From Hevea brasiliensis (taxonomy: Eukaryota; Streptophyta; Magnoliopsida; Malpighiales; Euphorbiaceae): DNA of 64,000 bases. The DNA lies in NCBI RefSeq assembly GCF_030052815.1, contig NC_079510.1:8193375-8257374 (forward strand), in the 5' to 3' direction. Shown piece after piece: positions 1-64,000 of this stretch (positions are counted from its first letter, which is position 1; each line of letters starts with the position of its first letter). The notes beneath the pieces were generated by a model, which did no database searches, had not been told where the DNA came from, and saw only the letters and a program-made list of their open reading frames with translations. The position numbers were made by a program, and so were the translations under genes.

Positions 1-708
1 GGGTGGCAAGGGAGAAAGGAAGAAGAAGACTTTTGGTTTTTTTGTTTTTCTTTTCTTTATTTATTTTGTCTTATGGAAGACCCCAAAAATTCATTTAATC
101 AAATTATTAATTATGGGATTTATGGCATCATGCATGATGTCATGCATGATGTCATATCCCTACACCTTTTTCATTTTCTTTTTTTTTTATTTATTTTTCT
201 ATTAGTTCTTTAATTTAATTCTCGATTCCAAAATTTTCTTTTGTCCAATTTTATTTGACAGTTAGGTTAGGAGTCAGCTCTCGGGGTCAATTGACCAAAT
301 TGCCCCTCGCCGGTTCATCCCGGTTTGCAATTAATTCCATATTTCTTTCGGCTCTCTGACCTAATTAGTTGACTGGCTTAACAGTTCTTTTTCGTGATTT
401 TCTCTTTTCCACTGTGTTTATAAGGGTCCTAAGGACCGCAGCGTCACTTTTTACGGTTCAAAATTTGAGTTTAAAATAACTTCGCAGTCGTTCCTGAGGA
501 GGTCACCCATCGTTGTGACTCTCGGCTCGTTTAACTTCTTATGTTCTGTTTTTCTTATTTATACTTAACTAATTGAAGATTACTAATTATTTGTGTTTAT
601 GGTTTCTCTAGTTGTCTTAAGTGTGCTGCTAATCCCCTTAATTGTCTGGACCGACCCCGGTCACCGGAATAGTGAAATATACCTAGCTATACAAATAGGG
701 GTGTTACA
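1..708 (-). repeat. Element C, left LTR (3' LTR in sense), truncated by window start
   Basis: These bases match 6664-7178 followed by 28806-28997, the end of the other C LTR, with scattered substitutions. The LTR ends in GGTGTTACA at 708, directly before a C-rich tract that is the PPT on the minus strand. It contains small direct repeats around ATGATGTCATGCATG at 128-160. The short reading frames here look incidental. Confidence 0.85.
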
Positions 709-730
709 ATTCTCCCCCCCTTAAAATAAT
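709..730 (-). other. Element C polypurine tract
   Basis: The complement reads as a run of A then G ending GAGAATTG, directly next to the LTR terminus. This is where plus-strand DNA synthesis is primed in LTR retrotransposons. The same arrangement occurs in A, B and E. Confidence 0.8.
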
Positions 731-1971
731 TTCGTCCTCAACATTGTGTCCACTATCTGTCCTCAAATAGTCATTCATGTTGTTTTCTCATGTTTTTCTC
801 ATATTTCTACATAACTTTATAATCGGAATAATGGTCCATAGCACTTTAACCAACGCTATTTACTCATCGATTGCTCACCTCGTGTGCCAAGTTTCTTATG
901 AGCCTTTGTCATAAGCTAGATTCAAATTCATTTCAATTTTAGAGGTAAGCAAATCTTTTCTGTGTGCTAGTGGATCCACTCTTTCTAGGACCTCGTACGA
1001 TCCTATGGGTGAGAACTAAATTTTTAACCTTTTCTTATCAAATCTCTTGATCATTTGATGCAACCTTCAGTTTAGCTTAGAATATTTTAGTCTTTTCTTG
1101 CTGTTATTTTAGCAATTATTTTCTTTTGTAGTCTTTTCTTTCTTGGCCATAGGTCCATAACCATTATCTTACTATCTCCATTTATAACCAAGGCCTATGT
1201 GCCATTTTGCACTATCTTGTTTGCTTTGGTTTAACTTATTTCTTTCTTAATAAAATAGTTCGAGATTTCGTTACGTGTCTTAAGTAAGTTGCTTGCCTTG
1301 GTGGCAATTCCTCATCTAGTAGTTTTCTCATTTCTTACTGTTCTATTTATTTTTATCTATCGATATTCTATAGCTTATTTTGCACTGATGTGTAGTCATT
1401 ATTTTCTTTTGTACTGAACTATACCCTTTCAATATTCTAACTTTAGAGTTTTAAATCCCAGGTTAGGATTTTCAAACTCCTTTCCAATAAGAAAACTTTA
1501 TCTTATCATAACTGTAACAAAATAAATGCTGTTTGCAACTATTCTTATTCTTGTGTACTATTGGGTAGTACATAGCTCTATACAATAAATCCCAAATCAG
1601 TACTGTAATCTGCAGCTTACAGCACAAACATCAAGAATATTGCATAGTTACTACGATCCATCCCAATAGAACAAACTTCCCTATATCTTATTTCTTTTAA
1701 ATTCACTAATATCTTGAACTTATTTTGATTATGGTATCCACTGACATCTATCAGCAGTAATACCCTTACCTGCATCTAAGGTAGCTATATTACTATAACT
1801 TACTTTTAGGTTCTCTTAACTTACCTAATTAGGCTTACTAATTAACTTTAAAAATTATTGTGTACTAGCAAATACTTTTCACTGACAAACTCTTCCAAAA
1901 TTAATTTTAAAAAGACTAGTCACTAATATATCAAAATTGATTGATTTTTTTTTTCAGCACATATACATATC
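731..1971 (-). other. Element C pol-replacing degenerate block
   Basis: About 1.2 kb lies between the end of gag and the PPT, where a gypsy element would normally carry some 3 kb of pol. No reading frame of note is present. The part at about 1330-1950 aligns by eye, base for base over long runs, with element A at about 11560-12180 (same orientation) and with the reverse complement of element B at about 18640-19110. Shared landmarks include GTAGTACATAGCTCTA and GCATAGTTACTACGAT. It is probably a decayed pol remnant common to the family, since in A and B it begins with a broken protease. The stretch at 731-1330 shows no feature I can name. Confidence 0.6.
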
Positions 1972-3261
1972 TTAGTCAAGAATCAAGAAAATACCAGGAA
2001 CCATGTCAGAAGTTTCATCCTCATCCCTCTGTCGCATAGTGTATACTCTCACTGGAGCATTACCTTGTCCTGGTTGATTTACAATATTCTGACTTCCAAG
2101 CATACTACCCCTACCTCTGCCTCCGCCTTTACCAACTGCTGGTGAAGTCTTCGGGGTAGAAACTTGAGCTGATCCTTTTGATGTGGTAAATGATCCATAA
2201 CGGCGTGGACTTATGCAATCCTTAGCAAAATGACCAGTCCTTCCACAATTAAAACATGCTCCTATAGCTCTATAACATACTCCACTATGTGGTTTACCAC
2301 AAGTCTCACAAAGTCGATCCGACAGCGTTTTTCTGCGTGTCTGTTGAGTTTGCTGATCGGATTGGGGTGGTTTCTGTCTAGAAGATATACCTCTACCCGA
2401 TTCGCGTGAGCTAGACGCTCCAAAATGTTTTCTTTTCCTAGAGCCACTCTTAGTAGCTTGACCAGTAACCTTTTCAGTTTTCTCTTTCTCTTGTGTACTC
2501 TTTTTCACTGCCCATTATGATTCTATCCTTTCTAGTTCTAGGGCTTGTGAAATCAATTCAGAAAAATTTTGGTGTCGGAACCCCACCACTTGCATTCTCA
2601 AGCTAGGCCTCAACCCAGCCTCAAATCTCTTACACCGGTCTCTGGGGGCGGTGACTAAGCTTCCAGTATAATGGCTTAGCCTTGAAAAATCCCGCTCATA
2701 TTTTGCTACAGTTCTATCCCCTTGCTTTAAACTTAAAAACTCTTGCAGCTTCATATCTACATAAGTATCGGGGACCCACTTTTGTTGAAATTCCCTTAAA
2801 AAGTCTACCCATGTGAGGACTGGTGGCTCTACCAGACTGTAGGGGATGGTCTTCCACCACTCATATGCATCTCCGTGCAGAAGTGATACTGAATATTCAA
2901 ACTTCAACTCTTCAGCACACTGTAGTTTTATGAAAACCCATTCCATCCTCTCTAACCACTGTTCTGCTTCTAGTGGATCCACTGTTCCTTTGAATTCTAT
3001 AGCCCCAAATTTCATTAACTTCTCATATTGCCGAGCCGGTGACTGTGGTTGTGCAACCAATGCTTGTGTCTGTGTTTGAGGCGGCACATTCCTCGCCAAT
3101 TGTTGAAAGAATGCAGCCATCTGCTGTGCAAACTGAGCAGGGAACTGCTGTGCTTGAGGAGGAGCAAGAGTGGCTGACCCACTCACATTCTGGAGTACTG
3201 GGACTTCTCCTTGGGTCTCAGCCTCAATAGATTTGTCTACGGAATGATCTCCCTATTCCAT
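1972..3261 (-). pseudogene. gag: Element C gag (capsid + zinc knuckle), broken
   Basis: This encodes the structural polyprotein that would form the cytoplasmic virus-like particle. The likely original start is at 3261 and matches the N-terminus of the E gag (MEE-GD-SVD), but a TAG is now its third codon. From 3186 the frame is open to 2518 and carries the capsid (retrotrans_gag) core, with typical WLERMEWVF, DAYEWWKTIP and ALELERIES stretches. A TAA at 2515-2517 interrupts it. The same frame then continues to 1972 and contains the CCHC knuckle CFNCGRTGHFAKDC, which is intact, and a basic Gly/Arg-rich region. The protein ends just where the protease should start (GIFLILD). The capsid domain is present here but missing from A and B. 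Confidence 0.85.
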
Positions 3262-3427
3262 TCCATTTTCCAGAAATTTTCTACTCTCTGATAACAAACA
3301 CAAGGAGGTTGACCTCCGTTAGCGCATATTCATGATGTAAATATGTCATATATATCAAACATTTGAGCAGTTGTATTTACTAACAAAATATTTCAAATTC
3401 ACAGTTCAAAATTTATTTAAAACCTTT

Positions 3428-3439
3428 GCTCTGATACCA
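3428..3439 (-). other. Element C primer-binding site (tRNA-iMet)
   Basis: On the minus strand this reads TGGTATCAGAGC, the complement of the 3' end of plant initiator-Met tRNA. It lies a few bases inside the LTR boundary at 3447. It fixes the orientation of element C. Confidence 0.85.
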
Positions 3440-3446
3440 CTAAACA

Positions 3447-6400
3447 TGTCACACCCTACTCCTCGTAAGATGTAACATGTTCCCGTAGTACACCTAATGA
3501 ATTATCGTACTTCACCTACCGGTAACCCATTAAATATACTACAAGGGATTTTAAAACAATTTTCGTTCATTTTGGAATTGGTGGGTAAATTTTTTTTCAA
3601 ATATTAAAAGTCTTTATTTAAAGTCCAAACATAAATCAAATTTTTAGATATTTAAGATTTCCATAATTTTATAAAAATTTCGGCGGAGTGCCGTCTGTAT
3701 TTTGAGAAAACAGTTCTTCAAAACCTGAAAATAAAAACACTCCCAATATTTTTCTCAATCACAACTTCATTTGCAACCACCAAACTTCAAATCAACAACA
3801 ATGGCAACACTTCAACTCAAAATCCAAATTTCAAATCAAAAATTAATAACTCAAAACATTTCATAAACTCATGCACATTGCATTTCAAATCATTAATTTA
3901 CAATCATAAGTTAATTTACAATCATAAGTTAATTTACAGATGCAAAATCTCAAAAATAATATTATTACAATTTTATCTGTACAACTGCTCAAATTACAGA
4001 GATACATATGCATACTATCATATTTACATCAAACTAAACTACCAGGGTATAGACAATACCCGTACAGAATTTCTTCAACCGTGCTCCTCTCTGACTGTAG
4101 CAGCTCACTCTACTGCTATGTCCTTTTCTCTATCTGCGACAGCAAGTTAAAGCTATCGCTGAGTATAAAGATACTCAGTGGTGCACAATAAAAACGTAAA
4201 ATATATAATTTAAAACATTCATGAACCATTCATAATTCAAATATTTCACAATCATATTTCAAATTTTCAAATCACATTTATAACAAATCATAATTTTCAA
4301 AGCTTAACACAACACAACTTTGATCAAATAATTCAATAAAGATAGTGTTGCCAATCAATAACACAACTTAGGCAATGACACAAAATTTCCGAACATGCCG
4401 TGTGTACATCACGACAAGGCAAACACCCCCACTAATCGAAATCAATGAGGGAGGTGGCTAGCTAGATAATGAGTACTCATCCAAACTCGCCCCTCAAACT
4501 GGAAAGTCAGAGAGGGAGGAAACTGATCAAATATCAAACTCACCCCACAAGTGGATGAGGAACATATTAATATTGTCATACCAAGTGTGAATTAAAAACA
4601 ATTTAAATCAAAAGCATCATAAATACTTCATCATGGTAATGTCACAATTCAATATTTCAAATTATTCAAAACAATTTAAATCAAGTTATTCAAACATTTC
4701 ATACAATTCACAAATCATATTTCATTCCAAACTTTTCATTTTCAAAGTAGGCAACACACTATTTTTCAAATAAGACTTTCAAAGTCATAACTAAATTCAA
4801 AACCATTTGTTCAAATATTTCATAGAAATCAATAAATAATTTTCATTCCAAATTTCCATTGAAAAATAGGCAACACAACATTCTCGAAATTCACAATGAA
4901 CAAAACACATTCACAATGTATAACAAATCAATTTCCATTATGAAAACTATAATATAAAAATTTTTGTGCACAAACCTGATGCGAGTCGCCTATCGGCCTT
5001 GACTCGATTCCTCGGGTCCTTTCCCGGTGTTCTTTTCCACTGAAACACACAGTTTCACAGTCTTTCAGTATCATAACTTACCATAAATCCAATAATTAAT
5101 TCATAAATACTTAATTCTAGCTCAAATATGCTTAAACTAACGTTCTTAGAAAATTTCATTTCGGGGTTACTATTCACTACACTATTCAAGTCAAATTGTT
5201 GACTTTCTAAGGCTTAATAGGTATGGGAATTCCAACTTCACCCACATACCACATTTTGGTCATTAAATTTGTTGGTTTTGGTCATTTTCTCAAAGCTTAG
5301 GTCTTTTAGGCAAAATTGCCAATTTTCGGTTTTGGAGTCCTAAGTTGCACTGTTTCATTAGTCCTTTTACTGTTGGAATTTGGCAAACCTTCCTTCATAG
5401 AAAATGTTCCTTATTGTCTTAAGTGTATTCTCATTTTTGAATCACCCCAATTGGAGTTTTTTAGCTCAAGTTATAGCCAAAATACAATTACTGTTCACGT
5501 GCACTGTTCATGCTGCAATTTTGGTTCTGGCAGATTTTTGATCCAACTTTGTTCAGTAATTTGATCAAGTTAAGTGCATAATTTGGTCTAATTTCCTACA
5601 TAAAAAATGTTCTACTATATCTTAGGTTTCCATCAGTTCAAGAATCGCCTAAATCGGAGTTTTCTAGAGAGAGTTATAGCCATTGGAACTTTACTGTTCA
5701 AATGGAAATCTGCAGTTTTGCAGGTTCAGTAACCCAACTTTGCTCAATAATTTGGTTAGGTTAATGGCATAAATTGGGTTGGTGTTCTTCATAAAAGTTT
5801 TAGATCTATATCTTATCTAATTACTGGTAAAATTTCAGGTCATTTTGACCTACCTACCTCGAGTTATGACTAAATGAACATTCATTTGGTCAGTTTGTGC
5901 AATGACAGACTGCTCTTATTCAACTTTGGTCAATTTGTTCACTAGGTTTTGGTCAGTTTTTGAGCATGGTTCCTAAATGAAAATTGTGTCATTTTACGTC
6001 TATTTTCATCCCCAATTGGTGGCATATCAATTGGACTTGTAAAATTTCAGTTTTGGTCCTTCAAAGTTGACTTGGTCATGCTGCCAGCAGCATGATCATA
6101 CAACCTCCGAATTTGGCTTCACTTCTAATAATTCAAACACAACTTATTTGGTCACAATTGACCATTTTTCAGTTCACAATAGGTCAAACATGCCATTTAC
6201 TCATTTCTTGCATTTTTGGTTCACAAACCCTAAGTTCAAAACCCTAATTCATGTCATTTGTTGCATTTAGCTACTTTCAAGGTCTTTAATCATAACCACT
6301 CACTAATTTAAGTTTCTAAACCCATTTAAACCATTCAAATCATGCAAATCACCCTCCCCCTTCATGCTGGCCGAATTTCAGTTTGGTCCCTCAATAAATT

Positions 6401-7178
6401 TTCTTTCCATTTTAAGTTTATTTACAAGTTAATCAAGCTAAAAATGCAACAATTAAACTAACTTCACATCTTAAATCACTAACCTTGTTAGGTGTCTTTG
6501 AGCTTTCCTTTTTTCCTCTTTCTTTGATGACCAATCTCCTTCCCAAGTGACTAGAACAAGTTTTTATGAAGTTTCTATGGAAGCTATTGAGGTTTAATGA
6601 AGGATTGTAAGCTTGAGTGCAAGCTTTAATGGAGGATATCCATGGGGAAATGAGGGAGAGTGAGGGTGGCAAGGGAGAAAGGAAGAAGAAGACTTTTGGT
6701 TTTTTTGTTTTTCTTTTCTTTATTTATTTTGTCTTATGGAAGACCCCAAAAATTCATTTAATCAAATTATTAATTATGGGATTTATGGCATCATGCATGA
6801 TGTCATGCATGACGTCATATCCCTACACCTTTTTCATTTTCTTTTTTTTTATTTCTTTTTCTATTAGTTCTTTAATTTAATTCTCGATTCCGAAATTTTC
6901 TTTTGTCCAATTTTATTTGACAATTAGGTCAGGAGTCAGCTCTCGGGGTCAATTGACCAAATTGCCCCTCGCCGGTTCATCCCGGTTTGCAATTAATTCC
7001 ATATTTCTTCCGGCTCCCTGACCTAATTATTTGACTGGCTTAACAGTTCTTTTTCGTGATTTTCTCTTTTCCACTGTGTTTATAAGGGTCCTAAGGACCG
7101 CAGCGTCACTTTTTACGGTTCAAAATTTGAGTTTAAAACGACTTCGTAGTCGTTCCTGAGGAGGTCACCCATCGCTGT
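3447..7178 (-). repeat. Element C, right LTR (5' LTR in sense), first part
   Basis: It starts TGTCACACCC, directly outside the PBS. It runs to 7178, where element A is inserted, and continues at 28806-28997, for about 3.9 kb in total. It contains the double stem-loop at 4136-4178 and degenerate ~190-bp units around 5470, 5663 and 5865, each marked by a GAGTTATRRCC-like core and a TTTCAGGTCA-like core. Small frames within it are not supported as genes. Confidence 0.88.
4136..4178 (-). promoter_or_regulatory. Double stem-loop in element C LTR
   Basis: Two adjacent inverted repeats are present. CTGAGTAT (4159-4166) pairs with ATACTCAG (4171-4178) across a 4-base loop. GCGACAGC (4136-4143) pairs with GCTATCGC (4152-4159) with one wobble. 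Equivalent pairs occur in the LTRs of B, E and F with different bases but pairing kept. Role unknown; position and conservation suggest a structure in the 5' part of the element RNA. Confidence 0.6.
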
Positions 7179-10100
7179 TGTCACACCCTACTCCCCTGTA
7201 AGATGCAACATGATCCCGTAGTACACCTAATGAATTACCGTACTTCGCCTACCGATAACCCATTAGATATACTACAAGGGATTTTAAAACAATTTTCGTG
7301 AAATATAAATTATCGATTAAAATCTGGTGTTATAAAATTTTTTCAAAATTTCGGCAAAGTGCCGACTATATTTTGAGAAAACAGTTCTTCAATCTTGCAA
7401 AAGAAAATGCTCCCAATATGTTTTCTCAAATACAACTTCAATAACTTCATTTCAATTCACAATTCAATTCTCAATAAACAATAAATTCATTTTCAAACTA
7501 CTCTCATCATAAAGAAACATTTCATTGATTACAAGACTCAAAATTTATAATACAAAACTATTTAAGTAAATGAAATCTCAACTTTATATTTACAATAATT
7601 TAAATTTAATTACATAACAAAATATTTTACAAGAGTTTTTATATAACTGCTCAAATAATTTACATACATATTATTACATGCATACATCAAAACCTATGTA
7701 CATGGGTATACCTATGATATACCTGGAGCTGATCTGAAAGTGTCTTCAAAAAACTTACTCACTGCTCTATGCTCTTTTTACTGTGATAAAGATACAAAGC
7801 TATCATTGAGTGGTGAACTTCGATGGTGCACAACTATAATTTAAAACATAGTACAATATACATTGACAAAATTTACAGTAAATAATTTGGAAATCTGAAT
7901 ACTCATCAAATTCTAAAACTCAAAATATTCATTGCCAATAATGTAAATCATTTGTATAAATGACTTTGATCACAAAATTCAATTTATCAAATCATGACTA
8001 ACCATTTAAGTAATTCCAACAAAATCAATTATACATAAACCATAATTGAAATCACAATTCTTTACCATTCAAAAGCCATTCTGTATCTCAAAAATCATTA
8101 TGTATCTCAAAAATAATTATGTATCTCAAAAACCTTGTTGTATCTCAAAAATCAATCTTTATCTCACTAACTATGCAAGACTAATCCGAAAGGGCCATAT
8201 TTGATGTGATTCTAACTCCCTATGGTCGGGAAGGTCAAATCAGATTCTAACTCCCTATGGTCGGGGAGGTCGAATCATCGTGCACAGTACCATCACAATA
8301 ATGAATCTTCCGCAAGGGCCATAACGATAAAATAAACTTAGATCTAACCTCAAATCAGAGGAAAATCTAAGCCTGTGCACGTACCATGGTAATCAAAACA
8401 CCAATATCTCCATTGTCTTCTCAACAAATGAGAGAGATGGGTAATAACCTAGTCAAGCATCAATAGTGAGATATAAAACAATATCACAATCCTTTTTATG
8501 AGCATAAATCACAATATAATTCGATTCAAATTCAATTCCAATATCCAATAATTTTTATGCTCATCACAATTCAAATCATAAATTTGCAATTTTCCATGAA
8601 AATTACCATCACCATTCAAAACATGTTCTATCACAATTTTTCAAAACATAATTTATTCAATCCATAACAATGCTTAATACTTGTGGAAATACCATTTCAC
8701 AAAGCTAAACTCATACATACTATAACAATTTTCAATAATCATTGAATTAAATCTAATGCTTGTTAAACATAATACATAAGAAAAAATGTCATTTAATCAT
8801 ATGAAATATTCAAAACAAAATCAGTTAAAAACTAGTTGTGCACAAACCTCTGATAACTGTCTCTTGGCTCTGACTCAGTGTTTCCTTCCCCTTCCCTGAG
8901 TCTTTGCTAACTGAGAAACACAATTTGAAGTGTTTCAGTACTCATTTAAATTGTCTCTAAGAATAAGGTTTAATAATTAATTTATCGAATTCTATTATTT
9001 CCTTAGTCAACCTAATATGTTGACCCTCGATGCATTCTAGGTAAATTAGGTTTTAATGTTACTAACATGTCACATTCAATAGTCTTTTAGGGTTGGTACA
9101 TGTTACCAAGTTCATTTCTGTGTATACTGCATTTTCTTGCAATTTGTTGGATTCCGGGATACTAGTTTGACCTAGTCGGACTACCTAGTTCTCTCGGTTT
9201 TCGGGTTTCGGTCAATACTACAAACTTTTAGATCTATGTCTTATTGCACGCGGGGCAAAATTTCAGGTCATTCTGAGTTATGTAGACCAAGTTATGGTCA
9301 TTTTACTATTGCTGGTCAAATTGCACTAAAATTTGTCATTTTAGGTCACTTTAGGTCATTTTAGGTTCGGCCAGTTTTTGAACCCGAACTTGTGCAAGCT
9401 GTTTGACTTGCTTATGGTCATTTCTGGGCTTTTGTGTCTTCATAAGACTTGTAGGTATGGGTCTTAACTATTCATGGTTAAAATTTCAGGTCAATTGGAC
9501 CTGTTTTGAGTGAGTTATGGCCTAAACACTAACTACTGCCCAATTGGTCAATTTTCAGGCCTCAATTGCACTTAATCCGGATTTGGTCATTTTTCAAGCT
9601 ACCTTGCAGGCAGAATTTTGGCAAGCTTCCTTCATGAAAGTTGGCAAATTTTGTGTCTAGTTTCACCTCCAATTGGTCTCATACCAATTGGAGCCACACA
9701 CTTAAAGTTATAGGCCTAAAACTCAAACTGCCTTATTGCATTTCTTGCATACACATCAAGCATCACTTTTAACACTCACCAAACTTAACATTCAAACCAA
9801 TTCTGGTTGTACCACAACCTAAACATAATTCAAAACACATTATAAGTCATTTCGGTAGCTTACAATTACATTCAACATACACCAACAAGTGCAGAATTTT
9901 TCAATCCAATTTACAACAATTCAATCACCTTTTTATGCTCATTTACATGTCCCACTTCACACCACCTTACACACACTCAAACTGCCATAACAACCAACAC
10001 ATTTTAACATCATTATTCCATAAACCAAGCATGAATTCCAGCACTCTTCAAGAGCTAATAAACTGCCACAATGGTACACTTACATTCCATTACTTTCCAA

Positions 10101-11223
10101 GCTTTAAATCTCATTTTACATTTATATATACTAAGTATACATCACCCAAACAATTTCCTACACAATATACATTTAATCAATCATTTAATTCACCATTTAC
10201 AAGAACAATTAAACTGCCTTCAAGGTGTTCCCATGGCTGCCAAAAGTGCACATTCCCATTCAACATCAAAACTCAAAAATTTCTCCATAAATCAAACACC
10301 CATAACACCCTTACAAACTTTAATGAAGCAATAACCCAAAAATACAAACTTACCACTTTGGAAATTCTTCAAAATCTCTCCAAAACTTGGTCTTCTTGCT
10401 GCCTATCTACTGCCCATGGTGTGAGGATTAACTTTAATGAAGGAAGGTGCAAAGAAGGAAGCTTAAATCAAGCTTGCATGAAGCTTTCAAATGGACGCCA
10501 ATGGTGGATTTTGTTGGGAGAAATTTGGCTGGTTCTTGGAGAAGTGAGGAAGAAGATGATCTGCTGTCCAAATGAAGTGGTAGTGGTCCACTTTCATGAA
10601 TTAGTGGAGCACTATGTCAAAATAAATTATTAGTTTAATCTAAAATTTCATTTTCCCACATTAAGCTTCCCATTTTTGCTATTTACATTAGTTACCCCTA
10701 AATTAATTTTTCATTATATTTTCCAAGTGTAATATCATGTATTTTCAATGGACATTTAGGTCAAAAGACAACTCGGGGTGTTAAATGACCACAATACCCC
10801 TGTTCGGGTTGCATTCTCGATTTTTCGGTAACACCGAGTTTTGTCCGTTTTTCGATTTCTCGCTTTTCTTTGTACTAATTATTTAATTTTTCTTTGATAT
10901 TTCTAATGATATTTCTACTTCAATTGATGTCTCTTTAAGTCCTAAAAATATTTTTCAGGGTTCCCCGCGGTCCAGGGTTAGTCAAAGGTCCACGCCGTGA
11001 CTTCCCCGTGCGGTCACCCATCACTAGGGTTCCCGGCTCGCTTAACTTGGTTGCATTTCTTTACTATTATTTTTCCTTTGTTTTTCTTGTATTTTCTTTT
11101 CTTGTATTTCATTATTTAATGTCTCCTCACTCATATCGAAGTGTAGTTCTAGGCATCCTAGCTGTCCGGACAACACTGGTCACAGGAACAGTAGAATGCA
11201 CTACCGAACTTAGGGGTGTTACA
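7179..11223 (-). repeat. Element A, left LTR (3' LTR in sense), 4045 bp
   Basis: It matches 24774-28800 along its whole length with scattered substitutions. It carries an ~18-bp minisatellite (8080-8165), a doubled ~35-bp unit containing CTCCCTATGGTCGGG (8208-8276), and ~190-bp degenerate units around 9240-9720. A frame of 232 codons at 9935-10633 is cut to 157 codons by a nonsense change in the other LTR and has no recognisable domain, so I do not call it a gene. The double stem-loop is weakened here (about 7780-7832). Confidence 0.92.
8080..8165. repeat. 18-bp minisatellite in element A LTR
   Basis: About five copies of a unit close to ATTATGTATCTCAAAAAT occur in tandem. The same array is in the other A LTR (about 25657-25750). 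The matching place in both B LTRs has only about one copy, so the expansion happened in the A lineage before A inserted. Confidence 0.75.
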
Positions 11224-11263
11224 ATTCTCCCCCCCCTTAAAATAAATTTCGTGCACGAAATTT
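11224..11263 (-). other. Element A polypurine tract with adjoining perfect palindrome
   Basis: Next to the LTR end the minus strand has an A-run followed by a G-run and GAGAATTG, the plus-strand primer. Just inside it, 11244-11263 is a perfect 20-bp palindrome, AAATTTCGTGCACGAAATTT. Element E has a similar inverted repeat with 8-bp arms at the same place, and B an imperfect one. Confidence 0.8.
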
Positions 11264-12259
11264 TACCCAATAGTCATCTTACAATAGTCATACATTTATT
11301 TTTTTTTTCCTTTTTATACGATCGTATAATCTTCTTTTCCTCAAATTTGTATAAGACTTTTAACAATCTAATACAACGTTTAATTTGTTTGTATATCACC
11401 AATCTTCTTTTACTATTGTCCTGTCTAATATTTTGATTCATGTTCCTTCTTGAATGACCCTTGAGGTCATGTTAGAATCATTTTTCTAGTCATTGGTCCT
11501 CTGACCATTCTAGTCCATAGTCTTCCTCACATTCGTAACATTTCTTTGTTATATTTGAATCAATTGTTCAAATTTTTTTACTTTCATAACTCTGTTTATC
11601 TGTTAATATTCTATAGCTTACTTCCTTTTGTACTGAATTATAACCTTTCGATATTCTAACCTTTAAGTTTTAGATCCCTAAGTAGGATTTTCAAACTTAT
11701 TTCTAATAATTAAATTCTGTCCTGGCATAACTATACCAAAACAGATGCCATTGGTAACTATTCTTATCTAGGTATACTATCGGGTAGTACGTAGCTCTAC
11801 ATAATAATCTCAAGTCAGTACTGTAATCTACAGCTTACAGTATAAACATCAAGAACATTGCATAGTTACTACGATACATCCCAATAGATCAAACTTTCCT
11901 ATCTTTTATCCTTTTCGAATTCACCGATATCTGAAACTTATTCTGATTACAATATCTATTAACAATTAACAACTGTAACATCTCTGCCTTCATCTAGAAC
12001 AATTCTATTACCGCATCTTACTTTTAGGTCCTCTTGCCTTACATTAAGTAGGCTTGCCGTTTAGCTTTATAATTTATGGTGTGTTAGAAAATACTTTTCG
12101 CCGATAAACTCTTCCAAAACTAATTTCACTTATTATCACAATCCTTATCTTAAGGACTAATCACTAATGCATCAAAATTTATTCCCCTGTAAAGGAATAA
12201 CAACAGAACATATAGTTCTAACTCTAACATAAAAGTATGCAGACCCTAGGTCAAACAAT
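11264..12259 (-). other. Element A pol-replacing degenerate block
   Basis: Reading on the minus strand, the block begins at about 12255 with a decayed second protease start (a FDLGS-like site, then stops) and continues with about 900 bp of non-coding sequence to the PPT. The part at 11560-12180 is shared with C (about 1330-1950) and B (about 18640-19110). It replaces most of RT and all of RNase H and integrase. Confidence 0.65.
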
Positions 12260-12600
12260 ACATAAACGAAGAGTGCCATCCTTCTTCTTAATAAACAATA
12301 CTGGCGCTCCCCATGGTGACACACTAGGGCGGATGAAACCCTTTTCAAGTAGTTCTTGCAACTGTACCTTCAACTCCTTCAACTCTGCTGGTGCCATTCT
12401 GTATGGTTTTATGGAGATTGGATCCACACCAGGCATAATATTAATTTCAAACTACACCTCTCTTTCCGGAGGTAATCCTGGCAATTCATCAGGAAACACG
12501 TTTGGAAAGTCATATACTGTAGGAATGTCCCTAAATGCTGGACTCCCCACTTGGGTGTCTACCACATGTGCCAAGTATGCTTCACACCCCTTTCTGATCA
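12256..12600 (-). pseudogene. pol: Element A reverse transcriptase, N-terminal fragment
   Basis: The minus strand encodes the start of gypsy RT, close to element E at 36650-37020: the spacer leading to LPPEREV, then [13 protein letters not shown] and [18 protein letters not shown]. There is a TAG at 12452-12454 where E has a glutamine codon. The similarity to E stops at about 12256, right after TLRLCI and before any catalytic aspartate. The sequence then jumps to a second, decayed protease start. RT function is impossible. Confidence 0.85.
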
Positions 12601-13095
12601 TTTTTTGGTTAGTGCAGTCGAAATAATATTTGATGGCAATAGCTGCCTCTTCCCATGTATTACCACATCACTGTACTGAAGGAGACCGAAAGTGACTGTC
12701 TTCAGCCTCCAGTCAATCATGGCATGATGCCTAGCTAACCAATCCATGCCCAAGATGATATCATAATCTCTGAAGGGCATTTCAATGAAATCAGATAGAA
12801 AAGTGTGTCCTTGGATCACCAAAGGACAATCTCTATACATTCTATTAACCCTGACCTCCTGTCCTAGCGGACTTGTTACTAACACCTCAAAGTCCATTTT
12901 TGTACATGGAACAACAATGCAATCAATGATGCTAGCACTCACATAAGAATGGGTAGAACCCAGATCAAATAACACAAACACATCTTGGTTAAAAGTTGAG
13001 AAGGTACCAGCCACAACATCAGATGTCTCGACTTTTTCCCTCTGTCTCGTTGCGTAGACTCTAACCGGAGTACTGTCTTGCTCTGATTGTTTCAC
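12598..13095 (-). pseudogene. pol: Element A aspartic protease region
   Basis: Retroviral-type aspartic protease that would cut the gag-pol polyprotein. The active-site loop is VLFDLGSTHSYVSASI; E has DPGS here. The ILGMDWLARHHAMIDW segment typical of plant gypsy proteases is present. The frame is open for 165 codons and then passes into the RT fragment after a frame change. Sequence is very close to element E at 37020-37480, closer than expected from the gag and block, which resemble B. Confidence 0.82.
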
Positions 13096-13688
13096 TGTGC
13101 CTTGGCTGCCTGCTGGGCTACCTTTACCCCTGCCTCTACCTCTATTGGGTGGTTATGAACTTCTGGTGACAGGGCTCTGAACTGACCCTTCTGCAGTAGT
13201 AGGAGGTGGTCCAACTCTGCGACTACTGGTGCAGTCCTTGGCAAAATGTCCTGTGCCTCTACAGTTATAACAGGCTCCAATAGCCTTATAGCATATCCCA
13301 CCATGATATCTTCCACAAGCTTCACATTGACGAGAAGGGTAGGAACTTCTAGTTGTTCGACGACTGGACCTTGGTGGTCTCTGCCTTGATGATCCACCTC
13401 TGTTATATCCCTGAGCTAGGGGCTCCTCAATTTCTTTTCTCTTTCTCAAATTACTGCTTGAGCTCTGACCCATAGGTTTCTCCCTCTTCTCTATTTCATG
13501 TTGCCCTTGTAGGGGTTGGGTCTGTACTTGGGCTTGGGCTGACAGATTATCAGCCATTTGTTGAAAGAAAGTGGCCATTTGCTGGGCCATTTGTGCAGTA
13601 ATTTGTGCCGGTAAAACTGGTACAGTCAGACCTTCGACATTTTGTCGAGCTGGGGCCTCAACTTGTTCTTCTACCATCACAGACTGTT
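13092..13688 (-). pseudogene. gag: Element A mini-gag (capsid domain missing), main part
   Basis: The first ten codons lie beyond element B at 24558-24587; the rest is here. The order is a glutamine-rich N-terminus (QMAQQMATFFQQMADNL), then directly a basic linker (EKREKPMGQSSSSNLRKRKE), then a zinc knuckle CYNCRGTGHFAKDC with all four ligands. The capsid core of about 190 residues seen in C and E between these two modules is absent, without loss of frame, exactly as in B. A TAA at 13153-13155, where E has CAA, ends the frame before the protease. The frame was otherwise open before B inserted. Confidence 0.82.
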
Positions 13689-16600
13689 TGTAACACCCCT
13701 AAGTTAGGTAGTGCGTTCTACTGTTCCGGTGGCCAGTACTGTCCGAACAGTTAGGATGCCTAGAACTACATTTCGATATGAGTAAGGAGACATAAAATAG
13801 TGAAATACAAGAAAAGAAAATACAAGAAAAACAAAGGAAAAATAATAGCAAAGAAGAGTAACCAAGTTAAGCGAGCCGGGAACCCTAGCGATGGGTGACC
13901 GCACCGGGAAGTCACGGCGTGAACCGTTGACTATCCCTGGACTGCGGGGAACCCTAGAAAATATTTTTTGGACTTAAAGAGACATCAATTGAAGTATAAA
14001 TATCATTAGAAATAACAAAGAAAAATTAAATAATTAGTACAAAGAAAAGTGAGAAATCGAAAAACGGACAAAACCCGGTGTTACCGAAAAATCGGGAATG
14101 CAACCCGAACAGGGGCATTATGGTCATTTGACATTCCGAATTGTCTTTTGACCTAAATGTCCATTAAAAATAAATAATATTACACTTGGAAAATATAATG
14201 AAAAATTAATTTGGTGGTACCTAAAGTAAATAGCAAGAATTAAGGGTTTAATGTGGAATAAGTGGGAATTAAACTTATTAAATGATTAATTTGTGTGAGT
14301 GGGCCACTAATGAATAAAATAAAAACATAATGGGGCAGCTGTAATTCCATTATACAAGCTGAAATGTTCATCTTCTCCATTTCCCTTAACCTTGCTGAAT
14401 TGAAGGAAATGAAACCTCCATTGCCATTTTCTTTCAAGCTCACCTAACCTCCTCATTTCACTTCCAATCATTTAGGTTTCTTCATTAAAGATTGTCTACA
14501 CATCATAAGGAAGAGCTTGATACCAAAATTAAGAAGTTTAATCAAGGTTTAGCAAGTTCCAACCATAGGTAAGTTTACATTTTTGAATATTGCTTTGTTA
14601 AACTTTGTGTACATGTTATGGGTGTTGGATTTGTGAAGAAAATTTTCAAGTTTGAGGAGTTATTGATATGTCCATTTTGGACAGCCATGGAGTTATGTAT
14701 TTAATGATTTATTATTACATATATTTGATGTAAATTCATGTTGAGTAGAGGGATTTAATATCCTAGTAAGTTATTTCCATGAAAATGTGGTGATTGTGCA
14801 CTTAAATTGGAGATTGACGAATTGTGGGATACTTTGGCATTGTAGAACATTTCAGCAGCCTTGGGACACTTTGATAAATGTATGAGTTCATGAAGGTATT
14901 GGCAGAATATTGACTTTGAGGATTGATGGATATGTATATAGATTGGTTGTGTAAAGTGTATGTAAGAATGAGTAATGTTTAGGTGTATATGTGATTGTAC
15001 TTAGACTTTGTAAATTTGAGTTTTAATTGGTGTATTGAGGATAATTGTAATCTGCCCAAAGTGACTTTAAAGTGAAGTGGTATATGGTTTTGGTAATGTA
15101 CCAAAACAGAATTGGTAAGGGAAGTGGACATATAGTGAGGTAAATGTGTCATTGATGTATGTTTAAGCAAGGTAATTAAGGGCAGTATGCATTTTAGCTT
15201 ATAACTTTAAATGTGTAACTTCAATTGGTATGAGACCAATTGGAGGTGAAACTAGGCACAAAATGTGCCAACTTTCATTAAGAAAGCATACCAAAATTCT
15301 ACTTGCAAGGTGACATGAAAAATGACCAATTCGGATTAGGTGCAATTGAGGCCTGAAAATTGACCAATTGGGCAGCAGTTAGTGTTTAGGCCATAACTCA
15401 CTCAAAACAGGTCCAATTGACCTGAAATTTTAACCATGAATAGTTAAGACCCATATCTACAAGTATTATGAAGACACCAAAGCCCAGAAATGACCATAAG
15501 CAAGTCAAACAGCTTGCACAAGTTCGGGTCCAAAAACTGGCCGAACCAAAGTTGACCAAATTGACCTAAATTGACCAAATTTGATGCCATTTGACCAGCA
15601 ATAGTAAAATGACCATAACTTGGTCTACATAACTCGTAATGACCTAAAATTTTGCCCCGCGTTCCATAAGACACAGATTTACAAGTTTGTAGTTTTGATC
15701 AAAACCTGAAAACCGAGGAAACTAGGTCGTCCGGCTAGGTCAAACTAGTATTCCGAAATCCAGCAAAATGCAAGAAAACGCAGTATACATAGAAATGAGT
15801 TTGGTAACATGTACCAACCCTAAAAGACTATCGAATGTGACACATTAGTAACGTTAAAACCTAATTTACCTAGAACGCATCGAGGGTCGACATATTAGGT
15901 TGACTAAGTAAATATTTGAATTCAGTGAATTACTTATCGAACATTATCTTTAGAGACAATTTAATTTAGTACTGAAACACTTCAAATTGTGTTTCTCAGT
16001 TAGCAAAGACTCAGGGAAAGGGAAGGAAACACTGAGTCAAGACCAAGAGACAGTTATCAGAGGTTTGTGCACAACTAGTTTTTAACTGATTTTGTTTTGA
16101 AAATTTCATATGATTAAATGACATATTTTTCTTATGTATTATGTTTAACAAGCATTGGATTTAATTCAATGATTATTGAAATTGTTATAGTATGTATGAA
16201 TTTAGCTTTGTGAAATGATATTTCCATAAGTATTAAGCATTATTATGGATTGAATAAATTATGTTTTGGAAAATTGTGATAGAACATGTTTTGAATTGTG
16301 ATGGTAATTTTCATGGAAAAATACAAATTTATGATTTGAATTGTGATGAGCATAAAAATTATTGGATATTGGAATTGACTTTGAATCAAATTATATTGTG
16401 ATTTATGCTCACTAAAAGGATTGTGATAGTGTTTTATATCTCACTATAGATGCTTGACTAGGTTATTACCCGTCTCTCTCATTTGTTGAGAAGACAATGG
16501 AGTTAGTTGTGTTTTGATTTCCATGGTACGTGCACAGGCTTAGATTTTCCTCTGATTTGAGGTTAGATCTAAGCCCTTGCGGAAGATTCATTATTGTGAT

Positions 16601-17621
16601 GGTACTGTGCACGATGATTCGACCTCCCCGACCATAGGGAGTTAGAATCACATCGAATATGGCCCTTTCGGATTAGTCTTGCATAGTTAGTGAGATAAAG
16701 ATTGATTTTTGAGATACAGAATGGCTTTTGAATGGTAAGGAATTGTGATTTCAATTATGGTTTATATATAATTGATTTTGTTGGAATTACTTAAATGGAT
16801 AGTCATGATTTGATAAATTGAATTTTGTGATCAAAGTCATTTATACAAATGATTTACATTATTGGCAATGAATATTTTGAGTTGTGGAATTTGATGAGTA
16901 TTCAGATTTCCAAATTATTTATCAGAAATTTTGTCAATATATATTGTATTATGTTTTAAATTATAGTTGTGCACCACTGAGTTCACCACTCAGCGATAGC
17001 TTTGTATGCTGTCGCAGGTAAGAAGAGCATAGAGCAGTGAGTAAATTTCTTTGAGGATACATTCAGATCAGCTCCAGGTATATCATAGGTATACCCATGT
17101 ACATAGGTTTTGATGTATGCATGTAATAATATGTATGTAAATTATTTGAGCAGTTGTATAAAAACTCATGTAAAATATTTTGGTATGTAATTAAATGTAA
17201 ATTATTGTAAATGTAAATTTGAGATTTCATTTTCTTGAATAGTTTTGTATTATAAATTTTGAGTCTTGTAATCAATGAAATGTTTCTTTATGATGAGAGT
17301 AGTTTGAAAATGAATTGATTGTTTATTGAGAATTGAATTATGAATTGAAATGAAGTTATTGAATTTGTATTTGAGAAAACATATTGGGAACATTTTCTTT
17401 TGCAGGATTGAAGAACTGTTTTCTCAAAATACAGTCGGCACTTTGCCGAAATTTTGAAAAGATTTTATAACACCAGATTTTAATCCATGACTTAAATTTC
17501 GCAAAAATTGTTTTAAAATCCCTTGTAGTATATTTAATGGATTATCGGTAGGAGAAGTACGGTAGTTCATTAGGTATACTACGGGATCATGTTACATCTT
17601 ACAGGAGAGTAGGGTGTGACA
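13689..17621 (+). repeat. Element B, left (5') LTR, 3933 bp
   Basis: It starts TGTAACACCCC and ends GGGTGTGACA, and matches 20585-24557. Compared with the right LTR it lacks two short segments, a ~20-bp piece after 16570 and one copy of the doubled CTCCCTATGGTCGGG-type unit near 16625. A TATAAATA is at about 13994. ~190-220 bp degenerate units start near 15200, 15390 and 15611. The double stem-loop is at 16977-17015. Confidence 0.92.
16977..17015 (+). promoter_or_regulatory. Double stem-loop in element B left LTR
   Basis: CTGAGT (16977-16982) pairs with ACTCAG (16988-16993), and GCGATAGC (16993-17000) pairs with GCTGTCGC (17008-17015), one pair being a wobble. A TATATAT-like AT-rich tract lies ~35 bases upstream. 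CAG|GTAAG at 17015-17022 matches the 5' splice-site consensus. Whether RNA starts or is spliced here is inference. Confidence 0.6.
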
Positions 17622-17629
17622 TGTTTTAG

Positions 17630-17641
17630 TGGTATCAGAGC
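17630..17641 (+). other. Element B primer-binding site (tRNA-iMet)
   Basis: TGGTATCAGAGC lies eight bases after the LTR end and is complementary to the 3' end of initiator-Met tRNA, which would prime minus-strand DNA synthesis. Confidence 0.88.
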
Positions 17642-17808
17642 AATGGTTTTAAAGTAAATTTCGAACTATGAATTTGAAATCTTTTTGTCGGTAACCACAA
17701 CTGCTCAAATGTTTGATACATATAGTACATTTACATCATAAATATGAACTAATGGAGAGGAATCTCCTTATGTTGGTTGTACAGGAATAGAAAATCTTGT
17801 GAAAAGAT

Positions 17809-18594
17809 ATGGAAGAGAAGAATGAAATAATAGAACAGTCCATGATGGCAGAAGTACAAGTTGAGGCCCCAACTCCACAAGGTGTCGAAGGCTCGACTGT
17901 ACCAGTTTTACTAGTACAAATTAATGCACAAATGGCCCAGCAAATGGCCACATTCTTCCAACAAATGGCTGATAATCTGTCAGCCCAAGCCCAAGTACAG
18001 ACCCAACCCCCACAAGGGCAGTGTGAAATGGAAAAGAGGGAGAAACCTATGGGTCAGAGCTCGAACAGTAATTTGAGAAAGAGAAAAGAATTTGAGAAAC
18101 CCAGAGCTCAGGGATACGATAGAGGTGGATCATTAAGACAGAGACCACCAAGGTCCAGTCGTCGAACAACTAGAAGTTCCTACCCTTCCCGCCAATGTGA
18201 AACTTGTGGAAGATATCATGGTGGGATATGCTATAAGACCTCTGGAGCCCGCTACAATTGTGAAAAACTTGGACACTTTGCTAAATATTGTACTAAACCA
18301 CCTCGATCTGCTCTCCGGAGTTCACAGACCGTCAGTCAGAGTCAAGATAGAAATAGAGTTGGTACTCCTCACCACTATAACACAGTGAATCAGCCCGAAT
18401 ATAGTAGCGCACCAGTCAAAGCGTCCACTATGCACCAAGGAGAAAGAGCAGAAATTTTAGATGTAGCTGCTAGTAAGTTCTTAATTTTTGAAGGAAACAA
18501 TGAGTTATTATTTGATCCCAGCACTACTTGTTTATATGTTAGTGTTAGAATTCTATGTTTTGTTGCTATTCCTTTACATGGGAATGAATTTTGA
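17809..18594 (+). CDS. gag: Element B mini-gag with fused protease start, capsid domain missing
   Basis: Open frame of 261 codons starting MEEKNEIIEQ, the same start as A. Residues ~40-65 are a glutamine-rich stretch (QMAQQMATFFQQMADNL). A basic linker follows immediately at ~80-110, with no capsid core between. The zinc knuckle at ~150-163 reads RYNCEKLGHFAKYC, so its first cysteine is replaced by arginine. The C-terminus (LLFDPSTTCLYV) is the beginning of the aspartic protease, which stops soon after. The capsid deletion is shared with A, so it predates both insertions. I class it as an open but probably partner-dependent protein. Confidence 0.75.
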   Translation: MEEKNEIIEQSMMAEVQVEAPTPQGVEGSTVPVLLVQINAQMAQQMATFFQQMADNLSAQAQVQTQPPQGQCEMEKREKPMGQSSNSNLRKRKEFEKPRAQGYDRGGSLRQRPPRSSRRTTRSSYPSRQCETCGRYHGGICYKTSGARYNCEKLGHFAKYCTKPPRSALRSSQTVSQSQDRNRVGTPHHYNTVNQPEYSSAPVKASTMHQGERAEILDVAASKFLIFEGNNELLFDPSTTCLYVSVRILCFVAIPLHGNEF

Positions 18595-19200
18595 TGTATT
18601 AGTGACCAGTCTTTTAGGATCAAAACTACAATAACAAGTATGATTGACATTAATTTTGGAAGAATTATTAGCTAAAAGTATTTTCTAACATACCATAAAT
18701 TATAAAGCTAATTGGCGAGCCTACTTAATGGAAGGCAAGAGGACCTAAAAGTAAGTTACAGTAATAGAATTGCTCTAGATGAGGGCAAAGATGTTACTGT
18801 TAGAAATTATTAATGGATATTGTAATCAGAATCGATTTAGGATATTAGTGGATTCGAGAAAGATAAGATGTTAGAAAACCTAGTCCATGAGGTTATAACG
18901 TAGTGACTATATAATGTTCTCGATGTTTGTATTGTAAGCTGCAGATTATAGTACCGACACGGGATTATTGTGTAGAGCTACGTGCTTCCTTGTGGTATAA
19001 TAAATTAAGAATAATTGTAAGTAATCTATAAATTGATACAGTTGCACCCGAATAGAGTACTATTACTGGAAATAAATGTGAAAATTTTAGTCAGAAATTT
19101 AAAACTTCAGAACTAGCCTATCAAACGATTACACTTGTAAGGTAGCTAGAGTCAGTGACTCAGTTATATTAATGTGAATTACCTGTACCACAGTAATTGC
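18595..19200 (+). other. Element B pol-replacing degenerate block
   Basis: Immediately after the aborted protease, this ~600-bp stretch has stops in all frames. Up to about 19110 it aligns by eye with the reverse complements of A (about 11560-12180) and C (about 1330-1950); landmarks are AGTATTTTCTAACA, AGGACCTAAAAGTAAG and GTAGAGCTACGT. No RT motif could be read in it. It is most likely a decayed, internally deleted pol. Confidence 0.65.
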
Positions 19201-19480
19201 TATAAGCTTAGAGATATCAGTACGACTTATCATCCTCAGACGGATGGACAGTCGAAACAAGTGATTTAGGTAAATTTTAAAACTCGTTGAGTTTCTATAA
19301 ATAATGAAATGAAGTGATAATAATAACCTGTAAAATGTAATAAACCCTCGAGAATATACTGAGAACTTCTGTCCTTGAATCCGAGGGGAGATGGGACAGA
19401 TACATCCCACTAACAGAATTTGTATACATTAATAAGTGTTATGCTAGCATACAAACAGCACCCTATGAAACATTGTAAGG
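19201..19480 (+). pseudogene. pol: Element B integrase remnant 1, with intron-like gap
   Basis: Heavily decayed integrase resembling element [14 protein letters not shown] is followed at about 19269 by GTAAATTTT, then after an AT-rich gap of ~75 bases the coding similarity resumes with a decayed VLEDML-like stretch and a DRYIPLTEF-like stretch. The gap sits at the same codon as the candidate intron of F (49952-50025). Similarity stops near 19480 at GGGA, where a second integrase copy starts from an earlier point. Confidence 0.6.
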
Positions 19481-20536
19481 GAACGAATAACTATGGATTT
19501 TATGATGAAATTTCTGAGGACACAGAATAGTCAAGATGCAGTATAGGTCATAATTGACAGATTAACCAAGTCTGCTCACTTTTTGCCAGTTCGGATGGAC
19601 TATAGCTTGGAAAGATTGGCCAGATTGTACATTTGTGAAATTGTAAAATTGCATGGAGTGCCAGTATCAATTGTATCTGATAGAGATCCTAGGTTCACTT
19701 CTAGATTCTAGGGTAATCTTCAGAGAGCCCTAGGAGCTAGATTGAACTTCAGCACAGCATTCCACCCACAGACAGATGGCCAGTCTGAAAGGGTTATTCA
19801 GATATTGGAGGATATGCTATGGGCTTGTGTGATTGAATTTGAAGGTAGAAGGGATACACACTTGCCTTTGATTGAGTTTGCTTATAACAACAGCTACCAA
19901 TCAAGCATTGGGATGCCTCCATATGAAGCTTTGTATGGCAGAAAGTGCAGAACTCCCCTATGTTGGGATGAAGTTGGTGAAAGGAAGATGATTGGGCCAG
20001 AGATTGTTCAGCAGACAGAGGAAAAGATCAGATTGATCAGAGATAGACTCAAGGCTGCATCAGACCGCCAGAAGTCCTATATTGATTTGAAAAGAAGAGA
20101 TATTGAATATGCAGTGGGTGATAAGGTATTCCTCAAAGTTTCTCCTTGGAAAAGGATTATGAGATTTGGCAGAAAGGGGAAACTGAGTCCTCGTTTCATC
20201 GGACCATATGAAGTTCTGGAAAGAGTGGGTCCTTTGGCATCTCGATTGGCATTACCTCCAGAGTCAGCAAGGATACACAATGTCTTCCATGTGTCCATGT
20301 TAAGGAGGTATAGATCTGACCCATCTCATGTACTATCAGTTGAAGAGATTGAGGTAAATCCAGACCTCTCATATGAGGAAGAACCCATAAAAATTCTGGC
20401 TTATGAGGTGAAACAACTAAGAAACAAACAGATACACCTGGTTAAAGTGCTGTGGAACCATCATTCAGGCTAGGAAGCTACTTTAGAATGTGAAGAGGAT
20501 ATGAGGAGACAGCACCCACAGCTGTTCAGAGACTAA
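19481..20536 (+). pseudogene. pol: Element B integrase core, C-terminus and chromodomain (E-like)
   Basis: Integrase inserts retrotransposon DNA into the genome. Starting at an ITMDF-like stretch this piece contains the catalytic core: [11 protein letters not shown] (first Asp), [13 protein letters not shown] (second Asp) and [13 protein letters not shown] (Glu). It has no intron between VIQ and ILEDM, unlike remnant 1. TAG codons at 19544-19546 and 19709-19711 replace tryptophan codons, and 20471-20473 replaces a glutamine codon. From 19742 the frame is open for 243 codons through the NVFHVSMLRRYRSDP segment to a chromodomain-like tail (ILAYEVKQLRNKQI). The integrase zinc finger is missing. 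Stop at 20534-20536. Confidence 0.82.
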
Positions 20537-20562
20537 TGCCAGGTAAAAATTTTGAGGCGAAA

Positions 20563-20584
20563 TTTATTTAAGGGGGGGGAGAAT
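20563..20584 (+). other. Element B polypurine tract
   Basis: A TTATTTAAGGGGGGGGAGAA-like run lies directly before the right LTR and is the primer for plus-strand synthesis. Confidence 0.85.
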
Positions 20585-23500
20585 TATAACACTCCTAAGT
20601 TCGGTAGTGTGTTCTACTGTTTCGGTGGCCAGTGCTGTCCGGACAGTTAGGATGCCTAGAACTACACTTTGATATGAGTAAGGAGACATAAAATAGTGAA
20701 ATACAAGAAAAGAAAATACAAGAAAAACAAAGGAAAAATAATAGCAAAGAAGAGTAACCAAGTTAAGCGAGCCGGGAACCCTAGCGATGGGTGACCGCAC
20801 CGGGAAGTCACGGCGTGGACCGTTAACTAGCCCTTGACTGCGGGGAACCCTAGAAAATATTTTTTGGACTTAAAGAGACATCAATTGAAGTATAAATATC
20901 ATTAGAAATAACAAAGAAAAATTAAATAATTAGTACAAAGAAAAGTGAGAAATCGAAAAACGGACAAAACCCGGTGTTACCGAAAAATTGGGAATGCAAA
21001 TCGAACAGGGGCATTATGGTCATTTGACATCCTGAATTGTCTTTTGACCTAAATGTCCATTAAAAATAAATAATATTACACTTGGAAAATATAATGAAAA
21101 ATTAATTTGGTGGTACCTAAAGTAAATAGCAAGAATTAAGGGTTTAATGTGGAATAAGTGGGAATTAAACTTATTAAATGATTAATTTGTGTGAGTGGGC
21201 CACTAATGAATAAAATAAAAACATAATGGGGCAGCTATAATTCCATTATACAAGCTGAAATGTTCATCTTCTCCATTTCCCTTAACCTTGCCGAATTGAA
21301 GGAAATGAAACCTCCATTGCCGTTTTCTTTCAAGCTCACCTAACCTCCTCATTTCACTTCCAATCATTTAGGTTTCTTCATTAAAGATTGTCTACACATC
21401 ATAAGGAAGAGCTTGATACCAAAATCAAGAAGTTTAATCAAGGTTTAGCAAGTTCCAACCTTAGGTAAGTTTACATTTTTGAATATTGCTTTGTTAAACT
21501 TTGTGTACATGTTATGGGTGTTGGATTTGTGAAGAAAATTTTCAAGTTTGAGGAGTTATTGATATGTCCATTTTGGACAGCCATGGAGTTATGTATTTAA
21601 TGATTTATTATTACATATATTTGATGTAAATTCATGTTGAGTAGAGGGATTTAATATCCTAGCAAGTTATTTCCATGAAAATGTGGTGATTGTGCACTTA
21701 AATTGGAGATTGACGAATTGTGGGACACTTTGGCATTGTAGAACATTTCGGCAGCCTTGGGACACTTTGATAAATGTATGAGTTCATGAAGGTATTAGCA
21801 GAATATTGACATTGAGGATTGATGGATGTGTATATAGATTGGTTGTGTAAAGTGTATATAAGAATGAGTAATGTTTAGGTGTATATGTGATTGTACTTAG
21901 ACTTTGTAAATTTGAGTTTTAATTGGTGTATTGAGGATAATTGTAATCTGCCCAAAGTGACTTTAAAGTGAAGTGGTATATGGTTTTGGTAATGTACCAA
22001 AACAGAATTGGTAAGGGAAGTGGACATATGGTAAGGTAAATGTGTCATTGATGTATGTTTAAGCAAGGTAATTAAGGGCAGTATGCATTTTAGCTTATAA
22101 CTTTAAATGTGTAACTTCAATTGGTATGAGACCAATTGGAGGTGAAACTAGGCACAAAATGTGCCAACTTTCATTAAGAAAGCATACCAAAATTCTGCTT
22201 GCAAAGTGACATGAAAAATGACCAATTCGGATTAGGTGCAATTGAGGCCTGAAAATTGACCAATTGGGCAGCAGTTAGTGTTTAGGCCATAACTCACTCA
22301 AAACAGGTCCAATTGACCTGAAATTTTAACCATGAATAGTTAAGACCCATATCTACAAGTCTTATGAAGACACCAAAGCCCAGAAATGACCATAAGCAAG
22401 TCAAACAGCTTGCACAAGTTCGGGTCCAAAAACTGGCCGAACCAAAGTTGACCAAATTGACCTAAATTGACCAAATTTGATGCCATTTGACCAGCAATAG
22501 TAAAATGACCATAACTTGGTCTACATAACTCGAAATGACCTAAAATTTTGCCCCACGTTCCATAAGACACAGATCTACAAGTTTGTAGTTTTGATCGAAA
22601 CTCGAAAATCGAGGGAACTAGGTCGTCCGGCTAGGTCAAACTAGTATTCCGGAATCCAGCAAAATGCAAGAAAACGCAGTATACATAGAAATGAGTTTGG
22701 TAACATGTACCAACCCTAAAAGACTATCGAATGTGACACATTAGTAACGTTAAAACCTAATTTACCTAGAACGCATCGAGGGTCGACATATTAGGTTGAC
22801 TAAGTAAATATTTGAATTCAGTGAATTACTTATCGAACATTATCGTCAGAGACAATTTAATTTAGTACTGAAACACTTCAAATTGTGTTTCTCAGTTAGC
22901 AAAGACTCAGGGAAAGGGAAGGAAACACTGAGTCAAGACCAAGAGACAGTTATCAGAGGTTTGTGCACAACTAGTTTTTAACTGATTTTGTTTTGAATAT
23001 TTCATATGATTAAATGACATATTTTTCTTATGTATTATGTTTAACAAGCATTGGATTTAATTCAATGATTATTGAAATTGTTATAGTATGTATGAATTTA
23101 GCTTTGTGAAATGGTATTTCCACAAGTATTAAGCATTATTACGGATTGAATAAATTATGTTTTGGAAAATTGTGATAGAACATGTTTTGAATTGTGATGG
23201 TAATTTTCATGGAAAAATACAAATTTATGATTTGAATTGTGATGAGCATAAAAATTATTGGATATTGGAATTGACTTTGAATCAAATTATATTGTGATTT
23301 ATGCTCACTAAAAGGATTGTGATATTGTTTTATATCTCACTATAGATGCTTGACTAGGTTATTACCCGTCTCTCTCATTTGTTGAGAAGACAATGGAGTT
23401 AGTTGTGTTTTGATTTCCATGGTATGTGCACAGGCTTAGATTTTCCTCTAATTTGAGGTTAGATCTAAGTTTATTTTATCGTTATGGCCCTTGCGGAAGA

Positions 23501-24557
23501 TTCATTATTGTGATGGTACTGTGCACGATGATTCGACCTCCCCGACCATAGAAGTTAGAATCTAATTCAACCTCCCCGACCATAGGGAGTTAGAATCAAA
23601 TCGAATATGGCCCTTTCGGATTAGTCTTGCGTAGTTAGTGAGATAAAGATTGATTTTTGAGATACAGAATGGCTTTTGAATGGTAAGGAATTGTGATTTC
23701 AATTATGGTTTATATATAATTGATTTTGCTGGAATTACTTAAATGGATAGTCATGATTTGATAAATTGAATTTTGTGATCAAAGTCATTTATACAAATGA
23801 TTTACATTATTGGCAATGAATATTTTGAGTTGTGGAATTTGATGAGTATTCAGATTTCCAAATTATTTACTGTAAATTTTGTCAATATATATTGTATTAT
23901 GTTTTAAATTATAGTTGTGCACCACTGAGTTCACCACTCAGCGATAGCTTTGTATGCTGTCGCAGGTAAGAAGAGCATAGAGCAGTGAGTAAATTTCTTT
24001 GAGGATACATTCAGATCAGCTCTAGGTATATCATAGGTATACCCATGTACATAGGTTTTGATGTATGCATGTAATAATATGTATGTAAATTATTTGAGCA
24101 GTTGTATAAAAACTCTTGTAAAATATTTTGGTATGTAATTAAATGTAAATTATTGTAAATGTAAATTTGAGATTTCATTTTCTTGAATAGTTTTGTATTA
24201 TAAATTTTGAGTCTTGTAATCAATGAAATGTTTCTTTATGATGAGAGTAGTTTGAAAATGAATTGATTGTTTATTGAGAATTGAAATGAAGTTATTGAAG
24301 TTGTATTTGAGAAAACATATTGGGAACATTTTCTTTTGCAGGATTGAAGAACTGTTTTTTCAAAATACAGTCGGCATTTTGCCGAAATTTTGAAAAGATT
24401 TTATAACACCAGATTTTAATCCATGACTTAAATTTCCCAAAAATTGTTTTAAAATCCCTTGTAGTATATTTAATGGATTATCGGTAGGAGAAGTACGGTA
24501 GTTCATTAGGTATACTACGGGATCTTGTTACATCTTACAGGAGAGTAGGGTGTGACA
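20585..24557 (+). repeat. Element B, right (3') LTR, 3973 bp
   Basis: It matches 13689-17621. Its first bases are TATAACACTCC instead of TGTAACACCCC, so the terminal TG has decayed to TA. It ends GGGTGTGACA at 24557, followed by the CTGTT duplication. The double stem-loop is at 23925-23963 with the same paired bases as in the left LTR. Confidence 0.92.
23925..23963 (+). promoter_or_regulatory. Double stem-loop in element B right LTR
   Basis: CTGAGT/ACTCAG followed by GCGATAGC/GCTGTCGC, identical to the left LTR copy although neighbouring bases differ, and again followed by CAGGTAAG. Confidence 0.6.
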
Positions 24558-24773
24558 CTGTTCTATTGTCTCATTCTTCTCTTCCATATCTTTTCACAAG
24601 ATTTTCTATTCCTGTACAACCAACATAAGGAGATTCCTCTCCATTAGTTCATATTTATGATGTAAATATACTATATGTATCAAACATTTGAGCAGTTGTA
24701 GTTACCGACAAAAAGATTTCAAATTCACAGTTCGAAATTCACTTTAAAACCATTGCTCTGATACCACAAAACA
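24558..24773 (-). pseudogene. gag: Element A gag 5' end, leader and primer-binding site
   Basis: The A gag starts with ATG at 24587 on the minus strand (MEEKNETIEQ) and is cut by element B after ten codons. The leader then runs back to the PBS at 24755-24766 (TGGTATCAGAGC on the minus strand) and the LTR at 24774. The start agrees with the intact B gag. Confidence 0.82.
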
Positions 24774-27700
24774 TGTCACACCCTACTCCCCTGTAAGATG
24801 CAACATGATCCCGTAGTACACCTAATGAATTACCGTACTTTGCCTACCAATAACCCATTAGATATACTACAAGGGATTTTAAAACAATTTTCGTGAAATA
24901 TAAATCATCGATTAAAATCTGGTGTTATAAAATTTTTTCAAAATTTCGGCAAAGTGCCGACTGTATTTTGAGAAAACAGTTCTTTAATCCTGCAAAAGAA
25001 AATGCTCCCAATATGTTTTCTCAAATACAACTTCAATAACTTCATTTCAATTCACAATTCAATTCTCAATAAACAATCAATTCATTTTCAAACTACTCTT
25101 ATCATAAAGAAACATTTCATTGATTACAAGCTCAAAATTTATAATACAAAACTATTTAATTAAATGAAATCTCAACTTTATATTTACAATAATTTACATT
25201 TAATTACATACCAAAATATTTTACAAGAGTTTTTATACAACTGCTCAAATAATTTACATACATATTATTACATGCATACATCAAAACCTATGTACATGGG
25301 TATACCTATGATATACACAGGTGATCCAAAGTGTCTTCAAAAACTTACTCAACGCTCTATGCTCTTCTTACTGCGACAAGATACAAAGCTATCATTGAGT
25401 GGTGAACTCGATGGTGCACAACTATAATTTAAAACATAGTACAATATACATTGACAAAATTCTGATAAATAATTTGGAAATCTGAATACTCATCAAATTC
25501 CAAAACTCAAAATATTCATTGCCAATAATGTAAATCGTTTGTATAAATGACTTTGATCACAAAATTCAATTTATCAAATCATGACTAACCATTTAAGTAA
25601 TTCTAACAAAATCAATTATACATAAACCATAATTGAAATCAAAATTCTTTATCATTCAAAAGCCATTATGTATCTCAAAAATCATTATGTATCTCAAAAA
25701 TAATTATGTATCTCAAAAACCTTGTTGTATCTCAAAAATCAATCTTTATCTCACTAACTATGCTAGACTAATCCGAAAGGGCCATATTCGATGTGATTCT
25801 AACTCCCTATGGTCGGGGAGGTCGAATCAGATTCTAACTCCCTATGGTCGGGGAGGTCGAATCATCGTGCACAGTACCATCACAATAATGAATTTTCTGC
25901 AAGGGCCATAACGATAAAATAAACTTAGATCTAACCTCAAATCAGAGGAAAATCTAAGCTTGTGCACGTACCATGGTAATCAAAACACAACTATCTCCAT
26001 TGTCTTCTCAACAAATGAGAGAGATGGGTAATAACCTAGTCAAGCATCAATAGTGAGATATAAAACAATATCACAATCCTTTTTGTGAGCATAAATCACA
26101 ATATAATTTAATTCAAATTCAATTCCAATATCCAATAATTTTTATGCTCATCACAATTCAAATCATAAATTTGCAATTTTCCATGAAAATTACCATCACC
26201 ATTCAAAACATGTTCTATCACAATTTTCCAAAACATAATTTATTCAATCCATAACAATGCTTAATACTTGTGGAAATACCATTTCACAAAGCTAAATTCA
26301 TACATACTATAACAATTTTCAATAATCATTGAATTAAATCTAATGCTTGTTAAACATAATACATAAGAAAATATGTCATTTAATCATATGAAATATTCAA
26401 AATAAAATCAGTTAAAAACTAGTTGTGCACAAACCTCTGATAACTGTCTCTTGGCTCTAACTCAGTGTTTCCTTCCCCTTCCCTGAGTCTTTGCTAACTG
26501 AGAAACACAATTTGAAGTGTTTCAGTACTCATTTAAATTGTCTCTAAGAATAAGGTTCAATAATTAATTTATCAAATTCCATTATTTCCTTAGTCAACCT
26601 AATATGTTGACCCTCGATGCGTTCTAGGTAAATTAGGTTTTAATGTTACTAACATGTCACATTCAATAGTCTTTTAGGGTTGGTACATGTTACCAAGTTC
26701 ATTTCTGTGTATACTGCATTTTCTTGCAATTTGCTGGATTCCGGGATACTAGTTTGACCTAGCCGGACTACCTAGTTCCCTCGATTTTTGGGTTTCGGTC
26801 AATACTACAAACTTTTAGATCTATGTCTTATTGCACGCGGGACAAAATTTCAGGTCATTCTGAGTTATGTAGACCAAGTTATGGTCATTTTACTATTGCT
26901 GGTCAAATTGCACTAAAATTTGTCATTTTAGGTCACTTTAGGTTCGGCCAGTTTTTGGACCTGAATTTGTGCAAGCTGTTTGACTTGCTTATGGTCATTT
27001 CTGGGCTTTGGTGTCTTCATAAGACTTGTAGGTATGGGTCTTAACTATTCATGGTTAAAATTTCAGGTCAATTGGACCTGTTTTGAGTGAGTTATGGCCT
27101 AAACACTAACTGCTGCCCAATTGGTCAATTTTCAGGCCTCAATTGCACTTAATCCGGATTTGATCATTTTTCAAGCTACCTTGCAGGAAGAATTTTGGCA
27201 AGCTTCCTTCATGAAAGTTGGCACATTTTGTGCCTAGTTTCACCTCCAATTGGTCTCATACCAATTGGAGCCACACACTTAAAGTTATAGGCCTAAAACT
27301 CAAACTGCCTTATTGCATTTCTTGCATACACATCAAGCATCACTTTTAACACTCACCAAACTTAACATTCAAACCAATTTTGGTTGTACCACAACCTAAA
27401 CATAATTCACAACACATTATAGGTCATTTCGGTAGCTTACAATTACATTCAACATACACCAACAAGTGCAGAATTTTTCAATCCAATTTACAACAATTCA
27501 ATCACCTTTTTATGCTCATTTACATGTCCCACTTCACACCACCTTACACACACTCAAACTGCCATAACAACCAACACATTTTAACATCATTATTCCATAA
27601 ACCAAGCATGAATTCCAGCACTCTTCAAAAGCTAATAAACTGCCACAATGGTACACTTACATTCCATTACTTTCCAAGCTTTAAATCTCATTTTACATTT

Positions 27701-28800
27701 ATATATACTAAGTATACATCACCCAAACAATTTCCTACACAATATACATTTAATCAATCATTTAATTCACCATTTACAAGCACAATTAAACTGCCTTCAA
27801 GGTGTTCCCATGGCTGCCAAAAGTGCACATTCCCATTCAACATCAAAACTTAAGAATTTCTCCATAAATCAAACACCCATAACACCCTTACAAACTTTAA
27901 TGAAGCAATAACCCAAAAATACAAACTTACCACTTTGGAAATTCTTCAAAATCTCTCCAAAACTTGTTCTTCTTGCTGCCTATCTACTGCCCATGGTGTG
28001 AGGATTAACTTTAATGAAGGAAGGTGCAAAGAAGGAAGCTTAAATCAAGCTTGCATGAAGCTTTCAAATGGACGTCAATGGTGGATTTTCTTGGGAGAAA
28101 TTTGGCTGGTTCTTGGAGAAGTGAGGAAGAAGATGATCTGCTGTCCAAATGAAGTGGTAGTGGTCCACTTTCATGAATTAGTGGAGCACTATGTCAAAAT
28201 AAATTATTAGTTTAATCTAAAATTTCATTTTCCCACATTAAGCTTCCCATTTTTGCTATTTACATTAGGTACCCCTAAATTAATTTTTCATTATATTTTC
28301 CAAGTGTAATATCATGTATTTTCAATGGACATTTAGGTCAAAAGACAACTCGGGGTGTCAAATGACCACAATGCCCCTGTTCGGGTTGCATTCTCGATTT
28401 TTCGATAACACTGAGTTTTGTCCGTTTTTCGATTTCTCGCTTTTCTTTGTACTAATTATTTAATTTTTCTTTGATATTTCTAATGATATTTCTACTTCAA
28501 TTGATGTCTATTTAAGTCCTAAAAATATTTTTCAGGGTTCCCCGCGGTCCAGGGTTAGTCAACGTTCCACGCCGTGACTTCCCCGTGCGGTCACCCATCG
28601 CTAGGGTTCCCGGCTCGCTTAACTTGGTTGTATTTCTTTACTATTATTTTTCCTTTGTTTTTCTTGTATTTTCTTTTCTTGTATTTCATTATTTAATGTC
28701 TCCTCACTCATATCGAAGTGTAGTTCTAGGCATCCTAGCTGTCCGGACAACACTGGTCACAGGAACAGTAGAACGCACTACCGAACTTAGGGGTGTTACA
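24774..28800 (-). repeat. Element A, right LTR (5' LTR in sense), 4027 bp
   Basis: It matches the left A LTR (7179-11223). Degenerate units start near 26806, 27012 and 27205. The 18-bp minisatellite is at about 25657-25750, and the ~35-bp doubled unit at 25797-25863. The stem-loop region (about 25370-25420) has lost several pairs relative to B. The short frames at 27380-28210 match those of the left LTR and are not supported as genes. Confidence 0.92.
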
Positions 28801-28805
28801 GCTGT

Positions 28806-28997
28806 GACTCTCGGCTCGTTTAACTTCTTATGTTCTGTTTTTCTTATTTATACTTAACTAATTGAACATTACTAATTATTTGTGTTTATGGTTTCTCTAG
28901 TTGTCTTAAGTGTGGTCCTAATCCCCTTAATTGTCCGGACCGACTCCGGTCACCGGAACAGTGAAATATACCTAGCTATACAAATAGGGGTGTTATA
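28806..28997 (-). repeat. Element C, right LTR, remaining part after element A
   Basis: It continues the C LTR that was cut at 7178 and matches 524-708. The end reads GGTGTTATA rather than GGTGTTACA. Element D follows directly. Confidence 0.88.
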
Positions 28998-29495
28998 ATC
29001 TTCCTAACACTTCAAATTCTTTTGAATCACAGCACGCAATAGAGTGGTAAGTGTTCTATTCACTACTTCAGTTTGTCCATTAGTTTGTGGGTGACAAGTA
29101 GTGGAAAACAAGAGCTTAGTGCCTAATTTACCCCACAACACTTTCCAAAAGTGACTTAGGAACTTAACATCTCTATCACTTACTATTGTCGTAGGTATGC
29201 CATGTAATTTGACAACCTCTTTAAAGAACAAATCAACAATATATGTGGCATCATCTGTTTTATGGCAAGGTATAAAGTGTGCCATTTTGGAAAATCTATC
29301 AACAACCACAAATATGCTATCATGTTTACGCTGTGACCTAGGCAGCCCCAATATAAAATTCATAGAAATATCAGTCCAAGGTTCCTTAGGTACAGGTAAT
29401 GATGTATACAAACCATGTGGCATACTCTTAGACTTGGCCTTTTTACACTTAACACAACTAGAACACAACTTTTTCACATCTTTTCTCATTTTAGG
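28998..29495 (-). pseudogene. pol: Element D integrase (zinc finger and catalytic core), 3' part lost to insertion C
   Basis: The zinc-finger cysteines are visible in [13 protein letters not shown]. The catalytic core follows: [18 protein letters not shown] (first Asp), [16 protein letters not shown] (second Asp) and [18 protein letters not shown] (Glu). All three catalytic residues are present in a 161-codon open stretch. A TAG at 29496-29498, where relatives have tryptophan, separates it from RNase H. Element C interrupts it shortly after the catalytic glutamate, so the C-terminal domain lies outside this window. Wording of the core resembles CRM-clade chromoviruses; lineage by eye only. 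Confidence 0.85.
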
Positions 29496-30397
29496 CTAAA
29501 AGAAGTGTTCTTGCAATATGTCCAAAGTCTTGGATACACCAAAGTAACCCATCAGACCACCACTATGAGACTCTAAAACAAGCAGGTCACGTATAGAACA
29601 TTTAGGCACAAAAAGCTTATTCTCTTTAAATAAGTACCCATCATGTCTATAATACTTTTGGAATGTACCTTTCTCACAAGCATCAAACAAAATAGCAAAA
29701 TCATCATCATTAACATACAAATCCTTCATGAACTCAAAACCAAGTAGCTTTGCATCAAGAGTGGACAATAATGTTTGCCTCCTAGAAAGAGCATCAATAA
29801 CAACATTCTCTTTTCCCTGCTTGTATTTAATTACATATGGAAACATCTCAACAAAAGCAACCCATTTTGCATGCCTTTTACTCAACTTATTTTGACTCTT
29901 AATATGCTTTAAAGATTCATGATCAGAATGTATGACAAACTCCTTGTTCCATAAATAATGTTGCCAAGTCTCCAAAGCTTTAACTAATGCATACAATTCC
30001 TTGTCATAAGTAGAGTAATTCAAGGCAACACCATGCAATTTCTCACTAAAATATGCAATAAGTCTTTTCTCTTGCATAAGAACAACACCTATACCTACAC
30101 CACTAGCATCACACTCAATTTCAAATGTTTTATCAAAATCAGGCAAGCTCAACAATGGTGCAGAACACAACCTATCTTTCAATTCAGCAAATGCAAATTC
30201 ATGTTTCTTCTTCCACTCAAATGCAACATCTTTTTTAACAAGTTCATTCAAAGAAGCAGTAATAGAACTAAAATGAGGCACAAATCTCCTATAGAAACTA
30301 GCCAATCCATGAAAACTCCCAACTTTAGATGCATTTTTAAGAGTTGGCTAGTCTCTAATGGCTTTAACCTTCTCTTCATCAACTTCAACACCTTACC
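29496..30397 (-). pseudogene. pol: Element D RT C-terminus and RNase H
   Basis: The minus strand encodes the end of the RT thumb ([14 protein letters not shown]), then gypsy RNase [17 protein letters not shown] (first Asp), [13 protein letters not shown] (Glu) and [12 protein letters not shown] (second Asp), followed by [11 protein letters not shown]. The open stretch is 269 codons. The 5' ~90 bases up to the junction with E contain a stop and a frame change. RNase H would degrade the RNA strand of the cDNA hybrid. Confidence 0.87.
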
Positions 30398-33300
30398 TGT
30401 CACACCCTACCCCTCTGTAAGGCATAACATGATCCCGTAGTATACCTAATGAATTACCAACTCCGTCTACTGATAACCCATTAAATACACTACAAGGGAT
30501 TTTAAAAACTTTTCTTACTTCTTTTACAGTGGTGAGCACTATTTACAGGTGTTAAAAACCTTTTTGAACTGAAGTGATAGAACTAATGCATTTGAATTAT
30601 TTGGAATTTCTGTAAAAATTTTGGCAGAATTCCGTCTGTATTTTGGATAAAACAGTTCTTCAGAAAACCTGTAAAAAGACACTTCAATATATTTCCAAAT
30701 CTCAACTCCAACACATTTCTCAACACAACATATTTATCAACTCAATTCCATAGTGATTTTTCAAAGATTGAGATATAAGAAATATAATACAACTTTTACA
30801 AGCCAAAATAACTCATAATTATCTTGCAACCTCAAGTTACAATTTGAATTTACAACTGCTCAAACCAAAACAATATGTACATACAGTGGTCATACATTAC
30901 AGTACAAAATGCAAAAAGTGGTATACTCGTTATACCCGAAAATCTCTTGCTGTAGATACTAGCAGCCTAGTCTGCTGCCCTGTCTGTCTGTCTACCTGCG
31001 ACAGCAATAAAAAGCTATCGCTGAGACAATGTCTCAGTGGTGCACAACATTAACCAAATACAATTTAAATCACAATTCATAAGTCATGTAAATAGTAGAT
31101 ACTTAAAACTATAGTTAAATTCAAGACAATAAATGTCAATAAGAATTTAAACTCATTTCACAATCTTACAATATGCAACAATAAATCACACACAGCTTTA
31201 ATCATGTTCTCAAGTTCAATTCATCCCAAAAGCCGAAGGTTAATGAGGTATTCAATTCATCCCAAAAGTCAATGACTAATGAGAAATAACACAGCTAGCT
31301 AGCAAAAATATGAGTACTCATTCTATTCGTCCTCAACAGGCACACACCTCAACACTTCAGCCAGAGAGGGAATTCAATTCATCCCACTAGACAAGCTAGC
31401 GAGGAATACAATCAATGTACATGATAGCTGTGGTTTCAAACCAATTACAGTGCTTTTCAATCAATAAGTATCCATCAAATACCATTCAAACCATTTTTCA
31501 CAATTTCACAACTTAAAACAATAATATGCAAATAGTCATAATTTATTTCAATTGAAAATAATTCAAAAGAAATAGTTGTTGTGCACAAACCTCTAATGAC
31601 TGTCTCCTGGTCTGGACTCAGTGTTTCCTTCCCTTTTCCTGAGTCTTTACTAACTGAGAAACACAATTTGAAGTGTTTCAGTACTAAATTAAACTGTCTC
31701 TATCGATAATGTTCGATAAGTAATTCACTGAATTCAATTATTCACTGAATACCTTTATTTGCTTAATCACCTAATATATCGACCCTCGATGCGTTCTAGG
31801 TAAATTAGGTTTTGACGTTATTAATATATCATTTTCGATAGTATTTTAGGGTTGGTACGTGTTACCAAACTCATTTCTATGTATACTGCGTTTCCTTGCA
31901 TTTTATTGCAAATTGCTGGATTCCGGGATACTAGTTTGACCAAGCCGGACGACCTAGTTCCCTCGGTTTTCGGGTTTCGGTCAAAACTACAAACTTGTAG
32001 ATCTATGTATTATGGAAAGCGGGGCAAAATTTTAGGTCATTCCGAGTTAAGTAGACCAAGTTATGGTCATTATACTATTGCTGGTCAAATGGCATCAAAT
32101 TAGGTCAATTTTAGGTCAATTTGGTCAACTTTGGTTCTGCCAGTTTTTGGACCCAAACTTGTGCAAGCTGTTTGACTTGCTTATGGTCATTTCTGGGCTT
32201 TGGTGTCTTCATAATACTTGTAGGTATGGGTCTTAACTATTCATGGTTAAAATTTCAGGTCAATTGGACCTGTTTTGAGTGAGTTATGGCCTAAACACTA
32301 ACTGCTGCCCAATTGGTCAGTTTTCAGGTTTCACTTACACCTAATCCGAATTGGTCATTTTTCATGTCACCTTGCAAGCAGAATTTTGGTATGCTTTCTC
32401 AATGAAAGTTGGCACATTTTGTGCCTAGTTTCACCTCCAATTGGTCTCATACCAATTGAGGTTACACATTTAAAGTTATAGGCTAAAATGCATACTGCCC
32501 TTAATTACCTTGCTTAAACATACATCAATGACACATTTACCTTACTATATGTTCACTTCCCTTACCAATTCTATTTTGGCACATTACCAAAACCATATAC
32601 CACTTCACTTTAAAGTCACTTTGGGCAGATTACAATTATCCTCAATACACCAATGAAAACTCAAATTTACAAAGTCTAAGTACAATCACATATACACATA
32701 AACATTACTAATTCTTACATACACTTTACACCACTAATTTATATACATATCCATCAATCCTCAATGTCAATATTCTGCCAATACCTTCATGAACTCATAC
32801 ATTTATCAAAGTGTCCCAAGGCTGCCGAAATATTCTACAATACCAAAGTGTCTCACAATTCGTCAATCTCCAATTCAAGTGCACAATCACCACATTTTCA
32901 TGGAAATAACTTACTAGGATATTAAATCCCTCTACTCAACATGAATTTACATCAAATATATGTAATAATAAATCATCAAATACACAACTCCATAGCTGTC
33001 CAAACTGGATATATCAAGAACTCTTCAAACTTGAAAATTTTCTTCACAAAGCACACACCCATAACATGTACACAAAGTTTAACAAAGCAATATTCAAAAA
33101 TGTAAACTTACCTATGGTTGGGACTTGCTAAACCTTCATTAAACTTCTTGATTTTGGTATCAAGCTCTTCCTTATGATGTGTAGACAATCTTTAATGAAG
33201 CTATCTAAGTGATTGGAGGTGAAATGGAGGGAATGATCAAGCTCTAAACCAAACAGCAATGGAGGATTTTCTTCTCTTCAATTCGGCATGGATGAGGAAC

Positions 33301-33991
33301 CTTGAAGAAATGAATTTGTAGATTGTATATTAGGTGTACACATGCCCCATTTAACTCTTAGTTTATTCCTTTAGTGGCCTACTTACTCAATTAATCATAT
33401 AATATGTTTAATTCCCACTTATTCCACATTAAACTCTTAATTTTTGTTATTTACTTTAGGTACCACCAAATTAATTTTTCATTTTATTTTCTAAGTGTAA
33501 TATTATTTATTTTTAATGGACATTTAGGTCAAAAGACAAATCAGGATGTCAGATGACCATAATGCCCCTGTTCGGGTTGCATTCCCGATTTTTCGATAAC
33601 ACCGGGTTTTGTCTGTTTTTCGATTTCTCACTTTTCTTTGTACTAATTATTTAATTTTTCTTTGATCTTCCTAATAATATTTATTCTTCAATAAGGGTCT
33701 ATTTAAGTCCTAAAAATGTTTTCCTGAGTTCCCCGCAGTCCAGGGCTAGTCAACGGTCCACGCCGTGACTTCCCGGTGCGGTCACCCATCGCTAGGGTTC
33801 CCGGCTCGCTTAACTTGGTTACATTTCTTTGCTATTATTTTTCCTTTGTTTTTCTTGTATTTTCTTTTCTTGTATTTCATTATTTTATGTCTCCTCACTC
33901 ATATTGAAGTGTGGTTCTAGGCATCCTAGCTGTCCGGACAACACTGGTCACCGGAGCAGTAGAACGCACTACTGAACTTAGGGGTGTTACA
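30398..33991 (-). repeat. Element E, left LTR (3' LTR in sense), 3594 bp
   Basis: TGTCACACCC to GGGTGTTACA. It matches 38853-42458 with few differences, including a short CTGT-type expansion in the other copy. Degenerate ~190-bp units lie around 31990, 32207 and 32396. The double stem-loop is at 30998-31037. Confidence 0.93.
30998..31037 (-). promoter_or_regulatory. Double stem-loop in element E left LTR
   Basis: CTGAGACA (31021-31028) and TGTCTCAG (31030-31037) are perfect 8-base complements. GCGACAGC (30998-31005) pairs with GCTATCGC (31014-31021) with one wobble. The inner bases differ from those of B and C while pairing is kept. Confidence 0.62.
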
Positions 33992-34028
33992 ATTCTCCCC
34001 CCCTTAAATAAATTTCGTCTCGAAATTT
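33992..34028 (-). other. Element E polypurine tract and inverted repeat
   Basis: The minus strand reads A-rich then AAGGGGGGGAGAATT up to the LTR. Next to it, AAATTTCG (34010-34017) and CGAAATTT (34021-34028) form an inverted repeat with a 3-base spacer, comparable to the 20-bp palindrome at the PPT of A. Confidence 0.8.
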
Positions 34029-34037
34029 TACCTGGCA

Positions 34038-34800
34038 TTAGTCTCTGAACAGTTGTGGGTGCTGTCTCCTCATATCCTCTTCACGTTCCCAAGTAGCTTC
34101 CTGGCCTGAATGATGGTTCCACAAAGACTTTAACTGTGTGTATCTGTTTGTTTCTCAGCTGCTTTACCTCATAAGCCAGAATTTCTATGGGTTCTTCCTC
34201 ATATGAGAGGTCTGGATTTACTTCAATCTCTTCAACTGATAGTACATGAGATGGGTCTGATCTGTACCTCCTTAACATGGACACATGGAAGACACTGTGT
34301 ATCCTTGCGAGCTCTGGAGGTAATGCCAACCGATATGCCAGAGGACCCACTCTTTCCAGAACCTCATATGGTCCGATGAAACGAGGACTCAGTTTTCCCT
34401 TTCTGCCAAATCTCATAATCCTCTTCCAAGGAGAAACTTTGAGGAATACTCTATCACCCACTGCATACTCAATATCTCTTCTTTTCAGATCAACATAGGA
34501 CTTCTGACGGTCTGATACAGCCTTGAGTCTATCTCTGATCAATCTAATCTTTTCCTCTGTCTGCTGAACAATTTCTGGCCCAATCATCTTCCTTTCACCT
34601 ACTTCATCCCAACATAAGGGAGTTCTGCACTTTCTGCCATACAAAGCTTCATATGGAGGCATCCTAATGCTTGATTGGTAGCTGTTGTTATAAGCAAACT
34701 CAATCAAAGGCAAGTGTGTATCCCAACTACCTTCAAATTCAATCACACAAGCCCGTAGCGTATTCTCCAATATCTGAATAACCCTTTGGTGGCCATGCAA
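34038..34800 (-). pseudogene. pol: Element E integrase C-terminus and chromodomain
   Basis: Open from 34800 to 34081. It begins [12 protein letters not shown], where related elements have [12 protein letters not shown], so the region of the catalytic glutamate has been lost by a small rearrangement. There follow the PYEALYGRKCRTP segment, the GPYEVLERVG C-terminal integrase fold, NVFHVSMLRRYRSDP (here HSVFHVS), and a chromodomain-like tail (EILAYEVKQLRNKQI). A frameshift near 34120 disrupts the tail; the family stop codon is at 34038-34040. Chromodomains of such elements bind modified histones and guide integration. Confidence 0.85.
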
Positions 34801-35771
34801 TACGTGGGTAGAATGTCTTTGAAGTTCAATCTAGTTCCTAGGGCTCTCTGAAGACTACCCCAGAATCTAGAAGTGAACCTAGGATCTCTGTCAGACACAA
34901 TTGATACTGGCACTCCATGCAATTTTACAATCTCATATACGTACAATCTGGCCAATCTTTCCAGGCTATAATCCATCCGAACTGGCAAAAAGTGAGTAGA
35001 CTTGGTCAATCTATCAACTATAACCCATACTGCATCATGACTACTCTGTGTCCTTGGAAGTCCTGTAACAAAATCCATAGTTATTCGTTCCCATTTCCAC
35101 TCTGGTACTGACAAAGGATGTAACGAACCAGCTGGAACTTGATGTTCTGCCTTTACTTGCTGACAAGTTAGGCATTTGGAAACAAATTTAGCTATGTCTC
35201 TCTTCATACCCATCCACCAGTAATGTTCCTTCAGCCCTCTGTACATTTTAGTTCCACCAGGGTGCATAGCAAATGGAGACTCATGTGCTTCGTTCATAAT
35301 GATTTGTCTCAATTCCACATCACTAGGAACGCACATTCTACCTTGATGTAGCAATAAACCATCATCTCTCACAGAGAATTTAGGTTTCTTGCCCTGCTGG
35401 ACTTCTTTCAGTAGCTTCTGATACTTTTCATCACTCTGAGTAGCCATTCTGATCTGATCAGTCAACACTGGCTGTACATGCCATGCAACTACTGTCTGTC
35501 CCTCATCATCAATCTCTAAACTGGCATGCTGTGTTTTCAATTCATATACCATGGACAAAGGAGAAACTCTGAGACTTGCCATAGTCTTGCGACTTAAGGT
35601 GTCAGCCACTACATTTGCTTTACCTGGCTGATAGTCTATTAAGCAATCATAGTCTTTAATGAGTTCTAACCATCTCCTCTGCCTCAAATTTAATTCCTTC
35701 TGGGTGCCTAAGTACTTCAAGCTCTTATGATCTGTGTAAATATAGCATTTCTCCCCATACAAATAGTGTCT
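34743..35771 (-). pseudogene. pol: Element E RNase H C-terminus and integrase N-terminal part
   Basis: The frame is open from 35762 to 34743 (339 codons). It starts within RNase H ([15 protein letters not shown] with the catalytic Asp, then VVADTLSRK). The integrase zinc finger follows, with ...GLKEHYWW and [14 protein letters not shown], then the catalytic core [17 protein letters not shown] (first Asp) and [16 protein letters not shown] (second Asp). It goes out of frame before the glutamate. Upstream, a TAG at 35772-35774 replaces a tryptophan codon. Confidence 0.87.
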
Positions 35772-36247
35772 CTAGATCTTCAGAGCAAAAACAATAGCTG
35801 CTAGCTCCAGATCATGTGTTGGGTAGCTCCTCTCATGCGGTTTTAGATGGCGTGATGCATAAGCAATGACATTCCGATCTTGCATCAGTACACAGCCTAG
35901 CCCATTGTGAGAAGCATCACTATAAACCGTGTATTCTTTACCCGGAGTAGGTAAAGTGAGAACTGGAGCTTCAGTTAAACACCTCTTTAACTCATCAAAA
36001 CTTTGCTGGCATTTATCTGTCCACTGAAATTTCGCATCTTTCCGAAGCAGTTTAGCCAGTGGAGAAGATAACATAGAAAACCCCTTCACAAACCGACGGT
36101 AATATCCAGCTAAACCCAGAAAACTGCGAACTTCTGTGATGTTCCTGGGCGGCTTCCAATTAAGGATAGCTTCTATCTTGCTGGAATCTACCTTGATCCC
36201 TTCAGCTGACACAACATGTCCTAAAGGAGATTTCTTTCAGCCAAAAT
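35772..36247 (-). pseudogene. pol: Element E RT thumb and RNase H N-terminal part
   Basis: From 36212 the frame covers the RT connection ([15 protein letters not shown]) and the first part of RNase H ([18 protein letters not shown] with the first catalytic Asp; [14 protein letters not shown] with the Glu). It ends at the TAG at 35772. The bases 36213-36247 contain the frameshift separating it from the upstream RT. Confidence 0.87.
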
Positions 36248-37051
36248 TCACACTTCGACAATTTGGCGTATATTTGTTTCTCCCTTAAGGTCTGCAGTAC
36301 AATCGCGGATGCTGTCATGCTCCTCTGCATTCCTCGAGTATATCAAAATGTCATCAATAAACACCACCACAAATTGATCAAGATATGGTCTGAAGATAGT
36401 GTTCATCAGATCCATAAAAGCAGCTGGAGCATTTGTCAACCCGAATGGCATTACTAGAAACTCATAGTGGCTATACCGAGTTCTGAAAGCAGTTTTTGGA
36501 ATACTCTGCTCTTGCACCTTCAACTGATAGTAACCAGATCGCAAATCAATTTTGGAGAATACAGTTGCACCCTTCAATTGATCAAACAGATCATCAATGC
36601 AAGGCAATGGATATCTGTTCTTTATTGTCACCTTATTCAACTGCCGGTAGTTAATGCATAAGCGGAGAGTACCATCCTTCTTCTTAACAAACAACACTGG
36701 TGCTCCCCAAGGTGACACACTAGGGCGGATGAAGCCCTTTTCAAGTAATTCTTGCAACTGTATCTTCAACTCCTTCAACTCTGCTGGTGCCATTCTGTAT
36801 GGTGTTATGGAGATTGGTTCCACACCAGGCATAACATTAATTTCAAACTGCACTTCTCTTTCCGGAGGTAATCCTGGCAATTCATCAGGAAACACATCTG
36901 GAAAGTCATATACTGTAGGAATGTCCTTCAATGCTGGACTCCCCACTTGGGTGTCTACCACATGTGCCAAGTAGGCTTCACACCCCTTTCTGATCATTTT
37001 TCTGGCTAGTGCGGCGAAATGAGGTTTGATGGCAATAACGCCTCTCCCCAT
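36248..37051 (-). pseudogene. pol: Element E reverse transcriptase palm and fingers
   Basis: Reverse transcriptase copying element RNA into DNA. Visible in order are [15 protein letters not shown] (linker), [61 protein letters not shown] (first catalytic Asp), [17 protein letters not shown] and [11 protein letters not shown] (the YxDD-type centre, intact). The frame shifts after EEHD and ends at 36248. It overlaps the gag-protease frame at 36978-37051, so a frameshift lies near 37040. Confidence 0.9.
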
Positions 37052-38075
37052 GTATTACCACATCATCATCTTGAGGAAGGCCAAAAGTGACTGTCTTCAG
37101 CCTACAGTCAATCATGGCATGATGTCTGGCTAACCAATCCATGCCCAAGATGATATCATAATCTCTGAAGGGCATTTCAATGAAATCAGACAGGAAAGTG
37201 TGTCCTTGGATCACCAAAGGATAATCTCTATACATTCTATTAACCCTGACCTCCTGTCCTAACGGACTTGTTACTAGCACCTCAAAGTCCATTTTTGTAC
37301 ATGGAACAACAATGCAATCAATGATGCTAGCACTCACATAAGAATGGGTAGAGCCCGGATCAAATAACACAAACACATTTTGGTTAAAAGTTGAGAAGGT
37401 ACCAGCCACAACATCAGATGTCTCGGCCTCTTCCCTCTGCCTCATTGCATAGACTCTGACTGGAGCACTATCTTGCTCTGAATGCTTCACTGTGCCTTGG
37501 CTGCCTGCTGGGTTACCTCTACCCCTGCCTCTACCTCTGCTAGGTGGTTGTGAACTTCTGGTGACAGGGCTCTGAACTGACCCTTCTGCAGTAGTAGGAG
37601 GTGGTCCAACTCTGCGACTACTGGTGTAGTCCTTGGCAAAGTGTCCTGTGCCTCCACAGTTATAACAGGCTCCAATAGCCTTGTAGCATATCCCACCATG
37701 ATTTCTTCCACAAGTTTCACATTGGCAGGGAGGGTAGGAACTTCTGGAACTCTGCTGACCAGATAGGGGAGGTCTCTGTCCTGAATATCTTCCCCTACCA
37801 GACTTCTTGCCACCTCTGCCATGTCCCCCATGGTTCTTCCTCTTTCCAGTATGACCACTGGAACTCTGTTCTACTAACTTTCCCTCTTTATCTGTCTTCT
37901 CTGATTTCTTTTTCTCAGGAGCAGTCTCAAACTCAATTCTTTCCAACTCTAGGGCTTGAGAAACAAGTTCAGAGAAGTTAGTGTGTTTGAAGTCGACTAC
38001 TTGTACTCTGATACTGGGCTTCAAGCCAGTTTCAAACCTCTTGCATCTCTCCCTGCTGGTAGAGAGTAGACTCAC
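36978..38075 (-). pseudogene. gag-pol: Element E gag C-terminal half, zinc knuckle and protease
   Basis: A 365-codon open stretch. It holds the end of the capsid domain (NFSELVSQALELERIEF), a basic Gly/Arg-rich linker, and a zinc knuckle CYNCGGTGHFAKDY whose last cysteine is now tyrosine. A Ser/Pro-rich linker follows, then the aspartic protease with active site [16 protein letters not shown] and the ILGMDWLARHHAMIDC segment. The protease loses frame near 37040. Sequence is very close to element A at 12598-13300, the likely result of shared ancestry or recombination. Confidence 0.88.
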
Positions 38076-38662
38076 TGCATAATGGCTAAGGCGGGAAAAA
38101 TTCTCTTTCGTACTCAGCCACTGATCTGTTCCCCTGTTTTAGACTTAGGAACTCTTACGACACGGTCTACATAAGCATCGGGGACATATTTCATGCGAAT
38201 TCCCTGAGAAAGTCATTCCAGGTGAGCACTGCAGGTTCTACCAGACTGTGGGGAATGGTTTTCCACCAATCATAAGCATCCCCCTGTAACAAAGACACTG
38301 AGTATTCAAATCTGAGCTCCTCTTTGCAATGCAGTTTCTTGAATACCCTATCCATCCTTTCTAACCATTGTTCAGCCTCTAGAGGATCTACTGTCCCCTT
38401 GAACTCTGTAGCCCCATATTTCATCAATTTATCATACTGCCTGGTAGGAGACTGTGGTTGTACCACTGGTGTCTGTATTGGGACTTGAGTAGGCGCATTA
38501 CCAGTCATTTGTTGGAACATTGCAGCCATCTGCTGAGCGAACTGAGCAGGAAACTACAGATGCTGCGGTGGTCTTCTTGAACCACTAACATTATGTAGGC
38601 ACAGGGCATCCTTACACCTCAGCCTCAATAAATTGATCGACTGAACGATCACCCTCTTCCAT
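38076..38662 (-). pseudogene. gag: Element E gag N-terminal half (capsid)
   Basis: The original start is probably the ATG at 38662 (MEEGDRSVDQFIEAEV), followed quickly by stops, among them a TAG at 38554-38556 where C has CAG. From 38529 to 38191 the frame is open and includes the capsid core (WLERMDRVFKKLHC, LLQGDAYDWWKTIPHSL). A frameshift-rich stretch at 38076-38190 joins it to the next part. Confidence 0.82.
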
Positions 38663-38832
38663 ATTCAATGCGAGGATTTTAGATCTCCTGAACAAATAAC
38701 ACAAGGAGATTTCCTCCCGTTAGTGCATATTTATAATGTAATGTACTGTATGTATCAAACAATGATATTGAGTAGTTGTACTATGAAGAAAGAACATTCA
38801 AATAACAGGTGAAAACAGAATTTAAAAACTTT

Positions 38833-38844
38833 GCTCTGATACCA
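38833..38844 (-). other. Element E primer-binding site (tRNA-iMet)
   Basis: TGGTATCAGAGC on the minus strand, eight bases from the LTR boundary at 38853. The leader between here and gag is unremarkable. Confidence 0.88.
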
Positions 38845-38852
38845 CTGAAACA

Positions 38853-41800
38853 TGTCACACCCTACCCCTCTGTAAGGCATAATATGATCCCGTAGTATAC
38901 CTAATGAATTACCAACTCCGTCTACTAATAACCCATTAAATACACTACAAGGGATTTTAAAAACTTTTCTTACTTCTTTTACAGTGGTGAGCACTATTTA
39001 CAGGTGTTAAAAACCTTTTTGAACTGAAGTGATAGAACTAATGCATTTGAATTATTTGGAATTTCTGTAAAAATTTTGGCAGAATGCCGTCTGTATTTTG
39101 GATAAAACAGTTCTTCAGAAAACCTGTAAAAAGACACTTCAATATATTTCCAAATCTCAACTCCAACACATTTCTCAACACAACATATTTATCAACTCAA
39201 TTCCATAGTGATTTTTCAAAGATTGAGATATAAGAAATATAATACAACTTTTACAAGCCAAAATAACTCATAATTATCTTGCAACCTCAAGTTACAATTT
39301 GAATTTACAACTGCTCAAACCAAAACAATATGTACATACAGTGGTCATACATTACAGTATAAAATGCAAAAAGTGGTATACTCATTATACCCGAAAATCT
39401 CTTGCTGTAGATACTAGCAGCCTAGTCTGCTGCCCTGTCTGTTTGTCTGTCTACCTGCGACAGCAATAAAAAGCTATCGCTGAGACAATGTCTCAGTGGT
39501 GCACAACATTAACCAAATACAATTTAAATCACAATTCATAAGTCATGTAAATAGTAGATACTTAAAACTATAGTTAAATTCAAGACAATAAATGTCAATA
39601 AGAATTTAAACTCATTTCACAATCTTACAATATGCAACAATAAATCACACACAGCTTTAATCATGTTCTCAAGTTCAATTCATCCCAAAAGCCGATGGCT
39701 AATGAGGTATTCAATTCATCCCAAAAGTCAATGACTAATGAGAAATAACACAGCTAGCTAGCAAAAATATGAGTACTCATTCTATTCGTCCTCAACAGGC
39801 ACACACCTCAACACTTCAGCCAGAGAGGGAATTCAATTCATCCCACTAGACAAGCTAGCGAGGAATACAATCAATGTACATGATAGCTGTGGTTTCAAAC
39901 CAATTACAGTGCTTTTCAATCAATAAGTATCCATCAAATACCATTCAAACCATTTTTCACAATTTCACAACTTAAAACAATAATATGCAAATAGTCATAA
40001 TTTATTTCAATTGAAAATAATTCAAAAGAAATAGTTGTTGTGCACAAACCTCTGATGACTGTCTCCTGGTTTGGACTCAGTGTTTCCTTCCCTTTTCCTG
40101 AGTCTTTACTAACTGAGAAACACAATTTGAAGTGTTTCAGTACTAAATTAAACTGTCTCTATCGATAATGTTCGATAAGTAATTCACTGAATTCAATTAT
40201 TCACTGAATACCTTTATTTGCTTAATCACCTAATATATCGACCCTCGATGCGTTCTAGGTAAATTAGGTTTTGAAGTTATTAATATATCATTTTCGATAG
40301 TATTTTAGGGTTGGTACGTGTTACCAAACTCATTTCTATGTATACTGCGTTTCCTTGCATTTTATTGCAAATTGCTGGATTCCGGGATACTAGTTTGACC
40401 TAGCCGGACAACCTAGTTCCCTCGGTTTTCGGGTTTCGGTCAAAACTACAAACTTGTAGATCTATGTATTATGGAAAGCGGGGCAAAATTTTAGGTCATT
40501 CCGAGTTAAGTAGACCAAGTTATGGTCATTATACTATTACTGGTCAAATGGCATCAAATTAGGTCAATTTTAGGTCAATTTGGTCAACTTTGGTTTGGCC
40601 AGTTTTTGGACCCGAACTTGTGCAAGCTGTTTGACTTACTTCTGGTCATTTCTGGGCTTTGGTGTCTTCATAAGACTTGTAGGTATGGGTATTAACTATT
40701 CATGGTTAAAATTTCAGGTCAATTGGACCTGTTTTGAGTGAGTTATGGCCTAAACACTAACTGCTGCCCAATTGGTCAGTTTTCAGGTTTCACTTACACC
40801 TAATCCGAATTGGTCATTTTTCATGCCACCTTGCAAGCAGAATTTTGGTATACTTTCTCAATGAAAGTTGGCACATTTTGTGCCTAGTTTCACCTCCAAT
40901 TGGTCTCATACCAATTGAGGTTACACATTTAAAGTTATAGGCTAAAATGCATACTGCCCTTAATTACCTTGCTTAAACATATATCAATGACACATTTACC
41001 TTACTATATGTTCACTTCCCTTACCAATTCTGTTTTGGTACATTACCAAAACCATATACCACTTCACTTTAAAGTCACTTTGGGCAGATTACAATTATCC
41101 TCAATACACCAATTAAAACTCAAATTTACAAAGTCTAAGTACAATCACATATACACATAAACATTACTAATTCTTACATACACTTTACACCACTAATTTA
41201 TATACATATCCATCAATCCTCAATGTCAATATTCTGCCAATACCTTCATGAACTCATACATTTATCAAAGTGTCCCAAGGCTGCCTGCCGAAATATTCTA
41301 CAATACCAAAGTGTCCCACAATTCGAATTCGTCAATCTCCAATTCAAGTGCACAATCACCACATTTTCATGGAAATAACTTACTAGGATATTAAATCCCT
41401 CTACTCAACATGAATTTACATCAAATATATGTAATAATAAATCATCAAATACACAACTCCATGGCTGTCCAAATTGGATATATCAAGAACTCTTCAAACT
41501 TGAAAATTTTCTTCACAAAGCACACACCCATAACATGTACACAAAGTTTAACAAAGCAATATTCAAAAATGTAAACTTACCTATGGTTGGGACTTGCTAA
41601 ACCTTCATTAAACTTCTTGATTTTGGTATCAAGCTCTTCCTTATGATGTGTAGACAATCTTTAATGAAGCTATCTAAGTGATTGGAGGTGAAATGGAGGG
41701 AAGGATCAAGCTCTAAACCAAACAGCAATGGAGGATTTTCTTCTCTTCAATTCGGCATGGATGAGGAACCTTGAAGAAATGAATTTGTAGATTTTATATT

Positions 41801-42458
41801 AGGTGTACACATGCCCCATTTAACTCTTAGTTTATTCCTTTAGTGGCCCACTCACTCAATTAATCATATAATATATTTAATTCCCACTTATTCCACATTA
41901 AACCCTTAATTTTTGTTATTTACTTTAGGTACCACCAAATTAATTTTTCATTTTATTTTCTAATTGTAATATTATTTATTTTTAATGGAAATTTAGGTCA
42001 AAAGACAATTCGGGATGTCAAATGACCATAATGCCCCTGTTCGGGTTGCATTCCCGATTTTTTGATAACACCGGGTTTTATCTGTTTTTCGATTTCTCAC
42101 TTTTCTTTGTACTAATTATTTAATTTTTCTTTGATCTTTCTAATGATATTTATTCTTCAATAAGGGTCTATTTAAGTCCTAAAATATTTTCCGTGGTTCC
42201 CATGATCAGGAGCTAGTCAACGGTCCACGCCGTGACTTCCTGGTGCGGTCACCCATCGCTAGGGTTCCCGGCTCGCTTAACTTGGTTACATTTCTTTGCT
42301 ATTATTTTTCCTTTGTTTTTCTTGTATTTTCTTTTCTTGTATTTCATTATTTTATGTCTCTTCACTCATATTGAAGTGTGGTTCTAGGCATCCTAGCTGT
42401 TCGGACAACACTGGTCACCGGAGCAGTAGAACGCACTACTAAACTTAGGGGTGTTACA
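38853..42458 (-). repeat. Element E, right LTR (5' LTR in sense), 3606 bp
   Basis: It matches 30398-33991 almost throughout. Small insertions relative to the other copy are near 39437 (CTGT/TTGT repeats), 41281 and 41325. The double stem-loop is at 39457-39496. Degenerate ~190-bp units are near 40450, 40665 and 40855. Confidence 0.93.
39457..39496 (-). promoter_or_regulatory. Double stem-loop in element E right LTR
   Basis: Same two paired segments as 30998-31037, unchanged: CTGAGACA/TGTCTCAG and GCGACAGC/GCTATCGC. Confidence 0.62.
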
Positions 42459-42863
42459 TTACCACTCACAACAAAACCGAGAAAGACAACTTTTTCCAAG
42501 CAAAAAGAACATTTCTTTGCATTCGCATATAATTTCTCATGTCTCAACACATCAAATACAAGTTTCAAATGATGCAAATGCTCATCCATGTCTTTGCTAT
42601 AGATCAAGATTTAATCAAAATAAACTACCACAAATATGCCTATGAATGATCTCAACACATGATTCATCAAACGCATGAAAGTGCTAGGTGCATTAGTGAG
42701 TTCGAATGGCATTATTATCCAATCATACACGCCATACTTAGTTTTGAAAGCAGTTTTCCATTTATCTCTTATTTTCATTCTAATCTGATGGTAACTATTT
42801 TTCAAATCAATCTTAGAAAACGCACATGCACCAAACAACTCATCAAGCATATCATAAAGTCAA
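42459..42863 (-). pseudogene. pol: Element D, fragment 2: reverse transcriptase middle part
   Basis: A 405-bp island of D between insertions E and F. The minus strand encodes [15 protein letters not shown] (first catalytic Asp), [17 protein letters not shown], then VVVYFD followed by a TAA at 42611-42613 where the second Asp of the YxDD-type centre should be, then ILIYSKDMDEHLHHL and the primer-grip region. The missing Asp means RT was dead or died after insertion. The reading frame joins 62560 upstream and 30397 downstream once F and E are removed. Confidence 0.9.
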
Positions 42864-45800
42864 TGTAACACCCTCCCGGTAGCAACTCCGTACATTCTAC
42901 TGTTCCGGTGACCAGTGTCGGTCCGGACAGCTAGAATGTTCGGAAAAATATTTAAACTAAAGTGAGAAACCATAATTAACTCAAATATTAATAAGAAAAA
43001 TTTATTAAAAATTTTAGAAATAAAATACAACCAAGTTAAATGAGCCGGTGACCTAGCGATGGGTAACCTAGTGAGAAGTTGCGGTTCTCGCAACTAGGAG
43101 CCCTAGACCCGGGGGAAAAATTATAAAATAATTTCTGGGACTCCAGAGAAGGGTTATAGAGGTTCTTATGGCATTAGAATGCCAAGAAAATACTTAGAAA
43201 AAAATTTCAATCGGTACAGACAATTTTGGCCCGTTAAGCCAAACGGAGGGCATTTTGGTCATTTCATCTTCAAAGATGATTTTTGGCCGACTTGTCTAGT
43301 TAAGTAAATAATTATTATGACATAAAATGTGAATAAATATTACTAAAAATTGAATTGAAAATGAGTAGAAAAGAAAAGAAAAAAAATGAATTAAATGGAA
43401 ATTTATGACATCACATGATGTCATTAGTGTGCCTTCACCCAATTACATGGTAACACATGGCATAAACTAACTTAAAAGAGGTCAAATGGGCTGGAAAATG
43501 AAGAAAATCAGACTTTTCTTTCTTTCTTCTTGCTCTTGCCGTGAACCATTCCACTATAACCACCATTAACAAATTTCTAAACCTCCATTTCCCTAGCTTT
43601 CTTCCACCAAAAGCCCTAGTTGTCTTCACAAAAAATTCACCCCACACCTTGAGGAAGCTTTGGGCAGAAAAATTTTGAAGAAAAATTAAAGTTTTGGTTG
43701 GCTTGGATTTAAGCTAAAAGAGGTTAGTGACCTAAACCTTGAATTTCACTTAAATTTCATGTTTAAGAACTATAAATATGTGTAAATGACAAAGAAATTT
43801 GATGAAACACCATTGGTATGCTAACCCTAGATTTTGGCAGCCATGGTTAGGGTAATATGATGATGATTTTTGGAGAGCTAAGATACTAGTATGGCTGCCC
43901 TTAATGTGTATCTTATAAGTGAATTGATAAATGCAATGATAATGCATGGTTTGGAGATGTTGAGTTAGGGTTTGGGTTGAAGAATGAGACTTTGATCTTG
44001 TGATGATGGGAGTAGGTTTTAATGGTCAATTAGTGACCATTTGGTTTGGTTTGAATAAAAAATGAAGTGATTTGGGTTGTGGGATTTGAGGTTGGAGTGG
44101 CTGCCTTATATGACCTGCAGGTTGGATGTGAGTCCAGCCTGTTTGGACAGCCATAACTTAAATTGTAGAGGTTCAATTGGTGTTTGGCCAATTGTACATG
44201 AAACTAGACACAAAATGACACAACTTTGGTGAAGAAACCATGCCCATAAGACCAAACTAAGTGGACCAAAACCTTGCTCCAATCCGGGTGACCTGCAATC
44301 TGCCTGGGCAAAATGACTAAATGAATAGTATTTGGTCATTTGGCCATAACTCAATGTAGCAAGGTCCAATTGACCTGAAAGTTTACCAGAAACAAGTTGA
44401 GATATAGACCAACAACTTTTGTGAAGAAACCTGACCAAAATTATGACCATAACCTAGTCAAATTGCCAACCAAACTTGGGTTACCAAATCTAGCAGAAAT
44501 AATTTTACCCAGAATTTTGGAATCTGTCCAATCCGGCCAGTTATGGTTTTTAGGCCATAACTTGAGCTACAAAACTCCAAATGGAGTGATTCAAAAAAAG
44601 AAATTCAACTAGATAAAATAAGGAACAACTTTCATGTTTATCATTTTTCCAAATTCCCACTGCAACAGTAACTAATGGAATAGTAACCCCAAAGCTTGAA
44701 AACTGAAAATTTTGTCCAATTCACATTAAGCTTAGAGATGGTATTGGCAACCAATACCAACAAGTTTCAAATACAAAATGTGGTATGTTGATGATATTTA
44801 AACTAATTTACCTATAGCCAATGCAAAAGTCAACATTTTGGTTGACCAATGAAATGAATAGTAATCATAAAAATTTAATTTCAAAGAATTGCATAAATAA
44901 AAAGTGTTAAATTCCCTAGTAGGCCTAGTGTGATTGGTTTAGATAGGTTGGCATGCCAATAGGGTTACATTAGCGATCTGCATAGGGCGTCATGCCATTA
45001 TGTATTTCATGGCTTCCCATGCCATTCTGTGACATAATAGCCTTTGGCTATGATATTGAGTTGTTATACTCGGGTTTAATACCCGACAATTATCACGACT
45101 TATTAGTGCATTACATTGCCAGGAGACACAATGTGACCGATGGTGTGATGGTCCAAGTACTTAGTACCCGATGCAGTTACCGTTTATCGATCCGATTAAC
45201 TAGTATAGGTTTCTCGGGCAGTATTAATAAATCTTACCAAACTTCAATTGAATAATATTGCAATAAACATTTGAGACTTAGTTCACCCAAAAATGTAAAT
45301 ATACATTATGTACACTTGTTTTTATTTTATTTTATTTTATTTTATATTGTCACCACTAAGCAGAATTGCTTAGCGTGTCGCTTTTGCCACGCGCAGGTAC
45401 TGGAGACATAGCTGGGAGTCAGCGGGCCTCATCTGAGGTGAGCCTTCATATCTGCACTCAGAGTTCAGAGTCACCTCACATTGCAGTGCATTTGGTAGGA
45501 CATTAGGCCACTCTTGATATTTTGATATTTTGTAACTTTCTGTAATGTATATTATAAATTCATGTAATCAAGCTTTTGATGTAAGTATCTATGAAATATG
45601 TTCAGTAATAAATTGAGCATTTTTCATTGAGTTGACCGTGTTTTGAATTGAATTGAATTTTGAGATACTGAAGTGAATTGAGAAATTGTTGAGTATATAT
45701 TGGAGGTTGATTGAGAATAATGTGATGATATTATTGGGAGTGTTTTTAACAGGTTCAGAAGAACTGTTTTTCCAATTTATAGCCAGCACTCTGACGGATT

Positions 45801-45954
45801 TTCTATAAAATTTGTGGAAAAATTTAGTTTTATCAGAAATTATAAATAAATGAATTAAAAGGGATTAATTGAAATTGAAACATGAATTGGTGTTCCGACA
45901 CACTAAGTGGCATAACTTGCTCGGCTAAACTGTAGACGGGTAAGGGGTGTCACA
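42864..45954 (+). repeat. Element F, left (5') LTR, 3091 bp
   Basis: TGTAACACCCTCCCGG to GGGGTGTCACA. It matches 59455-62559. Degenerate units start near 44150, 44341 and 44550, each with a GCCATAACT core and a CAACTTT.ATGAAGAAACC-like end. A (TTTTA)n microsatellite is at about 45320-45346, and the stem-loop pair at 45356-45392. Confidence 0.92.
45356..45392 (+). promoter_or_regulatory. Double stem-loop in element F left LTR
   Basis: CTAAGCA (45356-45362) pairs with TGCTTAG (45367-45373) across GAAT. GCGTG (45373-45377) pairs with CACGC (45388-45392). It sits at the position equivalent to the stem-loops of B, C and E, with different stem bases, and is followed by GCAGGTA. In the right LTR (61952-61990) the first stem is intact and the second has one mismatch. 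Confidence 0.55.
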
Positions 45955-45959
45955 TTTAG

Positions 45960-45971
45960 TGGTATCAGAGC
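45960..45971 (+). other. Element F primer-binding site (tRNA-iMet)
   Basis: TGGTATCAGAGC starts five bases after the LTR end. Confidence 0.88.
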
Positions 45972-46081
45972 ACGGTTTAGGCGTTTCTGAGCCTAGATTG
46001 AGTCCATACCATGCATTGCATTTGTAAGAGTTGAGGTGACACTAATGCAGATCTGTTTGTCTTTGTTATTTTGAATAGGAT

Positions 46082-47363
46082 ATGGACCCTACATCTCAGA
46101 GGGCAGTTGAGGAGGAAGTGGAGAGTCATGCTCCACTGCAGCGGTGAGGCGGGGGTAGGGAGAACTTACTCGCTTGACTCAAGCGAGCACCTTTCGGCCT
46201 CCACAGGCCGTGTTCCAACAAATGGCCAAATTCTTCAAACAAATGGCTGGGGTAATGCCACCACCACCACCACCTCCACAACCGAAATCACACCTGGAAA
46301 AATTGAGAAAATTTGGAGCAGTGGACTTCTTTGGCAAGAGAGAAGATGATTCTGTTGCAGCCGAAAATTGGTTGAACAGAACAGGCAGAGTTTTAAAACA
46401 ACTCCACTGCACTCCAGAGCAAAATCTAGAAGCTGTTGTATCTCTGTTGCAAGATGATGCATATGAATGGTGGGATACGGTGTCCAGTGAAGTACAGCCA
46501 GAAGTAATAACTTGGGACTTCTTCCTCTCCGAATTCAAGAAGAAATATGTGGGTAGTGTATACCTGGAAGAGAGAAGAAGGGAATTCATTAATCTGAGGC
46601 AGAGACAGGTTGTGATGGCGAGTATGAAAAAGAATTTGTCAGATTAAACCGCTATGGGAGGGAGATAGTCCCTAATGAGGCCGAAAGGTGTAAGAGATTT
46701 GAAGAGGAATTAAATGACAACATAAAGATTATGATCACTGCCTTGGGAATCACCGACTTCACCAAGTTAGTGGAAGCTGCAATAAAAGTTGAAAAAGTAA
46801 GAATAAGTGAGCAGACCAGAAGAGAGAGACAGCAGAAGAGGGGCCCAGGTCAATCTAGTTCATCTCCTACACCTTGGAAAAAGTTCAAAGGTCCACCTGT
46901 ACAGAGTTTAGGTCAACCACAAGGTCAGCGTCAGTCTCAGGGGCCCAGGCCACAGTTTACCCCTAGGAGAGGTCAGTCCACACCATTAGTGGGTAGCTCT
47001 CCAGGGATGGGGTTCAGGGGACCAGACCCAGCAACTTCTGCATGTCCACATTGCCTGAAGTGGCATAAGGGGGAGTGTTGGAGAGTGACCGGTGCATGCT
47101 TACGGTGTGGATTGACAGAACACCAAATCAAGAATTGTCCGAAAAGGACTACTACTGTTGCTTCAACACAAACTGACAGACCTACTCCTGCACCACAAAG
47201 AGGTAGGAAGCCTGGTAAACCTGAGGCAGCTGGTCCATCACTGAGGCCTACATCCGAGTCAACTGAGAGGCCAGACACTAGAATACCAGCCAAGGCTTAT
47301 GCCATCAGAGCCCAGGAGGAGCAAGATGCCCCGAACGTCATCAGGGGTACATTCTCCCTCTAA
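46082..47363 (+). pseudogene. gag: Element F gag
   Basis: The start MDPTSQRAVEEEVE at 46082 meets a TGA after 21 codons. In another frame 46174-46647 carries the capsid core (WLNRTGRVLKQLHC, LLQDDAYEWWDTV, FFLSEFKKKYVG). A frameshift near 46610 leads to the third part, open to 47363, with a basic Gln/Pro-rich linker and the zinc knuckle CLRCGLTEHQIKNC, which keeps all four ligands. A polyproline run (PPPPPPP) lies near residue 30 of the capsid part. The frame ends with a TAA at 47361-47363 just before the protease. Confidence 0.85.
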
Positions 47364-48173
47364 AATACATCTGTGCATGCATTAGTGGATCCAGGATCCA
47401 CTCATTCATATATCTGCATCAACTTACCCGTAGAAAGGGGGATACTAGTAGGGGAGAGTGACCAAGACATTCTGGTCACTAATCCGTTGGGCCACAGTGT
47501 AGTGATGAACAAAGTGTACAAGGGTTGCCCGTTAAGGATTCAGGGGTATGAATTCTCGGTAGATCTAATTGAGTTGCCCTTCCACGAGTTTGATGTGATT
47601 TTGGGAATGGACTGGTTATCACGTCATCAGGTAATAGTTGATTGCAAATTGAAGAGAATTTCTCTGAAAACTTCTGAGGGTAATGAGATCACTGTTGTGG
47701 GTGAAAGGACAGATTTCTTGTCCAATGTTATCTTAGCTATAGCTGCAAGAAAACTGATGAGAAAAGGCTGTGAAGCCTACCTAGCACATGTGGTGGATAC
47801 TAGGCAGGCTAAGCCAAACCCGAGTGATATACCCACAGTAAGAGACTTCCCAGAGGTATTTCTTGAAGAGTTGCCTGGTTTGCCACCAGAAAGGGAAGTT
47901 GAATTTGCTATTAAGACACTGCCGGGTACAGCACCAATATCTATTGCTCCTTATAGGATGACACCCACAGAATTGAAGGAACTGAAAATCCAGTTACAAG
48001 AGTTGCTAGATAAGGGGTTCATACGCCCTAGTGTGTCACCATGGGGAGCTCCAGTGCTGTTTGTAAAGAAGAAAGATGGGACTTTGAGGTTATGCATCGA
48101 TTATCGGCAGTTGAATAAAGTGACTGTGAAGAACAAATATCCGTTGCCTAGAATTGATGATCTGTTTGATTAG
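47364..48173 (+). pseudogene. pol: Element F protease and RT N-terminal part
   Basis: The aspartic protease active site is [12 protein letters not shown], with [17 protein letters not shown] further on. The RT linker and fingers follow: [30 protein letters not shown] and [18 protein letters not shown]. The frame ends at a TAG (48171-48173) where related elements have a glutamine codon in FDQLKG. Confidence 0.9.
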
Positions 48174-49217
48174 TTGAAGGGATCAGGAGTATTTTCTAAA
48201 ATTGATCTCAGATCAGGTTATCATCAGTTGAGGGTGAAGGATGCAGATGTGCCAAAGACTGCATTCAGGACCCGATATGGGCATTATGAGTTCCTAATGA
48301 TGCCCTTTGGCCTAACAAATGCACCAGCAGCATTCATGGACCTTATGAACTGTATCTTCCATCCATACCTAGATTGGTTCGTAGTGCTCTTTATTGATGA
48401 TATTTTGGTGTATTCCAAGACCAGGGAAGAACATGATGAGCATTTGAGGATTGTTCTGCAAACCCTGAGAGAAAAGAAGCTGTATGCTAAGTTGTCCAAG
48501 TGTGACTTCTGGTTGAATGAGATTGCATTCCTTGGACACATAGTGTTAGCTGATGGGATTAGAGTGGATCCCAAGAAAATAGAAGCAGTGATGGAATGGA
48601 AGCGTCCTAGAAATACAACTGAGGTCAGAAGCTTCTTGGGGCTAACTGGGTATTATAAGAGATTTGTGAAGGGATTTTCCTTAATAGCTGCTCCAATGAC
48701 CAAGTTGTTACACAAGAATGTCAGATTTGATTGGAATGACAAGTGTCAAACTAGTTTTGAGAAGTTGAAGGCTATGTTGACAGAGGCACCAGTATTAACA
48801 CAGCCAGTGTCAGGAAAGGACTTTGTGGTCTACAGTGATGCCTCTCATAATAGGTTAGGGTGTGTATTAATGCAAGAGGGAAAGGTGGTCGCTTATGCTT
48901 CCAGACAGCTAAGGCCACATGAACAGAATTACCCTACCCATGATCTAGAGCTTGCAGCAATTATCTTCGCACTGAAGATATGGAGGCATTACTTGTATGG
49001 TGAAAAGTGCTACATTTACACATACCACAAAAGCTTAAAATACTTGCCAACCCAGAAGGAGCTCAACCTTAGACAAAGACGATGGATTGAGTTCCTGAAG
49101 GACTATGATTGTGTAATTGACTACCATCCTGGGAAGGCAAATGTAGTTGCTGATGCTTTGAGCAGAAAGTCCATCACAGCTTTGAGATCATTGAATGCCT
49201 GTCTATCTTTGGTTTGA
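48174..49217 (+). pseudogene. pol: Element F RT palm/thumb and RNase H
   Basis: RT continues with [13 protein letters not shown] (first Asp), [17 protein letters not shown] and [11 protein letters not shown] (catalytic Asp pair intact), then [15 protein letters not shown]. RNase H has [16 protein letters not shown] and [15 protein letters not shown]. Its last catalytic Asp is lost, because [11 protein letters not shown] has tyrosine where E has [13 protein letters not shown] at 49215-49217 ends the stretch. Confidence 0.9.
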
Positions 49218-50766
49218 GATGGAGCTATTTTGGCTGAGTTGCAAGTGAGGCCAAACCTGCTACAACAGATTTTAGATGGGCAAAAGGCAGATGAAAAGTT
49301 AATGGCTATTATGAGCAAAATCTCAGGGGAAAAGCAACTGACTATGAGGTGAAAGCAGATGAGTGTCTGTACTACAAAGGAAGAGTATGTGTACTAGATG
49401 ATGGGGAATTGAAGGCCAGTATTCTGAAAGAGGCACATACCAGTGTTTATGCTATGCACCCAGGAAGTACAAAAATGTATCATGATCTGAAGCTTCAGTA
49501 TTGGTGGCCTGGTATGAAGAAGGACATAGCTGACTATGTGACTAAATGCTTGACATGTCAGCAAGTTAAGGCAGAACATCAAGTTCCATCAGGTTTGCTA
49601 CAGCCTATACGCATACCTGAATGGAAATGGGACCGGGTCACCATGGATTTTGTAAGTGGTCTACCTCTCACCCAAAAGAAGTATGATGCAGTATGGGTGA
49701 TAGTAGATAGATTGACGAAATCAGCACACTTTCTGCCAGTTAGGACTGACTACTCACTGGAGAAGTTAGCAGAATTGTATATCAGTGAGATAGTTAGACT
49801 GCATGGAATTCCACTTTCCATCATATCTGATTGAGACCCAAGGTTTACATCGAGATTTTGGAAGAAGTTGCATGAGTCCTTGGGTACACAACTCCACTTC
49901 AGCACAGCTTTCCATCCTCAGACGGATGGGCAATCAGAAAGAGTAATCCAGGTAAACAATTGAACCAATTGAATTAATACAAATATTGAACTAAAATGAT
50001 AATAATAACATGAAATATATGTCAGGTCCTTGAGGATATGCTGAGGAGTTGTGTAATTGAGTTTGAGGGAAGTTGGGATAGATACCTCCCACTGGCAGAA
50101 TTTGCATACAACAATAGCTACCAAGCTAGCATCCAAATGGCCCCGTATGAAGCACTGTATGGGAGGAAATGTAGAACTCCAGTGTGCTGGACTGAATTGG
50201 GCGAAGACAAACTGGTAGGGCCAGACCTGGTGAAACAGACTGAGGAGAAAGTAAAACTAATCAAAGCCAATCTGAAGGTTGCCTAAGATAGACAGAAATC
50301 TTATGCCGACCTGAAGAGAAAAGAAATAGAATATGCGGTTGGCGATAAAGTGTTCCTCAAGGTGTCACCGTGGAAGAAGGTACTGAGGTTTGGAAGAAAA
50401 GGTAAGTTGAGCCCTAGGTTCAATGGATATGAAGTCATTGAACGTGTGGGACCAGTAGCCTACAGGATAGCTTTACCACCAGAGCTGGACAAGATCCACA
50501 ATGTGTTTCACGTGTCTATGCTAAGAAGATACCGCTCAGACCCTTCACATGTCATCTCCATGGAAGAAATTGAAGTACAACCAGATTTGACATATGAAGA
50601 GGAACCTATACGGATCCTAGCTCGAGAAGTGAAGGAATTGAGAAATAAACAAATTCCACTGGTGAAAGTGCTTTGGAGGCACCACAACATTGAAGAGGCA
50701 ACTTGGGAAAGTGAAGAGACGATGAGACAACAGTTCCCTCAACTGTTTGTTAGTAGTATGCCCTAG
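49218..50766 (+). pseudogene. pol: Element F integrase and chromodomain, with candidate intron
   Basis: The zinc-finger segment is at 49349-49600 ([14 protein letters not shown]). The catalytic core has [12 protein letters not shown] (first Asp), and ISD followed by a TGA at 49832-49834 and then DPRFTSRFW (second Asp). [13 protein letters not shown] (Glu) ends at 49951. Coding resumes at 50026 with VLEDMLRSC after a 74-base GT...AG gap. A TAA at 50284-50286 interrupts again. From 50350 the C-terminal integrase fold and NVFHVSMLRRYRSDP lead to a well-kept chromodomain (ILAREVKELRNKQI, then EEATWESEETM). Element H is inserted right after FPQLF at 50747. Confidence 0.88.
49952..50025 (+). other. 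Candidate spliceosomal intron in element F integrase (74 nt)
   Basis: It begins GTAAACA after CAG and ends ATGTCAG. It is AT-rich with an adenosine-rich interior, length 74, not a multiple of three. Removing it joins VIQ to VLEDML in phase 0, and this is exactly continuous in elements E and B (second integrase copy), which have no gap. The decayed integrase at 19201-19480 in B has a gap at the same codon. Confidence 0.72.
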
Positions 50767-52032
50767 AGCATATCATTTAGTATGTATCTTATACATATTT
50801 TTATTAATAAAAAGCATTTCCACTTTTCCGTTTACATAATATATTTATCTGTAATAGAAAAGGTCCATTGATATTTTGTTAGAAATACTATTCTTAAGTT
50901 GTTAAGAATATGAGTGACAATATTTCTAGCACGAAGTATCATAAATAGGTTCACAATCGAGGATACTTCATAATAAGGACATGACTTATCCAGAAAGATT
51001 GTATTCATGTTTGTTCCCAAGTTATTTATATGAGATATAAATAAGATGGAATGGTGAGTCTCATGCCATATAACAAACATGATAGGCACTTATAAATGAT
51101 AAGTAGGCCGAACCAGTGACATTTATGACAAGCACATGGAGTTTACTCTTGTCAATGTTTTGTCATAAATCATATCAGTGCATATAATCTTTAGACCTGA
51201 GATAGCACAGTTATCTTGTATATAGGTAGTTTGAGTTTGATACTGCTTTCATACTTGTACTGTGTATGGGTATATGGGCATGTGTTGGCTCCTACTAGTT
51301 ATATATGGAGGTAGGTGTTGATCAAGATGGAATCTGTTCCTCTAAGTAAATAGAGATAAAATCCTATGTTCATTTAATTGTTCTTGATGTTTCAAGTTCC
51401 TGGCCAGGACAGATAGATTTATTCAGAAAAGAGTTTCTGATGAGAAAATCTTTTTAATCAAGAACTGGAATTAAAAGAGAACATAATATTCATAGCAAAT
51501 GGAGTTTGACATAAACCATGACTCCAGCTTGAGTTGGGATTTTGTAACAGAGAGATTCTAGTGCATGGTAACATATGATTATAGGTTCATTTAAGGTAAA
51601 CCTTATGACTAATTGGGCATGCTATGCTAGGTGTTAACCATGGTCTATGAGGTTCATAAAATGATTTAGAGAAATCATTTATGGTAAGAAAGAGTTCTGA
51701 TGATATTAAGAGTTGATATCATGTCTCATTGCCAATTAGTGATGAGCCTAGTAAGTCACACACATACACAAGTTATCACCTAATTAAATATGATTTAATT
51801 AATTAATTAAAGAGTTTAAATTGATTAATTAAATAGGTTTGGTTTGCAATTAGATTGCAAAGTCCCTAGCATGACTTGAAACCAAATCTAGATTATTGGA
51901 TGTATAATATAAGTTAAATTTATATTTAAAGTGTTTAAATATGAATTTAATTAATGAGAAATTAATTAATAGAGATTAATTAATTAATTTATACTTGATA
52001 TAAATTAATTAGAAGAAGAAAATAATTATCTT
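50748..52032 (+). repeat. Element H, left LTR, first 1285 bp
   Basis: It matches 57308-58584 with few changes. After GAAGAAGAAAATAATTAT the two copies part completely, so the 3' third of this LTR is missing. Confidence 0.9.
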
Positions 52033-53400
52033 CTTGCCCATCACATCTCATGTGAGGTTCAATCCTTTACCTAGCCTCTAATGCTCAAAATCTCAGGTAC
52101 ATCCATTATTGACTTATCTTGCATTAGTTAAGTTGATCCCATTGAGCCAGTAATTATGTAAATAATTTTAATGTCCTCAGGTACATCCAATATTGGCCAC
52201 CAAACCATTTACATATTTACAACATCTCATGCTTAACAATTATTCTTAAGAAAATCTCTTAAATTAATTGCATCTCATGCAACTATTTAAAATTTCTTAA
52301 AATAATTGCCCCAATGGAGGGCCTATGTTATAATTACTTTAATTATAGCATTTCCAACTTAATCATTTGTTTGGAAGATTTTATGGTCATTCTATTTACT
52401 ATTAAAGTCTCACTTTGCACATTATCCATTTAGCATGCATATATCATATAATTGCATACATTCCCATACATCTCATGCATTCATGGATAAGTAGTAAATA
52501 TGGTATGATCATGGACTTTCTAAGGGATTCAATTCTGAGCCACCAATAATTGAATCAGGGCATTCCTAGGTGCATTTCATTCATTCATTTTACAAGAGTT
52601 GCTGAAGGAGTACATAATCAACACTTGATCTTGAATTCCTTCCACTGGTCCCACCAATGCTCTTGACCTCCTTGAACTTCTTGCAATCCAATATTACATA
52701 GTAATCCTTGGCATACCAAGGTGAATTTACAAGAACTTAAATAAATGAAATTACAACCCAAAAATTATTACAAACTTAATAATACATGCCCAAAATAAAT
52801 TAAAATAAATTAATTAATTTACAATTCCAAAGAAACATAAAAAAAATAAATCCAATCACATTGGTCTTTTATAGTCCATGATCATCCATCATGCATATCA
52901 CTATTTAACAATTAAATAAAACATACATACTTAAATTAAATTGAATATCTCATATTCAACTTAAAAATTCAGATTTGAATATGATTCAAATAAATTTAAA
53001 AATTCAGATTTGAATCTCATTCAAACAAATTTAAAAATTCAAATTTGAATCACATTCAAACAACTTCAAAAATTCATATTTGAATCACATTCAAACATTT
53101 TTTAAAAAATCAGATTTGAATCACATTCAAACATTTTTAAAAAAATCAGATCTGAATTTTATTCAATCAATTTTAAAAAATCAGATTTAAATATGATTCA
53201 AACAACTTTAAAAATTCAGATTTGAATCACATTCAAACAACTTTTAAAATTCAGATTTGAATCACATTCAAACAATTTTTAAAATTCTGATTTGAATCAT
53301 AATTTAATTGTGTGATTAAAACTACTAATTAAACACTTTAATTAGTCAAAGAATAGGCCTTAGATCATACAACAATTGCAGAATTAAAAGCCAAACCTTA
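52033..53400. other. Unassigned sequence replacing the LTR end, PBS and gag start of element H
   Basis: About 1.37 kb with no match to the right LTR, no PBS and no recognisable coding. It is AT-rich, has small direct repeats (TCAGGTACATCCA at about 52095 and 52180), and ends with a ~36-bp tandem array. Coding similarity to copia gag begins abruptly at about 53400. It may be an insertion with deletion of the flanks, or a rearranged fragment of another element; I cannot tell. Confidence 0.6.
52957..53300. repeat. ~35-36 bp tandem repeat array, about 9-10 copies
   Basis: The unit is close to AAAATTCAGATTTGAATC followed by ACATTCAAACAACTTT. Copies differ by a few bases each. It lies wholly in the unassigned part of element H. 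The inner TTCAGATTTGAA core is nearly an inverted repeat. Confidence 0.85.
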
Positions 53401-54083
53401 AACATATAGGATATGTTCTAGACTCAAATGTTCCTGGTCCCTTACCTCCAGAGGCCACACAAGAGGAACATGATACTTTGGACAAGTGGAAGGAGCATGA
53501 TATGAGAGCTAAGTGTTACATGCTTGCTTCCATGAGTAATGAGTTACATAAGCAACATGAGAACATGCAGAGTGCGAGTGAGATCCTCCTTCACCTACAA
53601 GAGTTATATGGTGAGCACAACAGGAATGCTAGGTATGAGATATCTAGACAGCTATTCCGTATGAGGATGTCTGAGGGATAGAATGTTGGGGATCATGTCC
53701 ACAAGATGATTCGGATGATTGAGCAGTTGGAACATCTTGACTTTAACATGGATTTCCAACTACAGACGGATTTGATCCTTCAGTCCCTTCTTGAGTCTTT
53801 TGGGAATTTTGTGATAAATTTCCATATGACTAAACAGGAATGCACCTTAGCTAGTTTACTCAACATGCTGGTTATTGCCCAAAAGAATATGCCAGGCAAT
53901 AAAGGAAAAGAGGTAGCTTTGGTTGCATCTTCTTCTACTGGAAAGTCCAACAAGAAGAAGGGCAATAAGAAAAAGAAACCTCAGATTCCTGGTCCTTCTA
54001 AGAAAATAGCTAAACAGAAAAGGAAGACTAAAGCTGATGGTGGCAAAGGAAAGTGTTTCCACTGCCAAAAGGATGGGCACTGA
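53401..54083 (+). pseudogene. gag: Element H gag (5' truncated)
   Basis: Copia gag without its N-terminus. It starts mid-domain at DKWKEHDMRAKCYMLASM, with LHLQELYGEHNRNARYEI typical of the UBN2-type gag domain. A TAG at 53679-53681 interrupts, and it continues in frame-compatible pieces to a lysine-rich linker and the zinc knuckle CFHCQKDGH. A TGA at 54081-54083 takes the place of tryptophan just before the last ligand (KRNC). Confidence 0.83.
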
Positions 54084-54510
54084 AAAAGGAACTGCCCAGA
54101 GTATCTTGCTTCTTTGAAGGACAAGAAGGATACACCTTCGGAAGGTATGTCCATATCTTGTTATTTAGATTCGATGATACTCATAGTTCATCTACGACTT
54201 GGGTTTTAGATCTTGGTGCCGGTTCTCACATTTCTAATGATATGCGGGAACTAGCAAGCGATGGCGACTTGTGTTCTCAAGATATTAGAGTCCGGATTGG
54301 CAATGGCTCAACTGTTGAAGCTTTAGCCATAGAATCTAAATCTTTTTACATGTTTGGACATGTTTTGTGTTTGGATAATATTTTATATGTACCTGATGCT
54401 TTTAAGAACATCATTTCTATATCTAGTTTGACTAGAAATGGCTATGAATTTGATTCATCGATGATGTTTGCAATATTTATTTTGGAAATAAATATGTTGG
54501 TTCGGGTTAT
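54084..54510 (+). pseudogene. pol: Element H protease
   Basis: The segment WVLDLGAGSHISNDM is the copia aspartic protease active site; most relatives have DTGASSH or DTGAGSH. It is followed by VRIGNGSTVEALAIES and LYVPDAFKNIISISSL. The frame differs from that of gag, and a further frame change near 54470 leads into integrase. Confidence 0.82.
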
Positions 54511-55619
54511 ATGAATGATGGCCTTTATTATTTGGATAAAAATGACAAACACAAATTGAATGCAAGTGATCTAAAAGAATGCAATGCCATGGTGAAAACC
54601 AATTCAAGTTCAAAATATATTTGGCACTTAAGGTTATGTCATGTTGCAGAAGATAGGATTGCAAAATTGGAGAAAATGGGGATTCTATCCTCATTGGGCT
54701 CTGAGCCTACTCCAACTTGTGAATCTTGCCTTCAGGGTAAAATGACTAGATCATCCTTTGTTGGACAAGGGCTAAGAGCTGAAAATATTTTGGAGCTAAT
54801 ACATAGTGATGTATGTGGTCCATTTAAAGAAATGGCTAGAGGGGGTTTTCATTATTTTATTACCTTTACTGATGATAAATCAAGGTTTAGGTATTTGTAT
54901 TTGATGAAATACAAACATGAATCTTTTGAAAAGTTCAAAGAATTTAAATCTGAAGTAGAAAATCAAACAGGAAAGAATATTAAAGCTCTTCGATCAGATC
55001 GTGGAGGTGAATATTTGAAATCTTGAATTTGATGAATACTTGAGAGAGCATGGCATTGTTTCTCGGTGACTCCTCCAGAACGCATACGGTGAATGGTGTA
55101 TCTGAAAGGAGAAATTGTACCCTATTGGATATGGTACGTAGTATGATGAGCTATCTTGATATGCCAATCTCCTTTTGGGATTTGCACTAGAATCGACTTT
55201 GTATATTCGAATAGGATTCCATCAAAATCAGTTTCTTCCACACCTTATGAGATATGGCATAGAAGAAAACCAAGTCTTAAGCATGTTAAGATTTGGGGTT
55301 GTCCACTTATATCAAAAAGTTGAACAACGATAAATTGGAGACGGATCGAGAAAAGGTCGAGTTGTTGGATATCCAAAAGATAGTTTTGGATATTATTTTT
55401 ATTTGCCTACTTCACAAAAGGTTGTGATAAGTAGAGATGCCACATTTCTTGAACAACAGTTTGTTCAAGAAGGAGGCAAAGGAAGGCAAATATAGTTAGA
55501 ATTGGAGAATTTTGACCAACCAATAGATCAAATGGATAAAGAACCAACAAGTCAACCAATACAGTTGATGAAACATCTACACTGTTCCTCGTAGAACAAC
55601 CGAGGTATCTCACCCACCA
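54511..55619 (+). pseudogene. pol: Element H integrase
   Basis: The HHCC zinc finger is visible as WHLRLCHVAEDRI and CESCLQGKM. The catalytic core has IHSDVCGPF (first Asp) and LRSDRGGEYL (second Asp). Open from 54511 to 55026. After that about 600 bp are decayed: the glutamate region (NGVSERRN-like) and the C-terminal half can be followed only across several frames to about 55600. Confidence 0.83.
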
Positions 55620-56690
55620 GTGAGATATGGTTTTCTTCATGAAGAAGAACAAGAGTTGTCTACACATGAAGAAGTAGATCATGGAGATGATCCACTTATC
55701 TATGAAGAAGCTATATCAGATATAGACTCTTCAAAATGGATTGAAGCTATGAAATCCGAGATTGATTCCATGTATAAGAATCAAGTTTGGGATCTTGTTG
55801 ACACACCTGAAGGGATTATACCTATAGGGAACAAATGAGTTTTCAAGAAGAACATTGGTTACGATGGAAAGGTAGAGACCTATAAGGCAAGGCTAGTAGC
55901 GAAAGGGTTTCGCCAAAGGCAAGGAATCGACTATGAGGAGACTTTCTGCTTTGTTGCCATGCTTAAATCAATTAGGATTTTATTAGCAATAGCTGCGTAC
56001 TATGATTATGAGATTTGGCAGATGGATGTCAAAACAGCTTTTCTCAATGGATACATTGAAGAAAACATTTTCATGGAACAACCTAAGGGATTTGAATCCC
56101 AAGATGGTTCCAAGGTATGCAAGCTAAAGCGATCCATTTATGGGTTGAAACAAGCTTCGAGGAGTTGGAACATTCGTTTTGATGAAGCCATTAAATCCTT
56201 TGGTTTTATCAAAAATGAGGATGAGCCATGTGTATATAAGAAGGTTAGTGACAGTGCTATCACTTTCCTTGTCTTATATGTGGATGACTTACTGTTGATG
56301 GGTAATGACACAGGTATGTTGACGACTATAAAGGTATGGTTGTCAAATACATTCTCCATGAAAGACTTAGGGGAGGCAACCTATATTCTTGGGATTCGCA
56401 TCTATAGAGATAGAGTGAAAAGAATAATTGGTTTATCCCAAATTCTATACTTGGAAAAGGTGTTAAAGAGGTTTAACATGCTTGATTCCAAGAGAGGATT
56501 GTTACCAGTGAGACAAGGTATCCATCTTTCTAAAGAGATGTCTCCAAAGACACCTGAAGAAAGAGATAAGATGGCCAGGATTCCATATGCTTCGGCTATT
56601 GGAAGTTTAATGTATGCAATGTATCAATCCAATCCAGGTATTAATCCAATCCAGGTATTAACAGCTTCGCATATGCTGTTAGTTTGACTA
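55620..56690 (+). pseudogene. pol: Element H reverse transcriptase
   Basis: 55620-55838 holds the RT start (DSSKWIEAMKSEIDSMYKNQ, VWDLVDTPEG). After a short frame break, 55959-56687 contains WQMDVKTAFLNGYI (first Asp), FMEQPKGF, KLKRSIYGLKQASRSW and FLVLYVDDLLLMG, the intact copia YVDD centre, then FSMKDLGEATYILGI. Near 56630 a short unit containing CCAATCCAGGT occurs three times. It replaces the stretch that relatives have between MYAM and SRYQSNPG and puts the end out of frame. Confidence 0.88.
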
Positions 56691-57300
56691 GCAGGTATCA
56701 ATCCAATCCAGGTTTGGAATACTGGATAGCTGTCAAGAATATTCTTAAGTACTTGAGAAGAACTAAGAATTTATTCTTGATTTATGGAGGTGGAGACTTG
56801 CGATTGGATGGTTATACTGATTCTGATTTCCAATCAGATATCGATGATAGAAAGTCTACCTCTGGATATGTGTTCATTTGTAATAGAGGTGCAATCAGTT
56901 GGAAGAGTTCCAAACAGAGCACGACTGCAGATTCCACTACGTAGGTCGAGTATATTCTTTGCATCGAGATCTTTGCAAAGGAAAGCTGTTTGGATTAAGA
57001 AGTTCGTGTTTGAACTTACAGTAGTTCCTTCCATTGAGTCAGTAGTTCCACTACACTGTGACAATAATGGAGCGATCATACTGAGCTAAGGAACCAAGGT
57101 CTCACCAGAAATCCAAACACATAGAAAGCGCTACCACATTATCGGAGAAATAGTTGGGCGAGGCGATGTAGCCATGCAGAAAATAGCATCAGCTGAAAAT
57201 CTAGCTGATCCATTCACTAAGCCTATGTTACAGACTTAGTTAGACCGACATCTTGAGAAGATAGGTCTAAGATATTGTAATGAATGGCTCTAGTGCTAGT
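56684..57300 (+). pseudogene. pol: Element H RNase H and C-terminus
   Basis: GYTDSDFQSDIDDRKSTSGYVF (first catalytic Asp) and SWKSSKQSTTADSTT are in one frame up to 56944, ended by a TAG. The next part (AVWIKKFVFEL, HCDNNGAI with a further Asp) and the typical tail (ENLADPFTKPM, then LDRHLEKIGLRYCNEWL) are in other frames. Confidence 0.85.
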
Positions 57301-57307
57301 GGGAGAT
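57294..57307 (+). other. Element H polypurine tract
   Basis: GCTAGTGGGAGAT directly precedes the right LTR, the usual copia PPT form. Confidence 0.8.
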
Positions 57308-59401
57308 TGTTAGTAGTATGCCCTAGAGCATATCATTTAGTATGTATCTTGTACATATTTTTATTAATAAAAGGCATTTCCACTTTTCCGTTTACATAAT
57401 ATATTTATGTGTAATAGAAAAGGTCCATTGATATTTTGTTAGAAATATTATTCTTAAGTTGTTAAGAATATGAGTGACAATATTTCTAGCACAAAGTATC
57501 ATAAATAGGTTCACAATCGAGGATACTTCATAATAAGGACATGACTTATCCAGAAAGATTGTATTCATGTTTGTTCCCAAGTTATTTATATGAGATATAA
57601 ATAAGATGGAATGGTGAGTCTCATGCCATATAACAAACATGATAGGCACTTATAAATGATAAGTAGGCCGAACCAGTGACGGTTATAACAAGCACATGGA
57701 GTTTACTCTTGTCAATGTTTTGTCATAAATCATATCAGTTCATATAATCTTTAGACCTGAGATAGCACAGTTATCTTGTATATAGGTAGTTTGAGTTTGA
57801 TACTGCTTTCATACTTGTATTGTGTATAAGTATATGGGCATGTGTTGGCTCCTACTAGTTATATATGGAGGTAGGTGTTGATCAAGATGGAATATGTTCC
57901 TCTAAGTAAATAGAGATAAAATCCTATGTTCATTTAATTGTTCTTGATATTTCAAGTTCTGGCAGACAGATAGATTTATTGTAAAAGAGTTTACGATGAG
58001 AAAATCTTTTAATCAAGAACTGGAATTAAAAGAGAACATAATATTCATAGCAAATGGAGTTTGACATAAACCATGACTCCAGCTTGAGTTGGGATTTTGT
58101 AACAGAGAGATTCTAGTGCATGGTAACATATGATTATAGGTTCATTTAAGGTAAACCTTATGACTAATTGGGCATGCTATGCTAGGTGTTAACCATGGTC
58201 TATGAGGTTCATAAAATGATTTAGAGAAATCATTTATGGTAAGAAAGAGTTTTGATGATATTAAGAGTTGATATCATGTCTCATTGCCAATTAGTGATGA
58301 GCCTAGTAAGTCACACACATACACAAGTTATCACCTAATTAAATATGATTTAATTAATTAATTAAAGAGTTTAAATTGATTAATTAAATAGGTTTGGTTT
58401 GCAATTAGATTGCAAAGTCCCTAGCATGACTTGAAACTAAATCTAGATTATTGGATGTATAATATAAGTTAAATTTATATTTAAAGTGTTTAAATATGAA
58501 TTTAATTAATGAGAAATTAATTAATAGAGATTAATTAATTAATTTATACTTGATATAAATTAATTAGAAGAAGAAAATAATTATTTTGGGTTAAGAACTC
58601 AAAATTAAGACACAGGGGCATTTTGGTCATTTTGCAGTGTGACACGTGGCACCATGAGATGGTGACACATGGCATAACACATAAGCTTGCCAAATGTTTT
58701 TTAATCATGTAAGATGATTAAAATCAAGATTAAATATAGGTTTGACACTTGGCACAATGTGATTGGGTCACTTAAACCTAGAGCTAATCAAAGGGTGACA
58801 TGTGGCAAGGGTTTAATGTGTTAACCTAGCTATTTAAGTGTTGTTATGAGAAAATAAAATACAACCAGCAGCCACACTCCTTTGTCACGCCATTTTGCAG
58901 CCCTCCCTCTATTCTTCTTCATCTCTCATCAATTCAAAGAGATTAGCCATCAATCTCTTGAATTAAGAATGCTAGAAATTGTTTCTAGTATCCTGTTTAC
59001 ATCTCTAATCTCTTAAAAGGCAGAACTTGATTTTCTAATTAATAGAAAAAGCTTTAGAAGCTCTTCAAGGGCTGCCATAGGTGTTCTTGGTATGGACAAG
59101 CTAGAGGGACAACATCTGGTGTCCTGAAGACGAATCTCAAAGGCGCAGACACGCTGCAGTGCATCAAGAGGTTAGTGTAATCGTTCTTGATTTAATCTAG
59201 GGTTCTAAAATTAATCTGATTAATTTTAAAATCTTAAATGGCAAATACAGATCCAAAAACATATTAAAAGAGTTTTAATATGTTGTTTATCATTGAAATC
59301 AAATAGATAAAAAATAAATCTTGCATGATGCATGTGACCCTAGGTGAAAATTTTTGAATTCAATGGTATAAACTTGTGTTTTTCATGCTTCCGTTCCTTC
59401 A
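57308..59401 (+). repeat. Element H, right LTR, 2094 bp
   Basis: TGTTAGTAGTATG to CCTTCA, followed by the duplication CTGTT. The first 1277 bp match the left LTR. The rest (58585-59401) has no counterpart in the window and includes a TATTTAAGTG-type candidate TATA region at about 58831. Confidence 0.9.
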
Positions 59402-59454
59402 CTGTTTGCATTAGGTAAATTTTAAGGACGAAACTTAAATTAGAGGGGAAGAGT
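59402..59454 (+). other. Element F 3' end: target duplication, pre-PPT motif and polypurine tract
   Basis: After the CTGTT duplication, F resumes with the GGTAAATTTTAAGGACGAAA motif that also precedes the PPT in B and C, and ends with the purine run AGAGGGGAAGAG before the right LTR. Confidence 0.82.
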
Positions 59455-62400
59455 TTTAACACCCTCCCGGTAGCAACTCCGTACATTCTACTGTTCCGGT
59501 GACCAGTGTCGGTTCGGATAGCTAGAACATTCGAAAAAATATTTAAACTAAAGTGAGGAACCATAATTAACTCAAATATTAATAAGAAAAATTTAGTAAA
59601 AATTTTAGAAATAAAATACAACCAAGTTAAATGAGCCAGTGCCCTAGCAATAGGTAACCTAGTGAGAAATTGCGGTTCTCGCAACTAGAAGCCCTAGACC
59701 AGGGGGAAAAATTATAAAATAATTTCTGGGACTCCAGAGAAGGGTTATAGAGGTTCTTATGGCATTAGAATGCCAAGAAAATACTTAGAAAAAAATTTCA
59801 ATCGGTACAGACAATTTTGGCCCGTTAAGCCAAACGGAGGGCAGTTTGGTCATTTTGTATTCAGAGATGATTTTTGGCCGACTTGTCCAGTTAAGTAAAT
59901 AATTATTATGACATAAAATGTGAATAAATATTACTAAAAATTGAATTGAAAATGAGTAGAAAAGAAAAGAAAAAAAAATAAATTAAATGGGAATTTATGA
60001 CATCACATGATGTCATTAGTGTGCCTTCACCCAATTACATGGTGACACATGGCATAAACTAACTTAAAAGAGGTCAAATGGGCTGGAAAATGAAGAAAAT
60101 CAGACTTTTCTTTATTTCTTCTTCCTCTTGCCATGAACCATTCCACCATAACCACCATTAACAAATTTCTAAACCTCCATTTCCCTAGCTTTCTTCCACT
60201 AAAAGCCCTAGTTGTCTTCACAAAAAATTCACCCCACACCTTGAGGAAGCTTTGGGCAGCAAAATTTTGAAGAAAAATTAAAGTTTTGGTTGGCTTGGAT
60301 TTGAGCTAAAAGAGGTTAGTGACCTAAACCTTGAATTTCACTTAAATTTCATGTTAAGAACTATAAAATGTGTGTAAATGACAAAGAAATTTGATGAAAC
60401 ACCATTGGTATGCTAACCCTAGATTTTGGCAGCGCTAGTTAGGGTAATATGATGATGATTTTTGGAGAGCTAACATGCTAGTATGGCTGCCCTTAATGTG
60501 TATCTTATAAGTGAATTGATAAATACAATGATAATGCATGGTTTGGAGATGTTGAGTTAGGGTTTGGGTTGAAGAATGAGACTTTGATCTTGTGATGATG
60601 GGAGTAGGTTTTAATGGTCAATTAGTGACCATTTGGTTTGGTTTGAATAAAAAATGAAGTGATTTGGGTTGTGGGATTTGAGGTTGGAGTGGCTGCCTTA
60701 TGTGACCTGCAGGTTTAGATGTGAGCCCAGCCTGTTTGGACAGCCATAACTTAAATTGTAGAGGTTCAATTGGTGTTTGGCCAAATATACATGAAACTAG
60801 ACACAAAATGGCACAACTTTGGTGAAGAAACCATGCCCATAAGACCAAACTAAGTGGACCAAAACCTTGCTCCATTCCGGGTGACCTGCAATCTGCCTGG
60901 GCAAAATGACCAAATGAATAATATTTGGTCATTTGGCCATAACTCAATGTATCAAGGTCCAATTGACCTGAAATTTTACCACCAACAAGTTGAGATATAG
61001 ACCAAAAACTTTCATGAAGAAACCTGACCCAAATTATGATCATAACCTAGTCAAATTGCCAACCAAACTTGGGTTACCAAATCTGGAAGAAACAATTTTA
61101 CCCAGAATTTTGGAATCTGTCCAATCCGGCCAGTTATGGTTTTTAGGCCATAACTTGAGATACAAAACTCCAAATGGAGTGATTCAAAAAAAGAAATTCA
61201 ACTAGACAAAATAAGAAACAACTTTCATGTTTATCATTTTTCCAAATTCCCACTGCAACAGTAACTAATAGAATAGTAAATCCAAAGCTTGAAAACTGAA
61301 AATTTTGTCCAATTCACATTAAGCTTAGAGATGGTATTGGCAACCAATACCAACAAGTTTAAAATACAAAATGTGGTATGTTGATGATATTTAAACTAAT
61401 TTACCTATAGCCAATGCAAAAGTCAACATTTTGGTTGACCAATGAAATGAATAGTAATAATAAAAATTTAATTTCAAAGAATTACATAAATAAAAAGTGT
61501 TAAATGCCCTAGTAGGCCTAATGTGATTGGTTTGGATAGGTTGGCATGCCAATAGGGTTTTGTTAGCAGTACTGCATATGGCTTCATGCCATTCTGTATT
61601 TCATGGCTTCCCATGCCATTCTGTGACATAATAGCCTTTGGCTATGATATTGAGTTGTTATACTCGGGTTTAATCCCCGATAATTATCACAGCTTATTAG
61701 CGCTACATTGCTGCCGGAGACACAATGTGACCGATGGTGTGATGGTGCGAGGTACTTAGTACCCGATGCGGTTACCCATTTATCCATCCGATCCAACTAG
61801 TATAGGTTACTCAGGCAGTATTAATAAATCTTACCAAACTTCAATTGAATAATATTGCAATAAACATTTGAGACTTAGTTCACCCAAAAATGTAAATATA
61901 CATTATGTACACATGTTTTATTTTATTTTATTTTATTTTATATTGTCACCACTAAGCAGAATTGCTTAGCGCGTCGCTTTTGCCACGCACAGGTACTGGA
62001 GACATAGCTGGGGAGTCTAGCAGGCCTCATACAGGGTGAGCCTTCATATCTGCACTCAGAGTTCATAGTCACCTCACATTGCAGTGCATTTGGTAGGACA
62101 TTAGGCCACTCTTGATATTTTGATATTTTGTATTTTGTAACTTTCTGTAATGTATATTATAAATTCATGTAATCAAGCTTTTGATGTAAGTATCTATGAA
62201 ATATGTTCAGTAATAAATTGAGCATTTTTCATTGAGTTGACCCTGTTTTGAATTGAATTGAATTTTGAGATATTGAAGTGAATTAAGAAATTGTTGAGTA
62301 TATATTGGAGGTTGATTGAGAATAATGTGATGATATTATTGGGAGTGTTTTTAACAGGTTCAGAAGAACTGTTTTTCCAATTTATAGCCGGCACTCTGCC

Positions 62401-62559
62401 GAATTTTCTATAAAATTTGCGAAAAAATTTAGTTTTATCAGAAATTATAAATAAATGAATTAAAAGTGATTAATTGAAATTGAAACATGAATTGGTGTTC
62501 CGACACACTGAGTGGCATAACTTGCTCGGCTACACTATAGACGGGTAAGGGGTGTCACA
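59455..62559 (+). repeat. Element F, right (3') LTR, 3105 bp
   Basis: It matches 42864-45954. The first bases are TTTAACACC, so the terminal TG is changed to TT. It ends GGTGTCACA. The (TTTTA)n run is at about 61915-61942 and the stem-loops at 61952-61990. Confidence 0.92.
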
Positions 62560-63796
62560 GTCGAGGTATGGGATGCCTATATTTTACAGTGATTTTGTTG
62601 ATGGCTTTGCAATCCACGCACATGCGATAGCTCCCATCCTTCTTTGGTATAAGAATCACTGGAACAACGCAAGGACTCATGCTCTCACGCACATATCCCT
62701 TTGCTAAGAGTTCTTCCACTTGCCTTTGGAGCTCCTTTGTTTCTTCTGGGTTACTTCTATAAGCGGGTCTATTTGGTATGGGTGCCCTAGAAATAAGATC
62801 AATCTGGTGCTCAATCCATCGAATGGATGGTAATCTAGGTGGCAACTCCTCCAGAAAGACATCATTATACTCATACAACAAAGAAATAGCACCACTAGGC
62901 AAATTGGCGTGAAGGTCAGAAATACATAAATGTGCCTCTTCGTACAAAGGTACACAAAGAGGTCTCTCATAATGTAAAGCCTCCCTCACATCCATTCCTT
63001 TCACATACAAGCTCATGCTCTTCTCTCGGCTCTCCTTTTACCCCGAGCCCTCACTCTTTTTCTTTTCTATTACTTCTTTTGATCTCACACTCCTCTCATT
63101 TTTCCCTTTATCAAGCTCGGCCTCTCTTGATTTTTCTCTCAGATTCTCTTTCCTTTCTCCCATGGATTTCATGATCCTCATTTGGTCTTCATGAATTTGA
63201 GAAGGTACCAATGGTGTCAAGTGATATCAGCACCATCCTTCACCAAGGTGTATTTGTTCTTTCTCCCATCATGCAAAACACTCCTGTTATACTGCCAAGG
63301 TCTTCCAAGTAAAAGATGCGTAGCAACCATTGGCACCATATCACAAACAACTTCATCATAATACTTCCCAATGCTAAATGGAACAACCACTTGCTTCACC
63401 ACATTCACCTTGTTGCAATCATTTAGCCATTGCAAGCTGTATGGTTTGGGATGTTTGGTAGTGCACAATCCCAACTTTTTAACCATAAGAGAACTAGCAA
63501 CATTACAGCAGCTCCCTCCATCAATAATCACACTACACACTTTGTTATTCACCAAACACCTTGTATGAAAGATTGTCTCCCTTTGTATAGCATCATTATC
63601 CTCCAATTCAGCTTGTTCACTATGTGTGCGCATGGAGACAAGGGCGTGACACTTCATGGGCGCCTGGTCTCCCTTATCCACAAACACAACATCACTATCA
63701 TCATGCTCATTTTCTATAGCACGTTCTTCACCACTTTCCCATTCTCCATCATCTCTCATAAACATCACTCTTTTGTTAGGACACTCATTTGCATAA
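62560..63796 (-). pseudogene. gag-pol: Element D, fragment 1: end of gag, protease and RT start
   Basis: The minus strand begins with the end of a gag zinc knuckle (HYANECPNKRVM) at the junction with G. An open stretch 63768-63217 carries an acidic linker and the protease with the DGGS-type active site (VIIDGGSCCNVAS) and VATHLLLGRPWQYNRS. Frameshifts at about 63218 and 63030 surround a charged linker (about 63038-63220). From 63016 the frame covers the RT start (LPPRLPSIRWIEHQIDL, PVILIPKKDGSYRMCVD, INKITVKYRHPIPRL) and is cut by element F. DGGS proteases and this RT wording are typical of CRM/Reina-type chromoviruses; the clade is inference. Confidence 0.87.
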
Positions 63797-64000
63797 TGTC
63801 ACACCTCACCCCTCTGTAAGGCATAACATGATCCCGTAGTATACCTAATGAATTACCGACTCCATCTACCGATAACCCATTAAATATACTACAAGAGATT
63901 TTAAAACAATTTTCTTACTTTTTGAAAGTGGTGAGCTTTTCTAACAGGTATTAAAAACATTTAATTGAAGTTTAAAAATCAGTTAAAATTTTTATCCAGT
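63797..64000 (-). repeat. Element G: start of another LTR, right side outside window
   Basis: TGTCACACCTCACCCCTCTG is an LTR terminus like that of E (TGTCACACCCTACCCCTCTG), followed by a related but clearly diverged LTR sequence to the window end. It interrupts the zinc knuckle of element D. The CATAA before it (63792-63796) is the expected target duplication, but its partner is outside the window. Confidence 0.82.

Follow-up and report, generated by a model that had tools for sequence, protein, structure and literature searches.

Our analysis of a 64,000-nucleotide stretch of Hevea brasiliensis DNA (the window) points to a two-hairpin RNA element that, in our judgement, probably makes up the opening ~45 nt of the genomic RNA (the beginning of R) in an abundant group of plant Ty3/gypsy (chromovirus-like) retrotransposons, and whose fold appears to be under selection. 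This reading is backed by the predicted fold, its covariation, the abundance of the element in the genome and its constant place in the LTR. Retroviral R-region hairpins are well studied and Ty3/gypsy elements make up a large share of many plant genomes, while the 5' RNA of plant Ty3/gypsy elements is little charted. A compact, covarying 5' element would mark where R probably starts, and short RNAs would make it possible to test how plant retrotransposon RNA is packaged, translated and primed. A survey of LTR structure was unable to model plant Metaviridae owing to LTR length variation (PMC3601003). No description of the hairpin pair was found in the literature searched, which lay mostly outside subscription papers, and the accessible portions of PMC11656987 and PMC2657110 hold nothing on it.

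The hairpin-bearing elements are nested Ty3/gypsy copies with LTR families A, B, C, E and F. B and F are read from the plus strand and C and E from the minus strand, so that plus-strand letters in C and E are the reverse complement. The B element (plus strand, 5' LTR 13689..17621 reading TGTAACACC...GGGTGTGACA, 3' LTR 20585-24557, target duplication CTGTT) is nested within the A element (minus strand, 5' LTR 24774..28800, 3' LTR 7179-11223, target duplication ACAGC). The A insertion splits the partial 5' LTR of C (minus strand, 3447..7178, resuming at about 28803-28999), and the 3' LTR of C (1-710) is cut by the window edge. The LTRs of E (minus strand, 5' 38853..42458, 3' 30398-33991) are flanked by the target duplication GGTAA, those of F (plus strand, 5' 42864..45954, 3' 59455-62559) by a target duplication with one mismatch. 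In B, an 8-nt spacer and the primer-binding site TGGTATCAGAGC (17630-17641) follow directly after the 5' LTR (together 17622..17641, plus strand). The other primer sites are arranged as in B, running down from 24766 in A, 3439 in C and 38844 in E, and up from 45960 in F.

Between the LTRs the Ty3/gypsy domains Retrotrans_gag, RVP_2, RVT_1, RT_RNaseH, Integrase_H2C2/rve and SH3_Tf2-1 were found, spread over several broken copies. No Pfam chromodomain matched the ORFs scanned, though the SH3_Tf2-1 integrase end was found, and the cut stretch at the end of the E ORF resembles a chromodomain. The elements are like plant chromoviruses with long LTRs in their Ty3/gypsy domains, SH3_Tf2-1 integrase end and tRNA-Met-type primer site, and by general features they may be Tekay/Del-like.

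An earlier note on this DNA had described a pair of adjacent inverted repeats at the same LTR position in B, C, E and F, and the arms that it quoted were found at 7 of 7 positions. In detail, the B 5' LTR carries the first hairpin (SL1) at 16977..16993 and the second (SL2) at 16994..17014, followed by CAGGTAAG (plus strand; arm reading, pairing count and covariance model for both, folding also for SL1), and the 3' LTR carries the same pair at 23925..23962 (plus strand; arm reading, covariance model). In the C 5' LTR the pair lies at 4137..4178 (minus strand; SL1 4178-4159, SL2 4158-4137, then CAGATAG) and in the E 5' LTR at 39458..39496 (minus strand; SL1 39496-39480, SL2 39479-39458, then CAGGTAG), both identified by arms, pairing, model and folding; the E 3' LTR has the same pair as the 5' copy at 30999..31037 (minus strand; arm reading, covariance model). 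The F 5' LTR contains a CTAAG-type SL1 at 45356-45373 and SL2 at 45374-45391 (45356..45391, plus strand; arms, pairing, folding and a model untrained on F), and its 3' LTR contains both hairpins, with one broken SL2 pair, at 61952..61987 (plus strand; arms, covariance model, folding).

SL1 and SL2 abut end to end without a linker. As SL1 and SL2 share their outer G, SL2 counts 7 bp with the overlap excluded. The E palindrome had been regarded as nearly loopless, which does not hold for the RNA, where E SL1 folds into a stem of 6 bp, or 7 if the outer C-G is counted, with a loop of 3 nt. The proposed F SL2 stem is sound in the 5' copy, which has T-A, while the 3' copy has C opposite A. GCAGGTA follows SL2 in B and E as had been stated, but in F only at the 5' copy, the 3' copy reading CACAGGTA; C has GCAGATA at this place and A a shortened CAGTAA. 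A three-base closing helix of ACC with the GGU after SL2, present in the minimum-energy folds of B, E and F, was discarded, being absent in the CAGATA forms and showing no visible covariation. Loops and inner pairs vary freely. The F-like type departs from the others in most SL2 letters beyond the two outermost pairs, but both stems remain and the linker length stays zero.

Within the window, pairing was counted with one row per family, A excluded, over 6 SL1 and 5 SL2 pairs. All 44 of the 44 cells pair in B, C, E and F, whereas sliding one arm by 1-3 bases leaves 9-23 of 44. Folding z-scores against 200 dinucleotide shuffles were -2.8 for B, -5.4 for C, -5.1 for E and -2.7 and -3.0 for F. A covariance model trained on a single copy from each of B, C and E, with F held out, recovered all 9 window copies and nothing else with E below 1. 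The held-out F copies came up with E values of 0.0007 and 0.012, and the next hit in the window followed at E = 1.6. No Rfam family reached its gathering score within the window.

The covariance model also located the decayed SL1/SL2 regions of family A, at 25372..25416 in the 5' LTR and 7782..7828 in the 3' LTR (both minus strand), with folding z-scores of 0.14 and -0.24, respectively. The loss of pairs in A had been recognized correctly, and most losses are common to both LTR copies, so that the damage probably predates copying and was probably already present in the copied RNA. As family A transposed with a decayed element, the hairpins are either not strictly needed in cis or can be bypassed.

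Searched across the window's own 1.88-Gb genome, the CTGAG form gave at least 30,132 exact matches and the reversed pattern 0. A blind 200-kb sample contained 21 sites, 16 of which were also found by a sequence-only model, and extrapolation from these 200 kb of one contig gives perhaps of the order of 10^5 copies in total. Both hairpins occur in the site's own minimum-energy fold at only 13 of the 21 blind-sample sites, which would be expected if decay affects most copies. In viral_contigs and genome_contigs, where plant DNA is not expected, the exact pattern had 0 matches and protein-based searches gave no relatives.

For the analysis of covariation, 62 distinct sequences out of 70 were used in an alignment fitted to the structure; 40 loci had been fetched by a pattern that fixes most of SL1 and the 5' arm of SL2. 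In this set 95.8% of the stem cells are paired, compared with a mean of 87.8 for shuffled and 20-42% for slid versions, and both-side changes occur in 9 of 13 pairs and 47 cells (shuffled 3.9 and 6.5), many changes being common by descent. None of 500 shuffles matched the set on any of five measures, and the linker between SL1 and SL2 is 0 in 61 of the 62 structure-fitted rows. The blind sample alone gave 94.6% paired cells and 32 both-side cells (each 0/500 shuffles as high), 8 both-side pairs (9/500) and 16 further pair types (13/500). Covariation, whose absence had been named as grounds for refutation, is thus present beyond 500 shuffles, as far as shuffle and slide controls can show. A recurring E-like form, ACATTGG, is mismatched at the sixth SL1 pair, where A-G is seen in 4 of the 62 distinct rows.

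The position of the hairpins in the LTR suggests that they make up the first ~45 nt of the RNA, and we infer a transcription start at the CACCA that directly precedes them. A TATA-like sequence lies 33 bases upstream of this anchor in B, 23 in C and 26 in E, where it is weak. Competing TATA-like sequences are found in C (better-scoring, at -98) and E (equal, at -108), and no TATA-like match was found upstream of the F anchor. The proposal of an RNA structure near the transcript 5' end is hence supported by covariation as to the structure, while its place at the 5' end is only probable, the promoter evidence being uneven.

Since the hairpins hold their shape while their letters change, the RNA shape is probably useful to the element. 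The flanking R-U5 is near background similarity between subfamilies that keep the hairpins, which marks the start of the RNA as one of the LTR regions under stronger constraint. In HIV-1 genomic RNA, TAR and the poly(A) hairpin likewise form two adjacent hairpins at the 5' end, where R begins, and the covarying pair described here has the same arrangement at the putative R start; unlike the HIV-1 hairpins, it has another sequence and host, shorter stems and no known transactivator. Its function, we infer, is that of an R-region control element near the cap, TAR-like in position. As the likeliest mechanism, we tentatively suggest that a cap-proximal double hairpin could set the fate of the full-length RNA: the SL1 and SL2 stems might stack, the double hairpin would impede scanning ribosomes and favour use of the RNA as genome, in packaging and reverse transcription. 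If the hairpins lie in R, they would also be present at the RNA 3' end and might serve strand transfer, for which lentiviral TAR and the poly(A) hairpin are likewise available at that end.

It is also conceivable, if rather doubtful, that the RNA 5' end pairs with the junction of LTR and primer-binding site and that SL1 is a switch hiding that strand; in the strong form of this proposal the 5' end would itself be the primer (Tf1-like self-priming), in the weak form it would only arrange the tRNA primer site. ACCACTRAG is complementary, in a single register, to TTTAGTGGT, which straddles spacer and primer site; in B, part of the spacer plus TGGT is complementary to the putative RNA 5' end. Counting G-U pairs, this helix measures 13 bp in E, 12 in C and 9 in B as well as F. 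Three of the four reach the LTR end, that of B stopping 3 nt short. Controls drawn from the five LTRs contained, in 17,785 overlapping windows, 0 equally good matches for E, 0 for C, 34 for F and 294 for B; the duplex energy was matched by 0, 1, 5 and 5 of 3,561, respectively. At least 9 contiguous pairs were found in 18 of 23 elements of the larger set with a primer site, but helices above 9 bp are limited to E and C types (8 of 23 sites) and family A has only 5 bp. Moreover, the spacer is near-identical across the subfamilies seen and does not track the inner SL1 arm, and 7 of 24 permutations of spacers among families equal the true pairing, which argues against covariation. A perfect 12-nt site of tRNA-iMet type, TGGTATCAGAGC, which we take to be the complement of tRNA-iMet, is present in 5 of 5 window elements and makes tRNA priming the default.

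The primer site lies 5-8 nt from the LTR here, compared with the 'up to three' reported in sugar beet chromoviruses (PMC3605345). Self-priming Tf1/Sushi chromoviruses share an RNA 5' end complementary to the LTR/primer-site junction (PMC4600332), but in our elements the complementarity is short, includes G-U pairs and coexists with the tRNA-type site. In a plant survey, self-priming was confined to the Tcn1 and TAR lineages and did not extend to the other plant chromoviruses surveyed (PMC6317226). A masked primer or clamp function of SL1, with a 5' arm that can pair inside SL1 or with the junction, is kept as an improbable lead, strong in window controls and weak on covariation. If true, flowering-plant chromoviruses that retained a tRNA site would start reverse transcription, or place its start, with their own RNA 5' end as well, the hairpin being the switch.

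Another unlikely explanation is that the palindromes act as DNA, as core-promoter or factor-binding dyads, the pair changes being symmetric changes of half-sites. In B, C and E the palindromes do lie directly downstream of the TATA-like sequence, where the core promoter probably is. However, the SL2 pair (38,75) is mostly U-G (in 60 lettered rows U-G 40, U-A 14, G-C 4, G-U 2), and T would not stay opposite G in a DNA dyad, so this pair speaks for RNA rather than DNA symmetry. Overall, G-U/U-G cells number 68 versus 14 for A-C/C-A, or 26 versus 14 without this pair. The variable loop lengths (SL1 4-10, SL2 mostly 7-8) and the differing SL2 stem letters of the F-like type would also be odd for a protein site.

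There is little to recommend the suggestion that a leader intron lies wholly within the LTR, with the hairpins as a first exon that gates a donor, CAG/GTA, after SL2. With an approximate matrix, the best R-U5 donors were CAG/GTAAGA at +47 in B and CAG/GTAGAC at +48 in E, the corresponding F site ranking third, and an acceptor-like U-rich CAG/G occurs in each family ~330-410 nt past the SL2 end, immediately upstream of the block that is best conserved. SIV/HIV-2 has been cited as having a functional intron in R-U5 (PMC1766366), and our elements similarly contain donor-like and acceptor-like motifs within R-U5; in foamy virus R is likewise structured, with a donor upstream of the poly(A) signal (PMC3694450). 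Unlike in these systems, the donor is not conserved here, the 62 distinct sequences comprising 30 with AGGT, 21 with CAGATA instead of GT (including the C type) and 11 others. The CAGATA-bearing TCCTAGTA is the commonest form among the matches listed (25 of 100), and several of its copies keep the acceptor-like block without a GT donor. In E the top acceptor score coincides with the SL2 end, and the A 3' copy has no acceptor. A search of the 1.88 Gb with one exact pattern, for which matchable parents were uncounted, returned 0 intron-less copies. The intron was thus mostly refuted on the lack of GT in 21 of 62 sequences, the persistence of the acceptor-like block without a donor in several copies and the want of intron-less copies under that one pattern. 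AT content and upstream ATGs did not discriminate for or against it.

Dimerisation by kissing loops, for which perfect hairpins near the RNA 5' end are a usual place and which the earlier note had suggested, is very improbable and was dropped on loop variability, the 62 sequences having 35 different SL1 loops. Palindromes of at least 4 nt, e.g. CTAG, occur in 23 of 62 SL1 loops, but those of at least 6 nt in only 5 of 62 SL1 loops and 1 of 62 SL2 loops. Extended stem-stem dimers are still conceivable.

The 64-kb window of plant DNA is filled by nested LTR retrotransposons. Self-comparison revealed five long-LTR elements, with LTRs of ~3.1-4.0 kb where complete: A (7179-28800, minus strand), inside which B (13689-24557, plus strand) is nested, C (minus strand), whose LTR is split by A and lies partly beyond the window, E (30398-42458, minus strand) and F (42864-62559, plus strand), which has a copia-type element inside. 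Ty3/gypsy domains (gag, RVP_2, RVT_1, RNase H, integrase and SH3_Tf2-1) are scattered across the broken copies. One reverse transcriptase ORF has a metagenome contig as its top match (95%), and its named matches include a Xanthoceras protein (79% identity) and a Gossypium protein (76%). The LTRs start with TGTAACAC, except that B and F have an altered second base in their 3' LTRs, and end with GTGTGACA, or with GTGTCACA in F; 5-bp target duplications were found for A, B and E, and one with a single mismatch for F. All five elements carry an exact copy of the primer site TGGTATCAGAGC, 5-8 nt beyond the LTR end (17622-17629, 38845-38852, 45955-45959, 3440-3446 and 24767-24773), a larger gap than the 'up to three' nt mentioned for sugar beet chromoviruses (PMC3605345).

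All the stem-loop positions that the earlier note had claimed for these LTRs were found. In sense orientation, intact LTRs show GTGCACCAC (GTCACCAC in F), a first stem-loop (SL1), directly followed by a second one (SL2), and then a CAGRTA-like motif, the whole block lying ~600-740 bases short of the LTR end. The RNA of B, C, E and F is predicted to fold into both hairpins, with energies between -17 and -21 kcal/mol; that of A does not form them in the same folding. Of the 2,060 windows, each of 45 bases, between -1500 and +560, none folds better in C and E, 5-9 do in B and 11-27 in F. With one row per family, 44/44 cells are paired, compared with 9-23 when an arm is slid. Three SL1 positions are changed on both sides between families (G-C vs A-T; T-A vs A-T vs C-G; A-T vs C-G, with B unpaired at the last), as are two in SL2. 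F retains the fold despite a sequence similarity of 0.65-0.77 in this stretch, which barely exceeds the AT-rich background (0.64-0.69 in the flanks). A covariance model trained on single copies of B, C and E, with F excluded, recovered all nine window copies, those of F at E = 0.0007 and 0.012, and nothing else in the window at E < 1. The copia-type element within F (50747-58587; RVT_2, LTRs of ~1.3 kb) gave no match to this model at E up to 10; a tandem array of nine overlapping copies at 35-base spacing was reported by the repeat finder at 52893-53354.

The window's own 1.88-Gb genome contains at least 30,132 exact matches of one CTGAG form of SL1 including the 5' arm of SL2, and none of the reversed pattern. 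The outer five SL1 pairs were set by the search pattern and are excluded from the evidence; the sixth is standard in 96 copies among the 100 matches listed and, counting distinct inserts, in 27 of 29. In 20 segments of 10 kb sampled blindly from one contig, the covariance model detected 21 sites, and a sequence-only model also picked up 16 of these. This density of ~1 per 9.5 kb would correspond to an order of 2 x 10^5 copies, extrapolated from that one contig. By our count, both hairpins appear in the site's own minimum-energy fold in 13 of the 21, the remainder being variously decayed. Six sites are of the F-like CTAAG type (SL1 CTAAGC...GCTTAG); their SL2 resembles CGCGTTGC-TTTT-GTAACGCG in two (one with a letter altered) and has the related form CGCG-TNGC-TTTT-GCCA-CGCG in two, is shorter in one and lost in one.

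For the covariation analysis, 70 matches (62 distinct) were aligned, namely eight of the nine window copies (the F 3' copy did not reach the cut-off), 41 from loci chosen by the search pattern (L009-L048) and the 21 of the blind sample. Paired cells amounted to 95.8% (87.8 in shuffled alignments), double changes to 9/13 pairs (3.9) and 47 cells (6.5), and the covariation score to 0.266 (0.114), values to be read with the caveat that the sequences are related, that the alignment was fitted to the structure and that the loci chosen by pattern had fixed arms. None of 500 shuffles reached them, and slid structures pair 20-42%. As far as these two controls go, the pairing-preserving changes proposed from the window were borne out in the larger alignment. 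The blind sample alone gave 94.6% paired cells (0/500 shuffles as high), 8 double-change pairs (9/500), 32 double-change cells (0/500) and 16 further types (13/500). Most of the double changes reflect the division between the two types or concern the inner SL1 pair. The SL2 pair (38,75) is standard in 60/60 lettered rows and mostly U-G, which points to a structure at the RNA level. The linker between SL1 and SL2 is zero in 61/62 rows of the fitted alignment.

Counted from the C of CACCA, the anchor just before SL1, an approximate matrix places TATA-like sequences at -33 in B, at -23 in C and, as a weak match, at -26 in E, although C scores higher at -98 and E ties at -108. With the same matrix F has none near CACCA and A a weak one. 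The RNA probably starts at or beside CACCA, which would place the hairpins at ~+5 to +45, a position corresponding to that of the retroviral R-region hairpins. Such hairpins are a known kind of feature, to which this pair in plant Ty3/gypsy elements would belong. No Rfam family matches the window, and no description of the twin pair was found in the titles, abstract openings and passages of the literature searched.

Overall, we lean towards a 5'-terminal RNA element under selection. More tentatively, the pair might be an element near the cap that controls the full-length RNA. A transposed with its element decayed, and both of its LTRs carry most of the same hairpin damage, so the element is either expendable or its absence can be compensated for. 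A lead is that the RNA 5' end may pair with the LTR/primer junction, to which it is complementary (at least 9 bp in 18/23 elements); however, the spacer does not track the SL1 changes. Loop-loop kissing, suggested earlier, seems unlikely, as the loops are variable while the stems are conserved. A leader intron, suggested by a donor-like CAG|GTA after SL2 and an acceptor-like site downstream in the LTR, was rejected as a general feature because the genome set has CAGATA in 21/62 (AGGT in 30/62), several CAGATA copies retain the acceptor-like block without the donor, and a search for intron-less copies with one exact pattern gave 0 matches.

Introns upstream of gag had not been reported for LTR elements by 2005, according to a paper of that year (PMC1142308), whereas for SIV/HIV-2 another paper (PMC1766366) refers to a functional intron in R-U5. 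The most conserved R-U5 stretch between B, C, E and F lies at ~+430 to +490 from CACCA (e.g. 17401-17461 in B); it consists of GAAGAACTGTTTT...ACAG, followed by a small CGGCA/TGCCG hairpin, and is preceded by an acceptor-like CAGG. Far upstream, a U3 block of 310-350 nt is kept between all five families (15201-15509, 44149-44498, 9402-9711, 5718-6056 and 32135-32484), with ~67-69% identity to F; it carries repeated CCAATTG/CATAACT units and has no open frame common to the five translated copies. Finally, B (13689-16083) and E (31570-33991) are ~91% identical across the initial 2.4 kb of their LTRs and little alike in R-U5 save the hairpins, a pattern that looks as if LTR segments had been swapped.
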